From Morchella semilibera (Eukaryota > Ascomycota > Pezizomycetes > Pezizales > Morchellaceae), in the NCBI GenBank assembly GCA_009192285.1, contig WBVU01000017.1, positions 310,001 to 374,000 on the forward strand: DNA of 64,000 bases, written 5' to 3'. Position 1 is the stretch's first letter. Each line of letters starts with the position of its first letter. Positions 1-64,000 of this stretch are shown here, piece by piece. A program made the translations under genes and the position numbers. The notes beneath the pieces were generated by a model, which was not told the DNA's origin, did not search any database, and saw nothing but the letters and a program-made list of their open reading frames with translations.

Positions 1-481
1 GCCAAGAGTGAGGCTCTACAGGGATATTCCGAGACTAAAGTAGAATCTTGGAATTGTCAAATATTCCTTAGAGATCTCTGCATTGAAATTAATTGATAGA
101 TTCAACCGGGGATGCAAGCAGCTAAACATTAACAGTACTAGGATGATAGAGTTATTACATACATACATGCACTCAAGAAGATAGAGAATCAAAAAGCCAT
201 CCAGCCAAACAGACTCTGCGAAAGCTAGAAACCCAATTAGAATTGATCCCGGGATAGCTCTCTCCCGCAATTGTAGCAGGTCCAGGGGCTGTGTCTTGTG
301 TCTGTCCGTACGTCTGCTGGCTGTTTGTCCAAGTAGAGTAACTGACACCTCTTATCTTCCACCACCACCACCACCACCACCATCGCCGTCATCCCTATAA
401 AGCTCTTCCACTACCTAAAGCTGCTGTCGCGTCCCTTCCATCCTTTGCCCCCCCCAACTCGACTATTAACTGCAAATAGCC
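1..481. other. Gene-free upstream region of the first gene
   Basis: I find no supportable gene here. A CCACCACC-type trinucleotide run lies at about 360-382, followed by pyrimidine-rich sequence just before the ATG at 482. This is typical of a fungal promoter or 5' leader. Confidence 0.5.
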
Positions 482-2025
482 ATGGATATCGAAGGACTTG
501 TCACTCCCCCACCCCCTCCCCCTAAAATAGGCCGAAAATATGACCTCATCGTCTTTGGGGCTTCTGGATACACAGGCCGTCTAACTTGCGAGCAAGTCCT
601 CGCCAACACACCCTCATCTCTAAAATGGGCCATCGCCGGTCGCTCTCCAAATAGGCTTGAGCTGCTTGCGCTGGAGTACAACAAGCGCTTTCCCGATCGC
701 GTCCCCGTCGGTATGCTTAACTTAACCCCTTTGGGCTCCCAAGATCTTGAATTGTACTCTGACTGTAGTGCTGCGTGATGATAGGGATCTTTATCGCAAA
801 TGTGGAAAATGAGGATACGCTGGAGACGATGGCTCGGGTAACGAGAGTGCTCATAACGACTGTGGGCCCGTACCTGAAGTATGGGACTCCGGTACTGGAG
901 GCATGTGTGTTGAATGGAACCCACTATGTAGATGCGACGGTGGAGACAACATGGGTGAGGGAGATGATCAAAAGGTATCATAAGACAGCGACTATTAACG
1001 GCGCCGTGGTATGTAGTCTCATGTTTCTGCTATCGCCCCCTTTTCCTGTCATTTTAATCATTGCTACTCCTTCCCCCATTAACCGCGCCTCTATCATTAC
1101 CCCCCCCCCCCAAAATAAACATCGCTAACATTAACCTGTGTACCTTAGATCATCCCGCAATGCGGCGTGCAATCCGCACCTGCTGACCTTGCTGCCCACT
1201 CCCTTGTAACATTAATCCGCAATCGCCTCTCCTGCCCCACAGATAATATAGTCTTCGCGCTCGTCGACCATGTTTCAGGCGTCTCGGGGGGGACGGTCGA
1301 AACACTCCTTTCGGTCTGGGAGATCGCAACGCTCCAAGAAATGTTCCACGCGCGCAGAACCTACTCCCTTTCACCCATCAAGGGACTTGATCTCCCGTTT
1401 ATTTCTCCAATCCAAAAGCACAAAGAACTTGGATTCCTAACCAAGAATGCGCAGGCGAGCCATGATGAGAAGGTCGTGGTGCGCAGTTGGGGCCTAAATC
1501 AGAATGGAGAGTGGTATGGCAAAAACTTTATGTTTAGAGAGTATAAGAGTGTGGGGACCATGTTCATGGCAGTGTGGATGTATATATGGATGAGTATGAT
1601 CCAGATTTTACCTTATATTACGCCGATTAGGTATGTATAGCCCTATAGATACTAGTTTAGAGGCATGAACTAATGAGAACAGATGGATAATTCGCCGCTA
1701 CTATGCACCTCCGTTGGGGGAGGGTCCGATCTTGGAGTCAACTAACAAGTATCGCATTGAATGGCGCGGCATAGCTGAGGCGGATGATGATAATGAAGAG
1801 GCTGCGAAAGCTACAATCACTATGTTGTGCGAGAAAGATACATATACGACGACAGCAATCCTACTCGTTCAGACAGCAATGAGCTTGCTATCAGACGAGG
1901 AGACATTCGCAAAGAAGACTGGTGGAGGTATATTGACACCATCGGCGGCGGCAAGTCCAGCGTTTTTCATGGCGTTGGATAGATGTGGCTTTCATATAGA
2001 GGCGAAGATGATGGAGGAGTTTTAG
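482..2025 (+). CDS. Saccharopine dehydrogenase-like oxidoreductase (SCCPDH family)
   Basis: Four exons: 482-710, 785-1008, 1149-1630 and 1683-2025, all joining in phase to 425 residues. That is close to the roughly 430 residues of animal SCCPDH. The N-terminus carries the Rossmann dinucleotide-binding motif VFGASGYTGR (about residues 23-32). The family-typical stretches TTVGPYLKYGTPVLEAC and GTHYVDATVET follow, and after the second intron PQCGVQSAPADL. A hydrophobic stretch near MAVWMYIWMSMIQILPYI may contact a membrane. The family is annotated as saccharopine dehydrogenase-like or trans-acting enoyl reductase-like. SCCPDH-type proteins are often found on lipid droplets, and their reaction is mostly unproven, so lysine metabolism should not be assumed. 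The gene converges with the D-amino-acid oxidase gene downstream. Confidence 0.88.
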
Positions 2026-2192
2026 ATGGATCGGAGGCGGGGAAATACACTATTAGACTGGACAAGATAGAATTGGGTAGGCCGGAAGGGAATGGGGGTT
2101 TTTATTTATACTTTGCATACATGTTCAATATCAATCAAACACATGGATTATCATTGACCAAATTCTTGCTCTTACAATCATTGACCTATTCT

Positions 2193-3412
2193 TTACTGAT
2201 GTCCTCTTACCAAAGCTTCCTTTAACAACCTACACAACTCCCTTGCTGTTCCCACGGAAGCTTGATAACCCGTCCCACCATGCCCATAATTATGGCCTAC
2301 AACCCTCCACATTCCATCCATTTTCACCCACTCCGCCTCGACTCTAACACCACCCTTCCTACTTGGCCGCCTCCCCACCTGCTCACTCACGACCACAAAC
2401 TCCCCCTCCACCAGCAACTCCGGCGCCAAATCCCTACACTTCTCCCGTATACGCTCCGACAACGCTGCGTCCACCTCCACACTCCAGTCCCCGTCGTCCT
2501 TGCTGCCCCCCAGAATACTCGTCCCGCTCCCAGGGCGCGGTATCACATACGCCGTCCACCCGTCGCCCTCCTTGAACGTTATCCCCGCGGCCTCACCCTT
2601 CACGAGCACCGTCTGCCCTTTCGTCGGATAAACGTCTGGGTCCGCGCACAGCGCCCCCGCTGCCAGACCAGTGCAGTTGATCACTGCCACAGCCTCCTCC
2701 AGCGAGGGGAGGTCAAACACCTCGCCGAGGGTGTCGACCTCTGCCGTGTGGGTCTTGACGCCGAGGTCGCCGAGGAGGCCGAGGAGGTGGTCGAGGTAGG
2801 TGTTGGGGTCCAGGCAGAAGGAGTCATATGTGCGTGGGGAGTAGGAGGTGACTAGCGTGGACCACCAGGGCGTGGTGGTGAGGTGGTTGCGGGAGGTGGT
2901 TAGCTGCGATGGGTTAGTGAGGTCTAGGAGAGGTAAGGCATTCGACCCGGGGAGGGAGAGAGAACTCTGAGGCCAGCTTCGGGGTTCTGGTAGAGCGTTT
3001 GCCAGTGCTTGTATGTTTCAGCTTCGAAGGCCTGGAGCCTAGTGTCGGTGGGGGAGGCGTGGGAGCGCCAGTGCTGGGGGACATCAGTGTCTCTCTACGC
3101 TGTGCGCTATATATCCCTGTATACTACGTCCATATGGTTACTTACTGCGCCGGCCCTGCTGAAGGTCAGTTCTCTCCGTCTCCCAATCATATATAAATAC
3201 ATGACCACATATATATATATACTGCCCCAGATATGTATCTAGAGACAGACCGAGCGGGTGTTTCATTACTTTGTAGAGCAATACTCAATGCCATCCTCGC
3301 CCGGCCAATGCTTTGCAACAACCGTGACGCCAAAGCCGGCCTCGAGCAGCGTAAGAGCCGTCTGGAGCCCCACCACGCCGGCGCCCAGAACTATGATCTC
3401 TTGCTTCGACAT
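2193..3412 (-). CDS. D-amino-acid oxidase (FAD-dependent)
   Basis: On the minus strand I place exons at 3412-3270, 3158-3146 (only 13 nt), 3073-2966 and 2903-2193, joining in phase to 324 residues. The start gives IIVLGAGVVGLQTAL, the FAD-binding Rossmann motif. The tiny second exon supplies the core of the conserved AGAHW segment (RAGA, then HWRS). The last exon holds TPWW and the family signature VVGHNYGHGGTGYQASVGTA. The 62-nt last intron (2904-2965) has a good CACTAAC branch site and removes what first looked like a frameshift. The enzyme deaminates D-amino acids to 2-oxo acids with release of H2O2. It usually sits in peroxisomes, but the C-terminus here (RGHQ) is not a PTS1 signal. The exact start is supported by the FAD motif lying at the N-terminus. 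Confidence 0.88.
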
Positions 3413-4122
3413 TATCTTGCTGCGGGTGATATCTTGTGAAGCTGTCGATCAGGACTGATATGCGGGGGAAAAGGTGGAGAAACACAAAGTTTAAAAAGCA
3501 ATATGTGAGCCGCGGATGTATACTTAAAATCCCCCCATGGAATAAGGCGGAGTCCTTGTGCCACTTTAGAGATGCCTGGGGAGTGGGGTTGATACAATAT
3601 AGTGGTGGGTGTAGGGTTAGGTTTTGTATAGGAAAACTGGGATTCGGTGTAGGACTACGACTATGTACTAGTACATGCATAGGAGTGTACGACATATATT
3701 AACAATCGAGTACTAGCGCCCCCCCCAAAAAAAAAAAATTACTGGTTCTAATATCTTCAATCTTTTCAACACTTTTGAAAGAGTATATACTTGTATAGTA
3801 CTTTTCGAAATTTATGTCCTTCTACCCGAGGATTATTAACTTATGCTTTTGGGCGTTATGAGCCATTTAGCACCTGTTATTATATTAATTCAGACATACT
3901 TTAGTACTGTGAGTAATTAAACACCAGTAGTGCTGGCCGGCTCTGGGACAGGATGTGCTACACCCATAGAATGGCTTAAAGACCACATACATGCTATTTT
4001 TTCTTATCCTTGGATCAGCCTTTTAGGGAAGTGAATTTGGTTTCTCGCGTACATGATTCTCATCCTCCAATTTCGCTACAACAAATGCCTTTGGCAAAGA
4101 ATGGCCATAACTCTTGGCTCTC
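3413..4122. other. Gene-free region between oxidase and hydrolase
   Basis: AT-rich sequence with a C run followed by an A run near 3720-3737. No gene, tRNA or repeat family was recognised. It should hold the promoter of the oxidase gene and the 3' end of the hydrolase gene. Confidence 0.4.
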
Positions 4123-5508
4123 TTACAACTTCAATTTACCTCCCAAAAAGACATTATCAAGCCACTCGTTAATGTGCTTAAACACGTCCTCTGGTGCATC
4201 CAATAGCGCCCAATGTGATGTATCCACATCTCGAACCGTCAGGTCTTTGATCAACCTTTCCTGTCCGTTTACCATTTCCGGCCTAACTGCCGGGTCCTGC
4301 ATGGCGCGGACAATGAGAGCTGGAACTTCGATGCGGTCGACCTCCAACCTACATGATATTGTTAGCCGAGTAATGACGGGGAATTCGGGGTTAGTTGGAC
4401 GTACTTCTGCTCATCCTCATGGTTGACTTCGCCAATTTTGTACCAATTCACTAGGGAAATAAGTTAGTAATTGTCTCTAGCCAGTAAAAAAATACGTGAG
4501 GGCTCCCACGAGGGCCGTGAAATCCTCTCGAGAACGCATCCATATATGCTTCCAGATCCTACTCCCCAAAGCATCAGCATCGATTATTCTAACCTCCCTC
4601 CCGCCAGACCCTACATACCTTCTCTGTGAACATTTCAGTCAATGAATTATCATCTCCAATGCCACTGATCAAATCTTTCTCGACATGTAGTTGCCCAACC
4701 GCCTCCGGATCCCTACTGCACCTGTACAAAAACTTGATAAACTTTTTCCTATTATCTTCGCTCTCCAGATCCTTCTCTGTCTGTGGGTCACAAAACGCGA
4801 TTTGATACTTAAAACTCGGATACTTCTTCACTAAATCTTCGAGCGGGACGAACGGCGACTTGATCGGGAAATAGAAACCGCAAATAGTCATGATGTAAGT
4901 GAATCTTTTCGGGTAGTAGAGGTGAATACGGTAGGAGACGACAGCACCCCAATCATGGCCGAGAAGGATCACGTTTGAGACCTTGAGGTGCTCCGTGAGA
5001 GCGTACATATCCGAGGCTGTGGATTTCCAGCTGTAGGCTGACATAGAAGAGGGTGGTACTCGGGGCATGTCGGTTTTGCCATAGCCGATCATGTCGGGGA
5101 CCACGACACGGAAGCCTTTGTTCAGGAGGAGGGGGATAATGTTCTTCCAACCATCTATAAGCTCTCCGGTTAGATAATTCATCTCTTGATTACCCAGTAA
5201 GTGAATATCAGAACTGGGGACGAACACCAGAAGTCAGGGAAGCCATGGATCTATTTCACACGCTGTTAGTACATTATCCAGATCTCCTACCCCACTGCCA
5301 ATATCTCTAGGTGCTTACACAGAAAATGATCCCCTTCGGGGTACCCTCTGGAATTCCTTGAACGTAGTCTAAGAGCTCGTCGTATCAGTCCCAATGGTTC
5401 AATGATGCCGCTGTATGTGAGCAACGTACGATATCTCCTCCCATTCAGAGTTGCAAACTCATGAGTGACACGGGAGTCGTCATATGGATCGATTGGTTTC
5501 AAGCTCAT
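4123..5508 (-). CDS. Epoxide hydrolase, alpha/beta-hydrolase fold
   Basis: Seven exons on the minus strand: 5508-5430, 5368-5319, 5250-5226, 5154-4619, 4558-4510, 4450-4405 and 4348-4123. Together they give 336 residues in one frame. Joining exons 3 and 4 yields HGFPDFWYGWK, the oxyanion-hole motif (HGXP) of soluble epoxide hydrolases. Exon 4 carries GHDWGA, with Asp as the expected nucleophile, and exons 5-6 give GFHGPLNWYK with the lid-domain tyrosine region. The last exon contains RAMQD and TSHWALLD, which fit the acid and His of the triad. The enzyme would hydrolyse epoxides to diols, in detoxification or secondary metabolism; the natural substrate cannot be read from the sequence. No signal peptide is seen, so it is probably cytosolic. 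Confidence 0.9.
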
Positions 5509-5865
5509 GATGAAAGTAAATAAATGAAGATGGAGTCTGACCCTTCTCTCAGTGCATTGCGTTAGGTATTTATAACCTATCCCCCCCTCCTCAGGGATCC
5601 TCAAGGAACCCTACTTTGGAAAGTGGCCGATGCAGATACAATTCCTGGCGTCAGCTACATATTAGTCAATCGATTATTGACCGAGGCACCGTGATAATAA
5701 CTAAAGCCCCCCTTCCCCCCGGGTCGGAGGTCTATTCATCCACCCCCGTCCCAATTTCTACACGTTGGCGTAGATATTGAGTATTAGAGATTAGAGCGTA
5801 TTGGCCAACAACCTCCGAGCCTACAGTTCTTGGCGACTGGTTTTTGGTGTGGATAGCCCGCCAAG

Positions 5866-5906
5866 AGCTCAAAATTTGAACTCAAAATTTAAACTCAAAA
5901 TTTGAA
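5866..5906. repeat. Tandem CTCAAAATTTGAA-type repeat, three copies
   Basis: Three near-identical units of CTCAAAATTTGAA or CTCAAAATTTAAA follow one another. Each unit holds a short palindrome around AAATTT. It directly abuts the left end of the TIR element. Confidence 0.6.
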
Positions 5907-5922
5907 AATACATGTACTAGTA

Positions 5923-6572
5923 CACCCGTGTCTCAGAAGTTCCCGAAGCCCCCCAATAGGACCTTTAATTCCCTCAACCAACAGACCTGTATTCAAATAA
6001 CCTTTAATATAGATAAAAGAGACTGTTCTATTCATGGGCAGTTTTTCCAGCAATATCCAGTGACTTTTAATGAGAAAGATATAAATTAGTTCTGTTTCAA
6101 TCCTTGAAAATAATTTAAAAGTAGAGAGTTTTTCAACTGACTCCAGATCAGGTAGAATAGATGATTTATATTTACTACAGTATGAAAAAATGGGGTGAAA
6201 TTACTACCATAGTACTGCGGAATTTAGTGACAAATACCGAATTAAATTGGCATAAGAGGAAGAGTACTATACCAATACCGTATTATTACCGCATTGATCC
6301 CGCCCCTCATTTTGGTACTGTATTCTAGCATTTCTAGGTTGATTCGATGGACCATATGTTGATTAGAATTTATTTTTGAGCTACATCATACAATGGAGAT
6401 TATACATTCCAAAATAGAGGCTTTGTACAAATTCTTTTAAATATTTGTAATCCTCAGCATTGTTTAGCTTTTATACAGTCAAAGTTTAACTTTTTTTTGT
6501 TGTATTCTGGTTGAGAGGGAATACTGTTGCTATGGGGGGGTGGGGGCTTCGGGAACTTCTGAGACGCGGGTG
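5923..6572. mobile_element. Non-autonomous DNA transposon with 32-bp terminal inverted repeats
   Basis: The left end starts CACCCGTGTCTCAGAAGTTC at 5923. The right end, read on the other strand, starts CACCCGCGTCTCAGAAGTTC. The match continues through CCGAAGCCCCC, so about 32 bases pair with one mismatch. A TA dinucleotide flanks each end (5921-5922 and 6573-6574), as expected for a Tc1/mariner-type TA target duplication. The 650-bp interior is AT-rich and has no transposase-like reading frame. It must therefore be mobilised in trans, or be dead. It is larger than a typical MITE. Confidence 0.72.
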
Positions 6573-7118
6573 TATGAGTGTGACAGTCGTCACAAATATT
6601 TACTAGCCGTCGGTATTACTACATAAGTGTTATCAACCAACCAGGAACAGGCTTCTTGACCATGGCACTAATAAATTTTTTCAGAAATAGTAGTCCCCTC
6701 CAATTGACCGTAATACGTACGTATAGCCATACTTACATACAAAATGAGAATAATAGAAGAGCGCTAGGGAAAACAATATCAAAAAATCTCCCCACCCCTC
6801 TGAGTTTACCTCTTTTTTGTGTACCCATCATATCGTGTCCATGCAGATCTTCGATGCTAAAAAATAAATCCACAAACCAATGCTATTCGCGCCTTCACTT
6901 GGCACAGAGTGGCTAATTAAAAGGGTTTATGTAACCAGACAAACGAACAGAAAAACACGACTCTTATGGAAGCCACTGGTGCGTAGAAGTCGGAGTGGTT
7001 GCCAAGGAAAGAAAAGAAAATTCCATTCAATAAGTTCCAGCAGGTAGAAATCCAGCCATGATAATAACTATCAATCAATCACGTAAAGTGAATATTAATA
7101 TGACCGCTTGAGAGTGTT

Positions 7119-8204
7119 TTAATATATCACCGTGTCCTCCCCGGCTTCAACGATTTCCCCCACATCTCCAATATCGGATTGTCTTCTAACGCTGTCTATC
7201 TCATCGTGTACAGGCGCATGGTCAAGGTTAGTATGATCACCACCATCGTGATGCCTGGTATTTATTACCGTCGCATGGTCATTATCGTCTATCACTGGTG
7301 AATCATCATCTTCATGGCGGGGGTCAATGGCTAAGTCGGGCTCGTTAAGGTTATTGGCCCCACCATTAAGCAATTCCTCCTCTTCCTCCTCTCGCTCGCG
7401 ACGCAGCTGGAATTTACGCTGTTCCCGTGCGATAGAGTCTTCTACCTCTTCTACCTGGGCTTTGATACGTTCATCCTCTTCGGGTAACAATTTCCATGGA
7501 AGGTAGAACTACAAGCTTCGTCAGTACCAGCGTTTTCGGGTTTAATAATCTGTAACCCATGTAACATACCAGTTTTGGTTGCGCACATGTTTGTAGAATA
7601 TGGGCCTGGGCAAGTTCATTATTGTGACGTATTTGCATCTGTTTAAAAGTTAGCCTCCAACCTGCCTACACCATGAAAGCAAATTGGAAGAAATGGTACC
7701 CACAGCACGTTCGTCAAACTCCCTCTGCTCCATGCGTCTACGTAAATTGACACTCTGGTCCTCTTTCTTCCGGCGCTCGTCAATTTCGTCGGTTTGCTGC
7801 TTCAGTTTTTCCTGCAGTTTTGCTTCAACCTCGCGACGCTTCACCGCGCTGTTACGTGCCCTAGGCGATGAGGAATCCTGCTTGAACTTGCCAATGGTCC
7901 CCAGGAGGGCCCCGAAAAGCCTTTTCCCACGCCGGCGCTCCTCCTCGTTCCCGGCGGCGGCCTTTCCGGCTGATGGTCGTCTGCTGGGCCGTGAGCTCTC
8001 ATCATCTGATTCTTCAGCTTTTAATCTGCCACTCCTCCCTCCTCTCCCCGCATCCTCTTCACCGTCATCCACTGAGGGGTGGTGTAACTCCCTTCCGTTA
8101 CTGCTATGGTCCTTGTGGTTAAAACGAGCCCTTTTAGAGGATTCTGGGGACGCGGTGGATTGCCTGCGTTTGGCAATCAATTTTGGAGGAGATGATCTGT
8201 CCAT
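7119..8204 (-). CDS. Pinin/SDK/MemA-domain protein (splicing-associated)
   Basis: Three exons on the minus strand: 8204-7704, 7638-7570 and 7508-7119, all joined in phase 0, giving 319 residues. The N-terminal third is a basic, Ser/Arg-rich tail. The pinin domain begins at RGKRLFGALLGTIGKFKQ (about residue 91) and continues through a charged coiled coil. It reaches PKLFYLPWKLLPEEDER, the classic end of the family core, which appears only when exons 2 and 3 are joined. The C-terminus is acidic and His-rich. Pinin-family proteins associate with the spliceosome and exon-junction factors in the nucleus. The gene lies head to head with PHF5A/Rds3, another spliceosome component, 441 bp away. Confidence 0.85.
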
Positions 8205-8645
8205 ATCATCGTTGTGGGGAACGACGACCGCTGATGCGACAATAGTTCTGTGGGTTTTATTTTAGCACTGCTCCCTCCGAATATTTTGAAAGATAAGCCA
8301 CATAAGAAAACGAAGGCGCGAAATTTATGGGAGGTCTTACACTTGTTCTTCTTCCGACATGACCGATATCGCGCTATTACGGTGGTGGTGGAGGTCGAGG
8401 TGGGGTGGAGAGGTATCAGCACGGAGCAGCAACAGTAGAAGGAAAAGCAATCAAACAGCTGTACCCTATTAACTAAAGTTGATCTGTGGGTCTCGGAAAT
8501 CAAAGCCACACCAGACATCTAATATTGCTTAGTCACGATAGATCTGATAAGAATTGTCACCACAAATACCCACCAAAGCTATATTAAGCTCCTCCGAACC
8601 TCAACCTCAACCCACGAACCTCCCCAAGATACCCACTGGCCAGTC
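8205..8645. promoter_or_regulatory. Shared upstream region of two splicing genes
   Basis: These 441 bases separate the start codons of two divergently transcribed splicing genes and must contain both promoters. No obvious TATA box was identified. GGTGG/CCACC triplet runs lie around 8378-8410. Confidence 0.55.
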
Positions 8646-9094
8646 ATGTCACGTCATCATCCGTAATTTATCCCTTCTCACTTCTTCTTGCCCTATTGAA
8701 ATCTAACAGGAGGAAAATAGCGACTTAGTAATGTGTCGCAAGCAATCTGGCATAGCCATCGGCCGCCTCTGCGATAAATGCGACGGCAAATGCCCAGTAT
8801 GCGATTCCTATGTTAGACCTACAACTCTAGTACGAATATGCGATGAGTGTTCATTCGGAAATTACCAGAACAAGTGTGTCGTCTGTGGTGGAGAGGGCAT
8901 CTCGGACGCTTTCTACTGTTTTGAGTGCACGCGACTCGAGAAGGATCGTGACGGGTGTCCCAAGATCATCAACTTAGGTTCTTCAAGGACGGATCTATTT
9001 TGTAAGACCCTTTCTCCCTATATTAAAGTGTTCATTTTTTTTCTGACGGCGTGTTCGTGATGTAGATCAAAAGAAGAATTTTCGGAATCACTAA
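8646..9094 (+). CDS. RDS3: PHF5A/Rds3, SF3b-complex PHD-finger-like protein
   Basis: Three exons: 8646-8662 (17 nt), 8721-9001 and 9066-9094, giving 108 residues; human PHF5A has 110. Splicing restores the conserved start [16 protein letters not shown], and the end becomes [12 protein letters not shown]. The sequence is dense in CxxC zinc-binding pairs: [28 protein letters not shown] and YCFEC. It also keeps the invariant [10 protein letters not shown] block. PHF5A is a core subunit of SF3b in the U2 snRNP, helping recognise the intron branch point. The first coding exon of 17 nt would be missed by ORF-based annotation. The identification is very secure because the family is almost invariant. 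Confidence 0.96.
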
Positions 9095-9979
9095 ACACAG
9101 TTCGAAAGCTGCGCACATGTGTGGCCGCCCCCATATTTTGTCTGAATGTGGCCCTATATTAATACACTAAGGCGCCTGAATACTCACCCGTAACGGGGAA
9201 GACGGGGCTGAAATCAGGATACAATGGGCTAGGAGTTATGAGAGCTAGGTAGAAATGATGGTTCTATACCTGTATTATTACTATACTTTACTTTCGGCGC
9301 ACCTAGTTTAGAGGTTTAACTAGAGTGTAAGCGATGTGTTGACCACGGGAATGATAATATCTGTATACACTTTTTGTTTTGGTAAAATACATGTACTTCG
9401 CTCTGATCCATTGCCCTATTTATGAGGGTATACTTGTTTCCACGGGTAGTTTTGGTCTATAGCGCGCCTCATACTCGAAGAAACCTGCCTCCCACGCTTC
9501 CCATTTCTTTTCCTAACCCCTCCGATCTAACATACAAAGAATGCAAGATAAAAAACAATGCCTCCCCCCACCCTACTAACCTCTCCAGATGAAGAAAAAT
9601 GGACCAATCCCAAAGAATGAATGATTACAAGTCAAAAACATATGAAACACAAGCCTCCTTCCACGACTGCTGAAACGCGAGTAAATAAGTAGACGATATA
9701 AAACACGAAAAGGATAATGATAATAATAAAAAAAATCCCAAAACTAGCAAACAAAAACCCGCTGAAAAACAAAGCCAAGCTTATAAACCATAAATAAAAA
9801 CACAAGAAAGGGAAAACCTAATTCGCCTCTAATAAGGGAATAAGAAATAATAAACTCCCAGTAAATAACAAATGAAAAGTAAATCAAGTGAATGCATCCT
9901 ACAGCGTAACAATAATAAAAAAGAATTTTTAAAGATGAATGGATATACGCAAATAACCCTTTTTTTGTTTCCTCCGCCA
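9095..9979. other. Gene-free AT-rich intergenic region
   Basis: 885 bases between the 3' ends of two convergent genes. It is strongly A-rich on the plus strand from about 9600, with one TACATGTA at 9388. No gene was recognised. Confidence 0.45.
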
Positions 9980-12900
9980 CTAATAATTTGATTGCTCAGT
10001 AGAGGTACGAGGGTTTTCTGTCTCTGCTGTCACAGGAGCATTCTCACTCGCTTTCACCCCGTTCAGCGCTGCAATCAACTTTTCCTTTGCGCCAGGTACA
10101 CTCAGGTCTTCTGGCATGTCTGGAAGGTTGTCCTCCCCCTTCATTGGCACTATATGACCAATATGGGAGCCACGTCTACTTGCCGGTAAAGTTGCAGGTA
10201 ATTGTGGCATTAAAGTGTCTTCTCCACCCTCTCTAAGAGCTGCAGTCGTTTGGACTTGTTGCGAACTTCTTCGGCTTATAAATCCTTGGTTAGACACTAG
10301 CCCAGATTCTGTATCTGACTCTGCCCCGGGTACTTTCCTTCTCAATCTATCCTCTGCTGTCATATTTTGCCATTCCGAGCCGAAAGTAATCACACTAGCT
10401 TTCTTCCCTATGGTTTGAATGATATGATGTAAGCAACCACAGATTATAAAATATATATTTCAAGATTGAGTCTCGCATACCATGAACTGTAAAACTTCCA
10501 GATCCACGAGCAAGTCCCTCAGAGTCTCCAGGATATTTCTCTCCGGGCTGTATTCCATCCTCACTCGAAACGTCCTTTGATTTACCTCTACGGTGCCCAA
10601 GGCTCTGAGTTTCCCTGAGAGTTCTGTGTAGACTCTTCCGGATCTTTGGTCTTCCAGACTCCTTATCCTTGCCTTTGCTCTTTTCCTTCTTTTTCTTTTC
10701 ATCTTTCTCCTCATCTTTGTCTGCATCTGCATCTCCGCCAAAGCTAGATACGGAAGGTGAACGATAGCTACGTCCAGTGTCGATGCTAGCATGATCATTA
10801 CTAGTGGGTGCAGCGTCTGTCCGTGGGTTCCCTAGCGATGAAACCGACGGCGTCCGAGGTAAGTTCGAAGAGAATGAAGTCCTGTCGTTCTGTTCAGTGT
10901 CTCTCCGAGGGAACTCCCATGCTGTAGATGTATTTTTAGTGCTAGATGCATTAGAGATAACATGAGTAATGTCCTCCCCAATTGAAGCTGTGGCCTTTGG
11001 TGGTGTAAACATTGCTTGAGTGGGGGTTGGCGCACCAGATGTTGGCGGTGTAGCTTCGCGTATTGATCCGGCGGGTGAGTTCTGAGCACTTGCACTGGGC
11101 GTATTAATCTCAAGATTCCTCTTCTTTTGTTCTTTGGCCGACTTCCGCTCCTCTTCCATATCCATCGCCAGAATATCACGATGGCATCTCAACTTCCACA
11201 TCTCCATTCTAACCCATTGCAGCTTTGCAGCCAACGACCCGGCAGCTAACACTGCTTGCTCTCTTGTTTTAGGTTGAATTGGTGTAAGGATAGAAAGATG
11301 TCTAGCATTCCTTAAAAGTGTTTGCAATTGACGATTTGTAGTCGCCAACTTTTCCTCCGAATCAGTGATTTTGAGATCAATTACCTCTCGTCGGGCAGCT
11401 GAGATCTCCGCCGCCAATTTGGTGTCTATCCCTCCTCTGAGAATGGAAACTTCTCCAGAGGGTGTTTGAACAAAGTGGGCAGATGTTGGTGTATCGGGAA
11501 CCCCATCAGCTCTCCTAATCGCTCTTGTTCTCTGGCCCTCATAATTTCCACCAATAACACCTCTCATCCTGATACCTGCTGTTCTGAAAGTTGCCGCATA
11601 ATTCAGCTTCGCTAACCAGTCATTCATCTCTGCCTCGGAATCCGCAATGAAATACTCCTGCATGCCACCATGCCTAATGAAAGCAAATGCGTGCTTGTGT
11701 TTTTTGTATGTCTTATCCAACAAGGCCACCGCATCATCCGTTGATATCTGCGCGTCAGGTTTAAATTGTTCAAGTGGTGGCTTGAAAATTACCGGGGTCC
11801 CAGTGTTGTGCTTATGATGCGACTCATATTGAGTCATTAAATTTTTGACCCAACTAACATTTCGGAAGAAATAAAGCTGTGAGCCTGTCAGAATAACCCC
11901 CCACTCGTGCCATGGGCTCCTTGTTTTCTTCTTTTTCATCTCTTTTCTCCATAAAACCCCAACTTTCGTCACTTTGATCTCCACTACTCCAGGATCAGCA
12001 CCTTCCGGGTTCTCTGTGGTTGATGGCGACAAAAATGCGTCAGGTCGTGAGCGTACAGACATGATCTGCAAGACCCCTGAGCGAAAGAATGCCCTGTGTA
12101 ACGAACTCATCTCCAGGCGCGATGCTGTTCCAGTGTAACTATATGGATCTTCAATCTGTACCACATCTTTCAAGCTCGGCCGTAAAATATCTAGTTGATT
12201 ATCAATGATTAAAGTGTAAGGATCGACAGGTTCCTTGAGTCGCTTTCCATCCTGGTTTCCCCTATTGAATATCCCCCGCTTTGGCCTGTGCGGCACAATT
12301 TTCTCCCCATTTATATCAAACTCATCCTCCATTCTGATAAAGGGTGTATATGTGATGTTGTGATAGAAACATTCTAGAATATCGCTGGATATGCCCTCAT
12401 TTGATATTGCCTGTGAGGTATTCTTGATGTAATCCTGCTTCTGCATTTTTCGCTTGTTATTTTTGTTGAAGAAATCGGTATGTAACATTATCAGTGAGAA
12501 TGCAACGTAATAGGCTTGGTCTGCATGTTATGAGGACTCAGTTCTGCAGATAAAAACGGGGGTTACGGGGATTAGCGTTAAATCTCACCAGAATCTTGAT
12601 ATATAAAGGGATTGCATTCGTGATATCTATCCGCAAAAGCTTGAAGAACGCGGTCTATTTGTTGGGTTTCTGAAGGAAGTTCGACCTCCATGAGCAATTT
12701 CCTATCTTCAATTAGCTCCTATTTGTTTCAATTCCATGCTTCTAGCTTACCTCAGCGCCATATCCATGGGGGTAGATGAAAAATCAAATGTCCCCATGTA
12801 ACTCTTTAACACCGCAGAATGAAACACATCCCCACTCCTTGCAAGCAGAGATGCTACTACACTCTTACTAAGCGCTTCAAATAGCTTGGAAAGATACATC

Positions 12901-14189
12901 TGCGGAGTATCCTCGTCATTTCTCTCTGGAATGGTAACAATTTCCTGCGAAACAGCCAGTGATGTTGGACCAGGACTATATGGTTGAGGCGACACATTCC
13001 TACTGATTGCATTCCCAAATATTGGTTCACTATCCCTTCGTATCCGCCCAAACATTCCACTAAAGCTTCTCCTCCCAATACTTCCATGCCCTTCCACTCG
13101 ATCCAATGATGACATTGTTGAACTGCGATCACGTTTGGTTATCTTTGTCGGGGTGAGCGACGTAGGACTCGACTGAACTGAGCGGGTTGAAGCAGTTGAA
13201 TTTGAGCGTAGGACACGCGGCCCGCCAGGACCCGCAAAATTGAGGCCAGATGCTGCCAGCATGTGAGATGCGAATTGATGGTCACGTGAGCCGCTCCTTG
13301 TAGGAGATGGATGGCCATTTGACATCATAGACATTGGGCGCCCCATAGGAGTAAGATCTGTATCAGACACTGATGGTCTAGGTCCTCCATGTCCTACCTT
13401 TGATGGGAGCGGAAATAAACTAGTTTCTTTCTTTTTACGGCGGGGAAGCCTAAAGAACGTGGTTGTGGTTGTTGTGGTCTGTGTAGTAGTAGTCGTGATG
13501 TAGTGATCAGTGGAGCTGGCAGTTGAACGGGAAGACTCCGATAAGCGAGGCGGGGGCAGTGGTAAAGATGACATCTGGTCGTCATAAGCTGGTGGCTCGT
13601 GTATCGTAGACCCTGTAGGGTTAGTTCGTGGGCGTTCTGGTTCATCAAACGTGACCCGGCTGGTTCTCATACTAGAACCTGTCCGTGATGTGCTTCCATC
13701 CCGCCGTCTGTTCTTCGAGAATGAGCTTCGCTGCGATGACTCTTCGGACGAGAGAGCAGCTGGGCTGCTAGAGGGTTTGCTATCTAGAGTCTTTTGCCGC
13801 CATAATCTCATGGTGCTTTGCCTTCTCGGAGGGGCAAAATCGTTTGTGGGAGCTGTAGTAATAATAGAGGGGGTAAGTGTTAGAGCATCAGGTGTAGTAG
13901 GGACGGGTGGTGGATTTGAATCTCTAGCCTTCTGCCCTATCGCGGAGTCCGAAGCATGCCGGAACCGCATTAGACTAAAGCGAGGGTTTGGTTTTGCAAC
14001 ATGGCTTTCTGTGTACGAAGTGGTAATTTGGGGTATATCTGGATTTGGTGAAGGAGGCCTCCGAGAGATCTGTTCACTTGAGCGGGCAAATGTAAGGCTT
14101 CTCGTGGCCTCTAGATTTCTCGATTGCTCCAAGCTCTGTCGCAGTCGAAGGTCCGTCTCACTGCGTCTACCATTGTTCCGTTTGAACAT
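9980..14189 (-). CDS. Sec7-PH domain guanine-nucleotide exchange factor for ARF GTPases
   Basis: Four exons on the minus strand: 14189-12751, 12701-12589, 12520-10481 and 10407-9980, in phase to 1339 residues. Residues 1 to about 410 are Ser/Thr/Pro-rich and look disordered. A Sec7 domain spans roughly residues 425-560. Its hallmark, VELPSETQQIDRVLQAFADR, keeps the glutamate of the catalytic finger (family consensus FRLPGEAQKIDR), and YYVAFSLIMLHTDFFN follows. A PH domain (about residues 660-830) begins near FRSGVLQIMSV and ends near AEMNDWLAKLNYA. The C-terminal part is again low complexity, with a Lys/Asp/Glu-rich stretch. The Sec7-then-PH order resembles EFA6/PSD in animals and Syt1/Yel1-like proteins in fungi, which load GTP onto ARF at membranes. 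Which ARF it serves cannot be read from the sequence. Confidence 0.88.
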
Positions 14190-17100
14190 AATTTATGGTT
14201 TATGCAAAATGCGTGGAAAGGCAGGCCTGTTATCTGGTGTGTGGAATATGCACTGGAAGAGAACTGCTCGCTCGCTGGAAGAAAAAAGAATGAAAAAAAG
14301 AGAGGAAATAGGTATAGAGCCTAAAGAAAACGATAGTGGGATGTTAACTGGTGTTGGAGGAATGCAACATTGTTTTTTTGCGATGAGAAAAAACGTGCAA
14401 ATGAGTACGGAGGAGCTGAAGGGAAAAACTCGAATCAAGGATGAGGGGTGGAAGGACCAGACTGCGAGGGCTGAGGGGGGAGGGGCTGTTGCTGGCTGCT
14501 GAGTAACTCGGTGGTAGCAGGACCTCGAAAAGACCGGCTCTAGGGAGTAATAATAACGGCAGCAATATCTACTACCATGCGGGTGGGTTTGTGTTGTGTA
14601 TGTGATGGGTGTGCGTGATGGAGGGGAAACAACTGCGTGAGAGGATGTACCGTGTGTATGTACGTGTGAATATTCTTGGGAACTGTGTTTCTGAAGGAAC
14701 AGGAGCTGAATAGTATGTGAGTGAGTAAGTGAGTATGCAAATGCAAGACTCGTAGGGTTTCGGGGGGGCTAATTGACTGGATCTCGATGTGTGGAGAGGC
14801 TTGAGCAGCGGCGGATATGGGGATGCCAGTGTGTGGTCTACGGAATGCTTGTAATTGGTGGTCAGCTTCTGTCAGACACACTACCTACCACGAAGTGATA
14901 TCTCCTGTGAGATGAGGGAAGTCGGAGACCAGAAAAGAAAGCCCGCTATGTGCATGGCATGGCAAGCATGGGGCAGCACACTCGTTGCGTACTAGCTACC
15001 TGCACGAAGCTGCTGTAAAAGTGCTTCCCGAATTCTCATGCTTGCAGGTTTGTGTAACCTGGTTGGTGAGTGCCTCAGAGTCCTGAGCCACGCGGCCAGA
15101 CAAACATATTGTCAACCGCACAGACCGACGACATCGTCCCAGTCCACCGGGACCTTGAAACATTACATCTCCTGTCACCTACTGCAAGCAATGAATAATT
15201 CCTCCTGTCCGCGCTGGTTTCTGCCCCCTCCTAAAACGAATTCACATCGACTTTGAGGCGGTAGAGCACGAATACTCAGGACCCGATCGCGTATCAGATC
15301 CTGTGTCTCTGTCGTGCAGGCAGATCCTGGAGTGCCGTAGCACATATCACTCCTAAACCCAGTCGCGCGCTATGTACCGACCCCGAAACGGTTCTCGGAT
15401 ATTGTCTTCGGAATTCCTAGTGTGCATAGGTGTCAAAGCCTCATGTTATAGAAAGCACTCTTACGCAAAAATAACCTACCATCAAATTATTATTGAATCC
15501 CTGACAGACCTCATATATTTATATAATTAGGCTTAGAGATTTAAATCTTCAACAAACTCGATCAACCCCAACAGTCTAGTTATTCTCTAAATGTCATGGA
15601 CGCAGAAGAGTTTCTTGCTAATATGTATTATATACTTAGGTGAACATACTCCCTACAAGTATGCTCTATCATCCTGTATTCGGATTCCCTTGGCCTATTC
15701 TCTTACCCACTGACCACAACAGATAAATAAGCTCCGGCAAGATCCCCTTACTTTCCAAAATTGACCCTATCGGCCGGTCTCTGAGCCTCACTCGTTTAGC
15801 TATTGATACTACATGTACGTTTAGTTGTAGTCGATCAACAAGCTAAAGATACAGTGGGTGACTAGTGATGATCCAACACATATTTCACCTACTTAGTGGA
15901 TCTTTGTGTATACCTATATAAAGTAGTGAGGTTTGGCTAGATCTGCATACATACCTTTTGCACTGACGGGCTCTAAGACATCAAAACTAAATTACAAGCG
16001 CCCTTACGCTAGCACGGAAACGGTATACTCTAAATTATTTTTTTAGACCTATGTACGATACAGTACGAATTAAGGGACCGGTGGATTTGACCTTGCGAAG
16101 CTCACCGCACATTGGCGGTAATCACGTGACTCAAGGAAATCATCCCAACATAATAGGCATCATAATTGATTCCCTTCGGTCTGAGGTTCCAGTTGAACGC
16201 TTTGGCCAAGCGTTGTGACGCACGGGCGGATTTATGACAACCAGTGTGGCATACTGGAAAATTCATGTTGCGCCTAGAATGCTTCTCAACTAATGATAGA
16301 TACGAGAGTACTGAGGCTACGCCCGTTGAATAAGTCCTATTTCCGATTGCCAACCTACCTACAACCCTCCTCCCATATGATTGGCAAATCCAGCAGAGAG
16401 AAAGTGATGTGAAAACGGACCCGGGATGCATGTGCGGGGTTCGCAACAAGACCGAGTCTCGCTGTTCACCCACTTCTACCGTTGCCAAGGCCGCCGGCGA
16501 TCGAGCTAGGAGTCAAAAGCAAGCCACCCCCCGGAATTTTGTGGTCAAATGGTCAAAGTATGCCTACGGTTGTTGAGCTTGACAACCCTAAGGGCTGGGA
16601 CGGGATAGCATACATGTATTTATTTTACATCTCTGTGAAGCAAAACATGTACTCCTCTACTTACAACGGTTTACAGTACCTTTCAGGTTACGTGAACATG
16701 TGTGTCATCTCAACGAGTATCATAGTGGATATTGTGGACCTAAGAGTAGAATACATGTACATGTAGAGTCGCTCACGGGTATGTGGCGACCACGGGTGCG
16801 TGGGAATTTTTACTTTTTTTCCTTCCACAGGACAGCTAAACTTATAAAAACAAGTAAATGCGAAATAGCGTATGAGGTTTGGGTAGTTCATGGTCTTGAA
16901 TTTGGTACTCACCATGTTGAGACAGAAAGATCCCCACGTACCCGTGGTCACCACATACCCGTAGTACTAACTCGTCACGACCCTGTCCTTTGTTGTCATA
17001 ATCAAGTGCTTGTCGGAATGGGAATTGGTTCTCAGGAAGATCTAGTCGGATCGCTGTAATCGGGGACCAAAATACGACAAAATAGAGTACCGTAACAATT

Positions 17101-17326
17101 CCTTTGTGCAGCTGGGCAGCAAGGACGAAATGTGGCACTACCAACATCGCCAACCTGCTGCGCCTTGTAACACTTATCTAACTGTTCCACCCCAATTTCA
17201 GTGGGATCGGGTTCTCCGCTACCTAAACTGCCACCTAGAATCGTTCATCCCATACTCATTTGACACTATCCCATCGTGTCTTTGCGCGCTGCCATCGTTC
17301 TCGCTCACCCCACAAGCTAGTGTTCC
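14190..17326. other. 3.1-kb gene-free region
   Basis: No supportable gene. Reading frames near 14190-14880 and 16100-16490 lack homology that I recognise and lie in the upstream region of the exchange-factor gene. The stretch contains four TACATGTA sites (15810, 16611, 16752 and 16758) and a short inverted-repeat element at 16775-16962. Confidence 0.45.
16775..16962. mobile_element. Small inverted-repeat element (MITE-like)
   Basis: The left arm (16775-16806) reads ACGGGTATGTGGCGACCACG and on into GGTGCGTGGG. The right arm, on the opposite strand from 16962, reads ACGGGTATGTGGTGACCACG and on into GGTACGTGGG. About 30 bases pair with two mismatches across a 188-bp unit. The interior shows no gene. 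No clear target-site duplication is visible. It could be a MITE or a large hairpin-forming sequence. Confidence 0.55.
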
Positions 17327-19085
17327 ATGCACTTCAACATAAACGTGCTCGCGTTGGCAGTGACAGCCGCAAGCTTGCTGCTGTCCAGTGCCGATGCTGC
17401 CATAATTCCTGACTCGGTGGTACGCCGCTCAACGGTTGCCGAGCCTACACCGAATGTCTTGATCCCGCAATCCAAACTGGCCGAAGATCACGATGACCGC
17501 TTGTGGACCACCAAGCTTCGTGATACTGTTGTAGGAAGGTTTTTTGGGGGGTCCACTCGTCATGGGGCGAGGCGGGAACAGCAGAAAAGATTGAGCCAGA
17601 CTTCTAAAATCATCTCCCAATATGATGGCGACGTAGTACTTAGGTTTAACTTGTCGTCGCCGGACGAGGCGAAAGCTCTCGCCGAGGCGTCCCATATTCT
17701 CTATCTGGATGTGTGGTCTACCACTAAGACTCACGCCGATATCAGAATGGCGGAAGACATGGTACGTCCTCGCTGATACTTCCTTTAAAATAATAGTTGG
17801 TATTGATGTCGCCGGAGCGGCTAGGTGCCCTCTTTACTTGGTCTTCTACCAAAATCCATGCAACACTCCCACTTCCGCCTAATGCATGATCTTGCTCGGA
17901 CGGCGCAAGATACCTATACTGGTGTTTCGAGTGTCTACTCTAAAGAAGACATGATGAGATCGGAAACTGAGAATCTCTTTTTCCAAAACTACCAACCACC
18001 ATCAGTGATCCTCCCATGGATGAAACTCCTTGAGTCTTTTTTCCCTGGCTTTGTTGAAGTGTTTTCTATTGGGAAGAGCTATGAAGGTCGTGATATTCAG
18101 GCACTGAGAGTAGGAACCAAAAATGTTGGTGGCGATAAAAAACTGACAATCATCGTCACCGGAGCCGCCCATGCCCGTGAATGGATTAGTGTTTCAACTG
18201 TATGCTATCTAGCATATTCACTTATTTCGGGGTACGGTAAGAAAGATGCAGGTATCAATACGATCGTTGATCACTTTAATTGGGTCTTCATTCCAACCCT
18301 CAATGTTGATGGTTATGCATACACTTGGGACGCCGACCGCTTGTGGAGGAAGAACCGCCAACCTACTGGACTGTCGTTTTGCAAAGGCATTGATCTTGAC
18401 AGAGCTTACAATTTCCATTTTGATGGATCACCTACATCGCAAGGGAATCCTTGCAGTGATAGTACGAAATCTTTGTCTTTATTTAGGAATACTCCCGTGT
18501 ACTAACACTTTTGTTTAGTGTTTCCTGGAACCAACCCGTTTGAAGCCACTGAAGCGAAGACTTTTGCCGATTTTGCGCGCAATTTATCCGCAGAGGGTAC
18601 TCCAGTAGTCGGTCTACTTGACTTTCATTCTTACTCTCAGCAAAGTAAGCTTCCTCAACCTGTCTTATCGGCCAGCTTTACTGATCCTGTCTTTAGTCCT
18701 CTATCCATACTCTTACTCTTGTGACAATATGCCACCCGATCTTGAAAACCTCGAAGAGCTTGGCTTTGGTCTTGCCAAAGCCATTCGCCAGCAATCCGGT
18801 GAGCACTATGAAGTGACATCTGCATGCGAGGGCACTGGTTTCACGGGTTTCCAAGGCGCTGGTGGTAGCATGATGGACTTCTTCTATGAAGACTACCGTG
18901 TCCCATATGCCTACCAAATCAAGCTGAGGGATACAGGCAGCTATGGGTTCTTGCTTCCGAAGGAAAACATCATTCCTGCGGGGGAGGAGAGCTTGGCTGC
19001 TCTGAAACACTTCGGGAAATTTATTCTCGATGATGGATCTCCTGTCGAAAGGCAGGAAGAGAGACAGGAGAAGGAACTCAGATAG
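17327..19085 (+). CDS. ECM14: ECM14-like M14 metallocarboxypeptidase, catalytically inactive type
   Basis: Four exons: 17327-17761, 17825-18461, 18519-18644 and 18697-19085, in phase to 528 residues. It has a signal peptide ([20 protein letters not shown]), then a propeptide-like region, then the M14 carboxypeptidase fold. [12 protein letters not shown] carries the HxxE zinc ligands, and [11 protein letters not shown] and DLHSYSQQ-type LDFHSYSQQ blocks follow. Near the C-terminus the sequence reads [16 protein letters not shown], where active M14A enzymes have the general-base Glu (E270, as in FELRDTG). Here that residue is Lys, exactly as in the fungal ECM14 family. The protein is therefore probably a secreted or vacuolar pseudo-peptidase linked to cell-wall organisation. 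The gene is convergent with DHFR. Confidence 0.9.
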
Positions 19086-19598
19086 ATTGATATGTGATGC
19101 GTCGCCCAATCTCCCCCCCCCCCCTCCTTTCCTCCCTTTTTCCTCCTTATCTGTCTCATTCTGCTTTGATGACTTTGTTTATGGCCAATCATTGTTTATT
19201 GGCGGCAAAATTGCTGAAGTCCCAACTTTTCACTTCCTTTTTATTCGTGTAGGGCATAGGGTTTCTTGTTTCTTATTTTTCCTTTTTGTTTTTTTCGGCG
19301 TGGCATTGAATATTGGGTGAGTGGATATTGTGGTTCTTAACTATGGAGCGGGAGGGAGGGGGGTATTATCTGTTATCTATCTTTCCTCTTGGGTGTTTTG
19401 GTGTGAGAATTGGGGTTGAATCTTCTACGCAAGAATGGGCTGGGACAAAATTGTTAGCGGTACTGGTTACAGTAGTTTAGTGATATCTAGGTTGATTTGT
19501 GTCAAATAGTGCTCACAAAGTTTTTCATCTAATGAGAAAAATTGTTTGAATGGTCGATTGGTATTAAGATTTCCAGTCACCAAGTACATAGTGCGCTC
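19086..19598. other. Convergent intergenic region
   Basis: The 3' flanks of two convergent genes. A C10 run lies near 19112 within a pyrimidine-rich tract, with a T-rich tract near 19260-19300. No gene was found. Confidence 0.4.
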
Positions 19599-20228
19599 TT
19601 ACTGGCCCTTCTCATAGAGTTCAAACTCATATGATACCCCTTCTTCCTGCATAATCTGCGGAACATGCTCGTTAACAAACTTTGATAGCTCCTCATGCGT
19701 TCTCTTTGTCCATCCGTTCACCGGGTCCTTGATGTCCACCGGAAAAAACGTATCCACATCATACTCTTTGTCGATGCTAGTCATGAGGATACTTGTGGTT
19801 CCAGGGTACTTCATAGCCGCATCATAAAGCTGTGCGCCCCCAATGACAAAGACCCTCCCTACCTCCCCACTATCCCCGGACTTCAACCTCTCCAGCGCAT
19901 CGTCCAACGATCTCGCCCACACCACTCCATCCTCTCCCACAGAGATATCCGTGGTCCGTGACACAATAACATTGATCCTGTCCGGCAACGGCCTAAACTT
20001 CACCGGGATTGAGTCCCATGTTTTGCGCCCCATAATGACTGCGTTCTTTTTGTTTGGGGCCTCAGGAACGAGCCGTTTGGTGACGCGGGCAAAGTATGAC
20101 AGCTCTTTCCGGAGGCGCCATGGAAGGCCGCCGGACTTTCCAATACCGAGAGCGTTTGTGGCAGCGACGACTATAGTAAGCGGGGTTTGAGGCATGGTCG
20201 TTGTCGTGGTTGTGGGGTTTGAAGTCAT
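19599..20228 (-). CDS. DFR1: Dihydrofolate reductase
   Basis: A single exon of 209 residues, normal for fungal DHFR. After a Thr-rich tag, the fold starts with LTIVVAATNALGIGKSGGLP, followed by WRLRKELSYF, which contains the catalytic acidic residue. NAVIMGRKTWDSIP is the NADPH-binding block, RPLPDRINVIVSR follows, and VFVIGGAQLY is the second glycine pair. The enzyme reduces dihydrofolate to tetrahydrofolate with NADPH, supplying one-carbon units for thymidylate and purines; it is cytosolic. A second in-frame ATG at codon 12 (MPQTPLTIVV) would also give a complete domain. MED22 follows upstream on the same strand. Confidence 0.97.
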   Translation of the reverse strand: MTSNPTTTTTTMPQTPLTIVVAATNALGIGKSGGLPWRLRKELSYFARVTKRLVPEAPNKKNAVIMGRKTWDSIPVKFRPLPDRINVIVSRTTDISVGEDGVVWARSLDDALERLKSGDSGEVGRVFVIGGAQLYDAAMKYPGTTSILMTSIDKEYDVDTFFPVDIKDPVNGWTKRTHEELSKFVNEHVPQIMQEEGVSYEFELYEKGQ

Positions 20229-20927
20229 GATGGGGGAGTGCGTTGTGACAAGGGTTGGGTTGTGATGCCTAGGTATCTGCTAGCAGGAGGGCCAGATATA
20301 CTCACTGCGACTGTTGGCAAACGTTTGCTAGTGATCAGGGATCAATAGGTTAAGCACGTTTGTTTCCCCCAATTTTAATTATGTATTCTCATTGTCACCG
20401 CATGATATATTTTGGTTTACTTACTTACATGTACTTGTTAGTTTTTCTTATGAAGCCGCATAATCTATTGACAAATTTAGATAATACCTAACGTCCACTC
20501 TAGATCTCTATGGGGGTAAAGTGATGTTAAATTAGGTTGAGGCCCCGCCGTACTGGCCTTGCTATCTAGAATACCAAAGAGCTTTATTGGGTAGACTTAG
20601 CCTTAATTCGTTGAAACCCATCTTCGAACTTATTGCGGTTTTATATCCAAGCATGTAATTTGTGATGGTTTTGAGACTAAATGAATCTCATCGGGCAAAG
20701 GCCCAAGGGCCGTCCATTACACGCAGAGTGCCATTCAAACGTATATCACTAGCCAAGGATTGATGTTTCATTTAGGTAAGTAGGTCCGCATTACGAATAA
20801 AAACCACGCTCAGATGCTATCACTAAACGAAGATACTCAAAGGACAAAACTCCATACATATAATACACTTAAGCTATCTGAGCATTCTCCAGGGCTATAG
20901 GGACCATCCTGGAGCTCATAACCAGAG
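20229..20927. other. Gene-free region between DHFR and MED22
   Basis: About 700 AT-rich bases upstream of DHFR and downstream of MED22. One TACATGTA lies at 20426. I see no gene or repeat family. Confidence 0.4.
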
Positions 20928-21397
20928 CTATGAGCTCGACCTCGGCTTACTCGCAAGCTTCTGTAGTGCCTCTCCTACCTGCTTCGCATTCTCGTCGGTC
21001 GCCGGATCAACCACACCAAGCTCCGAGCCCAGTTGCCCAAATAACCATGCCTCTTTTAACGATCTGGTTAAAGACAGCAAGTCCTCTGCTGCCCGAATCA
21101 TAGCTGAGGCATGGCATTCGATTTGGTATGTTTCCGCTGCGGTTATTTCGCGGCCTTTGCCTTCGACCTAATTCGACGGGTTGGGCAGACTCAGTACGTG
21201 GTAATTGTCGTGAAAAATGGGTGTTACTTACAGGCGCCAGTTGAGATATGTTTTCAAACCGTTTGAGGAGGGTGTCTAGGTTGTGATTGACTCGGCCTGT
21301 GGTTACTCTTGTTAGCTCATTATACATCAACATTGTGTTTGAGCCTGGAGGCCATGCCTTGAAGTCCTGAGCGAACACCCAATGAAGGATCACTCAT
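20928..21397 (-). CDS. MED22: Mediator subunit 22 (Srb6-like)
   Basis: Three exons on the minus strand: 21397-21379 (19 nt), 21296-21232 and 21167-20928, giving 107 residues. The first intron has an AGCTAAC branch site 15 nt before its CAG. Splicing gives MSDPSLGRVNHNLDTLLKRF, then ENISQLAPVEGKGREI. The last exon holds AAETYQIECHASAMIRAAED, then LLSLTRSLKEAWLFGQLG, which is the characteristic fungal Med22 helical core. Med22 belongs to the head module of Mediator, which links activators to RNA polymerase II in the nucleus. The gene is small, multi-exon and starts with a micro-exon. The exon 3 family match is strong; the exact start is inferred from phase and splice sites. Confidence 0.85.
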
Positions 21398-21617
21398 GAC
21401 TGCAGATTTAGGCGAGTTAGAGGTTTCAAACAAAGGGTGTTGGTGGTGCTATGTATGTACGGGTATAATAGCTATGAGTTACATGTAGTTTAATCCACCT
21501 TGTAGTTACTTGAGGTTCGTAGACCCGCCAAGCATCCAGTCTTATCGGGTTCTTATCATCACTACATGTCACTCGAGCGGAAATCTATCCCTCAGGCTAT
21601 CATATGCTAACCCTCTA

Positions 21618-21774
21618 TCCCTTAGTCCGTCAATGCTGACCCCCCTATAATAGAGGAATTAAATTTGTATGGAAGATCTATTATTTGATAAGGGAGATAA
21701 CGGGATCTGTTAGTAAAGCCACATAAAATTTGCTTCTTCTTGGGGGGTCAGCATTTTACTGACAGACTAAGGGA
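21618..21774. mobile_element. MITE-like TIR element, copy 1
   Basis: The left end starts TCCCTTAGTCCGTCAATGCT at 21618. The right end reads, on the other strand, TCCCTTAGTCTGTCAGTAAA and then ATGCTGACC. TA flanks both ends (21616-21617 and 21775-21776). The element is 157 bp and non-coding. A related copy with the same ends and interior lies at 45109-45247. The TA flanks and short TIRs suit a Tc1/mariner-mobilised MITE. Confidence 0.7.
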
Positions 21775-21895
21775 TAATAGTGAGGTTAAATCTAAGATCT
21801 ATTATTTGATAAAAGAGATAACAAGAGTTGTTAGTAAAGACACACCAAATTTGCTTTTTTTTGGTGGGTCAGCACTCTCGTAACAGCTTAAGGGA
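21775..21895. repeat. Tandem extra right half of the MITE
   Basis: This stretch repeats the right half of the preceding element: GATCTATTATTTGATAA, GAGATAAC, GTTAGTAAAG, AAATTTGCTT, GGGTCAGCA. It ends in the same AGGGA followed by TA. The element is thus a composite with one left end and two right ends, by tandem duplication or nested insertion. Confidence 0.65.
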
Positions 21896-23528
21896 TACTG
21901 CATGGAGTTTTTGACAGCCCACAAGGACTCCATACATTGCCAGAATATCTCTAGTTTAAAATATTATACTTTTTTTTGATAGCTGGTATATAATCAACGA
22001 GTTGCTTATCGATAGTTTCGTGCCGGCGGAAATATATTATTTGTGACAGCAAGTGCATGTAGAATGTTCTCCTCGAAACCCTACTGCGACACATGGGTAG
22101 TGTTTAGATAAGACTGTGGAAGGATCTAACAAAATAAATACTTCCTAAAATACTACACACGGAATCAAGGCCGAACCCGAAGTTTAAAACGCATTTGCGC
22201 TAGTATGTGGATGCCCATATGAGCACTAGTACGTAAATAGCGTTGAGTTGGGTATGCGTAATAAGATCTCTAATCCGCAATCATTTGATGACTCGAATAG
22301 AAGCCTCGCCTACTCCCAATATAAGACCACTAACTAATTTTAAGGTAACCAGCCCTTTCGGTTGGTGTCAAGAGCTATAGTGGAACGCTGTTCTTGCAGG
22401 GTGGCCACTGGGATTAGTGCGGCTTGGGCGCCGGCCAAGGTTTTTATTATTGCCCAAGAAGTCATTATTGGGCAATTTACCTCTGAAGGCGTACAAAACA
22501 CCAATGATACGAGATGCATTCCGTCGCGCCGTTGGTGCCCCGGCGGGGGGCGGGGAGTCCGGACAGGCGCTCTCGGTCGCAGCTGGTGATATGGCGGTTG
22601 GACTACGTACCCAGCCACTCGTGATGGATGAGCTACGGTACTATTTCGTACTAAAGATCGAAGTTCGAAACGTACTCCAGTTACAACAAGTCCTTGTTGT
22701 TAAGTAACGTGTAATGATGTAGCAGTAGCGGTCCGTGAGCCTTTATCTCATTCACATTTACAGGTACGTCTACCGGTGTAGTCTGTTCATAGTATATTAC
22801 GAACAGCCACCATACAGTACGTAGGGTCCAGACTTACAAAATTGGCCGTGGCTACTTCCCACCTGTACACCCAAAGGCTTATGGGGCCAAAACATCTTCC
22901 TCTGTTTGGGGGGACTGTGACCATAGAGGGTGGGCATTGAGTTATGGCTCGATCATTGAGGCAGATAGCATATTTTTGGCATGCAATTCAGAAGTTCCTC
23001 CGCGGACCCGGCGCCGAGAACCCCGGGCAAGAACATCCACCCTCCCTCTTACATAAATATTACACGTAACTGTAACATTGGACACAGCAGGGGATTTGGA
23101 GCTCAATCGGATGATTAACAATGTACGCAATACTCAATGTACAATGTTTCAATCATCGAGTGACAAGCCATGAGTGAAGGCCTTTGCCCAAGTCAGCTCT
23201 ATATTGAAGCGGAGATGGGGGAACCAGATGGGCATTTAGACGTTATATACTACCCCCTCAAAGAAAGCCAAACTATAAGAAGCAGGAATCAAGCTTGAGA
23301 TAGGATAGAGTGGGGGATACGATGGTATTAGGTATAGTTAAGAAAAGGAAAAATAGAAAAGGGTAAAATAATATCTCACGTCGCAGTTAGCAAAGACACA
23401 TCCTTTTGCGTACTACATTTGAAAGATGTGGCAATATGGGGAAGAAACCGGACTGGAAAAAAAAGGAAAAGGGGGGGAAAAGAAAAACTACAAAACGCCT
23501 ATCAATCCAGGTTTCTGACTATCTACTA

Positions 23529-24855
23529 CTACATCCTAGCTTTCTTCTTCGGCCTGCCCATATCAATCTCCTCCTCGTCGTCGTTTGGCCTTTTCTCGAT
23601 GCCTTCTCGATCTTCGATAGCCCTCACATTCTTCATACTTTCCAATAGCCTCTTGTATTCATCCTCGACATGGAAATATGTTTCTTCCAGCTTGTCTATT
23701 CTCTCCAACCGATCAAGCTGCGCCAAGGTGTCTCTATTTTGCTTATAGATCCTACCCTTAACCACTAACCTGTACATTTTCCAGTTCCGATCTTTTCTCT
23801 TGCGCTCATCACTCTTTTTTCCACCTTTTTCCTGTAGCTCCTGCAGCAGTGCCATCTCCACGCATCTCGCAAACTGCCTTTCTGGCATCTTTGCCTCCTT
23901 CCTTACCGCCTCAAGCGGGAATTCTTTCTTCGACACCGCGGCGAGCGTCAGCCCTTTGAACACTCCTTTTGTTTGTAATCGGTTCAAATCCCGCAGGTCT
24001 CGCAAATCTGCAAATGACTCGGATGGATCCTCAACGGTGATTTCAAGTGTTGCGGGGTCTTCAAGGTAGTGCGCCATAAGGGCATCATAGAAACGAGAGC
24101 CATGACCCTGTCGCTGGTAGGGCGGAAGAATTAGGAACTGGGAGAGGCGTGCACGGGCGAGGTTCTCAACCGAAGGTGAGAAGTAGTAATACCGGTAGAC
24201 AGTGGAATAACCGATAAAGGAATACTCGTTTGTTGTGGACTTGGAATATAAGAAGAAGATGTCCCAGCGCTTTTGGGACCACTCATCGTCGTCTAGGGTA
24301 ATGAAGGTACCACCTTCAATAAAGAGGAGGATAAGGATTTGGATTCGAGAGAGAAGATCATGGCAGAGGATATCCGAGAGAGTGGCATGCCAGATTTCAT
24401 AGGTTGTGCCAAGATGCGTAGAGGTATGAAGGAGGGATCCTGGGGGGTGAAGGAGGCGGTCTTATTCGCGAGGGTGTTTTGGAAAGTTTCGAGATTACTT
24501 TCGAAAGCTTCTGTGAATCTTGTTAGGGAGTGCTCTTTCTGGTAAGTAATAGAGGGGCGCGCAAACCTTCAGGAAGGTACTCTTTTAATATGGCCTCTAC
24601 GTCCTCTGCGACGACTTCACCAACAGGTTTCTTCTTTTTGTCCCAGCCCACATCCAGGCAGGGGGACATGTCATCCGCCGCAAATGCAAGACGAACATTA
24701 AGGTTACGGTATCCAAAGATGGTCTCAGATTCGCCAAAGATAGGATATGTAAACTTTGGGTGAAAGGTCGAGAGTTCTTTCCCGGAGGATGGGGAGTGGA
24801 GGGAGAGTGTCAAGGCCTCATTGGCGTCAACAGACCACTCGTCGATTGGTTCCAT
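23529..24855 (-). CDS. HAT1: Histone acetyltransferase type B catalytic subunit (HAT1), with an apparent frameshift
   Basis: Exon 1 is 24855-24567 and exon 2 is 24510-23529. The intron (24511-24566) has a CTAAC branch site and yields the family-like junction YLPEEAFESNLETF. The start, MEPIDEWSVDANEALTLSL, is typical of Hat1. In exon 2 the frame changes at a run of six G on the plus strand (24442-24447). Adding one base there would give SFTPPGSLLHTS, which matches the Hat1 consensus (human QFKPFGTLLHT). After it come YEIWHATLSD, FIEGGTFITLDDDEW and the acetyl-CoA motif LPPYQRQGHGSRFYDAL. Hat1 acetylates newly made histone H4 with Hat2/RbAp48. The length, about 423 residues, is normal. Either a homopolymer sequencing error or a real lesion explains the shift. 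Confidence 0.88.
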
Positions 24856-25595
24856 TTCGAAGACACTTGAGTGGGTTGTTTTGGGTAATCTGGCGCTAGT
24901 TGTGAGATATGTGACAGAGTACCGGTATTTGTGTTTGATGATGATAGTCAGGCTGAAGGACGTCGCGAGGATTATTATTCGAGGAAGTCGCGTCGCGCGC
25001 AGATCACGATCGGATATACTACAGCAACCAGATTTATGCAGATACATATATGTATGTATGTTTGATACAGATGGTTTGTAAAAGTCTATAAAAAAAAAAC
25101 CGTGGTAATTATAAATTACATGTATTTATTAATACTTTAGCTTATATATGTACATGTATTTGTGTATTCTTACCCTCAGCAATAATAGCATAACTCGGCG
25201 AGCGTTCGGTGATAAAAATCTATGGAGGCCCTGTCACAAAATACTTAAAAATTATCTCTAGGCAATACCTACAGCGTGTATATGCGAATACACATAACTC
25301 TCTAGAAGAAGCATTTAGGTGCCTGATCTGATGAGGTACGAGCTAGTGGGTGATCATCTCAACAACAAAACTACAAGAACGGCCATCACCGTTCCACCAA
25401 GGTACCCCCCGCGGTAACGCCCTCTTTTGACGAATTAATGATATCCACCTAACTACCACCACCTCAAGTCCCCTTCTATTGCGTGACTCGGTCAATACTT
25501 GTTTAAACATCGGAACATCTCCCCCCATTAACGTTATACAGCAGTTACTGTAAAGTTAACCACCCCCGACGACCTCTATTGTCATCTCTCCCAAC
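24856..25595. promoter_or_regulatory. Shared upstream region of HAT1 and the ZIP transporter
   Basis: 740 bases between two divergent start codons. TACATGTA palindromes occur at 25117 and 25151, with TATATATG-type sequence next to them. There is no additional gene. Confidence 0.5.
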
Positions 25596-26734
25596 ATGGC
25601 GGATGGTCTAGGAACACTACTCCTCTTCAGCATTGCTATGGCATTGGCGTATGTTTCCTTAACGTACCCCAATGGTCCATTCGTTCAAAGCTAACACCCC
25701 TATCTAGCTCCTTGGGCGCCGGCTTTCTGCCTCTTGTAGTCTCCCTCTCACCCTCCCAGATCCGCCTGATATCGACCATCGGAATGGGCGTCCTAGTTGG
25801 TACGAGCATGATCGTCATCATCCCAGAAGGAATCGACACAATCTATAGCGCAAAGCCCTCTGTTCCAATCGTCCGGACCTCCTCCGATCCCGCCGCCAGA
25901 AGTATCTGGGTACCCGATCACCAGACCGCGCAGGGGGATATACCACTCCTATACCCCCGCGACGAAGGTGTTGGAGAACATGGCCACACGCATACCGACC
26001 CCAACACCGGTGGTGTCGTCGATGCGCCGCCAGCGGAGGGAGAAGACCACGACAGTGACCATGATGACCACGACCACGGTTCGGACGCAAGCGCCCACAA
26101 GTGGGTCGGTCTCTCCTTGGTCTCCGGTTTCATCCTAATGTACCTTATCGACGTCATCCCAACGCACGCGCACTCTACCGCCGCTCCATATCATATCGCG
26201 CTGGACTCTCTCCACTCGCTCAGCAGCCCACCAGATACCCCCCTCCACCCACACTCGTCACGTCCGGCCTCTACAACCCTCGGCCTTGTGATTCATGCCG
26301 CCGCAGACGGCATCGCCTTGGGTGCTTCCTCGACTTCCTCCAATGTTGCACTAGAGGCCATCATCTTCGTCGCCATCATGCTGCATAAGGCGCCGGCTGC
26401 GTTCGGATTATCGGCGGTCCTTTTGAGGGCTGGGCTGGGGAAGCGCCAGGCGAAGATGCATTTAGTTGTATTCAGTATGGCTGCACCTGTGGGAGCGGTG
26501 GTGACATGGGTGCTAGTTAGCATGTTGGGCGGAGAGGAAGTGGGCGGCGCGGGGATGCAGTGGTGGACAGGTGTACTCCTACTGTTTAGTGGTGGAACAT
26601 TCCTCTATGTAGCCATGCACACAATGATGGAACAGGCGGCGATGGCAGAGAAACCGGGTATTAAGGATACATGCGCGGCTGTATTTGGGATGCTGTTGCC
26701 GCTGTTGACGCAGGTCGGGCATCATCATCATTAA
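25596..26734 (+). CDS. ZIP-family metal transporter (ATX2/ZIP9 type)
   Basis: Two exons, 25596-25648 and 25708-26734, encode 359 residues. The start is MADGLGTLLLFSIAMALASL, which is the first membrane segment. A His/Asp-rich cytosolic-type loop (HGHTHTDPN, then EDHDSDHDDHDHGSD) sits at about residues 130-170. The metal-binding helices carry VIHAAADGIALGA (HxxxDGxxxG) and IMLHKAPAAFGLSAVLLRAG, the pattern of SLC39A9/ZIP9 and yeast Atx2 rather than plasma-membrane Zrt1. The protein ends in a His4 tail (GHHHH). By family it would move Zn2+ or Mn2+ across Golgi membranes into the cytosol. Direction and ion are inference. Confidence 0.9.
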
Positions 26735-27712
26735 TTCGTTGGTGGCGCGAGTACGGGCGGTTCTTGTATGTTTATATTATATCGATTTCCATTTTTTGTA
26801 CTGCTTGGTAGTAGGTGTTTTGATGACTGTATTGTTGTATGATACAATGTGATTCCCTAGGCTTCCTCTGTGTGCGTGCTGTTTATCTGTCTAGTTATTA
26901 GGCTTAAGTAGGCTGAATAGTAATGTAAATACTGCTTTCTGTTTTGGTGGAAAGGATGTTTCGATCGAAACTTTAAAGGTTGTTGGTCATGTGTAATTGC
27001 AGATGCGGTACTTGGATACCAGTGAAGTACATGTATACACAAACGAGTGATATATTATGATCAAGAGTTAGTACCCACATAGTTAAGCCTGAATCAAACT
27101 GGGTCTGCTCGCCCTATAAAGCCTGGAGCTATAAAAGTATTTACATAGTTTTAAATTATTACTTCTCACGTCCTCATGGTATCAGCGGTCTCTAATTGTA
27201 AAATTGTTCATCCTGATTCTGGTACCAAGCCCGTATGTAAGTGGTTACATGTAGTTTGTAATTTGGCCTAGAAGCAGAGAGCTGGGAATGGCCAAACAAT
27301 AACTTAGGCGGGAGATACAGCTGCAGATCCGTATCCCCTTAAAACACCAACGCCATATATTCGCAAAAGAAGTGTAAGACGTGAGACCTTTGAGTTACCA
27401 GTTGGCGTGGCTAGAGACAAAGTCAGAGAGCCCTAACACGGATATAGGGGATCAATTCCAAGCCTGGGTTGCGCCTTACGGGACCAAATTATGCTATGTC
27501 TTCTGATAAACAGTTCGTTAGTTCCCAGTGATTGAGAGATTTACTACCTTACATGTATATACATGTATGTAGGTACATGTACCCCTCGAGAGGCTGATAG
27601 GTGATTGCATGTACCTCTCTACTCCACGTTACACAGGGCAAGCTGCGGGGTTACCTTCGAGAAATGCTGAGCTGGTCTCTCAAGCCGGCTCCAAACTCGA
27701 CATCCACTACCG
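26735..27712. other. Gene-free region before the NLR gene
   Basis: Holds the upstream region of the NLR. TACATGTA occurs five times (27028, 27246, 27550, 27560 and 27574), the densest cluster in the window. The last three sit within 32 bases, about 135 bases before the NLR start codon. No gene was seen. Confidence 0.5.
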
Positions 27713-30700
27713 ATGGCTGAAGCAGTAGGATTTGCAGCAAGCATTCTCGGGATTATACATATCACTACTAAAGTAGCTTCTCTTAGTTACTCGTATATCG
27801 GCGGTATAAAACGGGCACCAAGCGAAGCCCGGAGGCTTTCGGATGAGCTCAAATCATTAACTACAGTTCTTACAACTTTAAATATCTGCGCAAAAGATCA
27901 TGGACCGGCGCTACAACAACTCCAAGGCCCTTTGCAAACATGTATTTCTGACCTGCGTTGCATTCAAGCCAAATTAGAGAGTAGCGCCAAAACGAAAGGG
28001 TCGAGCTGGTGGGATATGGGCTTCACAATGCTTCAATGGCCCTTCGAAGAGCAGGAGACTTTGGGCTATGTCTCACAGCTCGAGAGATTCAAGAGTCTTG
28101 TTCTAGTGGCTATGAGTATTGATCAAGCGTATGTCGGCTTTGAAAATGATTGAGAGTGATGTATAGATTGCTGAAATCCACAAGAAACCGATCGAAAGTG
28201 ATCCAGATAGGTGTACAAGAAATGAATGCGGTTAAATTAAAGGACGAAGAGCTCCGGATCGGTAGCGTCCCCCCCCCCTCCCAACGCCCACCTGGGAATA
28301 AAGCTCACAAAGTTTCGTTATTCTTAGAAAAGAAACGTATGGATGTATTGAACTGGCTGTACCCCGATGATTTTGACAAGAGGCACATTGAAATCAGCGG
28401 CAGAAGACAGAAGAATACCGGGCAGTGGATACTAAGGGAGCCAGAGGTTCAAGAATGGTGTGGGGGAAACCCAAGAAATCGGCTGATTTGGGGCTACGGT
28501 ATTCGTACGTGTTATCTGCTATTTCTAGAAAGGGACTTTTATGCTAATCGGATCGATTTGGATAGCTGGTGCCGGGAAAACCTTTCTTAGGTGGGTAATC
28601 TTTGACTATAAATGGGACAGTGGTTATGACGGAGGGTCAACCTGAGCCGTGGAATTTTATCATAGCTAACTTTTACGTACTTCTAGTTCGCTTTTGATTG
28701 ACCATCTTCAGGAGCGAGCAACAAAGGCAAACTACGGACTAGCCTATATATATTTCAATTATAAGGAGCAAGACCAGCAAGACCCGAGAAGTTTTCTTGC
28801 GAGCCTAGTAAAACAACTTGCGTGCCGATTAGAAAAGTTACCGAAACAAATTGAAGAATTACACAAAAGACTGGGAAAGAAACATGGGAGGCCAACCATC
28901 GACGATCTATCCACAATTCTCTTCGAGTTGAAAAAATCATTTATGTTAACCTTTATCGTCTGCGACGCCCTGGATGAATGCGACCCAGAGAGACAACGCA
29001 AAACCCTCTTACCCTTATTTCACAGAATGGCAAAAAACGGTATAAATATCTTTCTTACCAGCCGAGAATACCCCGAAGATATCCAGGTATCATTTCGGGG
29101 TTCTGCTAGCGTAAAAATAAGGCTCTGGGCGAAGGATGAAGACATCACCTTCTATATCAAACAAAAAATAGCAGACAACCCTCGAGCGAAACGTCTTGTT
29201 GAGCAAGGCAGCTGCGAAGGTACAATAATATCTCAGCTCCAGAAGTGTGCCAACGGGATGTAAGTATTCACGTACATGATATGATTCCATGCCTAAATAT
29301 GTGTTGTATTAAAGCTTTCACACTCATCGGAGTAAGTAACTGATTTAGTCTAGGTTTTTACTTGTGCATTTCCACATAAATTACCTATGTCAGCAGACCA
29401 CCGTCAAACAGATATTAGGAGAGCTTGAAAAGCTTGAAAACTCTTCTAGAGAGGATTACCCTATGGACCCCACATACAACAAAGCTCTTGATGCTCTTCG
29501 GGCGCAACCCAAGGGTTGTACCGAACTAGCCTTCAAGGTTCTCACATGGCTTGTCAGGGCTCGAAGGGTTCTTACAGTACACGAACTCCAGCTAGCCGTA
29601 TCTGTACCAATTGATTCGGATCGCAAGACTTTTGACGCCTCAGATTTGCCAGATAGAAGTACATTACTTGATGTTTGTGCTAGCTTAGTGATGGTTGATG
29701 AAAAGGAGGACACTATTCGACTTGTTCATTACACCGTCCAGGAGTACCTCCTCAGAAATACAATAATACCTAATGATGCAGATTCAAATGTCATGATTAC
29801 CACTACCTGTATTACATTCCTATCACTGGACATCTTTCATCAGGGCGCTTGCACCTCGGATAGGTCTCTTCGGGATAGATGGGAGTTATACCCGTTTCTA
29901 GACTATGCTGCAAAACAACTATCCCCCCATCTTGAGAAATGTGACGAGGCATTGTCAACTAGGATCATTTTAATATTCCTCAACAGAAAGGGCAATATAT
30001 CATCATATGTTCAAGCACTTTACGTTAAGAGATGGCCTGAAAAACAGGGTGGCTACGATTTATACCCTAAAGGTCAGAAAGCGTTACATATAGCTGCAGC
30101 GCTTGGACACAGAACTGTTACACATATTCTACTTGAGAATGGAGCTGATGTCATGGTAGCTGACAATATTGGCCGGACACCACTGCACTGGGCAGCCTCT
30201 GGGGGATATACACCAGTTGTAAAGTTATTGATTGAAAAAGGTGCAAATGCCTCCGCTATGGACAACGCTGGGATCACGGCACTGCAAAGGGCAGCATGGG
30301 GAGGACATGAACTGGTGGCTGTGCTGCTAGAAATTGCAAGAAACTCAATCCCAGAGCTGATCAGTAAGCTATGCGAGGCTGCGGGGACAGGACGTTTAGA
30401 GGTGGTAAAACTGCTCCTTGAAGTCGGAAAACTCATAGGTATCTCTGTAGCTAGAGACGGATGGAGCGCACTCCACGCTGCAGCACGAGAGGGACATGAA
30501 CCGGTGGTCCGGCTGCTCCTCGAGGAAGGTGCCGATATCTCCTCTGTAGCTACATATGGACGGAACGCACTCCACTCGGCAGCATCCAACGGGCATGAAC
30601 CGGTGGTCCGGCTACTCCTCGAGAAAGGTGCCGATATCTCCTCTGTAGATACATATGGACAGAATGTGCTCCACTTTGCAGCTTCCAACGGGCATGAACC

Positions 30701-31263
30701 GGTGGTCCGGCTACTCCTCGAGAAAGGTGCCGATATCTCCTCTGTGGATATAAGTGGATGGACTGCGCTCCACTTTGCAGCACAAGAGGGACATGAACCG
30801 GTGGCCCGGCTACTCCTCGAGAAAGGTGCCGATATCTCCTCTGTAGCTACATATGGACGGAACGCACTCCACTCGGCAGCATCCAACGGGCATGAACCGG
30901 TGGTCCGGCTACTCCTCGAGAAAGGTGCCGATATCTCCTCTGAGAAAGAGGATGAGCCTTGCCGATATCTCCTCTGTAGCTACATATGGACGGAACGCAC
31001 TCCACATTGCAGCATCCCGCGGGCATGAACCGATTGTCCGGCTACTCCTCGAGAAAGGTGCCGATATCTCCTCTGTGGATATAAGTGGATGGACTGCGCT
31101 CCACTTTGCAGCACAGGGGGGATCTGAGCTGGTAGCCCAGCTACTACTCGAGAAAGGTGCCAATATCGACTCTAAAACTAATGACGGACGAAATGCACTC
31201 AAAATTGCAAAATCCTACAGGAATGAACTAGTGGTCCGTCTACTCCTCGATAAAGATTCGTGA
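27713..31263 (+). CDS. NACHT-ankyrin NLR-like protein (STAND NTPase)
   Basis: Exons: 27713-28128, 28167-28504, 28566-28590, 28687-29259 and 29354 onward, all in phase. The N-terminus (MAEAVGFAASILGIIHITTK) resembles the HeLo-like/Fungal_N domains of fungal NLRs, which in some members trigger cell death. Splicing creates the Walker A motif WGYGIPGAGKTFL (about residues 248-260). FIVCDALDEC is Walker B, FLTSREYP fits sensor 1, and GMFLLVHFHINYLC is the usual post-NACHT block. From about residue 590 there are a dozen ankyrin repeats, the later ones almost identical to each other. If read straight through, the frame ends at 31028 (1008 residues), because one unit holds a 34-nt partial duplication. 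A possible in-phase intron at 30925-30979 would instead let the repeats run to 31263 (1068 residues). It is probably a self/non-self recognition sensor. Confidence 0.88.
30454..31240 (+). repeat. Array of near-identical 99-nt ankyrin-coding repeats
   Basis: Units of 99 nt encode 33-residue ankyrin repeats of the type NALHSAASNGHEPVVRLLLE, then KGADISSVATYGR. Several units differ by only a few bases over their whole length, including synonymous positions. One unit, near 30925-30979, carries a 34-nt partial duplication of GAGAAAG...GCCGATATCTCCTCT. Such identity implies recent duplication or ongoing gene conversion. Confidence 0.9.
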
Positions 31264-31372
31264 GGGTGTATGCGTGCGTGGGGGTGGTGGTGGAAGAAGA
31301 CTTAGTTAGATTCCCCTATGTTTCGTTTTTTCTAAATCGCGGGGTAGATGGGCTTTAGTATTAGTGACGGGC

Positions 31373-31395
31373 ACGAGACGAGACGAGACGAGACT
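31373..31395. repeat. GAGAC pentanucleotide microsatellite
   Basis: CACGAGACGAGACGAGACGAGAC is read directly here: about four perfect GAGAC units. Several degenerate AGTCTTG/CAAGACT words follow over the next 100 bases and could fold back on it. Confidence 0.7.
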
Positions 31396-32529
31396 TGGGG
31401 AAGTCTTGTCCTGTCTTGCATCATTTAGGTTAAGTCTTGGAAATCTGGGTTAATGGTCTAGTCTTGAGACTTTTGGTTATGTGACTTTGTTTCTAAGGAA
31501 CCTCAATCATGATAGCTAATGCAAATTAAAAATTGGGGGAAAGTTTGAACCGTGGCTAGGGCATATTTAGGTGTCGAGGGGTGTGGTATTGGGTATGGTG
31601 TACGGGGGGTTAACAAATTCATGAACATGCATACGTATACTGCGGATGAAGACGGGCCCTAAGTGACTTAGCAAACACAATAGAGACCCTCAGAAAAGGG
31701 TCTCTAATCTATATGTGCTAAAGTACATACACGTATATATGCAAGCAGGGCCCACCAACAGGAAAAAACCAAGCCTTCGACCCTGAGCCTAGCTATATAT
31801 AGGCCTCCTCTGTTAGTAGCTATAGATTTACATGTAGGCAGTAGAGCTTAAGTACAGATACAGTAGGCACATGTAAGGAGGCCAACCACCACCCACCCAC
31901 CGTACGTCCCAGCTACATACATGTGCTACATACATCACAAAGCCTCCACCCACCGATGCCAAGCCCAGTCCGAGTGCGAGTGACGCCCCATGACCGCACC
32001 AGACCGGCCCGGAGTATGTACGTAGTAACCTTCTCAAGCGCACACACACGCTTGATCGAGAACAGCACCTAGAAAGACACGCAGCCACCCAAGAGGGGGG
32101 GGAGGGGAGGGGGGTGGTGGTACGTGGTGGTGGTGTGGCCTGCTAGCTCTGCCTTACCCTACACGCACACATGTGTCAGGTAAGTATTGGTATAGAAACT
32201 GTACTAAGCACGTGCAGGTGTAGCCGGTATACTACGCCCCCGCCCCCGCCCCCAAAAGAGGGGGTTAATTGGTACGCCGAGTGATGGCCCGTGAGCGAGT
32301 ATTCGAGCGAGTGATGGCCCGTGACTGGGCATGGGGCAACCCCAAGGGCGGTATGGGTTCACCGTACTTACATGTACCTACTGCAGGGCGGCAGCCCCTC
32401 GCTTGCTGCGTGTGTAGGGATGGTAAGTATTGCTATGTACATACATTTCTACATTTCTCCACGCCAAGCTAGCGCCGCCCACCCGCCCACCCGCGCACAG
32501 CCAAGAGCGTAAAAACAACCTCTGTCATC

Positions 32530-32608
32530 GCTGGGGTGGTTGTCCGAGCGGTATAGAGTTCACTCTCTGGTCGCCGCCGCTCGGGTTCAATCCGCCCCCA
32601 ACTAACCA
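32530..32608 (+). tRNA. Degenerate tRNA-like sequence (Ser/Leu type), probably a relic
   Basis: GGTTGTCCGAGCGG resembles the internal A box of Ser/Leu tRNAs, and GGGTTCAATCC resembles a B box lacking one base. Between them TAGAG...CTCTG can form a five-base stem, but its loop has only six bases. The acceptor ends (GCTGGGG and CCCCAAC) pair imperfectly. It may be a decayed tRNA gene or the head of a tRNA-derived SINE. I would not call it a functional tRNA. Confidence 0.3.
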
Positions 32609-33040
32609 CCTCGTAAAATCTAGGAAAGCTGTCCCCGGGCCGGGGGACGTAAGTCTTTTGTTTTTATTTTTTCCACCCCCCCCCCTTCCTCTCCCCCTGT
32701 GTACCTAGTTTACCTGCCTACATGGAGGTTTTATTTCTCTGTCTTCCGTAGTGGCGTGAGGGTACGGCTGCGTCCTGGGGAGCGGTTGGTTTCGTGTCTT
32801 GGGCTGGGATTGGCTGGTCGGGCTTATAGTATGTTTCTACTGTATGGATTAGTCTCGTTCTTAGACTTTTGTCACCTCGTTCTAATTCTGTAGACTACAG
32901 TGCTGTATCAGTTTGTTTGTGTAGCTACATGTACTTACTCTACTCCACACCTCTACCCCAACTCTACTCTACGAAAAAAACAAAACCCTTACAAAAAACC
33001 CTCCAAAACGAAACGAACCAGACAAAAAAAAAAAGCCTCC

Positions 33041-34516
33041 CTACGCCCCCGTCAACACAAAACTCGCCAAACTCCCCGACGCCAGCCCAACCACCAAGCA
33101 CAGCCCCATGAAGCCGCCACAGGCCTCCCTCTCGCCCTCATCGACGCTCTCGGGCGCCCTCATCATCGCACAGCTGCCCACCCAGCCGCTGGACACGCCA
33201 AACAGGTACCCGAGGAGCCAGTAGGCGAGGTCGCTGTCGACGAGGGCGCCCCCGCCGCGGACGTTGCACGCCATGTAGGCGGGGACGAAGAGGACCCTTG
33301 CGAGGGCGATTGCGGCGAGCAGCTCTGGGCGCGCGCCGGCCGGGAAGGTTAGCCGTGGGAAGCCGCATATGATGCGGCCCGTCAGGTCGCCGAGGTTCCA
33401 GACGAGGAAGGAGAAGGGGATGAAGACGTCTGGGGTGAAGAGGCGCGGGGTGGTGGGTGTCTGTGGGCGCACGGAGACGATGAGTTGCGTGTAGACGGGG
33501 AAGGCCATGGTGACGAAGAAGGTGAGCCAGAGGGCGATGGAGAGGTAGCGCAGCTTGGTGAAGAGCGTCCAGAGGGAGACTTCGGTGCGGTGGGGGGTTT
33601 CGAGGGGCGCGGGGGCGGTGGGGTCGTCGGTGGGGAGCTTGTGTGGGGATGGGCGCTGGGAGAGGAGGAGGAGGAAGAGGAGGAGGGTCAGGCCCGAGAC
33701 GAAGGTCGCTGTGAGGAAGTAGAGGAAGGCGGAGCGGGGGGAGGCGCTCTGGGTGTTGTCGTCGCCGTTGGCGCCGTCGTCGGTTTTGGCGGGGACCAGG
33801 AGGACGCTGAGGATCTGGGCGATGGCTGGGAGGACACCGGCGACGGCTTGACCACTGTTTTACGGTTAGTTAACTCTCTCTCTCTCTGGGACAGCAACTC
33901 GGGGGGACAAACGTCATGACGGCCTGCATGTACATCCCGCCAAACGTGTTCACAAAGGCAAACACCCCATTCTGCGACAGTCCCGTGCTCCACGAGGCAG
34001 CAATGACGCAGAGCAGCACGACGACGATATAGCTCTCTGGCCCCACGACCCAGATGACGGTGCTGGCGGCGAGCACGGTCGTCAGCGCGCAGTTCATGAG
34101 GAGGGACGTCCAGATGCGGCGCGGGTAGTCTGCGGTTGCCTGACGCTTTGAGAGCAGGTAGGAGGAGACCAGATTTGTGACGGTCGAGAAGACGAGGATC
34201 AGCGGCTGGAAGTTGTTGAGCAGGAAGTCGTTGCCGGAGAAGCGGCGCTGGAAGTAGGTTGCGCATGCCATGAACATGTTCCAGCTCCACAGCCTAGGGA
34301 TGTGTGTGTGAGTTTGTGGTGTTTGTTTGTGGGGGGGGGGGGGAGGGGGAGGGGGACTTACATGGCGCATCCGAGGAGTAGGAAGATGAAGTAGTGGAGG
34401 CGTGAGACGGGGGCTTCGGTGGTGGTGGTGGAGGTGGGTGGGGATTCAGGGTCTGAGGGGAGGGCCGTGTAGGCCTGTGTTTGGGACTGTTTGAACCATC
34501 TCTTGATGCGGTCCAT
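33041..34516 (-). CDS. Equilibrative nucleoside transporter (ENT/FUN26 type)
   Basis: Three exons on the minus strand: 34516-34362, 34293-33913 and 33854-33041, in phase to 449 residues. The first membrane helix (LHYFIFLLLGCAMLWSWNMF) and MACATYFQRRF form the usual N-terminal ENT signature. Around ten further hydrophobic helices follow, among them a mid-protein segment WLTFFVTMAFPVYTQLIV. Near the C-terminus NLGDLTGRIICGFPRL matches the conserved DxxGR helix. Joining exons 2 and 3 gives MYMQAVMTGQAVAGVLPAIAQ, also typical. ENTs move nucleosides and bases down their gradient; yeast Fun26 works on the vacuole membrane. The first intron contains a G15-class homopolymer. The gene is divergent from haspin and shares a 573-bp upstream region. 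Confidence 0.9.
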
Positions 34517-35089
34517 GGTGGGCGAGTTGTGTATGTTTATGGGAGGAGTGTGCAGTAGATCTGGGGGTGGAGTAGAGTATATGTATGTAGATTATGTAGA
34601 TAGCAAGCAATAGCTGCCGGAGCTGAGTGGCCAAATGGGGAAAGGACTCTCGGATAAGGTTTAGCCGCTGGCTGTTGTTGGCTGCTCCGACCGGGGTGAA
34701 GAAGGGAAGGGAAAGGGAAGGGAAGCACGACGCTGCACGAGACCTCGGGAAGGGAAGAAGATCTCGATATGGAAATATTCCAGAAACACACTCGGGCTCT
34801 GTCTCGAGACCCTTGGGCCTTGATTGCCTGTGCAGATACTTCGATTTTTACCGTATTATCGAACAATTGCAACCCTAATCCCACCATCACCCTGGCAACG
34901 TTGCCCCTGTCCACTGCAGCAAAACAAAGCAAACCCCTGCCCTGTTTCTTCTTCTTGTTTCCCCCCCGCCTTCCCCTGTAATTGTATTGTTTACCCCACA
35001 CACAAACACAATCAATCGAAGGCAGCTCATCCCTCCCTTAATCAAACATCCCCCACTGCACCACTACATCACCATCCATCTACAGAACA
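34517..35089. promoter_or_regulatory. Shared upstream region of the ENT and haspin genes
   Basis: 573 bases between two divergent start codons. GGGAAGGGAAAGGGAAGGGA purine repeats lie near 34702-34724. No separate gene is supported. Confidence 0.5.
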
Positions 35090-37223
35090 ATGGCAGAGTC
35101 CCGTAAACCGAAAAAGACATACGGAAAGAAGGTCACGTCTCAGATCTCGGGGTGGTTCGCACGGGATCTCTGGAACGCTGCGGTTCCTGCCACGGACGGA
35201 AAGACTGCTGCAGCTGCGAAGCGGGAGAGTGGAAGCAGTAGCAGCAGCAGGGAAGGTACAGGTAGGAAAGGGAGAGAGAGGAGACCAAAGCCATTGACCG
35301 ACGACTCGGAGGACGACGACGGCGATTCAGAAGACTCGGGAGACGAGAGTTCAAAGAAGCCCCAGGCCAGCAGCAGCAATGGCACCCGCAAAGCAAGAGC
35401 CCCCGGATCCACCACTACCATCATTATTCTAGATTCAGACTCAGACCCAGACTCAGAGGGACCAGCCTACTCCGACACCGACACTGCCGCCGGCGTCACC
35501 GTGACCGTTACTACCGCCAACGGTAGCCCCCAGAGCTCCCGCCGCAGGTCAAAGTCCAGGTCAAACCCCACCCCCACCTCCCCCGACTCCGATACCGACT
35601 CCCTCAACATCCCCGGAACGCCCGAGCACGAGGAGCTCGAGGCAAACATCCTCGCCCTTCTCACGCCCACGCCTTCCCCCACGCCCACGACCTCCGACAA
35701 GGAGAATGACCTGCCCGCGCACGCGCGAGCCCCCATCTCTGTGCCCACGTCGCCGCGAGAGGCGCTAAAGGAGCGCCCACTGACGCCCGTCATGAGCCCG
35801 GCACGCAAGAACGGTGTGCGCAAGAAGAACGACCAGCGAGCGTCGCTCACGAGCCCGCTGCGCAGCAGCATCAGCGGGCTCGAGAGGGATATTAAGGTGT
35901 GGGAGGACGGGAAGGAGCGCGAGGAGCGTGAGATAACGGAGAAGATGAGGAGGGTGACGATATTGGAGATGCCCGCGGGGGTGGAGGAGGAGGAGAAGAA
36001 GAGGGATACGGTGGTCATTGATCTTACGGGGACCTCCGGGAGTGATGAGTCTGAGCTTTCGGAGCCGGAAGTTGAAGAGGAGGCGGAGGAAGGGGTAGTA
36101 GAGGAGGGCTATAACGACTATTACGATTATGGCCCCGCAATCGAAGACCTGTTGGCCCTCTGTACAGACCCCACCATTCTCGACTTTACCACCCACATCG
36201 ACACCCTCCAGTCCACCAGCACCCTCACGAAACTCGGCGAAGCCTCCTACAGCGAAGTCTTCCTATCGACCCCCCACCGCGCCTCCACGCCCCCAACCGT
36301 CCTAAAAATCATCCCCTTCGGCTCCACCGACCAATGCGACCTGCGGTCGATCCTCCAGGAGGTGAGCATCACGCGCGCGCTCGCGCCCATACAGGGCTTC
36401 ATCGGCTTCCACGGGGCGCACGTGTGCCGCGGGTACTTTCCCGACGTCCTGATGGCATGCTGGGACGCGTACGAGGAGGAGCGCGGCAGCGAGAACGAGC
36501 GGCCAGAGTTTTACGAGGAGGACCAGATGTGGGTCGTTGTGGGGCTCGAGATGGGAGGCGTCGATCTCGAGCATTTCGAGCTCAGGGGGTGGAGGGAGGC
36601 CGAGGGCGTGTTTTGGCAGGTTGCGGAGGCGCTAGCAGAGGGAGAGAAGGTCGCGCAGTTTGAGGTATGATGAAATTACAAAAAACCGGTGGAATGATCA
36701 TTGACACCTACACCTTGGCTGACATGTATGTATGTAGCACCGGGACTTGCATTACGGCAACATTGTGATACAGCGGCTCAAGGGCGGTCTCAAGGTGTCA
36801 CTAATCGACTACACGCTCTCACGCGCCCTCTGTCCCTCCGACTCCACCACCACCACCACCACGGCACACTTCGCGCCGCTCGACGACCCCGCCCTGTTCA
36901 GCGGGAAGGGCGACTACCAGTTCGACATCTACCGGTTCATGCGCACGCACCTGGCGAGCGGGCTCGTGCCGCCCGAGGAGGAGGACATCGACTGGGACGT
37001 GTATGCGCCGCGCACGAACGTCTTCTGGCTGCACTATCTTGCGGTGGTGCTGCTGCGGCGGAAGGCGCTGCCGAGGGGGCGCAGGGTCGGCGGCGAGGAG
37101 GAGAGGGCCGCTATGAAGAGGTTGGAGGAGGTCGAGAGGGGGGTCGATCCGAGGAGGAAGAGGTTTGGGGAGGTGGCGGTGGGGAGTGCGGGGGAGGTGG
37201 TGGGCAGGTGGGGGGGGAGGTAG
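35090..37223 (+). CDS. Haspin-family protein kinase
   Basis: Two exons, 35090-36664 and 36738-37223, encode 686 residues. The first 330 residues are Ser/Asp/Pro-rich and basic at the start (MAESRKPKKTYGKKVTSQIS). The kinase part begins near LTKLGEASYSEVFLSTP (a glycine-loop variant) and continues with VLKIIPFG (catalytic Lys), LQEVSITRAL (Glu), VVGLEMGG (hinge), HRDLHYGNI (catalytic loop) and DYTLSR. The last is the haspin-specific DYT that replaces the usual DFG. Haspin phosphorylates histone H3 on Thr3 at mitosis, recruiting the Aurora B complex to centromeres. The intron falls just before HRDLHYGN, so the catalytic loop starts exon 2. Confidence 0.93.
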
Positions 37224-39774
37224 GTGTGTGGGGGGGGTTCTTTTTAGGCTTGAGGCTTGAGGATGGGTAGCATATGGGTTGTAATGGCTTTGCATTTTTC
37301 TTGGTTCGCATCTCTTGTATTACTATAACTATTACTACTACTACTACTATTACTCCACAACCGCTACTACTCAACTGCTACCACCCACCCCCGAGGTGCG
37401 GGATCTGTATTTTATCGTATTGTATCTTACTATATTAGACCACCACCACACCCAAGATACGTTTTAACTGGCGGTTGTGGGCGTCACGGGGCATCACTCG
37501 GTCTTGGCGGCGGCGGCGGTGACAGTGGCTAGGCTAGTTTGGTTTGGCCGGGTGTGGTAGGGTGCTCCCATCCATCTCGCTGTCGCCCTAGGGTCATGCT
37601 CCTTAGTGTTTCCGTTACGTTTTCTCTTACCCCTGCTGCTGCTGCTGGTATGTGTTTGTACACCCCCCTTGTGGCATTGGGTAGTATACATCCACATCCG
37701 CACCTACAGTGCTGCTGTAGATAGATTATGCGCTACTTAGCGGGGGACCATGCCAGTTCGATCTGTTCTGTTCCAGGGCGGGTATCCAGTCCCCACTCCC
37801 ACTCCTATGCTACCACGTAAAGCCGCCATGCTCGCTCGGCCGTATAAGGGGGGGACCTAGGAGCAGGAGGAGGAGCTGGTCAGGCTCGGAGGTATCGAGT
37901 GATGTGTGATGATGCGGTGGGTGTCGGAGGTGGGTATGGGAGTGAGATGGCGGGGTGGGGGCGTATCGCTATGTACGTGTACCTGGATTGGCGCACGCAT
38001 GTGGACTGGTCTTTCGGGGGGGGGGGGTTGAGGGGTACGTTTGTCTATCGAACATCTTTGCCGGGCTGGGCCCGTTGGTATGGTATGGGGTATGTAGGTG
38101 CCCACTGCCCTTACTCCCCAAGAAGCTGCCCAGGAGTTGAGGCACCCACCAGGTACTACCTACCAGCGCAGGGTGGTATGGATGCGCGCGTTGAGTTTCC
38201 GGGGCGGGTGCGGGGCCGAGTGATGGGTTGTGACGCTCTTTCCATCCGCGTGAAACACCGCCTAGACTCCAGCTCTGCATAGACTGCAACTTCCCCACTG
38301 ATATGTACATCGACCACTAGCCATTCACCCCACCCGTACTTAACCCCCCCCCCCCCCCGCTTCCGCATTCCCATTTCCCCGTCCTTGCTAGATGACCGTC
38401 CTCCGGAGATGTAGTGTGCGAGCGAGGCAATAGACAGACACGTCTTTACCGCTGGCCTCCTGGTCTCCCACCCAACTCAAGGCCCAATACCGCCAGATAC
38501 ACATCACCGCCATCACCGCCATCTACTGGGGTCTTGTTATACCCCCACCGCTAAGAGCACACGGCCATAACAGCCGATATCCCCCGCTGCTCTGACGTCA
38601 GGCCAAAACCCACCACCGGGACATGCGAAGGTACCCCCCCCCCCCTGGCGTCTGGATGCTACAATACGACGCGGATATGTCCTGCCCGGAGGTAAAGTTT
38701 GAGGCAAGAGGATACTTCGTCTTCGGCCTTTGGCGGGCTGATCCCTGTGAGTAAGGCCGACTTAAACTACGAGGTAAAGAAGTAAATACCCATCCACGGC
38801 TGTAAAACATAGACCCGAAAAAGTGGCCTCCCACTTTGCAAGAGCAGTCTTGCTCTTGTAGCTAAAGGCGCACAGCAGGTTTACCTTGGCTCCCGGTTGA
38901 GCCTGCCCACCATACCTGCGGGCACTGCTAGAGTGGGACGTGCTCGGCGCTAGATAATTCAAAGGTCTATTGGCATCTCCAACACCAACCACCAGTCTAT
39001 AAAAAACATTTTCTCCGACCATAGCTAGATGGTGGCACCAACACATTTCAGCCCCAAACAATTTCCCACGGTCCCCAGCCCTACATCACAAACATTACAT
39101 GTAAAGAACGCCCTGGGGGAATATAAACTATAGATCGAGAGGTAATGATAAGGAAAGGATGAGATAAGAAAAGGACGCATTAACTACCGAAAACACAGGG
39201 GGGAAATCTCTGCTCCACTCCACAATGCTCACCGAAGCCCCCTAGAAACTACAATACCCTACACCAGACCAGACCATGCCAAAGAGAGGGAAAAAGGGAA
39301 AGAAAAGAAATAATAACTAATGATAAGACTAACCAAAACGGAGGTTTGTCAAAGAGGGAAAAAAAGTTTAGAAAAAACAAAAACATAATCCGGATAACCC
39401 CTATAAACAACCCTATAGCCCTACATGCACCTTTTAATTTACCCTATGACCGGTCTCTATGTAGTAATAGTCCCGACCTCCCCCGACCTCCTTCCGTTTA
39501 TCGTTTCATTTGACAGATGCTAAGGCGATGAACTCCATTTATGAAAGCATACCGTGACATAAACACCCAAGCACCTCAAAGGTCCCATCAGAAACTGCCC
39601 TGTCTTTTGTTTTTGCCCTTTTAAGTGTAACCTGTACTTTTCTAAACTCTTGATGGTCTCTTGATGTTATTGCTGCCACGACTACCAACCCAAACAGAAG
39701 TGGACAAAGTAAACGCCAACTGCTAGACAACTTCCTCTCTCTGAACTGCAAAACTGGGCTCTTCTCGTCTACAT
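37224..39774. other. 2.6-kb gene-free region rich in C/G homopolymers
   Basis: No gene is supported; frames here are short and overlap on both strands. Notable are a G10-class run near 38018, a run of about 15 C near 38345-38359, another C run at 38636-38646, and a purine-rich tract from about 39270 to 39390. One TACATGTA lies at 39096. Confidence 0.45.
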
Positions 39775-42727
39775 CTATACCGACACCTTCGACTGCTTCT
39801 TGGCGGTACCGATGGAGGTGTTATTGACTTTAGTTGCAAACTTGAGGGAGGTGAGGGTCTCTGCCAAATGTGCCTGCATTGGCGAAACCATGACGAACAT
39901 GAGACATTTACTGTTGCCCCCAAGGGAGTATTGGAGCAAGTATGTAAGCTGCACTTTGTTAGCCAACCGTCCTATATATACTTTATCTCTGGGGGAATTA
40001 CTTTGGAGTTCCTGTATGGGATATGGGCTCCTTCTTTTCCATTCCCGAGCGCTGCAATGACATCGCCGAGACAACTCAAACTCCTGTTGATGTTCTGCGT
40101 CTCCTTCAACCGGTCACCGGTTGCTTGACTGTGTGCTAGCCTTTCACTTCCTGCCAGATCGACCAGGTTCAGTGTTCCCTCGCTCCTCTCTCCCGTGACT
40201 GAGTTGGCACCCCGAAGCTTCAGAATAAACACACTGTGTGATCGCGAGGAACGCTCGTTCGCCTGGGTGGCTGCTACTGATCGGGTCTTTGAAGCGCGGT
40301 TGAGGATCTGCTCAACCTTGGCTGGATTGTCCAATACTACAGTATTGATATCTGTGATGGTCGTCTTGCACTCCTTCGGGTCATGCCGAATTTCATGCTT
40401 TTTCTTGTCAAAATCATCGGGTTGTCCAAGAAGATCATTGATGTTTTCATTATAAACCTCTACGAACTGCCCTCCCATAGTGTATTCCCAACCCTTTTCC
40501 TCGAGCTGCTTGGCAGTGTCGTAGATCTGGTGAACTGCTTTTGGAATCATACCGTCTGAAGAAGACATAGTGTATCTGCATTCATGTAAGCAAAATTAGC
40601 CCAAGAGAGCCATCCGGGGACGGGGAACGCTCACGTCTTTCCGGAACCGGTTTGACCGTAACAGAAAATGCACACGTTATAGCCATCCAGTGCGCTCTGT
40701 ACTAATTGGGAAATCTCTTCAAAAACCTCGGGATTCTGAGAAGTGGGTCCAAAAACTTTGTCGAAAGAGAATGGGTACGCTTTCGTAACAACGTTTCCCA
40801 AAGCACTCTTCTCCGCTGCGCCGATAATCTGGATCTCTTTACCCTCCTTATCCGTATCCGGAAACTGCATTTCGGCACCACCGCCGGCCTCAGATGGGAG
40901 CGTTGGCCGCACACGGCAGAAAACCCTAATGTTTCCCTTGAGCTCTTGAACCTGGTTATGCAGCTTTCTGCGCAAAGTCTCCTCGGCCCTAAGTTTCTCC
41001 TTCGCTATTACGGCCTCCTCCAGGGCCTGTCTAAGCCGCTGTTCCAATTCCGCGTAACTCTGGGCCTGCGACTGCCCAGCGCTCTCGAGCATCTCAATTC
41101 GGCTCCGGAGAGCACGTGCCGATGACTCCAGCTGAAGCGCGGTTGAAGACGACTCAGACAAAGTAGACTTCAGGTTAGCTGACATGGCTTTCTCCCGCTC
41201 AAGCTCGGTTATTGTTGCCTCAAGCTCTGCCTTTAGTCCCCGAATTTCCCGTGCACTTCCACCCATTTCCATTTCGAGTTTCTGCCTTTCCATTGCTGCC
41301 CGTGTTGAGAGCTCCTGCACCTCCCTCTGTCTTGCAGCCCGCTCATCTTCAATTTCCATTCGGGCCCTCCGCTCCAAATTCTCCATTGCCTCCCTGTTCG
41401 ATTTAATTAGTGATTCGACCTCGTCGCGTAACTTTCGCCGAATGTCGTCAGTTTCGTCGCGTAGTTTCCTTGCAGCGTCTTCACGCTCCTGTCGGCGGTC
41501 TCTTCGCTCATCGTCGAGGAGTCTCTCGAGATCCGAGGCCTTTTTCAGGCTGTTTTCGAGTTCCATCTGTACCTGGGAGTTCTTCGTTTCAAGGGTTGCC
41601 CGCATAGTCTCGAGTTGGAACGCTAAAGAAAAGAAGTGTGAGGATACAGGACTTTTAAAATCGCCCACAGGAGGATTGTCTTCACCTTTCAACTTGTGAT
41701 CCTCAAGTTGCTCCTTAATACTGTTCGACTCTGTGCGTTCCTGCATCATCATACTCTTCATCATTTCGATCGCGCTCTCGGTATCCTCAAGTCGCCCCTT
41801 TAGGTCCCATGCTAAAAAGTTGCTATTGTCAACGCATTGAAATCTAGGGGAGAACGATGGGGGTGCCCTAAGCTTCTTACCCTTCCGCCTGGGCATAGCA
41901 GCGGTGGGATCAATCCCGCCGCTGCTGCCACTCTCCGGACGATCACTCAGCGAACTTGTTGGCCTTGGTCCGGGGGCAGAAATTCCAGTCCTAGGAGCGG
42001 GGGCGGGCACCCCCCCTCGTATTCCGAGTGATGAATTAGGTCTACTGCCGGTGCTCTTTGAGAATCCCGAAGACGAGTTTGATCGCCCTATCTGACCGCT
42101 CGTGCTCCGTCCATGGGATGTGTTGCCGCCCGCAGCGCGAGTTCCAGAAGAAATTTTTGTGTTTCCGGGCTGCCCGGCGCGGTCCGTCAGGGTGGTGCGT
42201 TTGCCAAAGCTGCCGGATCCTGAGACTGTGGTTACTTTCCTTTTAGCACCTTTCCATGAGAGATCTCGCTTATTAGGATTATTATTATTATTGAATACGG
42301 GGATTGAACTGGGAGAGGTGGGAGCAACGCTAGTGTCCCGGGAGGAGGATGTGGATGAGGATGAGGATGAGGATGAGGTAGGAGACCGACATGAAGATTT
42401 TTGTTTGAGGGATGCTGTTACGGCTTGGGAGGGTGGAGGCATCATTGCAGAATCGTTATTCATGCTTGAGATACTATTGCTACGGCTATTGGGCTGGCGA
42501 ATTGCAGAAAAACTAGTGATAGAAGTAGAATTAGGAATTCCCGTAGAGAAGGCGTTGTTATTGGTAGGAGGGTTGTTGTGGTTTGTTGTTGTGTTGTTGG
42601 TTGTGTTGTAGGACGGTAGTCGTGTAGTAGTATTTGGAGGTGGCATTTCATATAAGACTTTTGTCGAGGGCGTTGGCGGGGGGATCCTACTACTGCCTGG
42701 TCGGGGAAGAGATGAGGGATGGTACAT
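39775..42727 (-). CDS. Kinesin-14, minus-end-directed C-terminal motor (Kar3/KlpA type)
   Basis: Four exons on the minus strand: 42727-41687, 41623-40635, 40575-40002 and 39948-39775, giving 925 residues. The N-terminus is Ser/Pro/Asn-rich, followed by a long coiled coil (about residues 310-570). The motor sits at the C-terminus, starting at the neck [13 protein letters not shown]. It keeps the P-loop GQTGSGKT, switch [12 protein letters not shown] and switch II DLAGSE. The tail is short ([10 protein letters not shown]). C-terminal motors walk to microtubule minus ends; in fungi they cross-link and slide spindle microtubules and act in karyogamy. The first intron (41624-41686, 63 nt) has no stop and a length divisible by three, so keeping it would add 21 residues to the coiled coil. 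Confidence 0.95.
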
Positions 42728-44776
42728 GAACTATGTGAGGGGTCAGCTCCTGATTGGTGGGGCACAAAGAAACAACGGCACGGCCTACACTTCTCTCGGA
42801 GTGATCCATTATGGGCGTGTGTGCGCGAACCACTTCTTTGTGGCAAAGCGGGAAAATCGAAAGGTAGAAGCGCAGTCCGGAGAAGGATGAAGCGGGGGGG
42901 GCAACAGCGAACGGACAGTCAGGCGCGGGGGAGAGAGTATGTGGGAGGGGTGGTTGATTGACGACTGGACGGAAGGGAGAAGAGAGGATATAAGGATATT
43001 CTTTTTATACGTTGTCGGTGAAGAAGCTCCAGTAATAAGAGCTTCCTTGTTATGTACTTTATAGGTAGGGCAGGTTTCTAAGAATACAATGGAGGGGGGT
43101 AGTGGATCGAGGGGAAGTTTCAAAGATCCAGTTGGACGTTGTCGTTGTCTTTATCGAGTGGGAGGTTCAAAGTCAAGAGAGGTCGCGGGGGCGGGGGAGA
43201 CAGGACAGGCTTCAGAACAGTATACCGCTTTTTTAGATGATTCAAGTGTAAACAAAGGGAAAACGTGTATAAACAAAAAAAGAACCCTTTGAGGTAGGGT
43301 ACCTCACTAAGCCTAAACAAGGCTGAAAATCACGGGTTTCTTCTTTCTCTGAACTGAAAGTGGGATTTCTAGATACAGCAGTACATACATCATACATATG
43401 TAGGTAGAAGCATGTGTCAACAGCGACCGCGGGTTTTTGTTGTTTTATTTCATCCTCTTCTGTTTCTCCACATAAAAAAGCTTCAAGGATAGAGAGAAAC
43501 TCGGGTTTAAAGTACCATAGGGAGAAAGACATGACATGTTCTGGAAGTGTGTCAAGGCGCACGCTTTGGGAGCGCCCTTCTTTCGGGGTGCAGTTACTAG
43601 CTCTAGCTTTCCTCCCCCTACATTAGTCTATCCGTGCGGTGCGGTACGTTGTTAAGTACATGTAGTTAGACTCAACCACTGGAGAGTTTTGACCAGCCGC
43701 TGTGAACACAAAAATCGTGCTCCGACATGCACTCCAAATTATAGGAGTGTTGGAGTGGTTCGGAATTTTTTGCTGTATTTATCGATACCCGCTGCATACA
43801 TGTATTCAACCAAGGTATAAATGTTTTTGCTATTTTTGTTTCCTAAACACCCATTGGCGAACCTAGCGCTCAACGACAACCAACCACAAAATAGCATCCA
43901 GCTAGGGTGAGAGAGTTCACAACTCCATACAGCTGTACATAGGAGTAAAAAGATAACGTTCAGCGTTAATATACCCAATCCCGTGACGTCACCACTACTA
44001 GTGAGGCTCAGCGGAATTTCCCGTAACACGTAGTTTGATGTGAAAGAGCGGCGCAAGGTAAACACATGTACTTTAATTTCATAATCGTATTCCGAAAGCT
44101 AAGTACATGAGTTTATAGGATGTTTATATAAATGTAGCTAGCTATATACTTATATGTAGTTGTTGGGATTAGGAGACATCTACATAAGTAGGTACATGTA
44201 TATATGGTAATATCAATATTGATGATTCTGGTTATATATACCAAATGATATGATGGTGGTGTCGTTTTGAACGATTCTAATTTAAGCTTATCCTACGGGC
44301 TGGTATATAAAGTTGGTATTTTTTCTCTCAAGATATTTTCTATGCACACACATCCAAGGGGAAGTAAAGTACCTTTGTCAAGAGAATTCCTATACGTAAC
44401 CTTGAACCTTACACAATCAGTACAAATAACACGGAGCCTAAATATATGTATGATTGAGCCTCGGGAGCAAGCCCATCACATAATCTAGTCGAGTTTGGCT
44501 TCTAATAAACACTGTACCGTGCATCCATATCCTCAAGATCCTCTAGGTATTATATCCGCTCCAGGAGGGTAACGCACTGAATATACTCGGACCCGAGCGC
44601 CAGGTATTGAATCAATTTAGCTATATCAAAGTAGCAAACAGAGCAAGATTCAGAATCATTGGTCTTCGTCTATAGAGTAACCCTTAATTGGTCAATTATA
44701 AGTTTGCGTGTTAAAATGGCTGATAATGGTTGCCGATAACTACCAAAGCACGCCCCCGTAACTCCTATTAGAAGAA

Positions 44777-44992
44777 TTACTTCATGCCTTCCTCAGCCCC
44801 CAACTTTGAATCCATCCTCTTGGAATTCCCCTTAACAGCTAAAAGAATATCCACCTTCATTTTTCCCATTTCGGCCTCCAACCTTCTCATTTCAGATTCC
44901 GTTCTTGCGTCGGAGTTCTCGATTAACTCTTTGACGGTAGACAACGCCTGTCCTCTCATTTTCCCATCGTAGTAGAGGACCTTTAACAGCAA
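44777..44992 (-). CDS. Small hypothetical coiled-coil frame, possibly an exon or relic
   Basis: A 71-codon frame on the minus strand reads GKMRGQALSTVKELIENSDA, then TESEMRRLEAEMGKMKVDIL. This is a regular heptad-like, charged helix with no low-complexity bias. It opens on TTG rather than ATG. CATATTAG lies just upstream and could be a splice acceptor, so this may be the last exon of a small gene whose start I cannot find. I do not recognise the family. It lies about 115 bases from the TIR element at 45109. Confidence 0.25.
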   Translation of the reverse strand: MLLKVLYYDGKMRGQALSTVKELIENSDARTESEMRRLEAEMGKMKVDILLAVKGNSKRMDSKLGAEEGMK

Positions 44993-45108
44993 CTAATATG
45001 TGTTAGCAGTAGTAAACCTAGAGTGAGCGTACTGGAAAACCTACCCCCCTGTCCCAAGGGTGACTGTCCCCACCCCGAAAGTGATAATTTTTTGCATCCA
45101 ACTTTCTA

Positions 45109-45247
45109 TCCCTTAAGCTGTCGATGCTGACTCCCTATTATAGCGGGTCAAAGCCCGTATAAAAATAAGGAGATACCAAGATCCGTTAGCAAAAGCTAGC
45201 AATCTTTGCTTTTTGCTGGGGCCAGCATTTACTGACAGCTTAAGGGA
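45109..45247. mobile_element. MITE-like TIR element, copy 2
   Basis: Starts TCCCTTAAGCTGTCGATGCT and ends, on the other strand, TCCCTTAAGCTGTCAGTAAA and then TGCTGGCC. TA flanks both sides (45107-45108 and 45248-45249). The interior (AAGGAGATA, GATCCGTTAGCAAA, TTTGCTTTTTGCTGG) aligns with the element at 21618-21774. At 139 bp it is shorter, and clearly the same family. Confidence 0.72.
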
Positions 45248-45858
45248 TACGGGTAAACCGTCGATCCGTCTTGGTCATCGGGGTTCTTAATGTCTTTGTT
45301 TATAAGTCGTAGCACGCTCGACATTTGTGACTGATGGCGAATGATAACGACCGGAACAGCTACTTCCCGAAAACCAATAACTACGGAGTTCGGGGGGTGG
45401 GGGCCGGGGGGCTGCTGCTTGTGGAAGTTTCTTGTGATGCCGCCACACGACACAAGCCGTCGTGGCCACAGTGCCAACTTATACACGCATACGTAATTGG
45501 CCACATAACCTGAATTTCTAATTCTAGGTCAGTGCAGGTTACGCGTTCACAGAACTGGATGATCATGATCATGATGGAAGCTCAAAACACTTAAATGTGT
45601 ATATTCCATACTATCATTATTGGCAAAATTTTTAGTCTACTCAAGTTTTCATAGCGAGTCACTCGAATAGGTTTTGTTCGACAAGTGATATCTCATGATC
45701 CAAGGAATTCAGGTAAGCATGGCAGGCGTCTGAAACAACGCGAGAAAACGTGTTCACGTGACCTGCCAAGTCCTCCCGGTCCTCAACTCCATGCACGATA
45801 CCTTGATATCACCAAATCGATCCCATACAAACATCCATAGAAAACCCAATTCCTCAAG

Positions 45859-47205
45859 ATGTCGCACTCAAAACGAAATACCTCACTCGCATTCTTTACG
45901 TAGCTTTTTCCCTGCCTCCTATTGAATGCCCCTAAATTAGCCATAAACTAACACCCTCTACAGCTCCTACGAACGCTCCCTTCTCAAAGGTGACTACGGT
46001 AAGCAACGTACTCGCCTTACCCGCGACTCCTTTAAACCCCTTGACGCCTGTAACCTATGCTTGCAGCGCTGCCGCGACCCTGTTTCCTGCGACCACGGCG
46101 ACCTCTTCTGCCGCGAATGCGCCGTTGAGAACCTCCTAAGTCAGCACAAGGAGATCAAGCGCATGCAGGCCGAGCTCGACCGCCGCATAAAGGAGGAGGA
46201 GGAGGAGCGGGAGCGCGGTGAGGAGCAGGCAAAAGAGCGTGCGGTTAGGGACTTTGAGCTACTACAGATGGGGCTCGAGATTCGGACCCGCACTGAGCGC
46301 GAGCTAAATCCGAGGGCTATCTTTGGAATGGGGCCACCAAAGGTCGTTGGCAGAGAGGGTGGGAAGATTATTCTAGAGGAGCAAGAACATGAAGGTAGCG
46401 CGGGTGCCGAGGCGGGTCCGGAGACAGAGTCAGGCGAGGGAAAGAGGGGAAAGAAACGGAAGTTCGAGCTCGACGAGGAGGAGCTCATGCGGCTTGCAAG
46501 AGAAGAAAGGCAGAAGGCCAAGATTCACCTTGATAATGAAAAGGTATGTCCCAATTCCCCTCATCTATATTACGGCTTTTATTATATATGCTAACAACCG
46601 AGAATCACTCAGACAGTAGCCTCAATCCAGAAACTCCCCTCCTTCTGGGTCCCTAGTCTCACGCCCTCCGTCGCCGCCTCCGACGTCCCGAAAAAGCCCC
46701 TAAAGCTCAACCCCGTCTGCCCTGCCTCCGAAAAGAATAAGATCCATAACTACAACCTCAAAACGCTGATCGCCGTTCAATTTGCCGAAGAAAAGGACGA
46801 ACGAACCAAGCACGGTGACCCTCAGCGAGTCTGTCCCAGCTGCAAAAAGGGTCTCAACAATGCCACAAAAGCCATGCGTAAGTTTCCCTGTCCCCGCCCC
46901 TCTAATGTTAATGTTATTGACATTATATAACAGTTGCCAAACCCTGTGGTCACGTCCTCTGCAAACCTTGCGCCGACAAGTTCCTCTCCTCGCAGAACGA
47001 CGATCCGCACGACACCTCCGCAAAGGTGGTGACGTGCTATGTCTGCAGCGAGGTTCTGTCAGAGATTTCAGGGAAGAAGGCGAAAAAGTCGAAGAAGAAC
47101 GGGGTGAAACCAGGGCTAGTGCTCATACAGAGCGATGGGACGGGCTTCTCGGCGGGTGGAGGCAATGTTACGACGGAGAAGGAGGGTATTGCATTTCAAT
47201 GTTAG
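45859..47205 (+). CDS. NOSIP-like RING/U-box domain protein
   Basis: Four exons: 45859-45899, 45964-46543, 46613-46877 and 46934-47205, in phase to 385 residues. The start MSHSKRNTSLAFFTSYERSL, then KGDYGKQRTRLTRDSF, matches nitric-oxide-synthase-interacting protein (NOSIP). It is followed by a half-RING, CNLCLQRCRDPVSCDHGDLF then CRECA. A long Lys/Glu helix lies in the middle. After LPSFWVPSLTP comes the second zinc-binding region, VCPSCKKGL...KPCGHVLCKPCADKF...CYVC. NOSIP proteins are nuclear E3 ubiquitin-ligase-like factors also found with the spliceosome. In fungi nitric oxide synthase itself is not the relevant partner, so the animal name should not be taken literally. Confidence 0.9.
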
Positions 47206-49741
47206 CGTACATGTTTCTCTGTTTCTCTTCTTTCTGTAGAGTAATTATCTTTTTATACAGCTTTCTCGGGCGAATGGACAATGCTGGGTTTGGCTTTGGA
47301 TTAAGTATTTTGTTGCGTGATCATGTATTTACATAGTAATGGACCCCCATGAGGTCATAACTGACTCGAGTGAGTGCGTATGTTTCTGGGCGGCGCGAGT
47401 GTTAAGTATATCGAAGCATTCCATCCCACTACAACCCACCATAACCCTTACGTGCACTGCCACCTACATGTATGCATGAGCCTGCTGCAAGGAGATATCG
47501 CACCAGAATGACGCTGTGGGACGAGGCTGGCCTTTGTGTGTTTTGGATGTTTAAGCTGGTCAGGCCTGATGCCATACACTCTACCCACCTAACTGGGTCT
47601 ATCATATCCTAGACCTAGGCAGCAGTCACAAATATCTCCTCTCCAGGGTCACATATTTGTCCCTATTACTCAGAGTTAGGGTGCTTACTCTACCAACACC
47701 GCACCACCTCGATATTGTAGGCTACCAAGGCGACCAGTAGCGGAACGGGCACTCGTCCCTGGCCATTGATTTGACGAGAATTCTTGCCGTACCTACCGTA
47801 CTGTTCCGTACCAATCACTAGCTGGCCTGGAATCTCGAACACTCCCGCAGATCCACCGGCCTGGTCACTACGTTGAACGACCGGGGTGTTTGGGGATCTA
47901 CTATTCTCTAATAATCGTACATAGATCACGACGTTGATTTGCCTCTACTCTACCTAAACTCCTACTTGACCACGATATCGATGGTTGTTATAGAAAGGAC
48001 GTTGCTACTTAAGCTTCTTCCCTTTCGTTCATACCTTCTCCGTTGTCTCGGAAAAACAACTTTCGACTACCTACCGCGGCCAATTCCATATATCGATGTT
48101 TGTGACCTCGGCTGAAGAGGCTGAATCCTCGTTTCTTACGGAATATGGGAAAGGAAGCCGTGAAGGATGGTAAAATAAACTTGTGATCTAAACTACATGT
48201 ACATGCCTAATGCATAACTGCTTGCACTCCACCATGACCATGACGCGTAGAGCAAAAACACTAGAACAGAAACGACGCCACGCGAAGACTCATTACCGAA
48301 CTTTGAAAGCGCTCACTACTTATTTTTTTATCAACAGAATTTTATTTTTTTATATGTCAGATTAGATCAAGTAATTTTAGGTCCGTCACTGGGCAAGCTA
48401 TCCAGAGGCCCTCCCCTTCCCTCTTTCGCTCCAAGCTCGCAGCACTAGCTTCAACCACGAGGGTTGAACACGAGGCACAAGCAAGGGGGACAGGAGGAAA
48501 AACACGAAGAGCCTTTTTAAGGACAGCTTATCCTCGGGGCTCTTGCTATCATCATCCAAAACTGTTGTTGGAAGAGGAAGAGGAGGAGAGGGGAGGAAAA
48601 AGGTAGAAGGAGGTCAGTCATGGTGGCATTATATGGGGTATGCACAATAGACCCATCAAAGCTCGCATGATGCAAGGATCGCTTTATTCGCTAGGGCTAG
48701 GGGAAGGAAACAAACGAGCGAACCTAACTGGGGGGACCGAATTTTTTTTTTTTTTTGCCTCTTGTACTTTTTTTCTTTTCTATTCGGTTCCCCCCAGTAG
48801 CGATTTAATAGGTCTTGGCAGCTGGTTGGGACACCCGTGGCAGGCCCACAGGGAAAATAATATAAGGACGCAACAGTTGCCCCCTCAGCCAGCAGCTCAT
48901 CCATCAGAAAGGGAGAGACGCACTGCTTCGGTATTTTTTTTTTTCCCTCTCGCTTGCCTGCCTACTTGGTTTACCATACTCTTTGGTGTCATCTTCCGCA
49001 TTACACCTTTTTTACCTATTTTCCGACCAATCACAAAGATATTATAAATCCCACCTCACCCAACAGCAAATCAAAATTCGCGTTACCTCCAATTTGCATA
49101 AAGCCTTACCCATCTTCCGCTCCCGGCAAATTCCGCCACAGAAAGATTTCCGTTCAGGCCCCCGTCGCCGCTAAATTCGGTTATCCACATCCCAAAACCA
49201 ACAAACGGCCCCTGCAGTTAGCCAGCCACTTTATCTCTCTCCTGGACTGAGGCTAGCTTTCACCACCCATCATCTATCAGTCAAATCAAATTTGTGCGCA
49301 GAAAGGCAGAAAGGTGTCCCGCGCCACTGTCACTTCTCTTCATTTCTTCGCCCCCAACTTCTGTAACGTGGGAAATCTTTAATAGTTGGATCTCTCATAA
49401 AGAGTGCTCCCAAGTAAATTTTATATCTGGGCCTTAGAAAAAAAAGAAGAGCCAAGCCCCTTCGTACCATACTACGTTGCTGCTACTCTTGCCTCTGCTA
49501 GTATTTTACCGGGGACCTTTTACCTGGGCTATTTTTTTTTTCTCACACACACACGCTATACCCGAAGAACACAGATTAGTTGCCTACTGTAGGTAGCTAT
49601 CACCAACCACCACCAACCACACCCACTCACCCCCCATCAAGCCATCCATCTATACAGCAGCAGCCACTGCACACCATTACAACCAAATCGCCAAGCCATA
49701 CCACACCTCTTATTAGAACTCTCTCTACTACGTCATCCATC
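47206..49741. other. 2.5-kb gene-free region
   Basis: Upstream of the NC2-alpha gene. There are T-rich tracts near 48320-48355, 48750-48775 and 48932-48942, TACATGTA at 47465 and 48194, and a long pyrimidine-rich leader from about 49260. Short frames here match nothing I know. Confidence 0.4.
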
Positions 49742-50499
49742 ATGGAAGGAGTGTTCTTACCCTACGACCCCGTTCACGGTTACCCACAGCCACCCCCACC
49801 GCCCCCACCACAGCAAATGGAGCTTGCATCTTCACCCATCCAGGAAAAGGCCAAACCTGGCCGTCCACGCCGCAGCAGAAATAATAACGTAAACGTCAAT
49901 AACATCAACAACGGCCCGCCCATTGCCGAATCCAGCAAAGAACCCACTACCAATGGTTTTAGCACCGCCGATGGCCGTATTGTAGAGATTAAGACAAAAT
50001 TCCCCGTCGCACGGATCAAGCGTATCATGCAGGCCGATGAGGACGTTGGAAAAGTGGCACAGGTAAGCTCTTTGTCCTTTATCTACCCAGATTTTTTTTT
50101 TAAAAAAAAAAAATCAATCACAGCTCATCACTCGTTACTAACACAACTTCCCCCCCTCCTCCCACCATATAGGTCACACCTGTTGTTGTTTCTAAAGCTT
50201 TAGAACTCTTCATGATTGCGCTATGCGATAAAGCCTCTGCACAAGCACGCCAACGCAACTCTAAACGCATCACCGCCGGCCACTTGAAGCAGGCAGTCCT
50301 ACAGGAGGAGCAGTTCGACTTCCTGGCCGAGATCATCGCAAAGGTTCCCGATATCCCCCTACCGACCGTTGATAGCAGCAATAACGGCGGCGGCAACTGC
50401 TCATCAGGCGGAGGAGGGCCAGAGTCCGAGGATGCGCCTCAGAGCATCAAGAAGCCAAGGAAGCCAAGGACAAGGAAGGTCAAGAACGACGAGTTGTAG
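49742..50499 (+). CDS. BUR6: NC2-alpha (DRAP1/Bur6), histone-fold transcription regulator
   Basis: Two exons, 49742-50062 and 50173-50499, encode 215 residues. After a Pro/Asn-rich N-terminus the histone fold begins at [20 protein letters not shown] (about residues 84-103). It continues across the intron as [18 protein letters not shown], then [20 protein letters not shown] and [12 protein letters not shown]. The QFDFL...VPD block separates DRAP1/NC2-alpha from NF-YC and CHRAC-type relatives. NC2-alpha pairs with NC2-beta on TBP-DNA and blocks TFIIA/TFIIB entry, acting as repressor or activator by promoter. A Lys/Arg-rich tail ([16 protein letters not shown]) could serve as a nuclear signal. 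The intron contains a perfect T10A12 palindrome. Confidence 0.93.
50092..50113. repeat. Perfect T10A12 palindrome inside the NC2-alpha intron
   Basis: Ten T are followed directly by twelve A, so the sequence is its own reverse complement over at least 20 bases and could form a hairpin in DNA or pre-mRNA. It lies about 60 nt upstream of the intron's acceptor site. Confidence 0.9.
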
Positions 50500-52171
50500 C
50501 TGCGTAGTGAACAGGGCCGGAGTAATTAGAGGATCCTTTTTTTTTTATATATCGTTTTAGGGTGTTGGATTGGCAGGGGCGCGGTGGATACCTTTTGTGT
50601 TTTTGTGTTTTTTTCCCCTTTCTTATTCTTCTCTGTGCAGTTTTCCCCTTTTCTTTCCTTCTTATACGCCCAAAGACCAGAGACGATGATCCACAAGAAA
50701 ATGAAGTCCGAAGCCTCCATCCCAAGGGAAAAAGCACACCCCCCCCCCCTTCTTTTTTACCACATACCCACGTCTATCCGTAACTAGCAGCTCATGTAAT
50801 ATCTCCCCATATTCGCTCTCTTCTTCTTCTTTCTTATACCTTTACCTTGACTCTCTCTTTATTTCTTGTATTATTATTATTTACTCTTCTTTTTACTTTT
50901 CCTAGTACTCTGGGCTGGTTGGTTGGCTGGTTGGTTGGTTGGCTGGTTCGTTCTGCACTTTCTCTTTCTTTTTCATTTCTTCCATCTAGGTACTCCATAC
51001 CACCACCACCCATGGGCCCTCCTCCTCCCCGAGACCAACAGAATCAAAATTCCTCCTCCCCCTCCTCCTCTCCTACCCAGGCCCATGCCGGTGCGGGGAA
51101 ACAAAAAAAAGCAAAAGAACAAAACGCACACACACACACACACACACACACACGGCGTTGGTGGGTTGGGTCAGTTAGTTAGGGTGTGCGGAGTTTAACT
51201 GGTGACTTTTTTTTGTTTTGTCTTTTTCTTTCCTTCTTCCTTTCTTTCTTTCCGTCTCCATCTCTCTTGGTGGTTTCCCTTTCCTGGTGGTGTGGGCTTG
51301 TTGCTTTTACGTAGGAAATAAAATGGAACAGGATAGGGGAAAACAATATTTCGCTTTGCTCGTAGGGCTGGCTGCCGCCGCAGCGGGCCGGTTCGGGTGT
51401 GTAGATGTGGGTGCCTACATGTACCCCCTACGGCCTACTCTCCACTCCGTTCCGAAACGCATGGTATGGGGGATAGCTACATCGGTATCTCGATTCCCAA
51501 CCCAAAAAACCCCAACTATAGACACTTCCCCCGCCTTCCCCCGCACCGCCCTGCGCCTATCTATCCCCGCGGGCTTGCTCGATGCTAGGAGTATATATAA
51601 CACGACCAACTTTTTTTTGTTCCCCCCCCCCACCACACCACACCCAAACCTGCCAAACCAATCTATACAGTCCCTAATAAGTACTGGTGGTAGTGTCACC
51701 AGACAAAAAAGAAAGGAGGAAAAGAAAAGGAAATAAAGGAAATAAAAGAAAAGAAAAGAAAAGAATATGTGTGTGGTTGATCCGGATCGATCGTAGCCGG
51801 GATGCGGGGGGATGGGGGTATAAGGTATGGATGAGGATGCAATGAACAGGATGGAAATACATAAATAACAGGAAGCAATTACCACCAAAATATATAGATC
51901 CCTCCTCTCACACCTCGAGAGGAGGAATAAGATAGTAGTAGTAAATAATAGAGAGATAAGAAAGAAAAAGGAAAAACCCAAACCTAAGTCTACATAGCCC
52001 ACCGCCCACCGGCCCAATCGCCGCCCCGTCCCAAGTTGTCCCCCGGCGGGGACAGAGAGAAAAAAGAAATAGCCCATTAGCAGAAAAAGAAAAAAAAAAC
52101 AGAGCAAAAACAAATGTAGGGAAAAAAAGAAAGAAAATGAAGTGGGAAAAAAAAAGCAAACAGTTACGCCG
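50500..52171. other. 1.7-kb convergent gene-free region
   Basis: 3' flanks of two convergent genes. The left half is pyrimidine-rich and the right half (51700-52160) strongly purine-rich on the plus strand. It includes a GGTTGGTTGGCTGG tandem near 50925-50950, a CA dinucleotide run at about 51128-51152 and a TACATGTA at 51416. No gene is supported. Confidence 0.45.
51126..51153. repeat. CA dinucleotide microsatellite
   Basis: About thirteen CA units directly readable in the sequence, in the 3' flank of the NC2-alpha gene. Confidence 0.9.
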
Positions 52172-53626
52172 TTATGGCGCATCGTCGCTCAGCTCTGGTT
52201 CCAGTCTCGTAAGCTCCGTAACCTCCTCCTTCTTCTTCTCCGGTATAGGCTCCTTCATCGCCGAGTACTGCTCCCACCTCATGCTGCACTGATCCTCGAC
52301 CCAACAGCCCGCAAAGTGTACGACGAGGTCGCCCTTCCTCCAGCCCATTCCGGGGGTGCCAATGGCATATGCGTTGAGTGTGGTTTGTGGGACGAGCGCA
52401 AAGTGCTCCATTACCGTGCGGTGGTGGAGTGCCAGGTGGAGCTGTGTCATACCATCGTTAGTATTTCCGTGGGCGACGGCGGTGGTAATGGTGGTGGTGG
52501 CGATATGGGGGGATGTGCATGCTTACCACTGCGCTCTGCTCCTGGCCAAGCCATGGCTTCATCACAAAGTCCGGGTCAGCCCATATATCCATAAACTGCC
52601 TAGTCCAGTGGCTCCTCCTGATAAAGAAGCTCCCCGCATTGATGCCGTTGTGATCCTGGCTAAAGATTAGATCCATATTCTTCACATCGAACGTCTCCGG
52701 CGTCGCGATCTCGGTCATGCCCCCGCCCGGGCGGTTGAGTATCTGACCCGTGAGTATCTTCTTCTCGAGCGCCGCATGGGAGAGTAGTAGATCGTTGAGG
52801 TTCACGCTCGGCGTCATGATGATTGCATCAAGGTCCAGCCACCAGATCCATTGCGCATCCGGGAAAGTGTTGAATGTCTCCGCGATGGCGGGCAGCTTCG
52901 CCCACACGGGGTGGGACCCGCCAATGTCGTATTTGGAGATGTTAATGAAGTGGTATGTGTAGCCGTGGAGGTCGGCGTATGCCTGTCTGTTGACCTGCGT
53001 CTGCTCAAACAGATTCTCGATGCCGCCGTTGTGGCCCTTGCCGTCGGAGGCGCAAAGGAGGATGATCTGGTCAGGGCGTGGGCCGGCTGGGTCGTACTTG
53101 ATGTCGTCGGGGATGGTGAAGTCGACTTGTTTAGCGATCTTGGCGGCCTGGATGGTTTTCTTGCGGATTTCCTCGATTTGTTTCTTGTCTTCCGCCTTTG
53201 CCTTCCGTTGTTCTTCTTTGAACTTATCTTCCTCTGTTTTTCCGTTGTTAGTTAACTCTGGCTCTGGGTCGAGGGTGTGGGCTGCGGCGCTGGTAGTGGT
53301 GGTTGTGTGGGCGTAGTAGTTATAAGTACTCGAACTCGTCAATTCCCATTGCGCCGGGACCTGCACAACGGCGCCTGGGAACTGCGGGTCCTGATTTTGA
53401 CTTAGTAGTGATGAGGCCGCGCCATAATAACGGCCCCTTGACTTGGAGTCGAAGAAGGCCGCGAAAGTGACGAAAAGAAAGATTATAATTAATGCAAGGA
53501 AGCAGTTCCTAGAGCGCGCAGGAACCGTCAGAAAATCAGTTTAACTGAACGAATTGAGGTATGTGCGTGTGAGGGAAGGAGGGGGGGGGGGGGAGCGGAT
53601 AGCTACTTTGATAACAATCGGGCCAT
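52172..53626 (-). CDS. GT34 alpha-1,6-mannosyltransferase (Mnn10/Mnn11 type)
   Basis: Three exons on the minus strand: 53626-53607 (20 nt), 53508-52527 and 52441-52172, in phase to 423 residues. The short first exon begins in a good context (ACCATGG) and gives MARLLSKNCFLALIIIFLFV, a type II signal anchor. A Lys/Glu stem of about 40 residues follows. The catalytic part has IILLCASDGKGHNGGIENLF, YADLHGYTYHF, WIWWLDLDAIIM (the DxD metal site) and NAGSFFIRRSHWTRQFMDIW. It ends in WRKGDLVVHFAGCWVEDQC, typical of GT34. In yeast Mnn10 and Mnn11 extend the alpha-1,6-mannan backbone in the Golgi. Which of the two this resembles more cannot be decided here. Confidence 0.9.
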
Positions 53627-56600
53627 GGTTTTTCTATTTTTTTTGTTCTTCTGGTTTATTACCCCCGGAGGTGTGTGCGCTCAGCGGCTCTGCTACGTGC
53701 GTCTTTCCTGCCCGTGCCTTGCCTGGCCCGATTGACTGCGTTGTGGAGTATGTAGTATACTCGTGGGGGGAGGGGGGTTAAGTGAGAGTTGTGAGACAAA
53801 AAGCTCTGCTGCACCTCAACTCGTACCTCTCAGGAGGGTATGGAGGATGTATAAATCAAGTACAAGTATGGAATCACTGGCACTGCCCGGTGTTGGGCGT
53901 GGGAGGAAGGTAAGTGTGGGGGGTGGGAAAAGAAAGGAAGAGGAGGAGGAGGAGCGGAAGGGTAGAAGAGGTCGTCGGCCTTCTAGCTTCTCTTGCTGTC
54001 CGTTCGGAAAGGGGGGGCAAGTGGTGACGACGCGTTAACCTTGTAGGGGGAGCTTCCTTTCCTGTCTGAGAAAGTTAATAGAAGTGGAGGGAGAATTCCG
54101 AAGTGAAGTAAATAAGATGTAGTATAGTTAGAAGGAAAAAGAGGGACAAGAGCAAGAACTAGTGATGACGAAGGTCAAGAGAAGGAAAGATGTATTTTGT
54201 GGTAGGAAAAAAGAAATTAGGTATGTTTAGGGTTGAATGCAGGACTCTTCAGTCGAAGGGAAGCTGTGAAATTGGATCCGGCATCTAGGTCTGGAAGACC
54301 ATGATCGAAAACAAAAAAAAAAAAAAAAAAGGTCCCCTCTAATAGCCCCTCCCCCCCCCTCCCCCGTCCATCCACATGCGAATTAGTAAATTCTCCGGTT
54401 CCAGAGGATGTTCACAATTAACATGTATATGGGTAAGGCTAGCTAATAGCCGTAAATCGCGGGGGCCAATTCTACCTGCAGAATCTCCAGGTTGAGAAAT
54501 CTTTGTGCAACGCTTTTTTACTGTAGCTCTCTCTTCTACTCCCGGTTTCGCCGACACGATACGTCGATACGATACGATAATAACATACAGCTGGGAAGCT
54601 TACTAGTACTATGTACCCCCCGTTTAAGCCTCAGTTAATTCGTTATCATTCGCTCCGTCACACACGATCTCCCCCGGTTTTTCGCCTGACAATCTGCATA
54701 ACGATTAAAATGAGATGGCGTTTGATCGCCAGGGTTTGGGCTAGGGATCCTCTTTAGGAAGTTTGCTGCTCCCCCCCTTCCTTTCCTTTCCCCCTTTGGT
54801 GCCCCCAACCAGTGGACACACCTTTCTCTGCCAGAGTTCAAACTACATGTAGGTACATCAGTCAGTCAGGTCGGCGGCGCACCTCCGCTATCAGTAAGCA
54901 GTACAAAACCGCCCCCATGCTTTTTGTTTGGGGTATCTCAGCAGGGAGGAGGAGGAAGATGACCCGACGTACCTATCTGCTGTTTGCAGGCAGACGCGCA
55001 GGCGCGGCGTAAAGTGAGTTGCGGCTCAGCTGAGCCCCGGTGCCAATCCTTTTTCCTAAGTGTACCTACATGTACCGGGTGCATAGGAGACGAATGTTCC
55101 CAGCTACCGTCCAACAAAATAGCCTGTTTGATACTAGAGATAGATACCAGAGCAACGATAAACGGCTCCGGAAACATCGACCCCGCCTGCAGCTGCAGTT
55201 GAGCCGGGGACCTGTAACACTTGCAAGTATGTAGAGTGGTATGTACTTCCGTTTTCAGGACACCGGTGAGTATACGTATGTACTTTCGTAGATGGGCACG
55301 CACTCTTTTGCGTGCCACGGCCATGCCCGTAGGCGACACTTACATGTTTTCGTCTGTACTTTTTGCGTTTTGGGTGCTTACTGTGGCTATCGATGGCCCA
55401 CCACACGAAACTATGGGACTAACGGAAACCGACCCTGTTTATCACCTGGGGCTTGGCACCTCTGGCCCTTTTTTTTTTTTTGATTGCATAGAAAGCATAG
55501 AAATATAAGTGTGAACCCAAAGGTTAAATGCGCAAATATGGAAGTCACGTGTTCAAACCCAAAGCTTAAGTAGCAAAGCAGCCACGACCCGCCATGCGTT
55601 GAGGGATGGAAACGGGGTGGCCGTGGAGGGGATGTTTCCGCAGCCGCGCATGGGGGCGGGCCCGATCCCCGCTCCCGGAGGACTAACTTTTTTTTGGGGG
55701 CGGTCCCAAAGACTAATTATACCTCCCCTATCTCACAGCAGGTTGATAGAGAGAGAGAGAGCGCAGATACGGATACGGGCGGCCCTGTGCTACCACCCCC
55801 CGCTCTAAAACCTTATTTATATCCTTTTTTGTATGTATGTACATGTATGTATGCGTTTATCGATCGGAGGGTCTGTTAAGCTTTCTGCCTACATTATAGA
55901 TCCCGGATCCCCCAGTCTCCCAGCTATGTAGGACTGACCAGTACGGTAGCAGCCCCCCTCCCCCATCTTCCTTACGAGCTACAGCTAGTACACCATCTGT
56001 CATCTCCACCTACCTCCCTCCTATGACTAAACCCACTACAATATACTAAACCAATTAAACAGCAATGCTTAGCCTCCCGTAGACTCAACCTTCTCCACCA
56101 GAGCAAGCAGAGCCGTCTGTGACTAGGCTGTGGCTGGCCTGTCCCGCCTGCACGGGCATGCGAGTGAGTGGTGGCGGGCGCTATTGGGAAAATGTGGGGG
56201 TGGGATGGCCCTAAAACAGGCGGTGGTGTGTGTTGTCTACTCTGCATAGCCAGTGGACGCATCACGAGATATCACTCGGTGACTTATCGCAGTGGTTGGT
56301 TGAGTGCTGGTATATACATGTATGGTATGCTGCCTACATGGAGTTTCTACACGAATGCTTACACTGCAGTGCCGTCTCCCACGGAGCGTACGTGTGTATC
56401 TCTACGCTCTACTGCTATAGCCAGACCCTGAGGCTATCGGTTGGGGCCAACACCCCCATGCACCACATCTCATGTAATCAGAGCTTCGTACATGTAATTA
56501 CATGTATCAATCCACGGGTACAAGTGACCAGCCATGACCATCCACAACGGTTCAGTTCAGTTCAGCACAGTACTCTATCTCTACACTACTCTCTTCAGGT

Positions 56601-57049
56601 ATCCACTCTCTATAGTAACATAACCTTCTTAAACTCCCTACACTATCCAGACCTGACTCCAAACCCGCAAACCACAAAGAACCCCGGCCCCTAGCAAGCG
56701 AGGTCACGTGAGCGGCTACCGCCCAATCAGAGGGCCGGGTTTCTAAGCCCACCCCAAAACTCCGAGAGTCTAATTTTCTCTCTCAACCCCACCACCACCA
56801 CCACAAGAAGCATCTCCGCACTCCTCCGCAACCACAACAGTCTGCAATTGGGGGGGTCTGTCCTGCCATTACTACAATTGCGGTCTACGGATTATATATT
56901 TATATATAATAGGGATTGTTCTGAAAAGGAAGTAGTGGTAGTAGTAGTAGTAAGGAAGGTAGGTGGTATATACGTTACTTTTTCTCCAGAGAAGAATTGG
57001 ACATAGAGCTCACCACCCCGTGATAGGAATTGACCAAACCGCCATCACA
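53627..57049. other. 3.4-kb gene-free region, the largest in the window
   Basis: Between two divergent genes (the mannosyltransferase and ILV3). It contains an A run near 54310-54330, a C run near 54350, an AGCG/GAGA tract near 55750, a GTAGTAGTAGTAG run near 56937-56952, and TACATGTA at 54844, 55067, 55840, 56315, 56489 and 56499. Frames are short, mixed-strand and unrecognised. A non-coding transcript is possible but not visible. Confidence 0.4.
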
Positions 57050-58872
57050 ATGCTCTCCCGCCTCCGCCTGAGACCCTCGAGTCTCCCCTCATCCCTCACA
57101 AAGCGCAATGGCCCTCTCAAGACCGCCCTGTAACCCCCCCCCCTCCCCCGCCATCCCCGCACATTACTAACACCCCCCACAGGCGCCCCCTCTCCGCGAC
57201 TGCAATCCCCCGCAGCTCCGACCCCGCGCTCAACCGCACCTCCGCAGCAATCACACAGCCAAAGTCCCAGGGCGCCTCGCAAGCCATGCTCTACGCCACA
57301 GGCCTAACAGAGACCGACATGTCCAAGGCGCAAGTCGGCATCTCGTCCGTCTGGTACTCCGGGAACCCCTGCAACATGCACCTCCTCGACCTCAACAACC
57401 GGGTTCGTGGCGGCGTGCGCGCCGCCGGCCTCGTAGCCTACCAGTTCAACACCATCGGCGTCAGCGACGGCATCAGCATGGGCACCAGCGGCATGCGCTA
57501 CTCGCTGCAGTCGCGCGACCTCATCGCCGACTCCATCGAGACCGTCATGGGCGGCCAGTGGTACGACGCAAACATCTCCATCCCCGGCTGCGACAAGAAC
57601 ATGCCCGGCGTGATCATGGCCATGGGCCGCGTCAACCGCCCCTCGCTCATGGTCTACGGCGGCACCATCCAGCCCGGTAAATCAAAGTGCATGGGCGGCG
57701 CCGAGATCGACATCGTCAACGCCTTCCAGTCGTACGGCCAGTTCATCACCGGCGAGATCAACGAGGAGACCCGCTTCGACATCATCCGCCATGCGTGTCC
57801 GGGCTCGGGCGCCTGCGGCGGCATGTACACCGCAAACACCATGGCGACCGCCATCGAGGCCATGGGCATGACGCTTCCCGGGTCCTCCTCCAACCCCGCC
57901 GAGTCCCCCGCAAAGGCGCAGGAGTGCATCGAGGCCGGCCTGGCCATCAAGAACCTCCTCGAGAAGAACATCAAGCCGCGCGACATCCTCACCCGCGCCG
58001 CCTTCGAGAACGCAATGGTGGTCGTCAACATCACCGGCGGCTCCACCAACGCCGTCCTGCACCTCATCGCCATCGCCCACTCGGTCGACGTCAAGCTCAC
58101 CATCGACGACTTCCAGTCCGTCTCGGACCGCATCCCCCTCCTCGCCGACCTCAAGCCCTCAGGCAAGTACGTCATGGCCGACATCCACACCATCGGCGGC
58201 ACCCCCGCCCTCCTCAAATACCTCCTCGAGCAGGGCCTCATCGACGGCTCCATCATGACCGTCACCGGCCATACCATGGCCGAGAACCTCGCCAAAGTCC
58301 CCAGCTTCCCCGCAGACCAAAAGATCATCCGCCCGCTCTCCAACCCCATAAAGCCCACAGGCCACATCCAGATCCTGCGCGGCTCCCTCGCCCCCGGCGG
58401 CTCCGTCGGAAAGATCACGGGCAAGGAGGGCCTCCGCTTCGAGGGAAAGGCCAAGGTCTACGACTGCGAGGACGACTTCATCACCGCGCTCGAGCAGGGC
58501 GCAATCAAGAAGGGCGAGAAGACGGTCGTCGTCATCCGCTACGAGGGCCCAAAGGGCGCGCCGGGGATGGTCGAGATGCTCAAGCCCTCGTCGGCGATCA
58601 TGGGCGCCGGCCTCGGCCAGGACGTGGCGCTCATCACGGACGGGAGGTTCTCGGGCGGGTCTCACGGGTTCCTCATTGGCCATATCGTGCCGGAGGCGCA
58701 GGAGGGCGGGCCCATCGGGCTCGTGAGGGACGGGGATACCATCGTTATTGATGCGGTCGACAGGAAGTTGGACCTGTTGGTGGATGAGGAGGTGCTCGTC
58801 GAGAGGAGGAAGGAGTTTGTGCCGAAGCCGCTGAAGTATACAAAGGGGACGCTGTATAAGTATACCAAGTAA
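57050..58872 (+). CDS. ILV3: Dihydroxyacid dehydratase, mitochondrial
   Basis: Two exons, 57050-57129 and 57183-58872, encode 589 residues, the usual length. Exon 1 supplies a basic, Ser-rich, acid-free presequence ([20 protein letters not shown]) fitting mitochondrial import. The core contains [23 protein letters not shown] and [16 protein letters not shown], which hold the three cysteines of the Fe-S cluster. [25 protein letters not shown] and [21 protein letters not shown] follow. The enzyme makes the 2-oxo acids of valine and isoleucine synthesis by dehydrating dihydroxy acids. The gene is very GC-rich in the third codon position compared with its flanks, a sign of strong expression, and long antisense shadow frames result. 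Confidence 0.97.
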
Positions 58873-59155
58873 GACCCCCAATCTCGATAGTGTAGTAGTA
58901 TACTAACTAACGGTCAAACAGACAAGTCTCGGACGCCAGCCACGGATGCATCACGGACGCTTAGGTGTAGTTGAGCATGTATTTATGTAGCTTGCTTGCC
59001 CATAGACGGTATTAACAATATGTGGTTTATAGATAAAAGCTACTGGCCAGCCAATGGTAACCACCACCGCATGCCCTAATGGTGCGTGCATGTTTGTGTT
59101 TGTTTCCTTTTCCCTTTTCCTTTCTTTTCTTATGTCGTTGTCTCACAAAAGCTGG

Positions 59156-59178
59156 TTTTTTTTTTTAAAAAAAAAAAA
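59156..59178. repeat. Perfect T11A12 palindrome
   Basis: Eleven T followed directly by twelve A, self-complementary over at least 22 bases. It is the second such sequence in the window, about 300 bases after the ILV3 stop codon. Confidence 0.9.
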
Positions 59179-59554
59179 CGGATGTATGTACCATATCTTT
59201 GTAGTGCAGGGAAATGAAAATAAGAATAAAAATACATATAGTGCGAGTAAGTAAAGTAAGAAGGGAAGGGAAAGAAGAGCTCCCGGATATCTGGCGTGGC
59301 AGCGGTGGTGGTAGAGGAGTTTTTGAGCCATAACCCTCACGATTATCATCAGCACGCCGTAGGACAAAACTACAAAATGTATACCATGAATCTACCCTCT
59401 GTTATACGCCCACGTCTAATCAAACATGCACATGCAAAAAAGAAAAAGAAAACAGCACCAGCAAAGGGTGATCAGATAATAATCGAAAGAAGAAGAGAAA
59501 AAGTCGCCGATATTCCCTAACTACGCCTTTAATTCTAGCTAATATCAATCCAGA

Positions 59555-59607
59555 CTACCTTTACCTTTACCCTTTACCCTTTACCCTTTACCCTTTACCC
59601 TTTACCT
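59555..59607. repeat. CCCTTTA heptamer tandem array
   Basis: Two slightly shorter units lead into about five perfect TTTACCC units. The G-rich strand reads GGGTAAA. It resembles but differs from the usual fungal telomere repeat TTAGGG. Confidence 0.9.
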
Positions 59608-59962
59608 CCCCCCCTCCCCCTTCCCCTTTCTTCCTCACCCGCCCATTCGCCCCGCCCTCCAAATAAAATAACACAATGGATATATCGCAGTGAAATAAAT
59701 AAAAAAAAAACGAGGGGGGATTGGTTTCCTAATCAAACCATGAGGGCTGAGGGGGGGTGAACATATAGAGATTTTGAAATAACAGGACAGTAAACCAGTA
59801 CTACAGTAATGTGTACAGCGTATAGAGCATAGGGCTAGAAGGGAGAGAAAGTAACCCCTATAAACGACCACTACGTAAACTACGCAAACTTAAGATCACC
59901 AAATAGTGATGCCCTCACTTGGACGAGCGCCGCTAGCTCTAGTACAAACTCCTACACCCACA

Positions 59963-62900
59963 TTAGCACCACGGCAAGATAGGAATGTTGGGGGAGGGGG
60001 TAAATACTTGAAGGATCATGAGATTAGTCAACAAATGACTGAGAGTAAAGTCTGCATCTCCCTCCTCAAACGGCATCGTCCCGGCATCACTCATGACGCT
60101 CCCCTCCCTACTCTCGCCCTCCGGCGGCGGTGGCAGATGCAGCCCCGCCTGCCCCGGCTGCAGCACCTTGATCCGCCGCATCGTCGTGTCCGTCACATGC
60201 GAGTTAAACGGGCTACTCGGGCTCCCACCCGTTATAACTGCTGCGGCCGGCGACAGCGCGCGCACCTGCGACGGTGTGATCGCCAGTCCGCGCGACGACC
60301 GCGATGGCTGCATTGGCGTTGCGCCACCCGAATATTTGCGCTGGCGCCCGCCAGTGGTGTTTGAGGATGATGGCCTGACGAGGTTTCGGGGGCTGATAGC
60401 CTCGAGCTTGGTGTTTCGGACGGGAGAGCTCATGGGCGGGGCGACGAGAGGGCTCGAGAGGAGGGCCTCGTTGAGTTCGTCCGTGAACTGGAAGGCGCGC
60501 TTGCGCTCGGCGAGCTTGTCGTTGAGGTCTGGGATCTCACGGCGGTATGTGCGCATCTGGGCGACGAGACCCTGGAGGGCGGCCAGGATGGGGGGCGTTT
60601 TGGTAAACTTTGGGGTGCGGTTAGCTTTCTTGAGCTCGGTGATGCGTTTGCGCTCCTTGCGGAGGGAGATATCCTGGTGGGTGGATTCGCCCATTATTTC
60701 GGAGAGCTCGTTTTCGACATCGTCGAGCGAGTCCCAGGCTTCTTCGCCGTCGGAGTCGTCGCTGTGGTCGAATTCGTAGCTGGAGGGGTCGAAGAGTAGC
60801 CAGCCCTCGGGGCGCATCCAGGAGCAGGTTGCGAGGTCGACGATGACCGCGGTGAGGATCAGGTTTGTCTCGACTGTGTTGGCAAAGAATGTGTTGAGCA
60901 GCTCGATTACGTTCTTGAGCAGTGGGTCGTTTGGATGGATTGTGTGGGTGTACATCTCATTCAATTTGGCCCATCGAGGGTTTGCATCATCCTGTACTCC
61001 CCGGCTAGGCCCATTCTTTAGATTAAGGTGCTTTGCAGAACACGGGTGAGATTCGAGAAGGACGAGATTATCTTTAAGATGCTCGCTATAGCTCTCAGAA
61101 ACGTCTCTATCTTCGGATATGTCGCCTACAAGTGTAAAGAGCAGTTCCATCTCTTTGTTGTGGGCACCAATAGTTCTCATCTGTGCTCCCTCGGGATATG
61201 GAACGACTTTTAATAGGGTAGATACGGAATACGGGTGATGTTTCCTTAGTATCGTTGACACCAACCGTAGAGTAGCTGAAACTGTTTGCTGAGATTTTGA
61301 TTTCAGACTAGTTAATACTAGGTCTACAAGATTAAACAATTCTGGAGTTGGTGTATCATCTGCAACTTTGGACAAGAGATCGAGTGATCTTCGACGCCTC
61401 TCCATCGATGGCGATTGAATTGACTCGGTCTCAGACTTTATTTTGTCAGGAAGAGCCATTAAATAAGACAGGATAAGATGTATGAGGTCAGGATGCTCGA
61501 GGGTATCAAGAACAACGCGGACATATGTCAAGACGGCCACAGATGAGCCGCCATCTATGTCAGAGGACTCGAGAAGAGAGGGATATCTACGAGGTTCAGC
61601 AATCTTGTCACAGTTGGGGCGGTAAGTTCAACGTACAATAGCTGTTGCAGGAATAAAACCTGAAAGTGGTCTAGAAGAGTCTGCTTAACATCGGCGGATC
61701 TACAATGCTCCAACACATCCTGCCAGAATATTAGATATGAAAGGAAGGTTTCCAGATGTGTTTGGAATTCTGGTGAATTAGAACTCTCTGCCCCAAAAGC
61801 CGGCGGAGCGGAGGAGTAATCGGAAAGCACAAGAATCGTCGGGGGATCATCTGTGGGATAAGTCACGACTAGTTTTCTGGAAACTTTGTCAACCGGGTTC
61901 GCCCAGCAAAATTATGGGTTGCAGAGAGAACAACCTGCTAAGCTGGCTGTAAAGTGCCCCTAGCCCAGAGGCCATCAAAGTTGCAAGATCGCTCTCGACA
62001 ATCCATTTTTCTAGATCACCAGACGTTGATGCTGCCTCAATGATATAGAGCAGCCCAGTTCTCGCAAAGTCACCAACTCGTCCTTCGTGATGGACATAAT
62101 CTATCAATAGATAGAAAAGCGGGAAATCATCCTGCGAAGGGTTACCTGTTAGACTCAAACTCAAAACACCCTCCACAACCCCAACCCATCGCTCTAAGGG
62201 CTTCCATATATGAAAAAAAAAAAAAAAATTCGCCGCACCTTGTTTGTAATCCCCGCAAATTTTTGTTGGGGCCCCAAGCTCTCAAACTCCCGGCCACCGT
62301 CCTCATCTCCTCTCGTAATAAACCAAGCCTTTAGGATCCCTGGACTCAGCCTAATCTTGGCCGATATGCTGAATAGCAGCTCCACAAATTCGCCCTCGAA
62401 AATTGTTTCGCTGTGTTGACTCGTCCTTCTCAAAAACGCAATTAAACTCTGGGCGAAACTCTCCTGAGCCAAAAAGTCCTCCTCCTCGTTGTCAATCAAT
62501 GTTGCGAAGGCTGTTATACACTCCCTTATTACTGGCGCAGTACCCGACTGCCCAATTTGTGACAACGATATGAAAACCTGGTTCTCGTAGCAAAAGTTCA
62601 TGCACAGCCTCGCAGACCGTTTTTCTTCTTCAATTAAGAGATCTGTCAAGCGTTTTACGTAGCCCCGAAGTTGCTCCTGCGAACTTGGATCATTTTCACG
62701 CGAGTTGCGCCATGTGTGCTGAATCGTAGAAGCTACACGGTCAGCTGGTACCCTTTCGAAAAGTACCAATAAGAGCAGTTGGATTCCATGCCATTAACGA
62801 TTGCCAGACTTTCTTGAACTTTACTAGACGCTGCTGAGGTGTAGCAGGAGGGGGCTGCTTGCTGGCCGTACTTGAGGAGCCAGATCCTCCGATGAGACGG

Positions 62901-63043
62901 TTCCACTGCAATTGTCAAGTGTTAGCTGTACTCTACTATGCGGCTAGCTCCATGGTCGTCCGGTCCTCTTGTCCGGAGTGTCTCAACCCGTGTTATAGGT
63001 GAGAGACCCCATATGAGAAGTAAGGGCTACATACGAAATCCAT
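59963..63043 (-). CDS. FHIP/RAI16-like protein (FTS-Hook-FHIP complex subunit)
   Basis: Seven exons on the minus strand: 63043-63035 (9 nt), 62905-62767, 62732-62239, 62191-61935, 61876-61637 and 61586-59963, with one very short intron (62733-62766, 34 nt). That is six coding blocks after splicing as listed, and all phases close to give 920 residues. The start is MDFWNRLIGGSGSSS. The family core is mostly helical, including YLLIDYVHHEGRVGDFARTG, LSRKLVVTYPTDDPP and LLYPSLLESSDIDGGSSVAV. The last third is disordered and Ser/Pro-rich. RAI16-like proteins link early endosomes to dynein through Hook, as shown for FhipA in Aspergillus. The 34-nt intron is the weakest point: a real ultra-short intron or an indel are both possible. 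The start and other junctions look solid. Confidence 0.83.
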
Positions 63044-64000
63044 ATTCAAGGTACTCTGCGGACAAAGTAAAGCTGCTGGTGTACGTGTTTTGTGGTGCTG
63101 TGCATCCTGTGTTTGGCGTGCGGGCCAAAGCTCGACGTCCTGCCAAGACTTGTCTCGGCTTAGTCAGGAGTCAAAATTAGAGTTGTGTTGGAGACCATAT
63201 ATCTAATACATAGAATGATGCTTAGCAGAGATTTTTCCGGTATTAATACCAAGAGGAAATTAGTCGATCTAGAGGCGCGATCTCTCCCGCTGCCATGTAT
63301 ATACCGGTCGATAGTAATGGGGGTCGAAAACATTTGGTCGTAGGGGTTTTAGATTGCAATCTAAATCATAAAGTACAGTATACAACCTATCTGTGAACAA
63401 CCAACTACATATATCTTACGGGAAGCAGGAAAAACAGTGGAACGATGACTAAGCAATTACAGGATCTTTATGCCTTACTAGGACTCGGAGCTACATTCGG
63501 TCACGAGCGAGAATGTTACAGCTTGAGTGTCACCTGAGAACTAGGGGCGGTGGGTTCCAGAAAGGCTCCGGAATGTTGGGGAGATTAGTGATTTGCAGAT
63601 ATTCATTGTGGCGTCGAGTGATATCCGATGATCTGATCGTAATTTCGTTGGTTTCATGTAAGTCATCACAGAGACGCTACGATATGTCTCTCATGGATAG
63701 ACACACTTCTTTTGCAAGTGAATTATTTCGGATCACTACATCTAAGGAGGAACTCAATGCAGGATTTAAAAATTAGTAGGATATATATATATGAGGAGGA
63801 ATCGGCTGATATGTACTGCGCCTGTGCCATTGGCTTCCCTAATAGCTTAGGATTCAACCACACGTACGTAATCGTTGGCATGATGGGGCCCGGGTAACCG
63901 AACCAGGCGTATAGTTTTCACAAGACATCACTCGGCGAAGCGAATGTTAAGGTTTATATAATTATCTGAAAGGCAATGGCTTGACGTCGGTACTTTGCTA
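63044..64000. other. Gene-free right end of the window
   Basis: Upstream region of the FHIP-like gene and beyond. Short frames only; nothing recognised. A TATATATATATGA stretch lies near 63781-63793. A gene may begin past the window edge. Confidence 0.4.

Follow-up and report, generated by a model that had tools for sequence, protein, structure and literature searches.

An abundant 8-bp palindrome in the spacer DNA of Morchella semilibera, a putative site for a dimeric protein

Introduction

The 8-mer TACATGTA is already published as an abundant upstream motif of the oomycete Phytophthora. It is described there as motif-1 (PMC3520976) and as M93 (PMC3597505), over-represented outside genes; it is placed upstream of 12,070 Phytophthora genes, with 4,150 in P. 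infestans promoters (PMC3520976, PMC3597505), and its presence in upstream regions is said to correlate with expression (PMC3520976). A third paper mentions a similar motif, IF-2, in P. sojae (PMC6165875). The motif-1 paper also gives TACATGTA as the preferred site of the Irx (Iroquois, TALE-type) homeodomain, a dimer site, and as a rare footprint of Tc1 in C. elegans (PMC3520976).

A comparable case is HIP1 (GCGATCGC) of cyanobacteria, likewise one 8-bp palindrome that far exceeds expectation across whole genomes, which goes with DNA methyltransferases for its inner words (PMC4390886). The fungal palindrome described here shares with HIP1 a genome-wide excess of one such word, and differs in avoiding predicted coding DNA and in carrying symmetric outer TAs. 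HIP1 is found in coding DNA as well.

We analysed a 64,000-nucleotide stretch of contig WBVU01000017.1 of the ascomycete Morchella semilibera (the window), together with samples and counts from the whole genome. As in Phytophthora, the identical 8-mer is abundant outside genes. The oomycete motif is described in upstream regions and as going with expression, whereas the fungal copies show no promoter concentration; and the four example sites printed for motif-1 carry the outer TA on 0 of 8 sides, unlike the fungal dyad (PMC3520976). The Tc1 footprint comprises the same 8 bases and is called rare in the worm (PMC3520976), while in the fungus exact copies exceed expectation by about 20,000.

Results

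The initial annotation had listed 31 copies of TACATGTA in the window and called them heavily over-represented. All of these coordinates are exact, and the window contains no further copies. Each entry below rests on an exact match outside predicted coding DNA, and strand is given as '.' throughout.

5909..5916, strand., TACATGTA copy 1
9388..9395, strand., copy 2
15810..15817, strand., copy 3
16611..16618, strand., copy 4
16752..16765, strand., copies 5 and 6, overlapping (16752-16759, 16758-16765), spacing 6
20426..20433, strand., copy 7, some 200 bp 5' of the minus-strand DHFR ORF (19599-20228)
21480..21487, strand., copy 8
25117..25124, strand., copy 9, in the spacer from which HAT1 (minus) and a ZIP transporter (plus) diverge
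25151..25158, strand., copy 10, in the HAT1/ZIP transporter divergent spacer
27028..27035, strand., copy 11, in the spacer upstream of the NLR gene
27246..27253, strand., copy 12, in the spacer upstream of the NLR gene
27550..27567, strand., copies 13 and 14 (27550-27557, 27560-27567), spacing 10, with a common NN linker
27574..27581, strand., copy 15, 132 bp 5' of the first NLR ORF (27713, PigL_N domain)
31829..31836, strand., copy 16
32369..32376, strand., copy 17
32926..32933, strand., copy 18, within mechanical ORF 32900-33352, not called coding
39096..39103, strand., copy 19, on the 3' side of the kinesin gene
43657..43664, strand., copy 20, on the upstream side of the kinesin gene
43797..43804, strand., copy 21
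44193..44200, strand., copy 22
47465..47472, strand., copy 23
48194..48201, strand., copy 24
51416..51423, strand., copy 25, overlapping the stop end of mechanical ORF 51415-52182 (minus), which has no Pfam match and is not called coding where the copy overlaps it
54844..54851, strand., copy 26, in the spacer separating a divergent gene pair, a glycosyltransferase (minus) and an IlvD/EDD dehydratase (plus)
55067..55074, strand., copy 27, same spacer, within mechanical ORF 54938-55339, not called coding
55840..55847, strand., copy 28, same spacer, with TATG/TGTA tetranucleotide repeats on its flanks
56315..56322, strand., copy 29, same spacer, within mechanical ORF 56230-56694, not called coding
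56489..56506, strand., copies 30 and 31 (56489-56496, 56499-56506), spacing 10, within mechanical ORF 56230-56694

Dinucleotide shuffles of the window gave a mean of 0.67 copies and a maximum of 3, and 0 of 100 reached 31; among window 8-mers, only the A, C and T homopolymers rank higher. The whole genome (56.8 Mb) holds 22,206 copies, a count somewhat inflated by near-duplicate contigs, whereas ATGTACAT, the same word read backwards, occurs 3,723 times. A 224-kb sample was made up of the window and 16 of 18 10-kb stretches taken from the genome, L018 and L021 being left out for their 100% identity overlap with L017 (9,965 bases) and L020 (9,978 bases). Against a second-order Markov model it contains 96 copies where 4.6 are expected, the highest z-score of any 8-mer in the sample; the backward word is itself about 3-fold enriched there (14 vs 4.8). 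Counts near Markov expectation, an outcome that the initial annotation had allowed for, were thus found neither in the sample nor in the genome, where they are far higher. Density is uneven between stretches (chi-square 57, df 22), with 18 copies in the 10 kb of L017.

The palindrome keeps out of predicted coding DNA, in line with the initial annotation: none of the 31 window copies and none of the 96 sample copies falls in coding DNA as called by a purpose-built coding HMM, which assigned 29.5% of the sample to coding and misses short exons. Copies occur in every type of spacer, with 17 in 26.0 kb of convergent, 25 in 39.5 kb of tandem and 17 in 20.3 kb of divergent spacer. By our own gene models, in which one site may count for two genes, the first 500 bp around 45 gene blocks hold 7 copies upstream (0.37 per kb) and 7 downstream (0.36 per kb), a depletion relative to mean density of only p = 0.03, and the peak (23 copies, 1.54 per kb) lies 500-1000 bp downstream. 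No concentration upstream of start codons was found among these 45 gene blocks. A local cluster does exist, as the initial annotation had reported: three copies (27550, 27560 and 27574) lie within 32 bases, about 135 bases before the NLR start at 27713, in front of a gene with PigL_N, NPHP3_N, GPIID_WHD and ankyrin domains.

This distribution bears on the proposal made for Phytophthora, that TACATGTA serves a TALE (Iroquois-like) homeodomain protein as a classical promoter element. The identity of the word with the preferred Irx site speaks for it; the lack of promoter concentration speaks against it. The genome has a single Homeobox_KN match (L027), which reads WFINARRR, and no Iroquois-like gene was identified from this one sequence. 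We take the WFINARRR reading to favour TGAC, not ACATGT; Irx proteins have Ala at the corresponding place. A general homeodomain model gave five further matches elsewhere, of which two lie on the duplicate contigs C9 and C10, and a homeodomain gene split by introns could escape a profile match. In a P. infestans study, 4 of 5 homeodomain targets contain TCA (PMC11267843). We regard a TALE promoter element as very improbable in the fungus.

The core is sharply defined. Pooled together, all 24 single-mismatch neighbours number 164 against 100 expected, compared with 96 against 4.6 for perfect sites. Among the 16 TAnnnnTA palindromes, TACATGTA is 21-fold enriched, TATATATA 4.5-fold and the rest at most 2.6-fold. 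When TACA and TGTA are set apart by a gap (5.3 expected for each), gap 0 yields 96 copies, gap 4 yields 20, overlapping repeats included, and the others at most 13.

Around the core lies a larger unit, the 16-bp dyad TANNTACATGTANNTA, with symmetric outer TAs. These had escaped the first reading of the window. Of the 192 sides of perfect sites, 76 (40%) carry an outer TA at -4/-3, versus 11.5% of all TA contexts; palindromy stops there, with no extension beyond. The NN linkers are of nearly all kinds, not only CA or TG.

Two observations tie the flanks to half-sites. In a grouping of mutated neighbours chosen post hoc, cores with one outer TA altered by 1-2 bases had the flank beside the intact half in 39 of 127 cases but beside the altered half in 14 of 128 (p = 1e-4). 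The outer flank also accompanied TACATC/T more often (41/199) than TACA without the following T (125/1042; p = 0.002). Mutants of the inner four bases kept both flanks about equally (20/71 and 17/71). The gap-2 spacing excess is about 2.2-fold for TACATC/T and about 1.9-fold for the control TACAA+C/T, and because this control nearly matches, part of the half-site signal reflects a general 4-bp tandem habit of the DNA. Genome-wide, the half-site TANNTACATY falls below its backward control, which differs in trinucleotides (8,290 vs 13,772, both strands). Dyad symmetry and flanks tied to half-sites, as a dimer site would have, are both present, the second weakened by the spacing control and the post hoc grouping.

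Shared descent of the copies from one repeat family, raised in the initial annotation as a possible explanation, was not borne out. When 96 contexts of +/-250 bp were compared with the sampled loci, a single spanning match appeared, a 35 bp TACATA-type simple repeat. A spreading microsatellite-like motif, also suggested initially, is disfavoured because only TACATGTA is strongly enriched among its palindrome class. More broadly, TACATGTA could be a mutational product, either a seed of TACA/TGTA tetranucleotide repeats or the outcome of template-switch repair perfecting near-palindromes. Most kinds of 4-bp repeat are in general excess in the spacer DNA, and TACA/TGTA runs house some of the copies. 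Such a process would nevertheless have to account for the lack of comparable enrichment in palindromes of the same or other letters, for linkers of nearly every kind and for palindromy that ends at the outer TA; we consider it quite improbable.

The strongest rival, absent from the options first put forward, is excision by Tc1/mariner-type elements. A CA...TG element at a duplicated TA would leave two bases per end, turning TA into TACATGTA, and some 20,000 of these scars would be the record of hopping over a long history. We hold this origin, and likewise the history, to be possible but rather unlikely. Genes of the Tc1-like and pogo-like kinds abound in the genome, with 69 matches to DDE_3 and 96 to DDE_1 when exon pieces and duplicate contigs are counted; several of their families end CA...TG beside TA, many resident copies ending TA|CAG...CTG|TA, and one end sequence occurs at 395 places with at most 3 mismatches (backward control 45), among them MITEs of about 105 bp. 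The core is thus what TA, the end dinucleotides of resident elements and TA would compose. Avoidance of predicted coding DNA and sparseness in the first 500 bp around genes would also suit scars, as would the spacings: at short range 6, 10 and 14 are the most frequent, and among the 26 that do not exceed 40, 15 are 2 mod 4 (a post hoc count).

The flanks give a divided answer. At Tc1-like insertion sites A stands at -3 in 27 of 45 and T at -4 in 21 of 45, preferences common to the palindromes. However, 43 of 45 sampled Tc1-like ends read G|TA|C, whereas -1 is G on only 52 of 192 palindrome sides (27%; p = 3e-18), and among 78 pogo-like ends of one pattern, 24 carry A at -3 (31%), equal to background, versus 59% in the palindromes. 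Among the Tc1-like and one-pattern pogo-like ends sampled, the flanks of TACATGTA do not follow the insertion preference of resident elements.

Neighbours and variants are similarly split. Transitions make up most of the excess among neighbours (C>T 31 vs 11.9; inner A>G beside the edge 23 vs 7.8); the outer TA occurs in 75 of 297 neighbours (25%), between the control (12%) and perfect sites (40%), as in neutral decay; and in the context A..TA-nn-TA..T the leading inserts are TG (34), TA (32) and CA (30) of 212, TG and CA being the expected half-scars. Against scars, the variants they should leave are not strongly enriched: TACATA/TATGTA reach 2.0-fold, not above TAGCTA at 2.1-fold, TACAGTA/TACTGTA 1.3-fold, TACTAGTA 2.0-fold and TATTAATA 2.6-fold, and TACA and TGTA separated by 1 to 3 bases give 3 to 5 copies against 5.3 expected. 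The longer variants TACAGCTGTA (1 copy) and TACATATGTA (2 copies) are too few to judge. The missing flank on the changed side of outer-TA mutants (14/128) also counts against scars, because decay would not cause such loss.

Of 140 site entries compared with the sampled loci, none could be matched cleanly to a counterpart with TA in place of TACATGTA, and in three alignments across a site (L032/L033, L065/L066 and L005/L057) the palindrome is present in both members. Across the 9.7 kb of two loci that carry retroelement domains there is 1 copy against about 6 expected (post hoc), a further point against scars.

Discussion

Taken together, copy number, the sharp core, symmetric outer TAs, absence from predicted coding DNA, unshared flanks and uneven density make a putative target of a symmetric, sequence-specific homodimer the best-supported reading of TACATGTA/TANNTACATGTANNTA, one whose chances we judge to be evenly balanced. 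Of the three options offered initially, the others being a nucleosome or replication signal and a spreading microsatellite-like motif, a site for an abundant regulator fares best, short of proof and without concentration at promoters. We infer both binding by a protein and binding as a dimer, in which each subunit would read one half, ATGTANNTA, the halves overlapping in the central AT. The sites would presumably serve as elements of spacer or chromatin, and not as core-promoter elements of the ordinary kind.

Several features count against a dimer site: 22,206 sites are many for one regulator, TACATGTA shows no promoter concentration and is thin within 500 bp of genes, the half-site signal weakens under the spacing and genome-wide controls, the one Homeobox_KN sequence read offers no candidate protein, the Phytophthora example sites lack the outer TA, and the equal flank retention in inner-four-base mutants also fits decay. 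A broader picture, which we offer only tentatively, is that of a 'highly iterated palindrome' in a eukaryote, whose roughly 20,000 copies, many within TANNTACATGTANNTA, might mark spacer outside coding DNA, sparse beside genes, and be read by a putative dimeric protein that organises spacer chromatin, the core recurring in oomycetes by convergence or deep conservation.

If TACATGTA is a binding site, it could lead to a major DNA-binding protein of the fungus. If it is a transposon scar, some 20,000 genomic words would have been written by excision, not regulation, and the identical motif of Phytophthora, now read as regulatory, would have to be looked at afresh. Finally, the same spacers contain a second high-copy motif, which is non-palindromic and whose form may likewise be that of a protein site.

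Abundance of the palindrome

The palindrome TACATGTA occurs 31 times in the window, and every position listed for it in the initial annotation is exact. Dinucleotide shuffles of the window (n = 100) gave a mean of 0.67 copies and a maximum of 3, and only homopolymers of A, C and T are commoner 8-mers there. The over-representation claimed for the window extends to the whole genome (56.76 Mb in 23 contigs, with the window at C14:310001-374000), which holds 22,206 copies; the backward word has 3,723. The same comparison gave 3,317 copies against 251 for the extended form, the 16-bp dyad TANNTACATGTANNTA. These genome totals are somewhat inflated, as contigs C9/C10, C12/C13 and C21/C22 seem to be near-identical pairs. 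Where compared, the two members of a pair are 100% identical, but their offset changes from place to place, as though the assembly had kept duplicate or haplotype contigs. This identity makes a haplotype comparison over these stretches uninformative on the palindrome.

A 224-kb sample, consisting of the window and 16 ten-kilobase stretches, contained 96 copies, compared with 4.6 expected from a second-order model. Of 20 stretches chosen, 18 exist (loci numbered with L), and L018 and L021 were left out because they are 100% identical in overlap with L017 and L020. With these duplicates still in (244 kb), the palindrome had the top z-score among all 8-mers, homopolymers included.

The copies do not form one repeat family. 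A spanning match elsewhere was found for 1 of the 96 contexts (about 500 bp each), in a comparison that covered the loci then fetched and that low-copy relatives elsewhere in the genome escape; on this result we rejected a single family as the source. The one match is 35 bp of a TACATA-type repeat. When all loci were compared (140 site entries, of which a few recur because loci overlap), longer alignments joined three pairs of sites.

Longer alignments between sites, with the palindrome in both members of each pair
L032/L033: 168 bp, Tc1-like element
L065/L066: 167 bp, pogo-like element
L005/L057: 85 bp, 73% identity

The suggested microsatellite-like spread is disfavored: a comparison with other palindromes and the NN linkers of the dyad, where nearly any two bases can stand, speak against a simple-repeat seed. 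An RNA gene or tRNA signal was rejected, as the window has no Rfam match at gathering score and no tRNA. The second half-site of the dyad (one of its two arms) written as RNA is UGUANNUA, which would suggest a PUF-type RNA element. This RNA reading was set aside, since the motif has the form of a dyad in DNA and few copies lie directly downstream of genes.

Placement relative to genes

Coding DNA was called with a purpose-built HMM, for which long ORFs from the sample served as the training set, and made up 29.5% of the sample. None of the 96 copies lies in predicted coding DNA (p = 3e-15, by proportion), bearing out the earlier claim of confinement to non-coding DNA. Within that DNA there is no preference for promoters: convergent spacers hold 17 copies in 26.0 kb, tandem spacers 25 in 39.5 kb and divergent spacers 17 in 20.3 kb, the remaining 37 copies being in spacers truncated by a locus end. 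The first 500 bp around 45 gene blocks hold 7 copies on each side, at 0.37 per kb upstream and 0.36 per kb downstream. Farther out, 23 copies fall 500-1000 bp downstream, at 1.54 per kb, and 22 fall upstream at 1.5-2.5 kb, where the densities are 0.94 and 1.40 per kb; one copy may serve two genes in these counts, and distances are approximate, given gene models without transcript ends and with short exons missed.

The copies are clustered. Among 180 spacings (81 from the sample and 99 among the first 100 listed positions on contig C1), 22% do not exceed 100 bp, compared with 5% if random. The 10-kb stretch L017 alone has 18 copies, and 17 of these lie on the downstream side of an AAA gene, probably of ClpB type.

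A putative dimer site

Both outer TAs are present at 20 of the 96 sites, one at 36 and neither at 40. The full unit is thus TANNTACATGTANNTA, with the outer TAs optional around an exact core. In the symmetrised flanks, counting outward from the TA edge of the core, A is found at -3 in 114/192 and T at -4 in 112/192, with little signal at other flank positions. Palindromy does not continue past the outer TA at the sample sites. The best single reading of this pattern, and one on which we are evenly divided, is that the dyad may be a binding site for a symmetric protein dimer. The counts show the copy number, the exact core, the symmetric outer TAs, the placement in non-coding DNA and the coupling to half-sites. 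Beyond these, we infer that a protein would bind the dyad, that it would do so as a dimer, and that the sites would serve spacers or chromatin, not core promoters.

On the protein side, Homeobox_KN has one match in the genome, with a homeodomain reading WFINARRR, which we take not to be Iroquois-like from general specificity rules. A general homeodomain model gave five matches, two of them on duplicate contigs; only the Homeobox_KN gene was read. In P. infestans, the homeodomain targets reported in PMC11267843 mostly contain TCA.

In open-literature searches we found no report of TACATGTA in a fungus, and the three whole-word matches among 5.39 million open papers all concerned Phytophthora. 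There it is motif-1, upstream of 12,070 genes, for which the authors argue in favor of a homodimer and against a transposon scar (PMC3520976), and M93, which has 4,150 copies in the promoters of P. infestans and is linked to general growth (PMC3597505). A similar motif is described in P. sojae (PMC6165875). Unlike the full dyad, the four example sites printed for motif-1 lack the outer TA (PMC3520976). A longer word starting with TACATGTA is a primer in a yeast paper (PMC3445587), and HIP1 is treated in PMC4390886.

Comparison with transposon scars

The main rival, which we consider unlikely, is that the palindromes are excision scars of Tc1/mariner-type elements. Tc1-type excision is able to leave TACATGTA (PMC3520976), and the genome has 69 DDE_3 and 96 DDE_1 transposase matches, elements with ends TA/CAG...CTG/TA at L030, L032, L033 and L036, and plentiful MITEs of about 105 bp. 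The bases at -3 and -4 are common to palindromes and Tc1-like insertion sites. Among 212 two-base inserts in A..TA-nn-TA..T, TG (34), TA (32) and CA (30) lead, and TATTAATA is 2.6-fold over expectation.

Several elements were noted in the loci, some of which lie in the palindrome or carry it:
L008:524-636, L011:8400-8516 and L037-L056: MITE family of about 105 bp, ends TACAGCGGTAGGTAATAAGTGATGGA, with Tc1-like partners
L042, L047 and L054: MITEs occupying the last TA of a TACATGTA
L057:1031-2372: Tc1-like element, ends CACCCGCAGG, inserted precisely at the first TA of a TACATGTA
L065:582-2670 and L066:578-2808: pogo-like elements, ends CAGGAGAAGCTYGCTATA, each with a TACATGTA that lies 86 bp in from the right end

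The MITE family and its Tc1-like partners insert at G/TA/C (43/45 ends), and one end pattern occurs at 395 places in the genome at up to 3 mismatches. The elements lying in a TA of the palindrome make it an insertion target. L065 is also within a larger inverted-repeat structure resembling one in L035.

The flanks of these elements argue against the scar explanation. We obtained 45 Tc1-like ends of 25 copies, from 20 of the 395 end places and copies already fetched; L040 and L041 were examined and gave no end. G precedes the TA at 43 of the 45 ends, 27 ends have A at -3 and 21 have T at -4, but G is at -1 on only 52/192 palindrome sides. Other families at L057, L058, L059 and L064 also insert at G/TA/C; at L060 one side has G and the other C. 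Pogo-like ends have A at -3 in 24/78 (31%), equal to background (one pattern, duplicates included). TACATA/TATGTA is 2.0-fold over expectation, not above TAGCTA, and variant scars overall give a mixed picture with no strong enrichment. Since their flanks do not match, the sampled Tc1-like and pogo-like elements do not explain the palindromes and were rejected as the source. An extinct or unsampled transposon family could be the source instead. Apparent empty sites at L001 and L008, set against L016, were taken on visual inspection for the border of a separate element flanked by TA, and the MITE-edge alignments L042, L044, L047 and L054 were set aside in this search.

Words one mismatch from the palindrome also bear on the choice between scars and a dimer site. 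Among such neighbors the outer TA is present in 75 of 297 cases (25%), compared with 12% in the control and 40% at perfect sites. This intermediate rate and the lead of transitions among neighbors would, alone, fit decayed copies. Decaying scars with a mutated core are expected to keep both outer flanks. When an outer TA of the core is mutated, the flank TA is present on the intact side in 39/127 and on the mutated side in 14/128, a one-sided loss predicted by a two-subunit site. Mutants of the inner four bases keep the two flanks about equally (20/71 and 17/71, summed), which fits either decay or half-sites. Support for half-site coupling is moderate because the neighbors were grouped post hoc, a spacing control found that TA pairs at a distance of four bases are in general excess in this DNA, and the count of half-sites over the genome fell under its backward control. 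That control was judged unsuitable because its trinucleotides differ.

Other features of the sampled DNA

A second high-copy non-coding motif, CGAGTGATANNYYRTGAY, is a direct TGA repeat one helical turn apart with no shared flanks, and looks like another putative protein site. CGAGTGA-N6-RTGA has 41 copies in the 224-kb sample, 0 of them in predicted coding DNA, and CGAGTGATAT has 13 copies, 39-fold over expectation. Co-location of CGAGTGATANNYYRTGAY with TACATGTA was not above chance (lowest P 0.08). Motifs of this type also occur in L010, L015, L016, L023, L025 and L026, and in the window at:
27044 (+)
63615 (+)
45682 (+)
56278 (-)

The window also contains a fungal NLR-type gene:
27713-31260 (+): domains PigL_N, NPHP3_N, GPIID_WHD and ankyrin

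The domain search also found a fungal HAT1 domain, which together with the NLR architecture would fit a filamentous ascomycete. As to taxonomy, a search for 5.8S rRNA gave only a fragment scoring under the gathering threshold, and PDB searches did not help. The ankyrin array of the NLR-type gene consists of 99-bp repeats with 86% matches, and a related array lies at L011:4023-6161.
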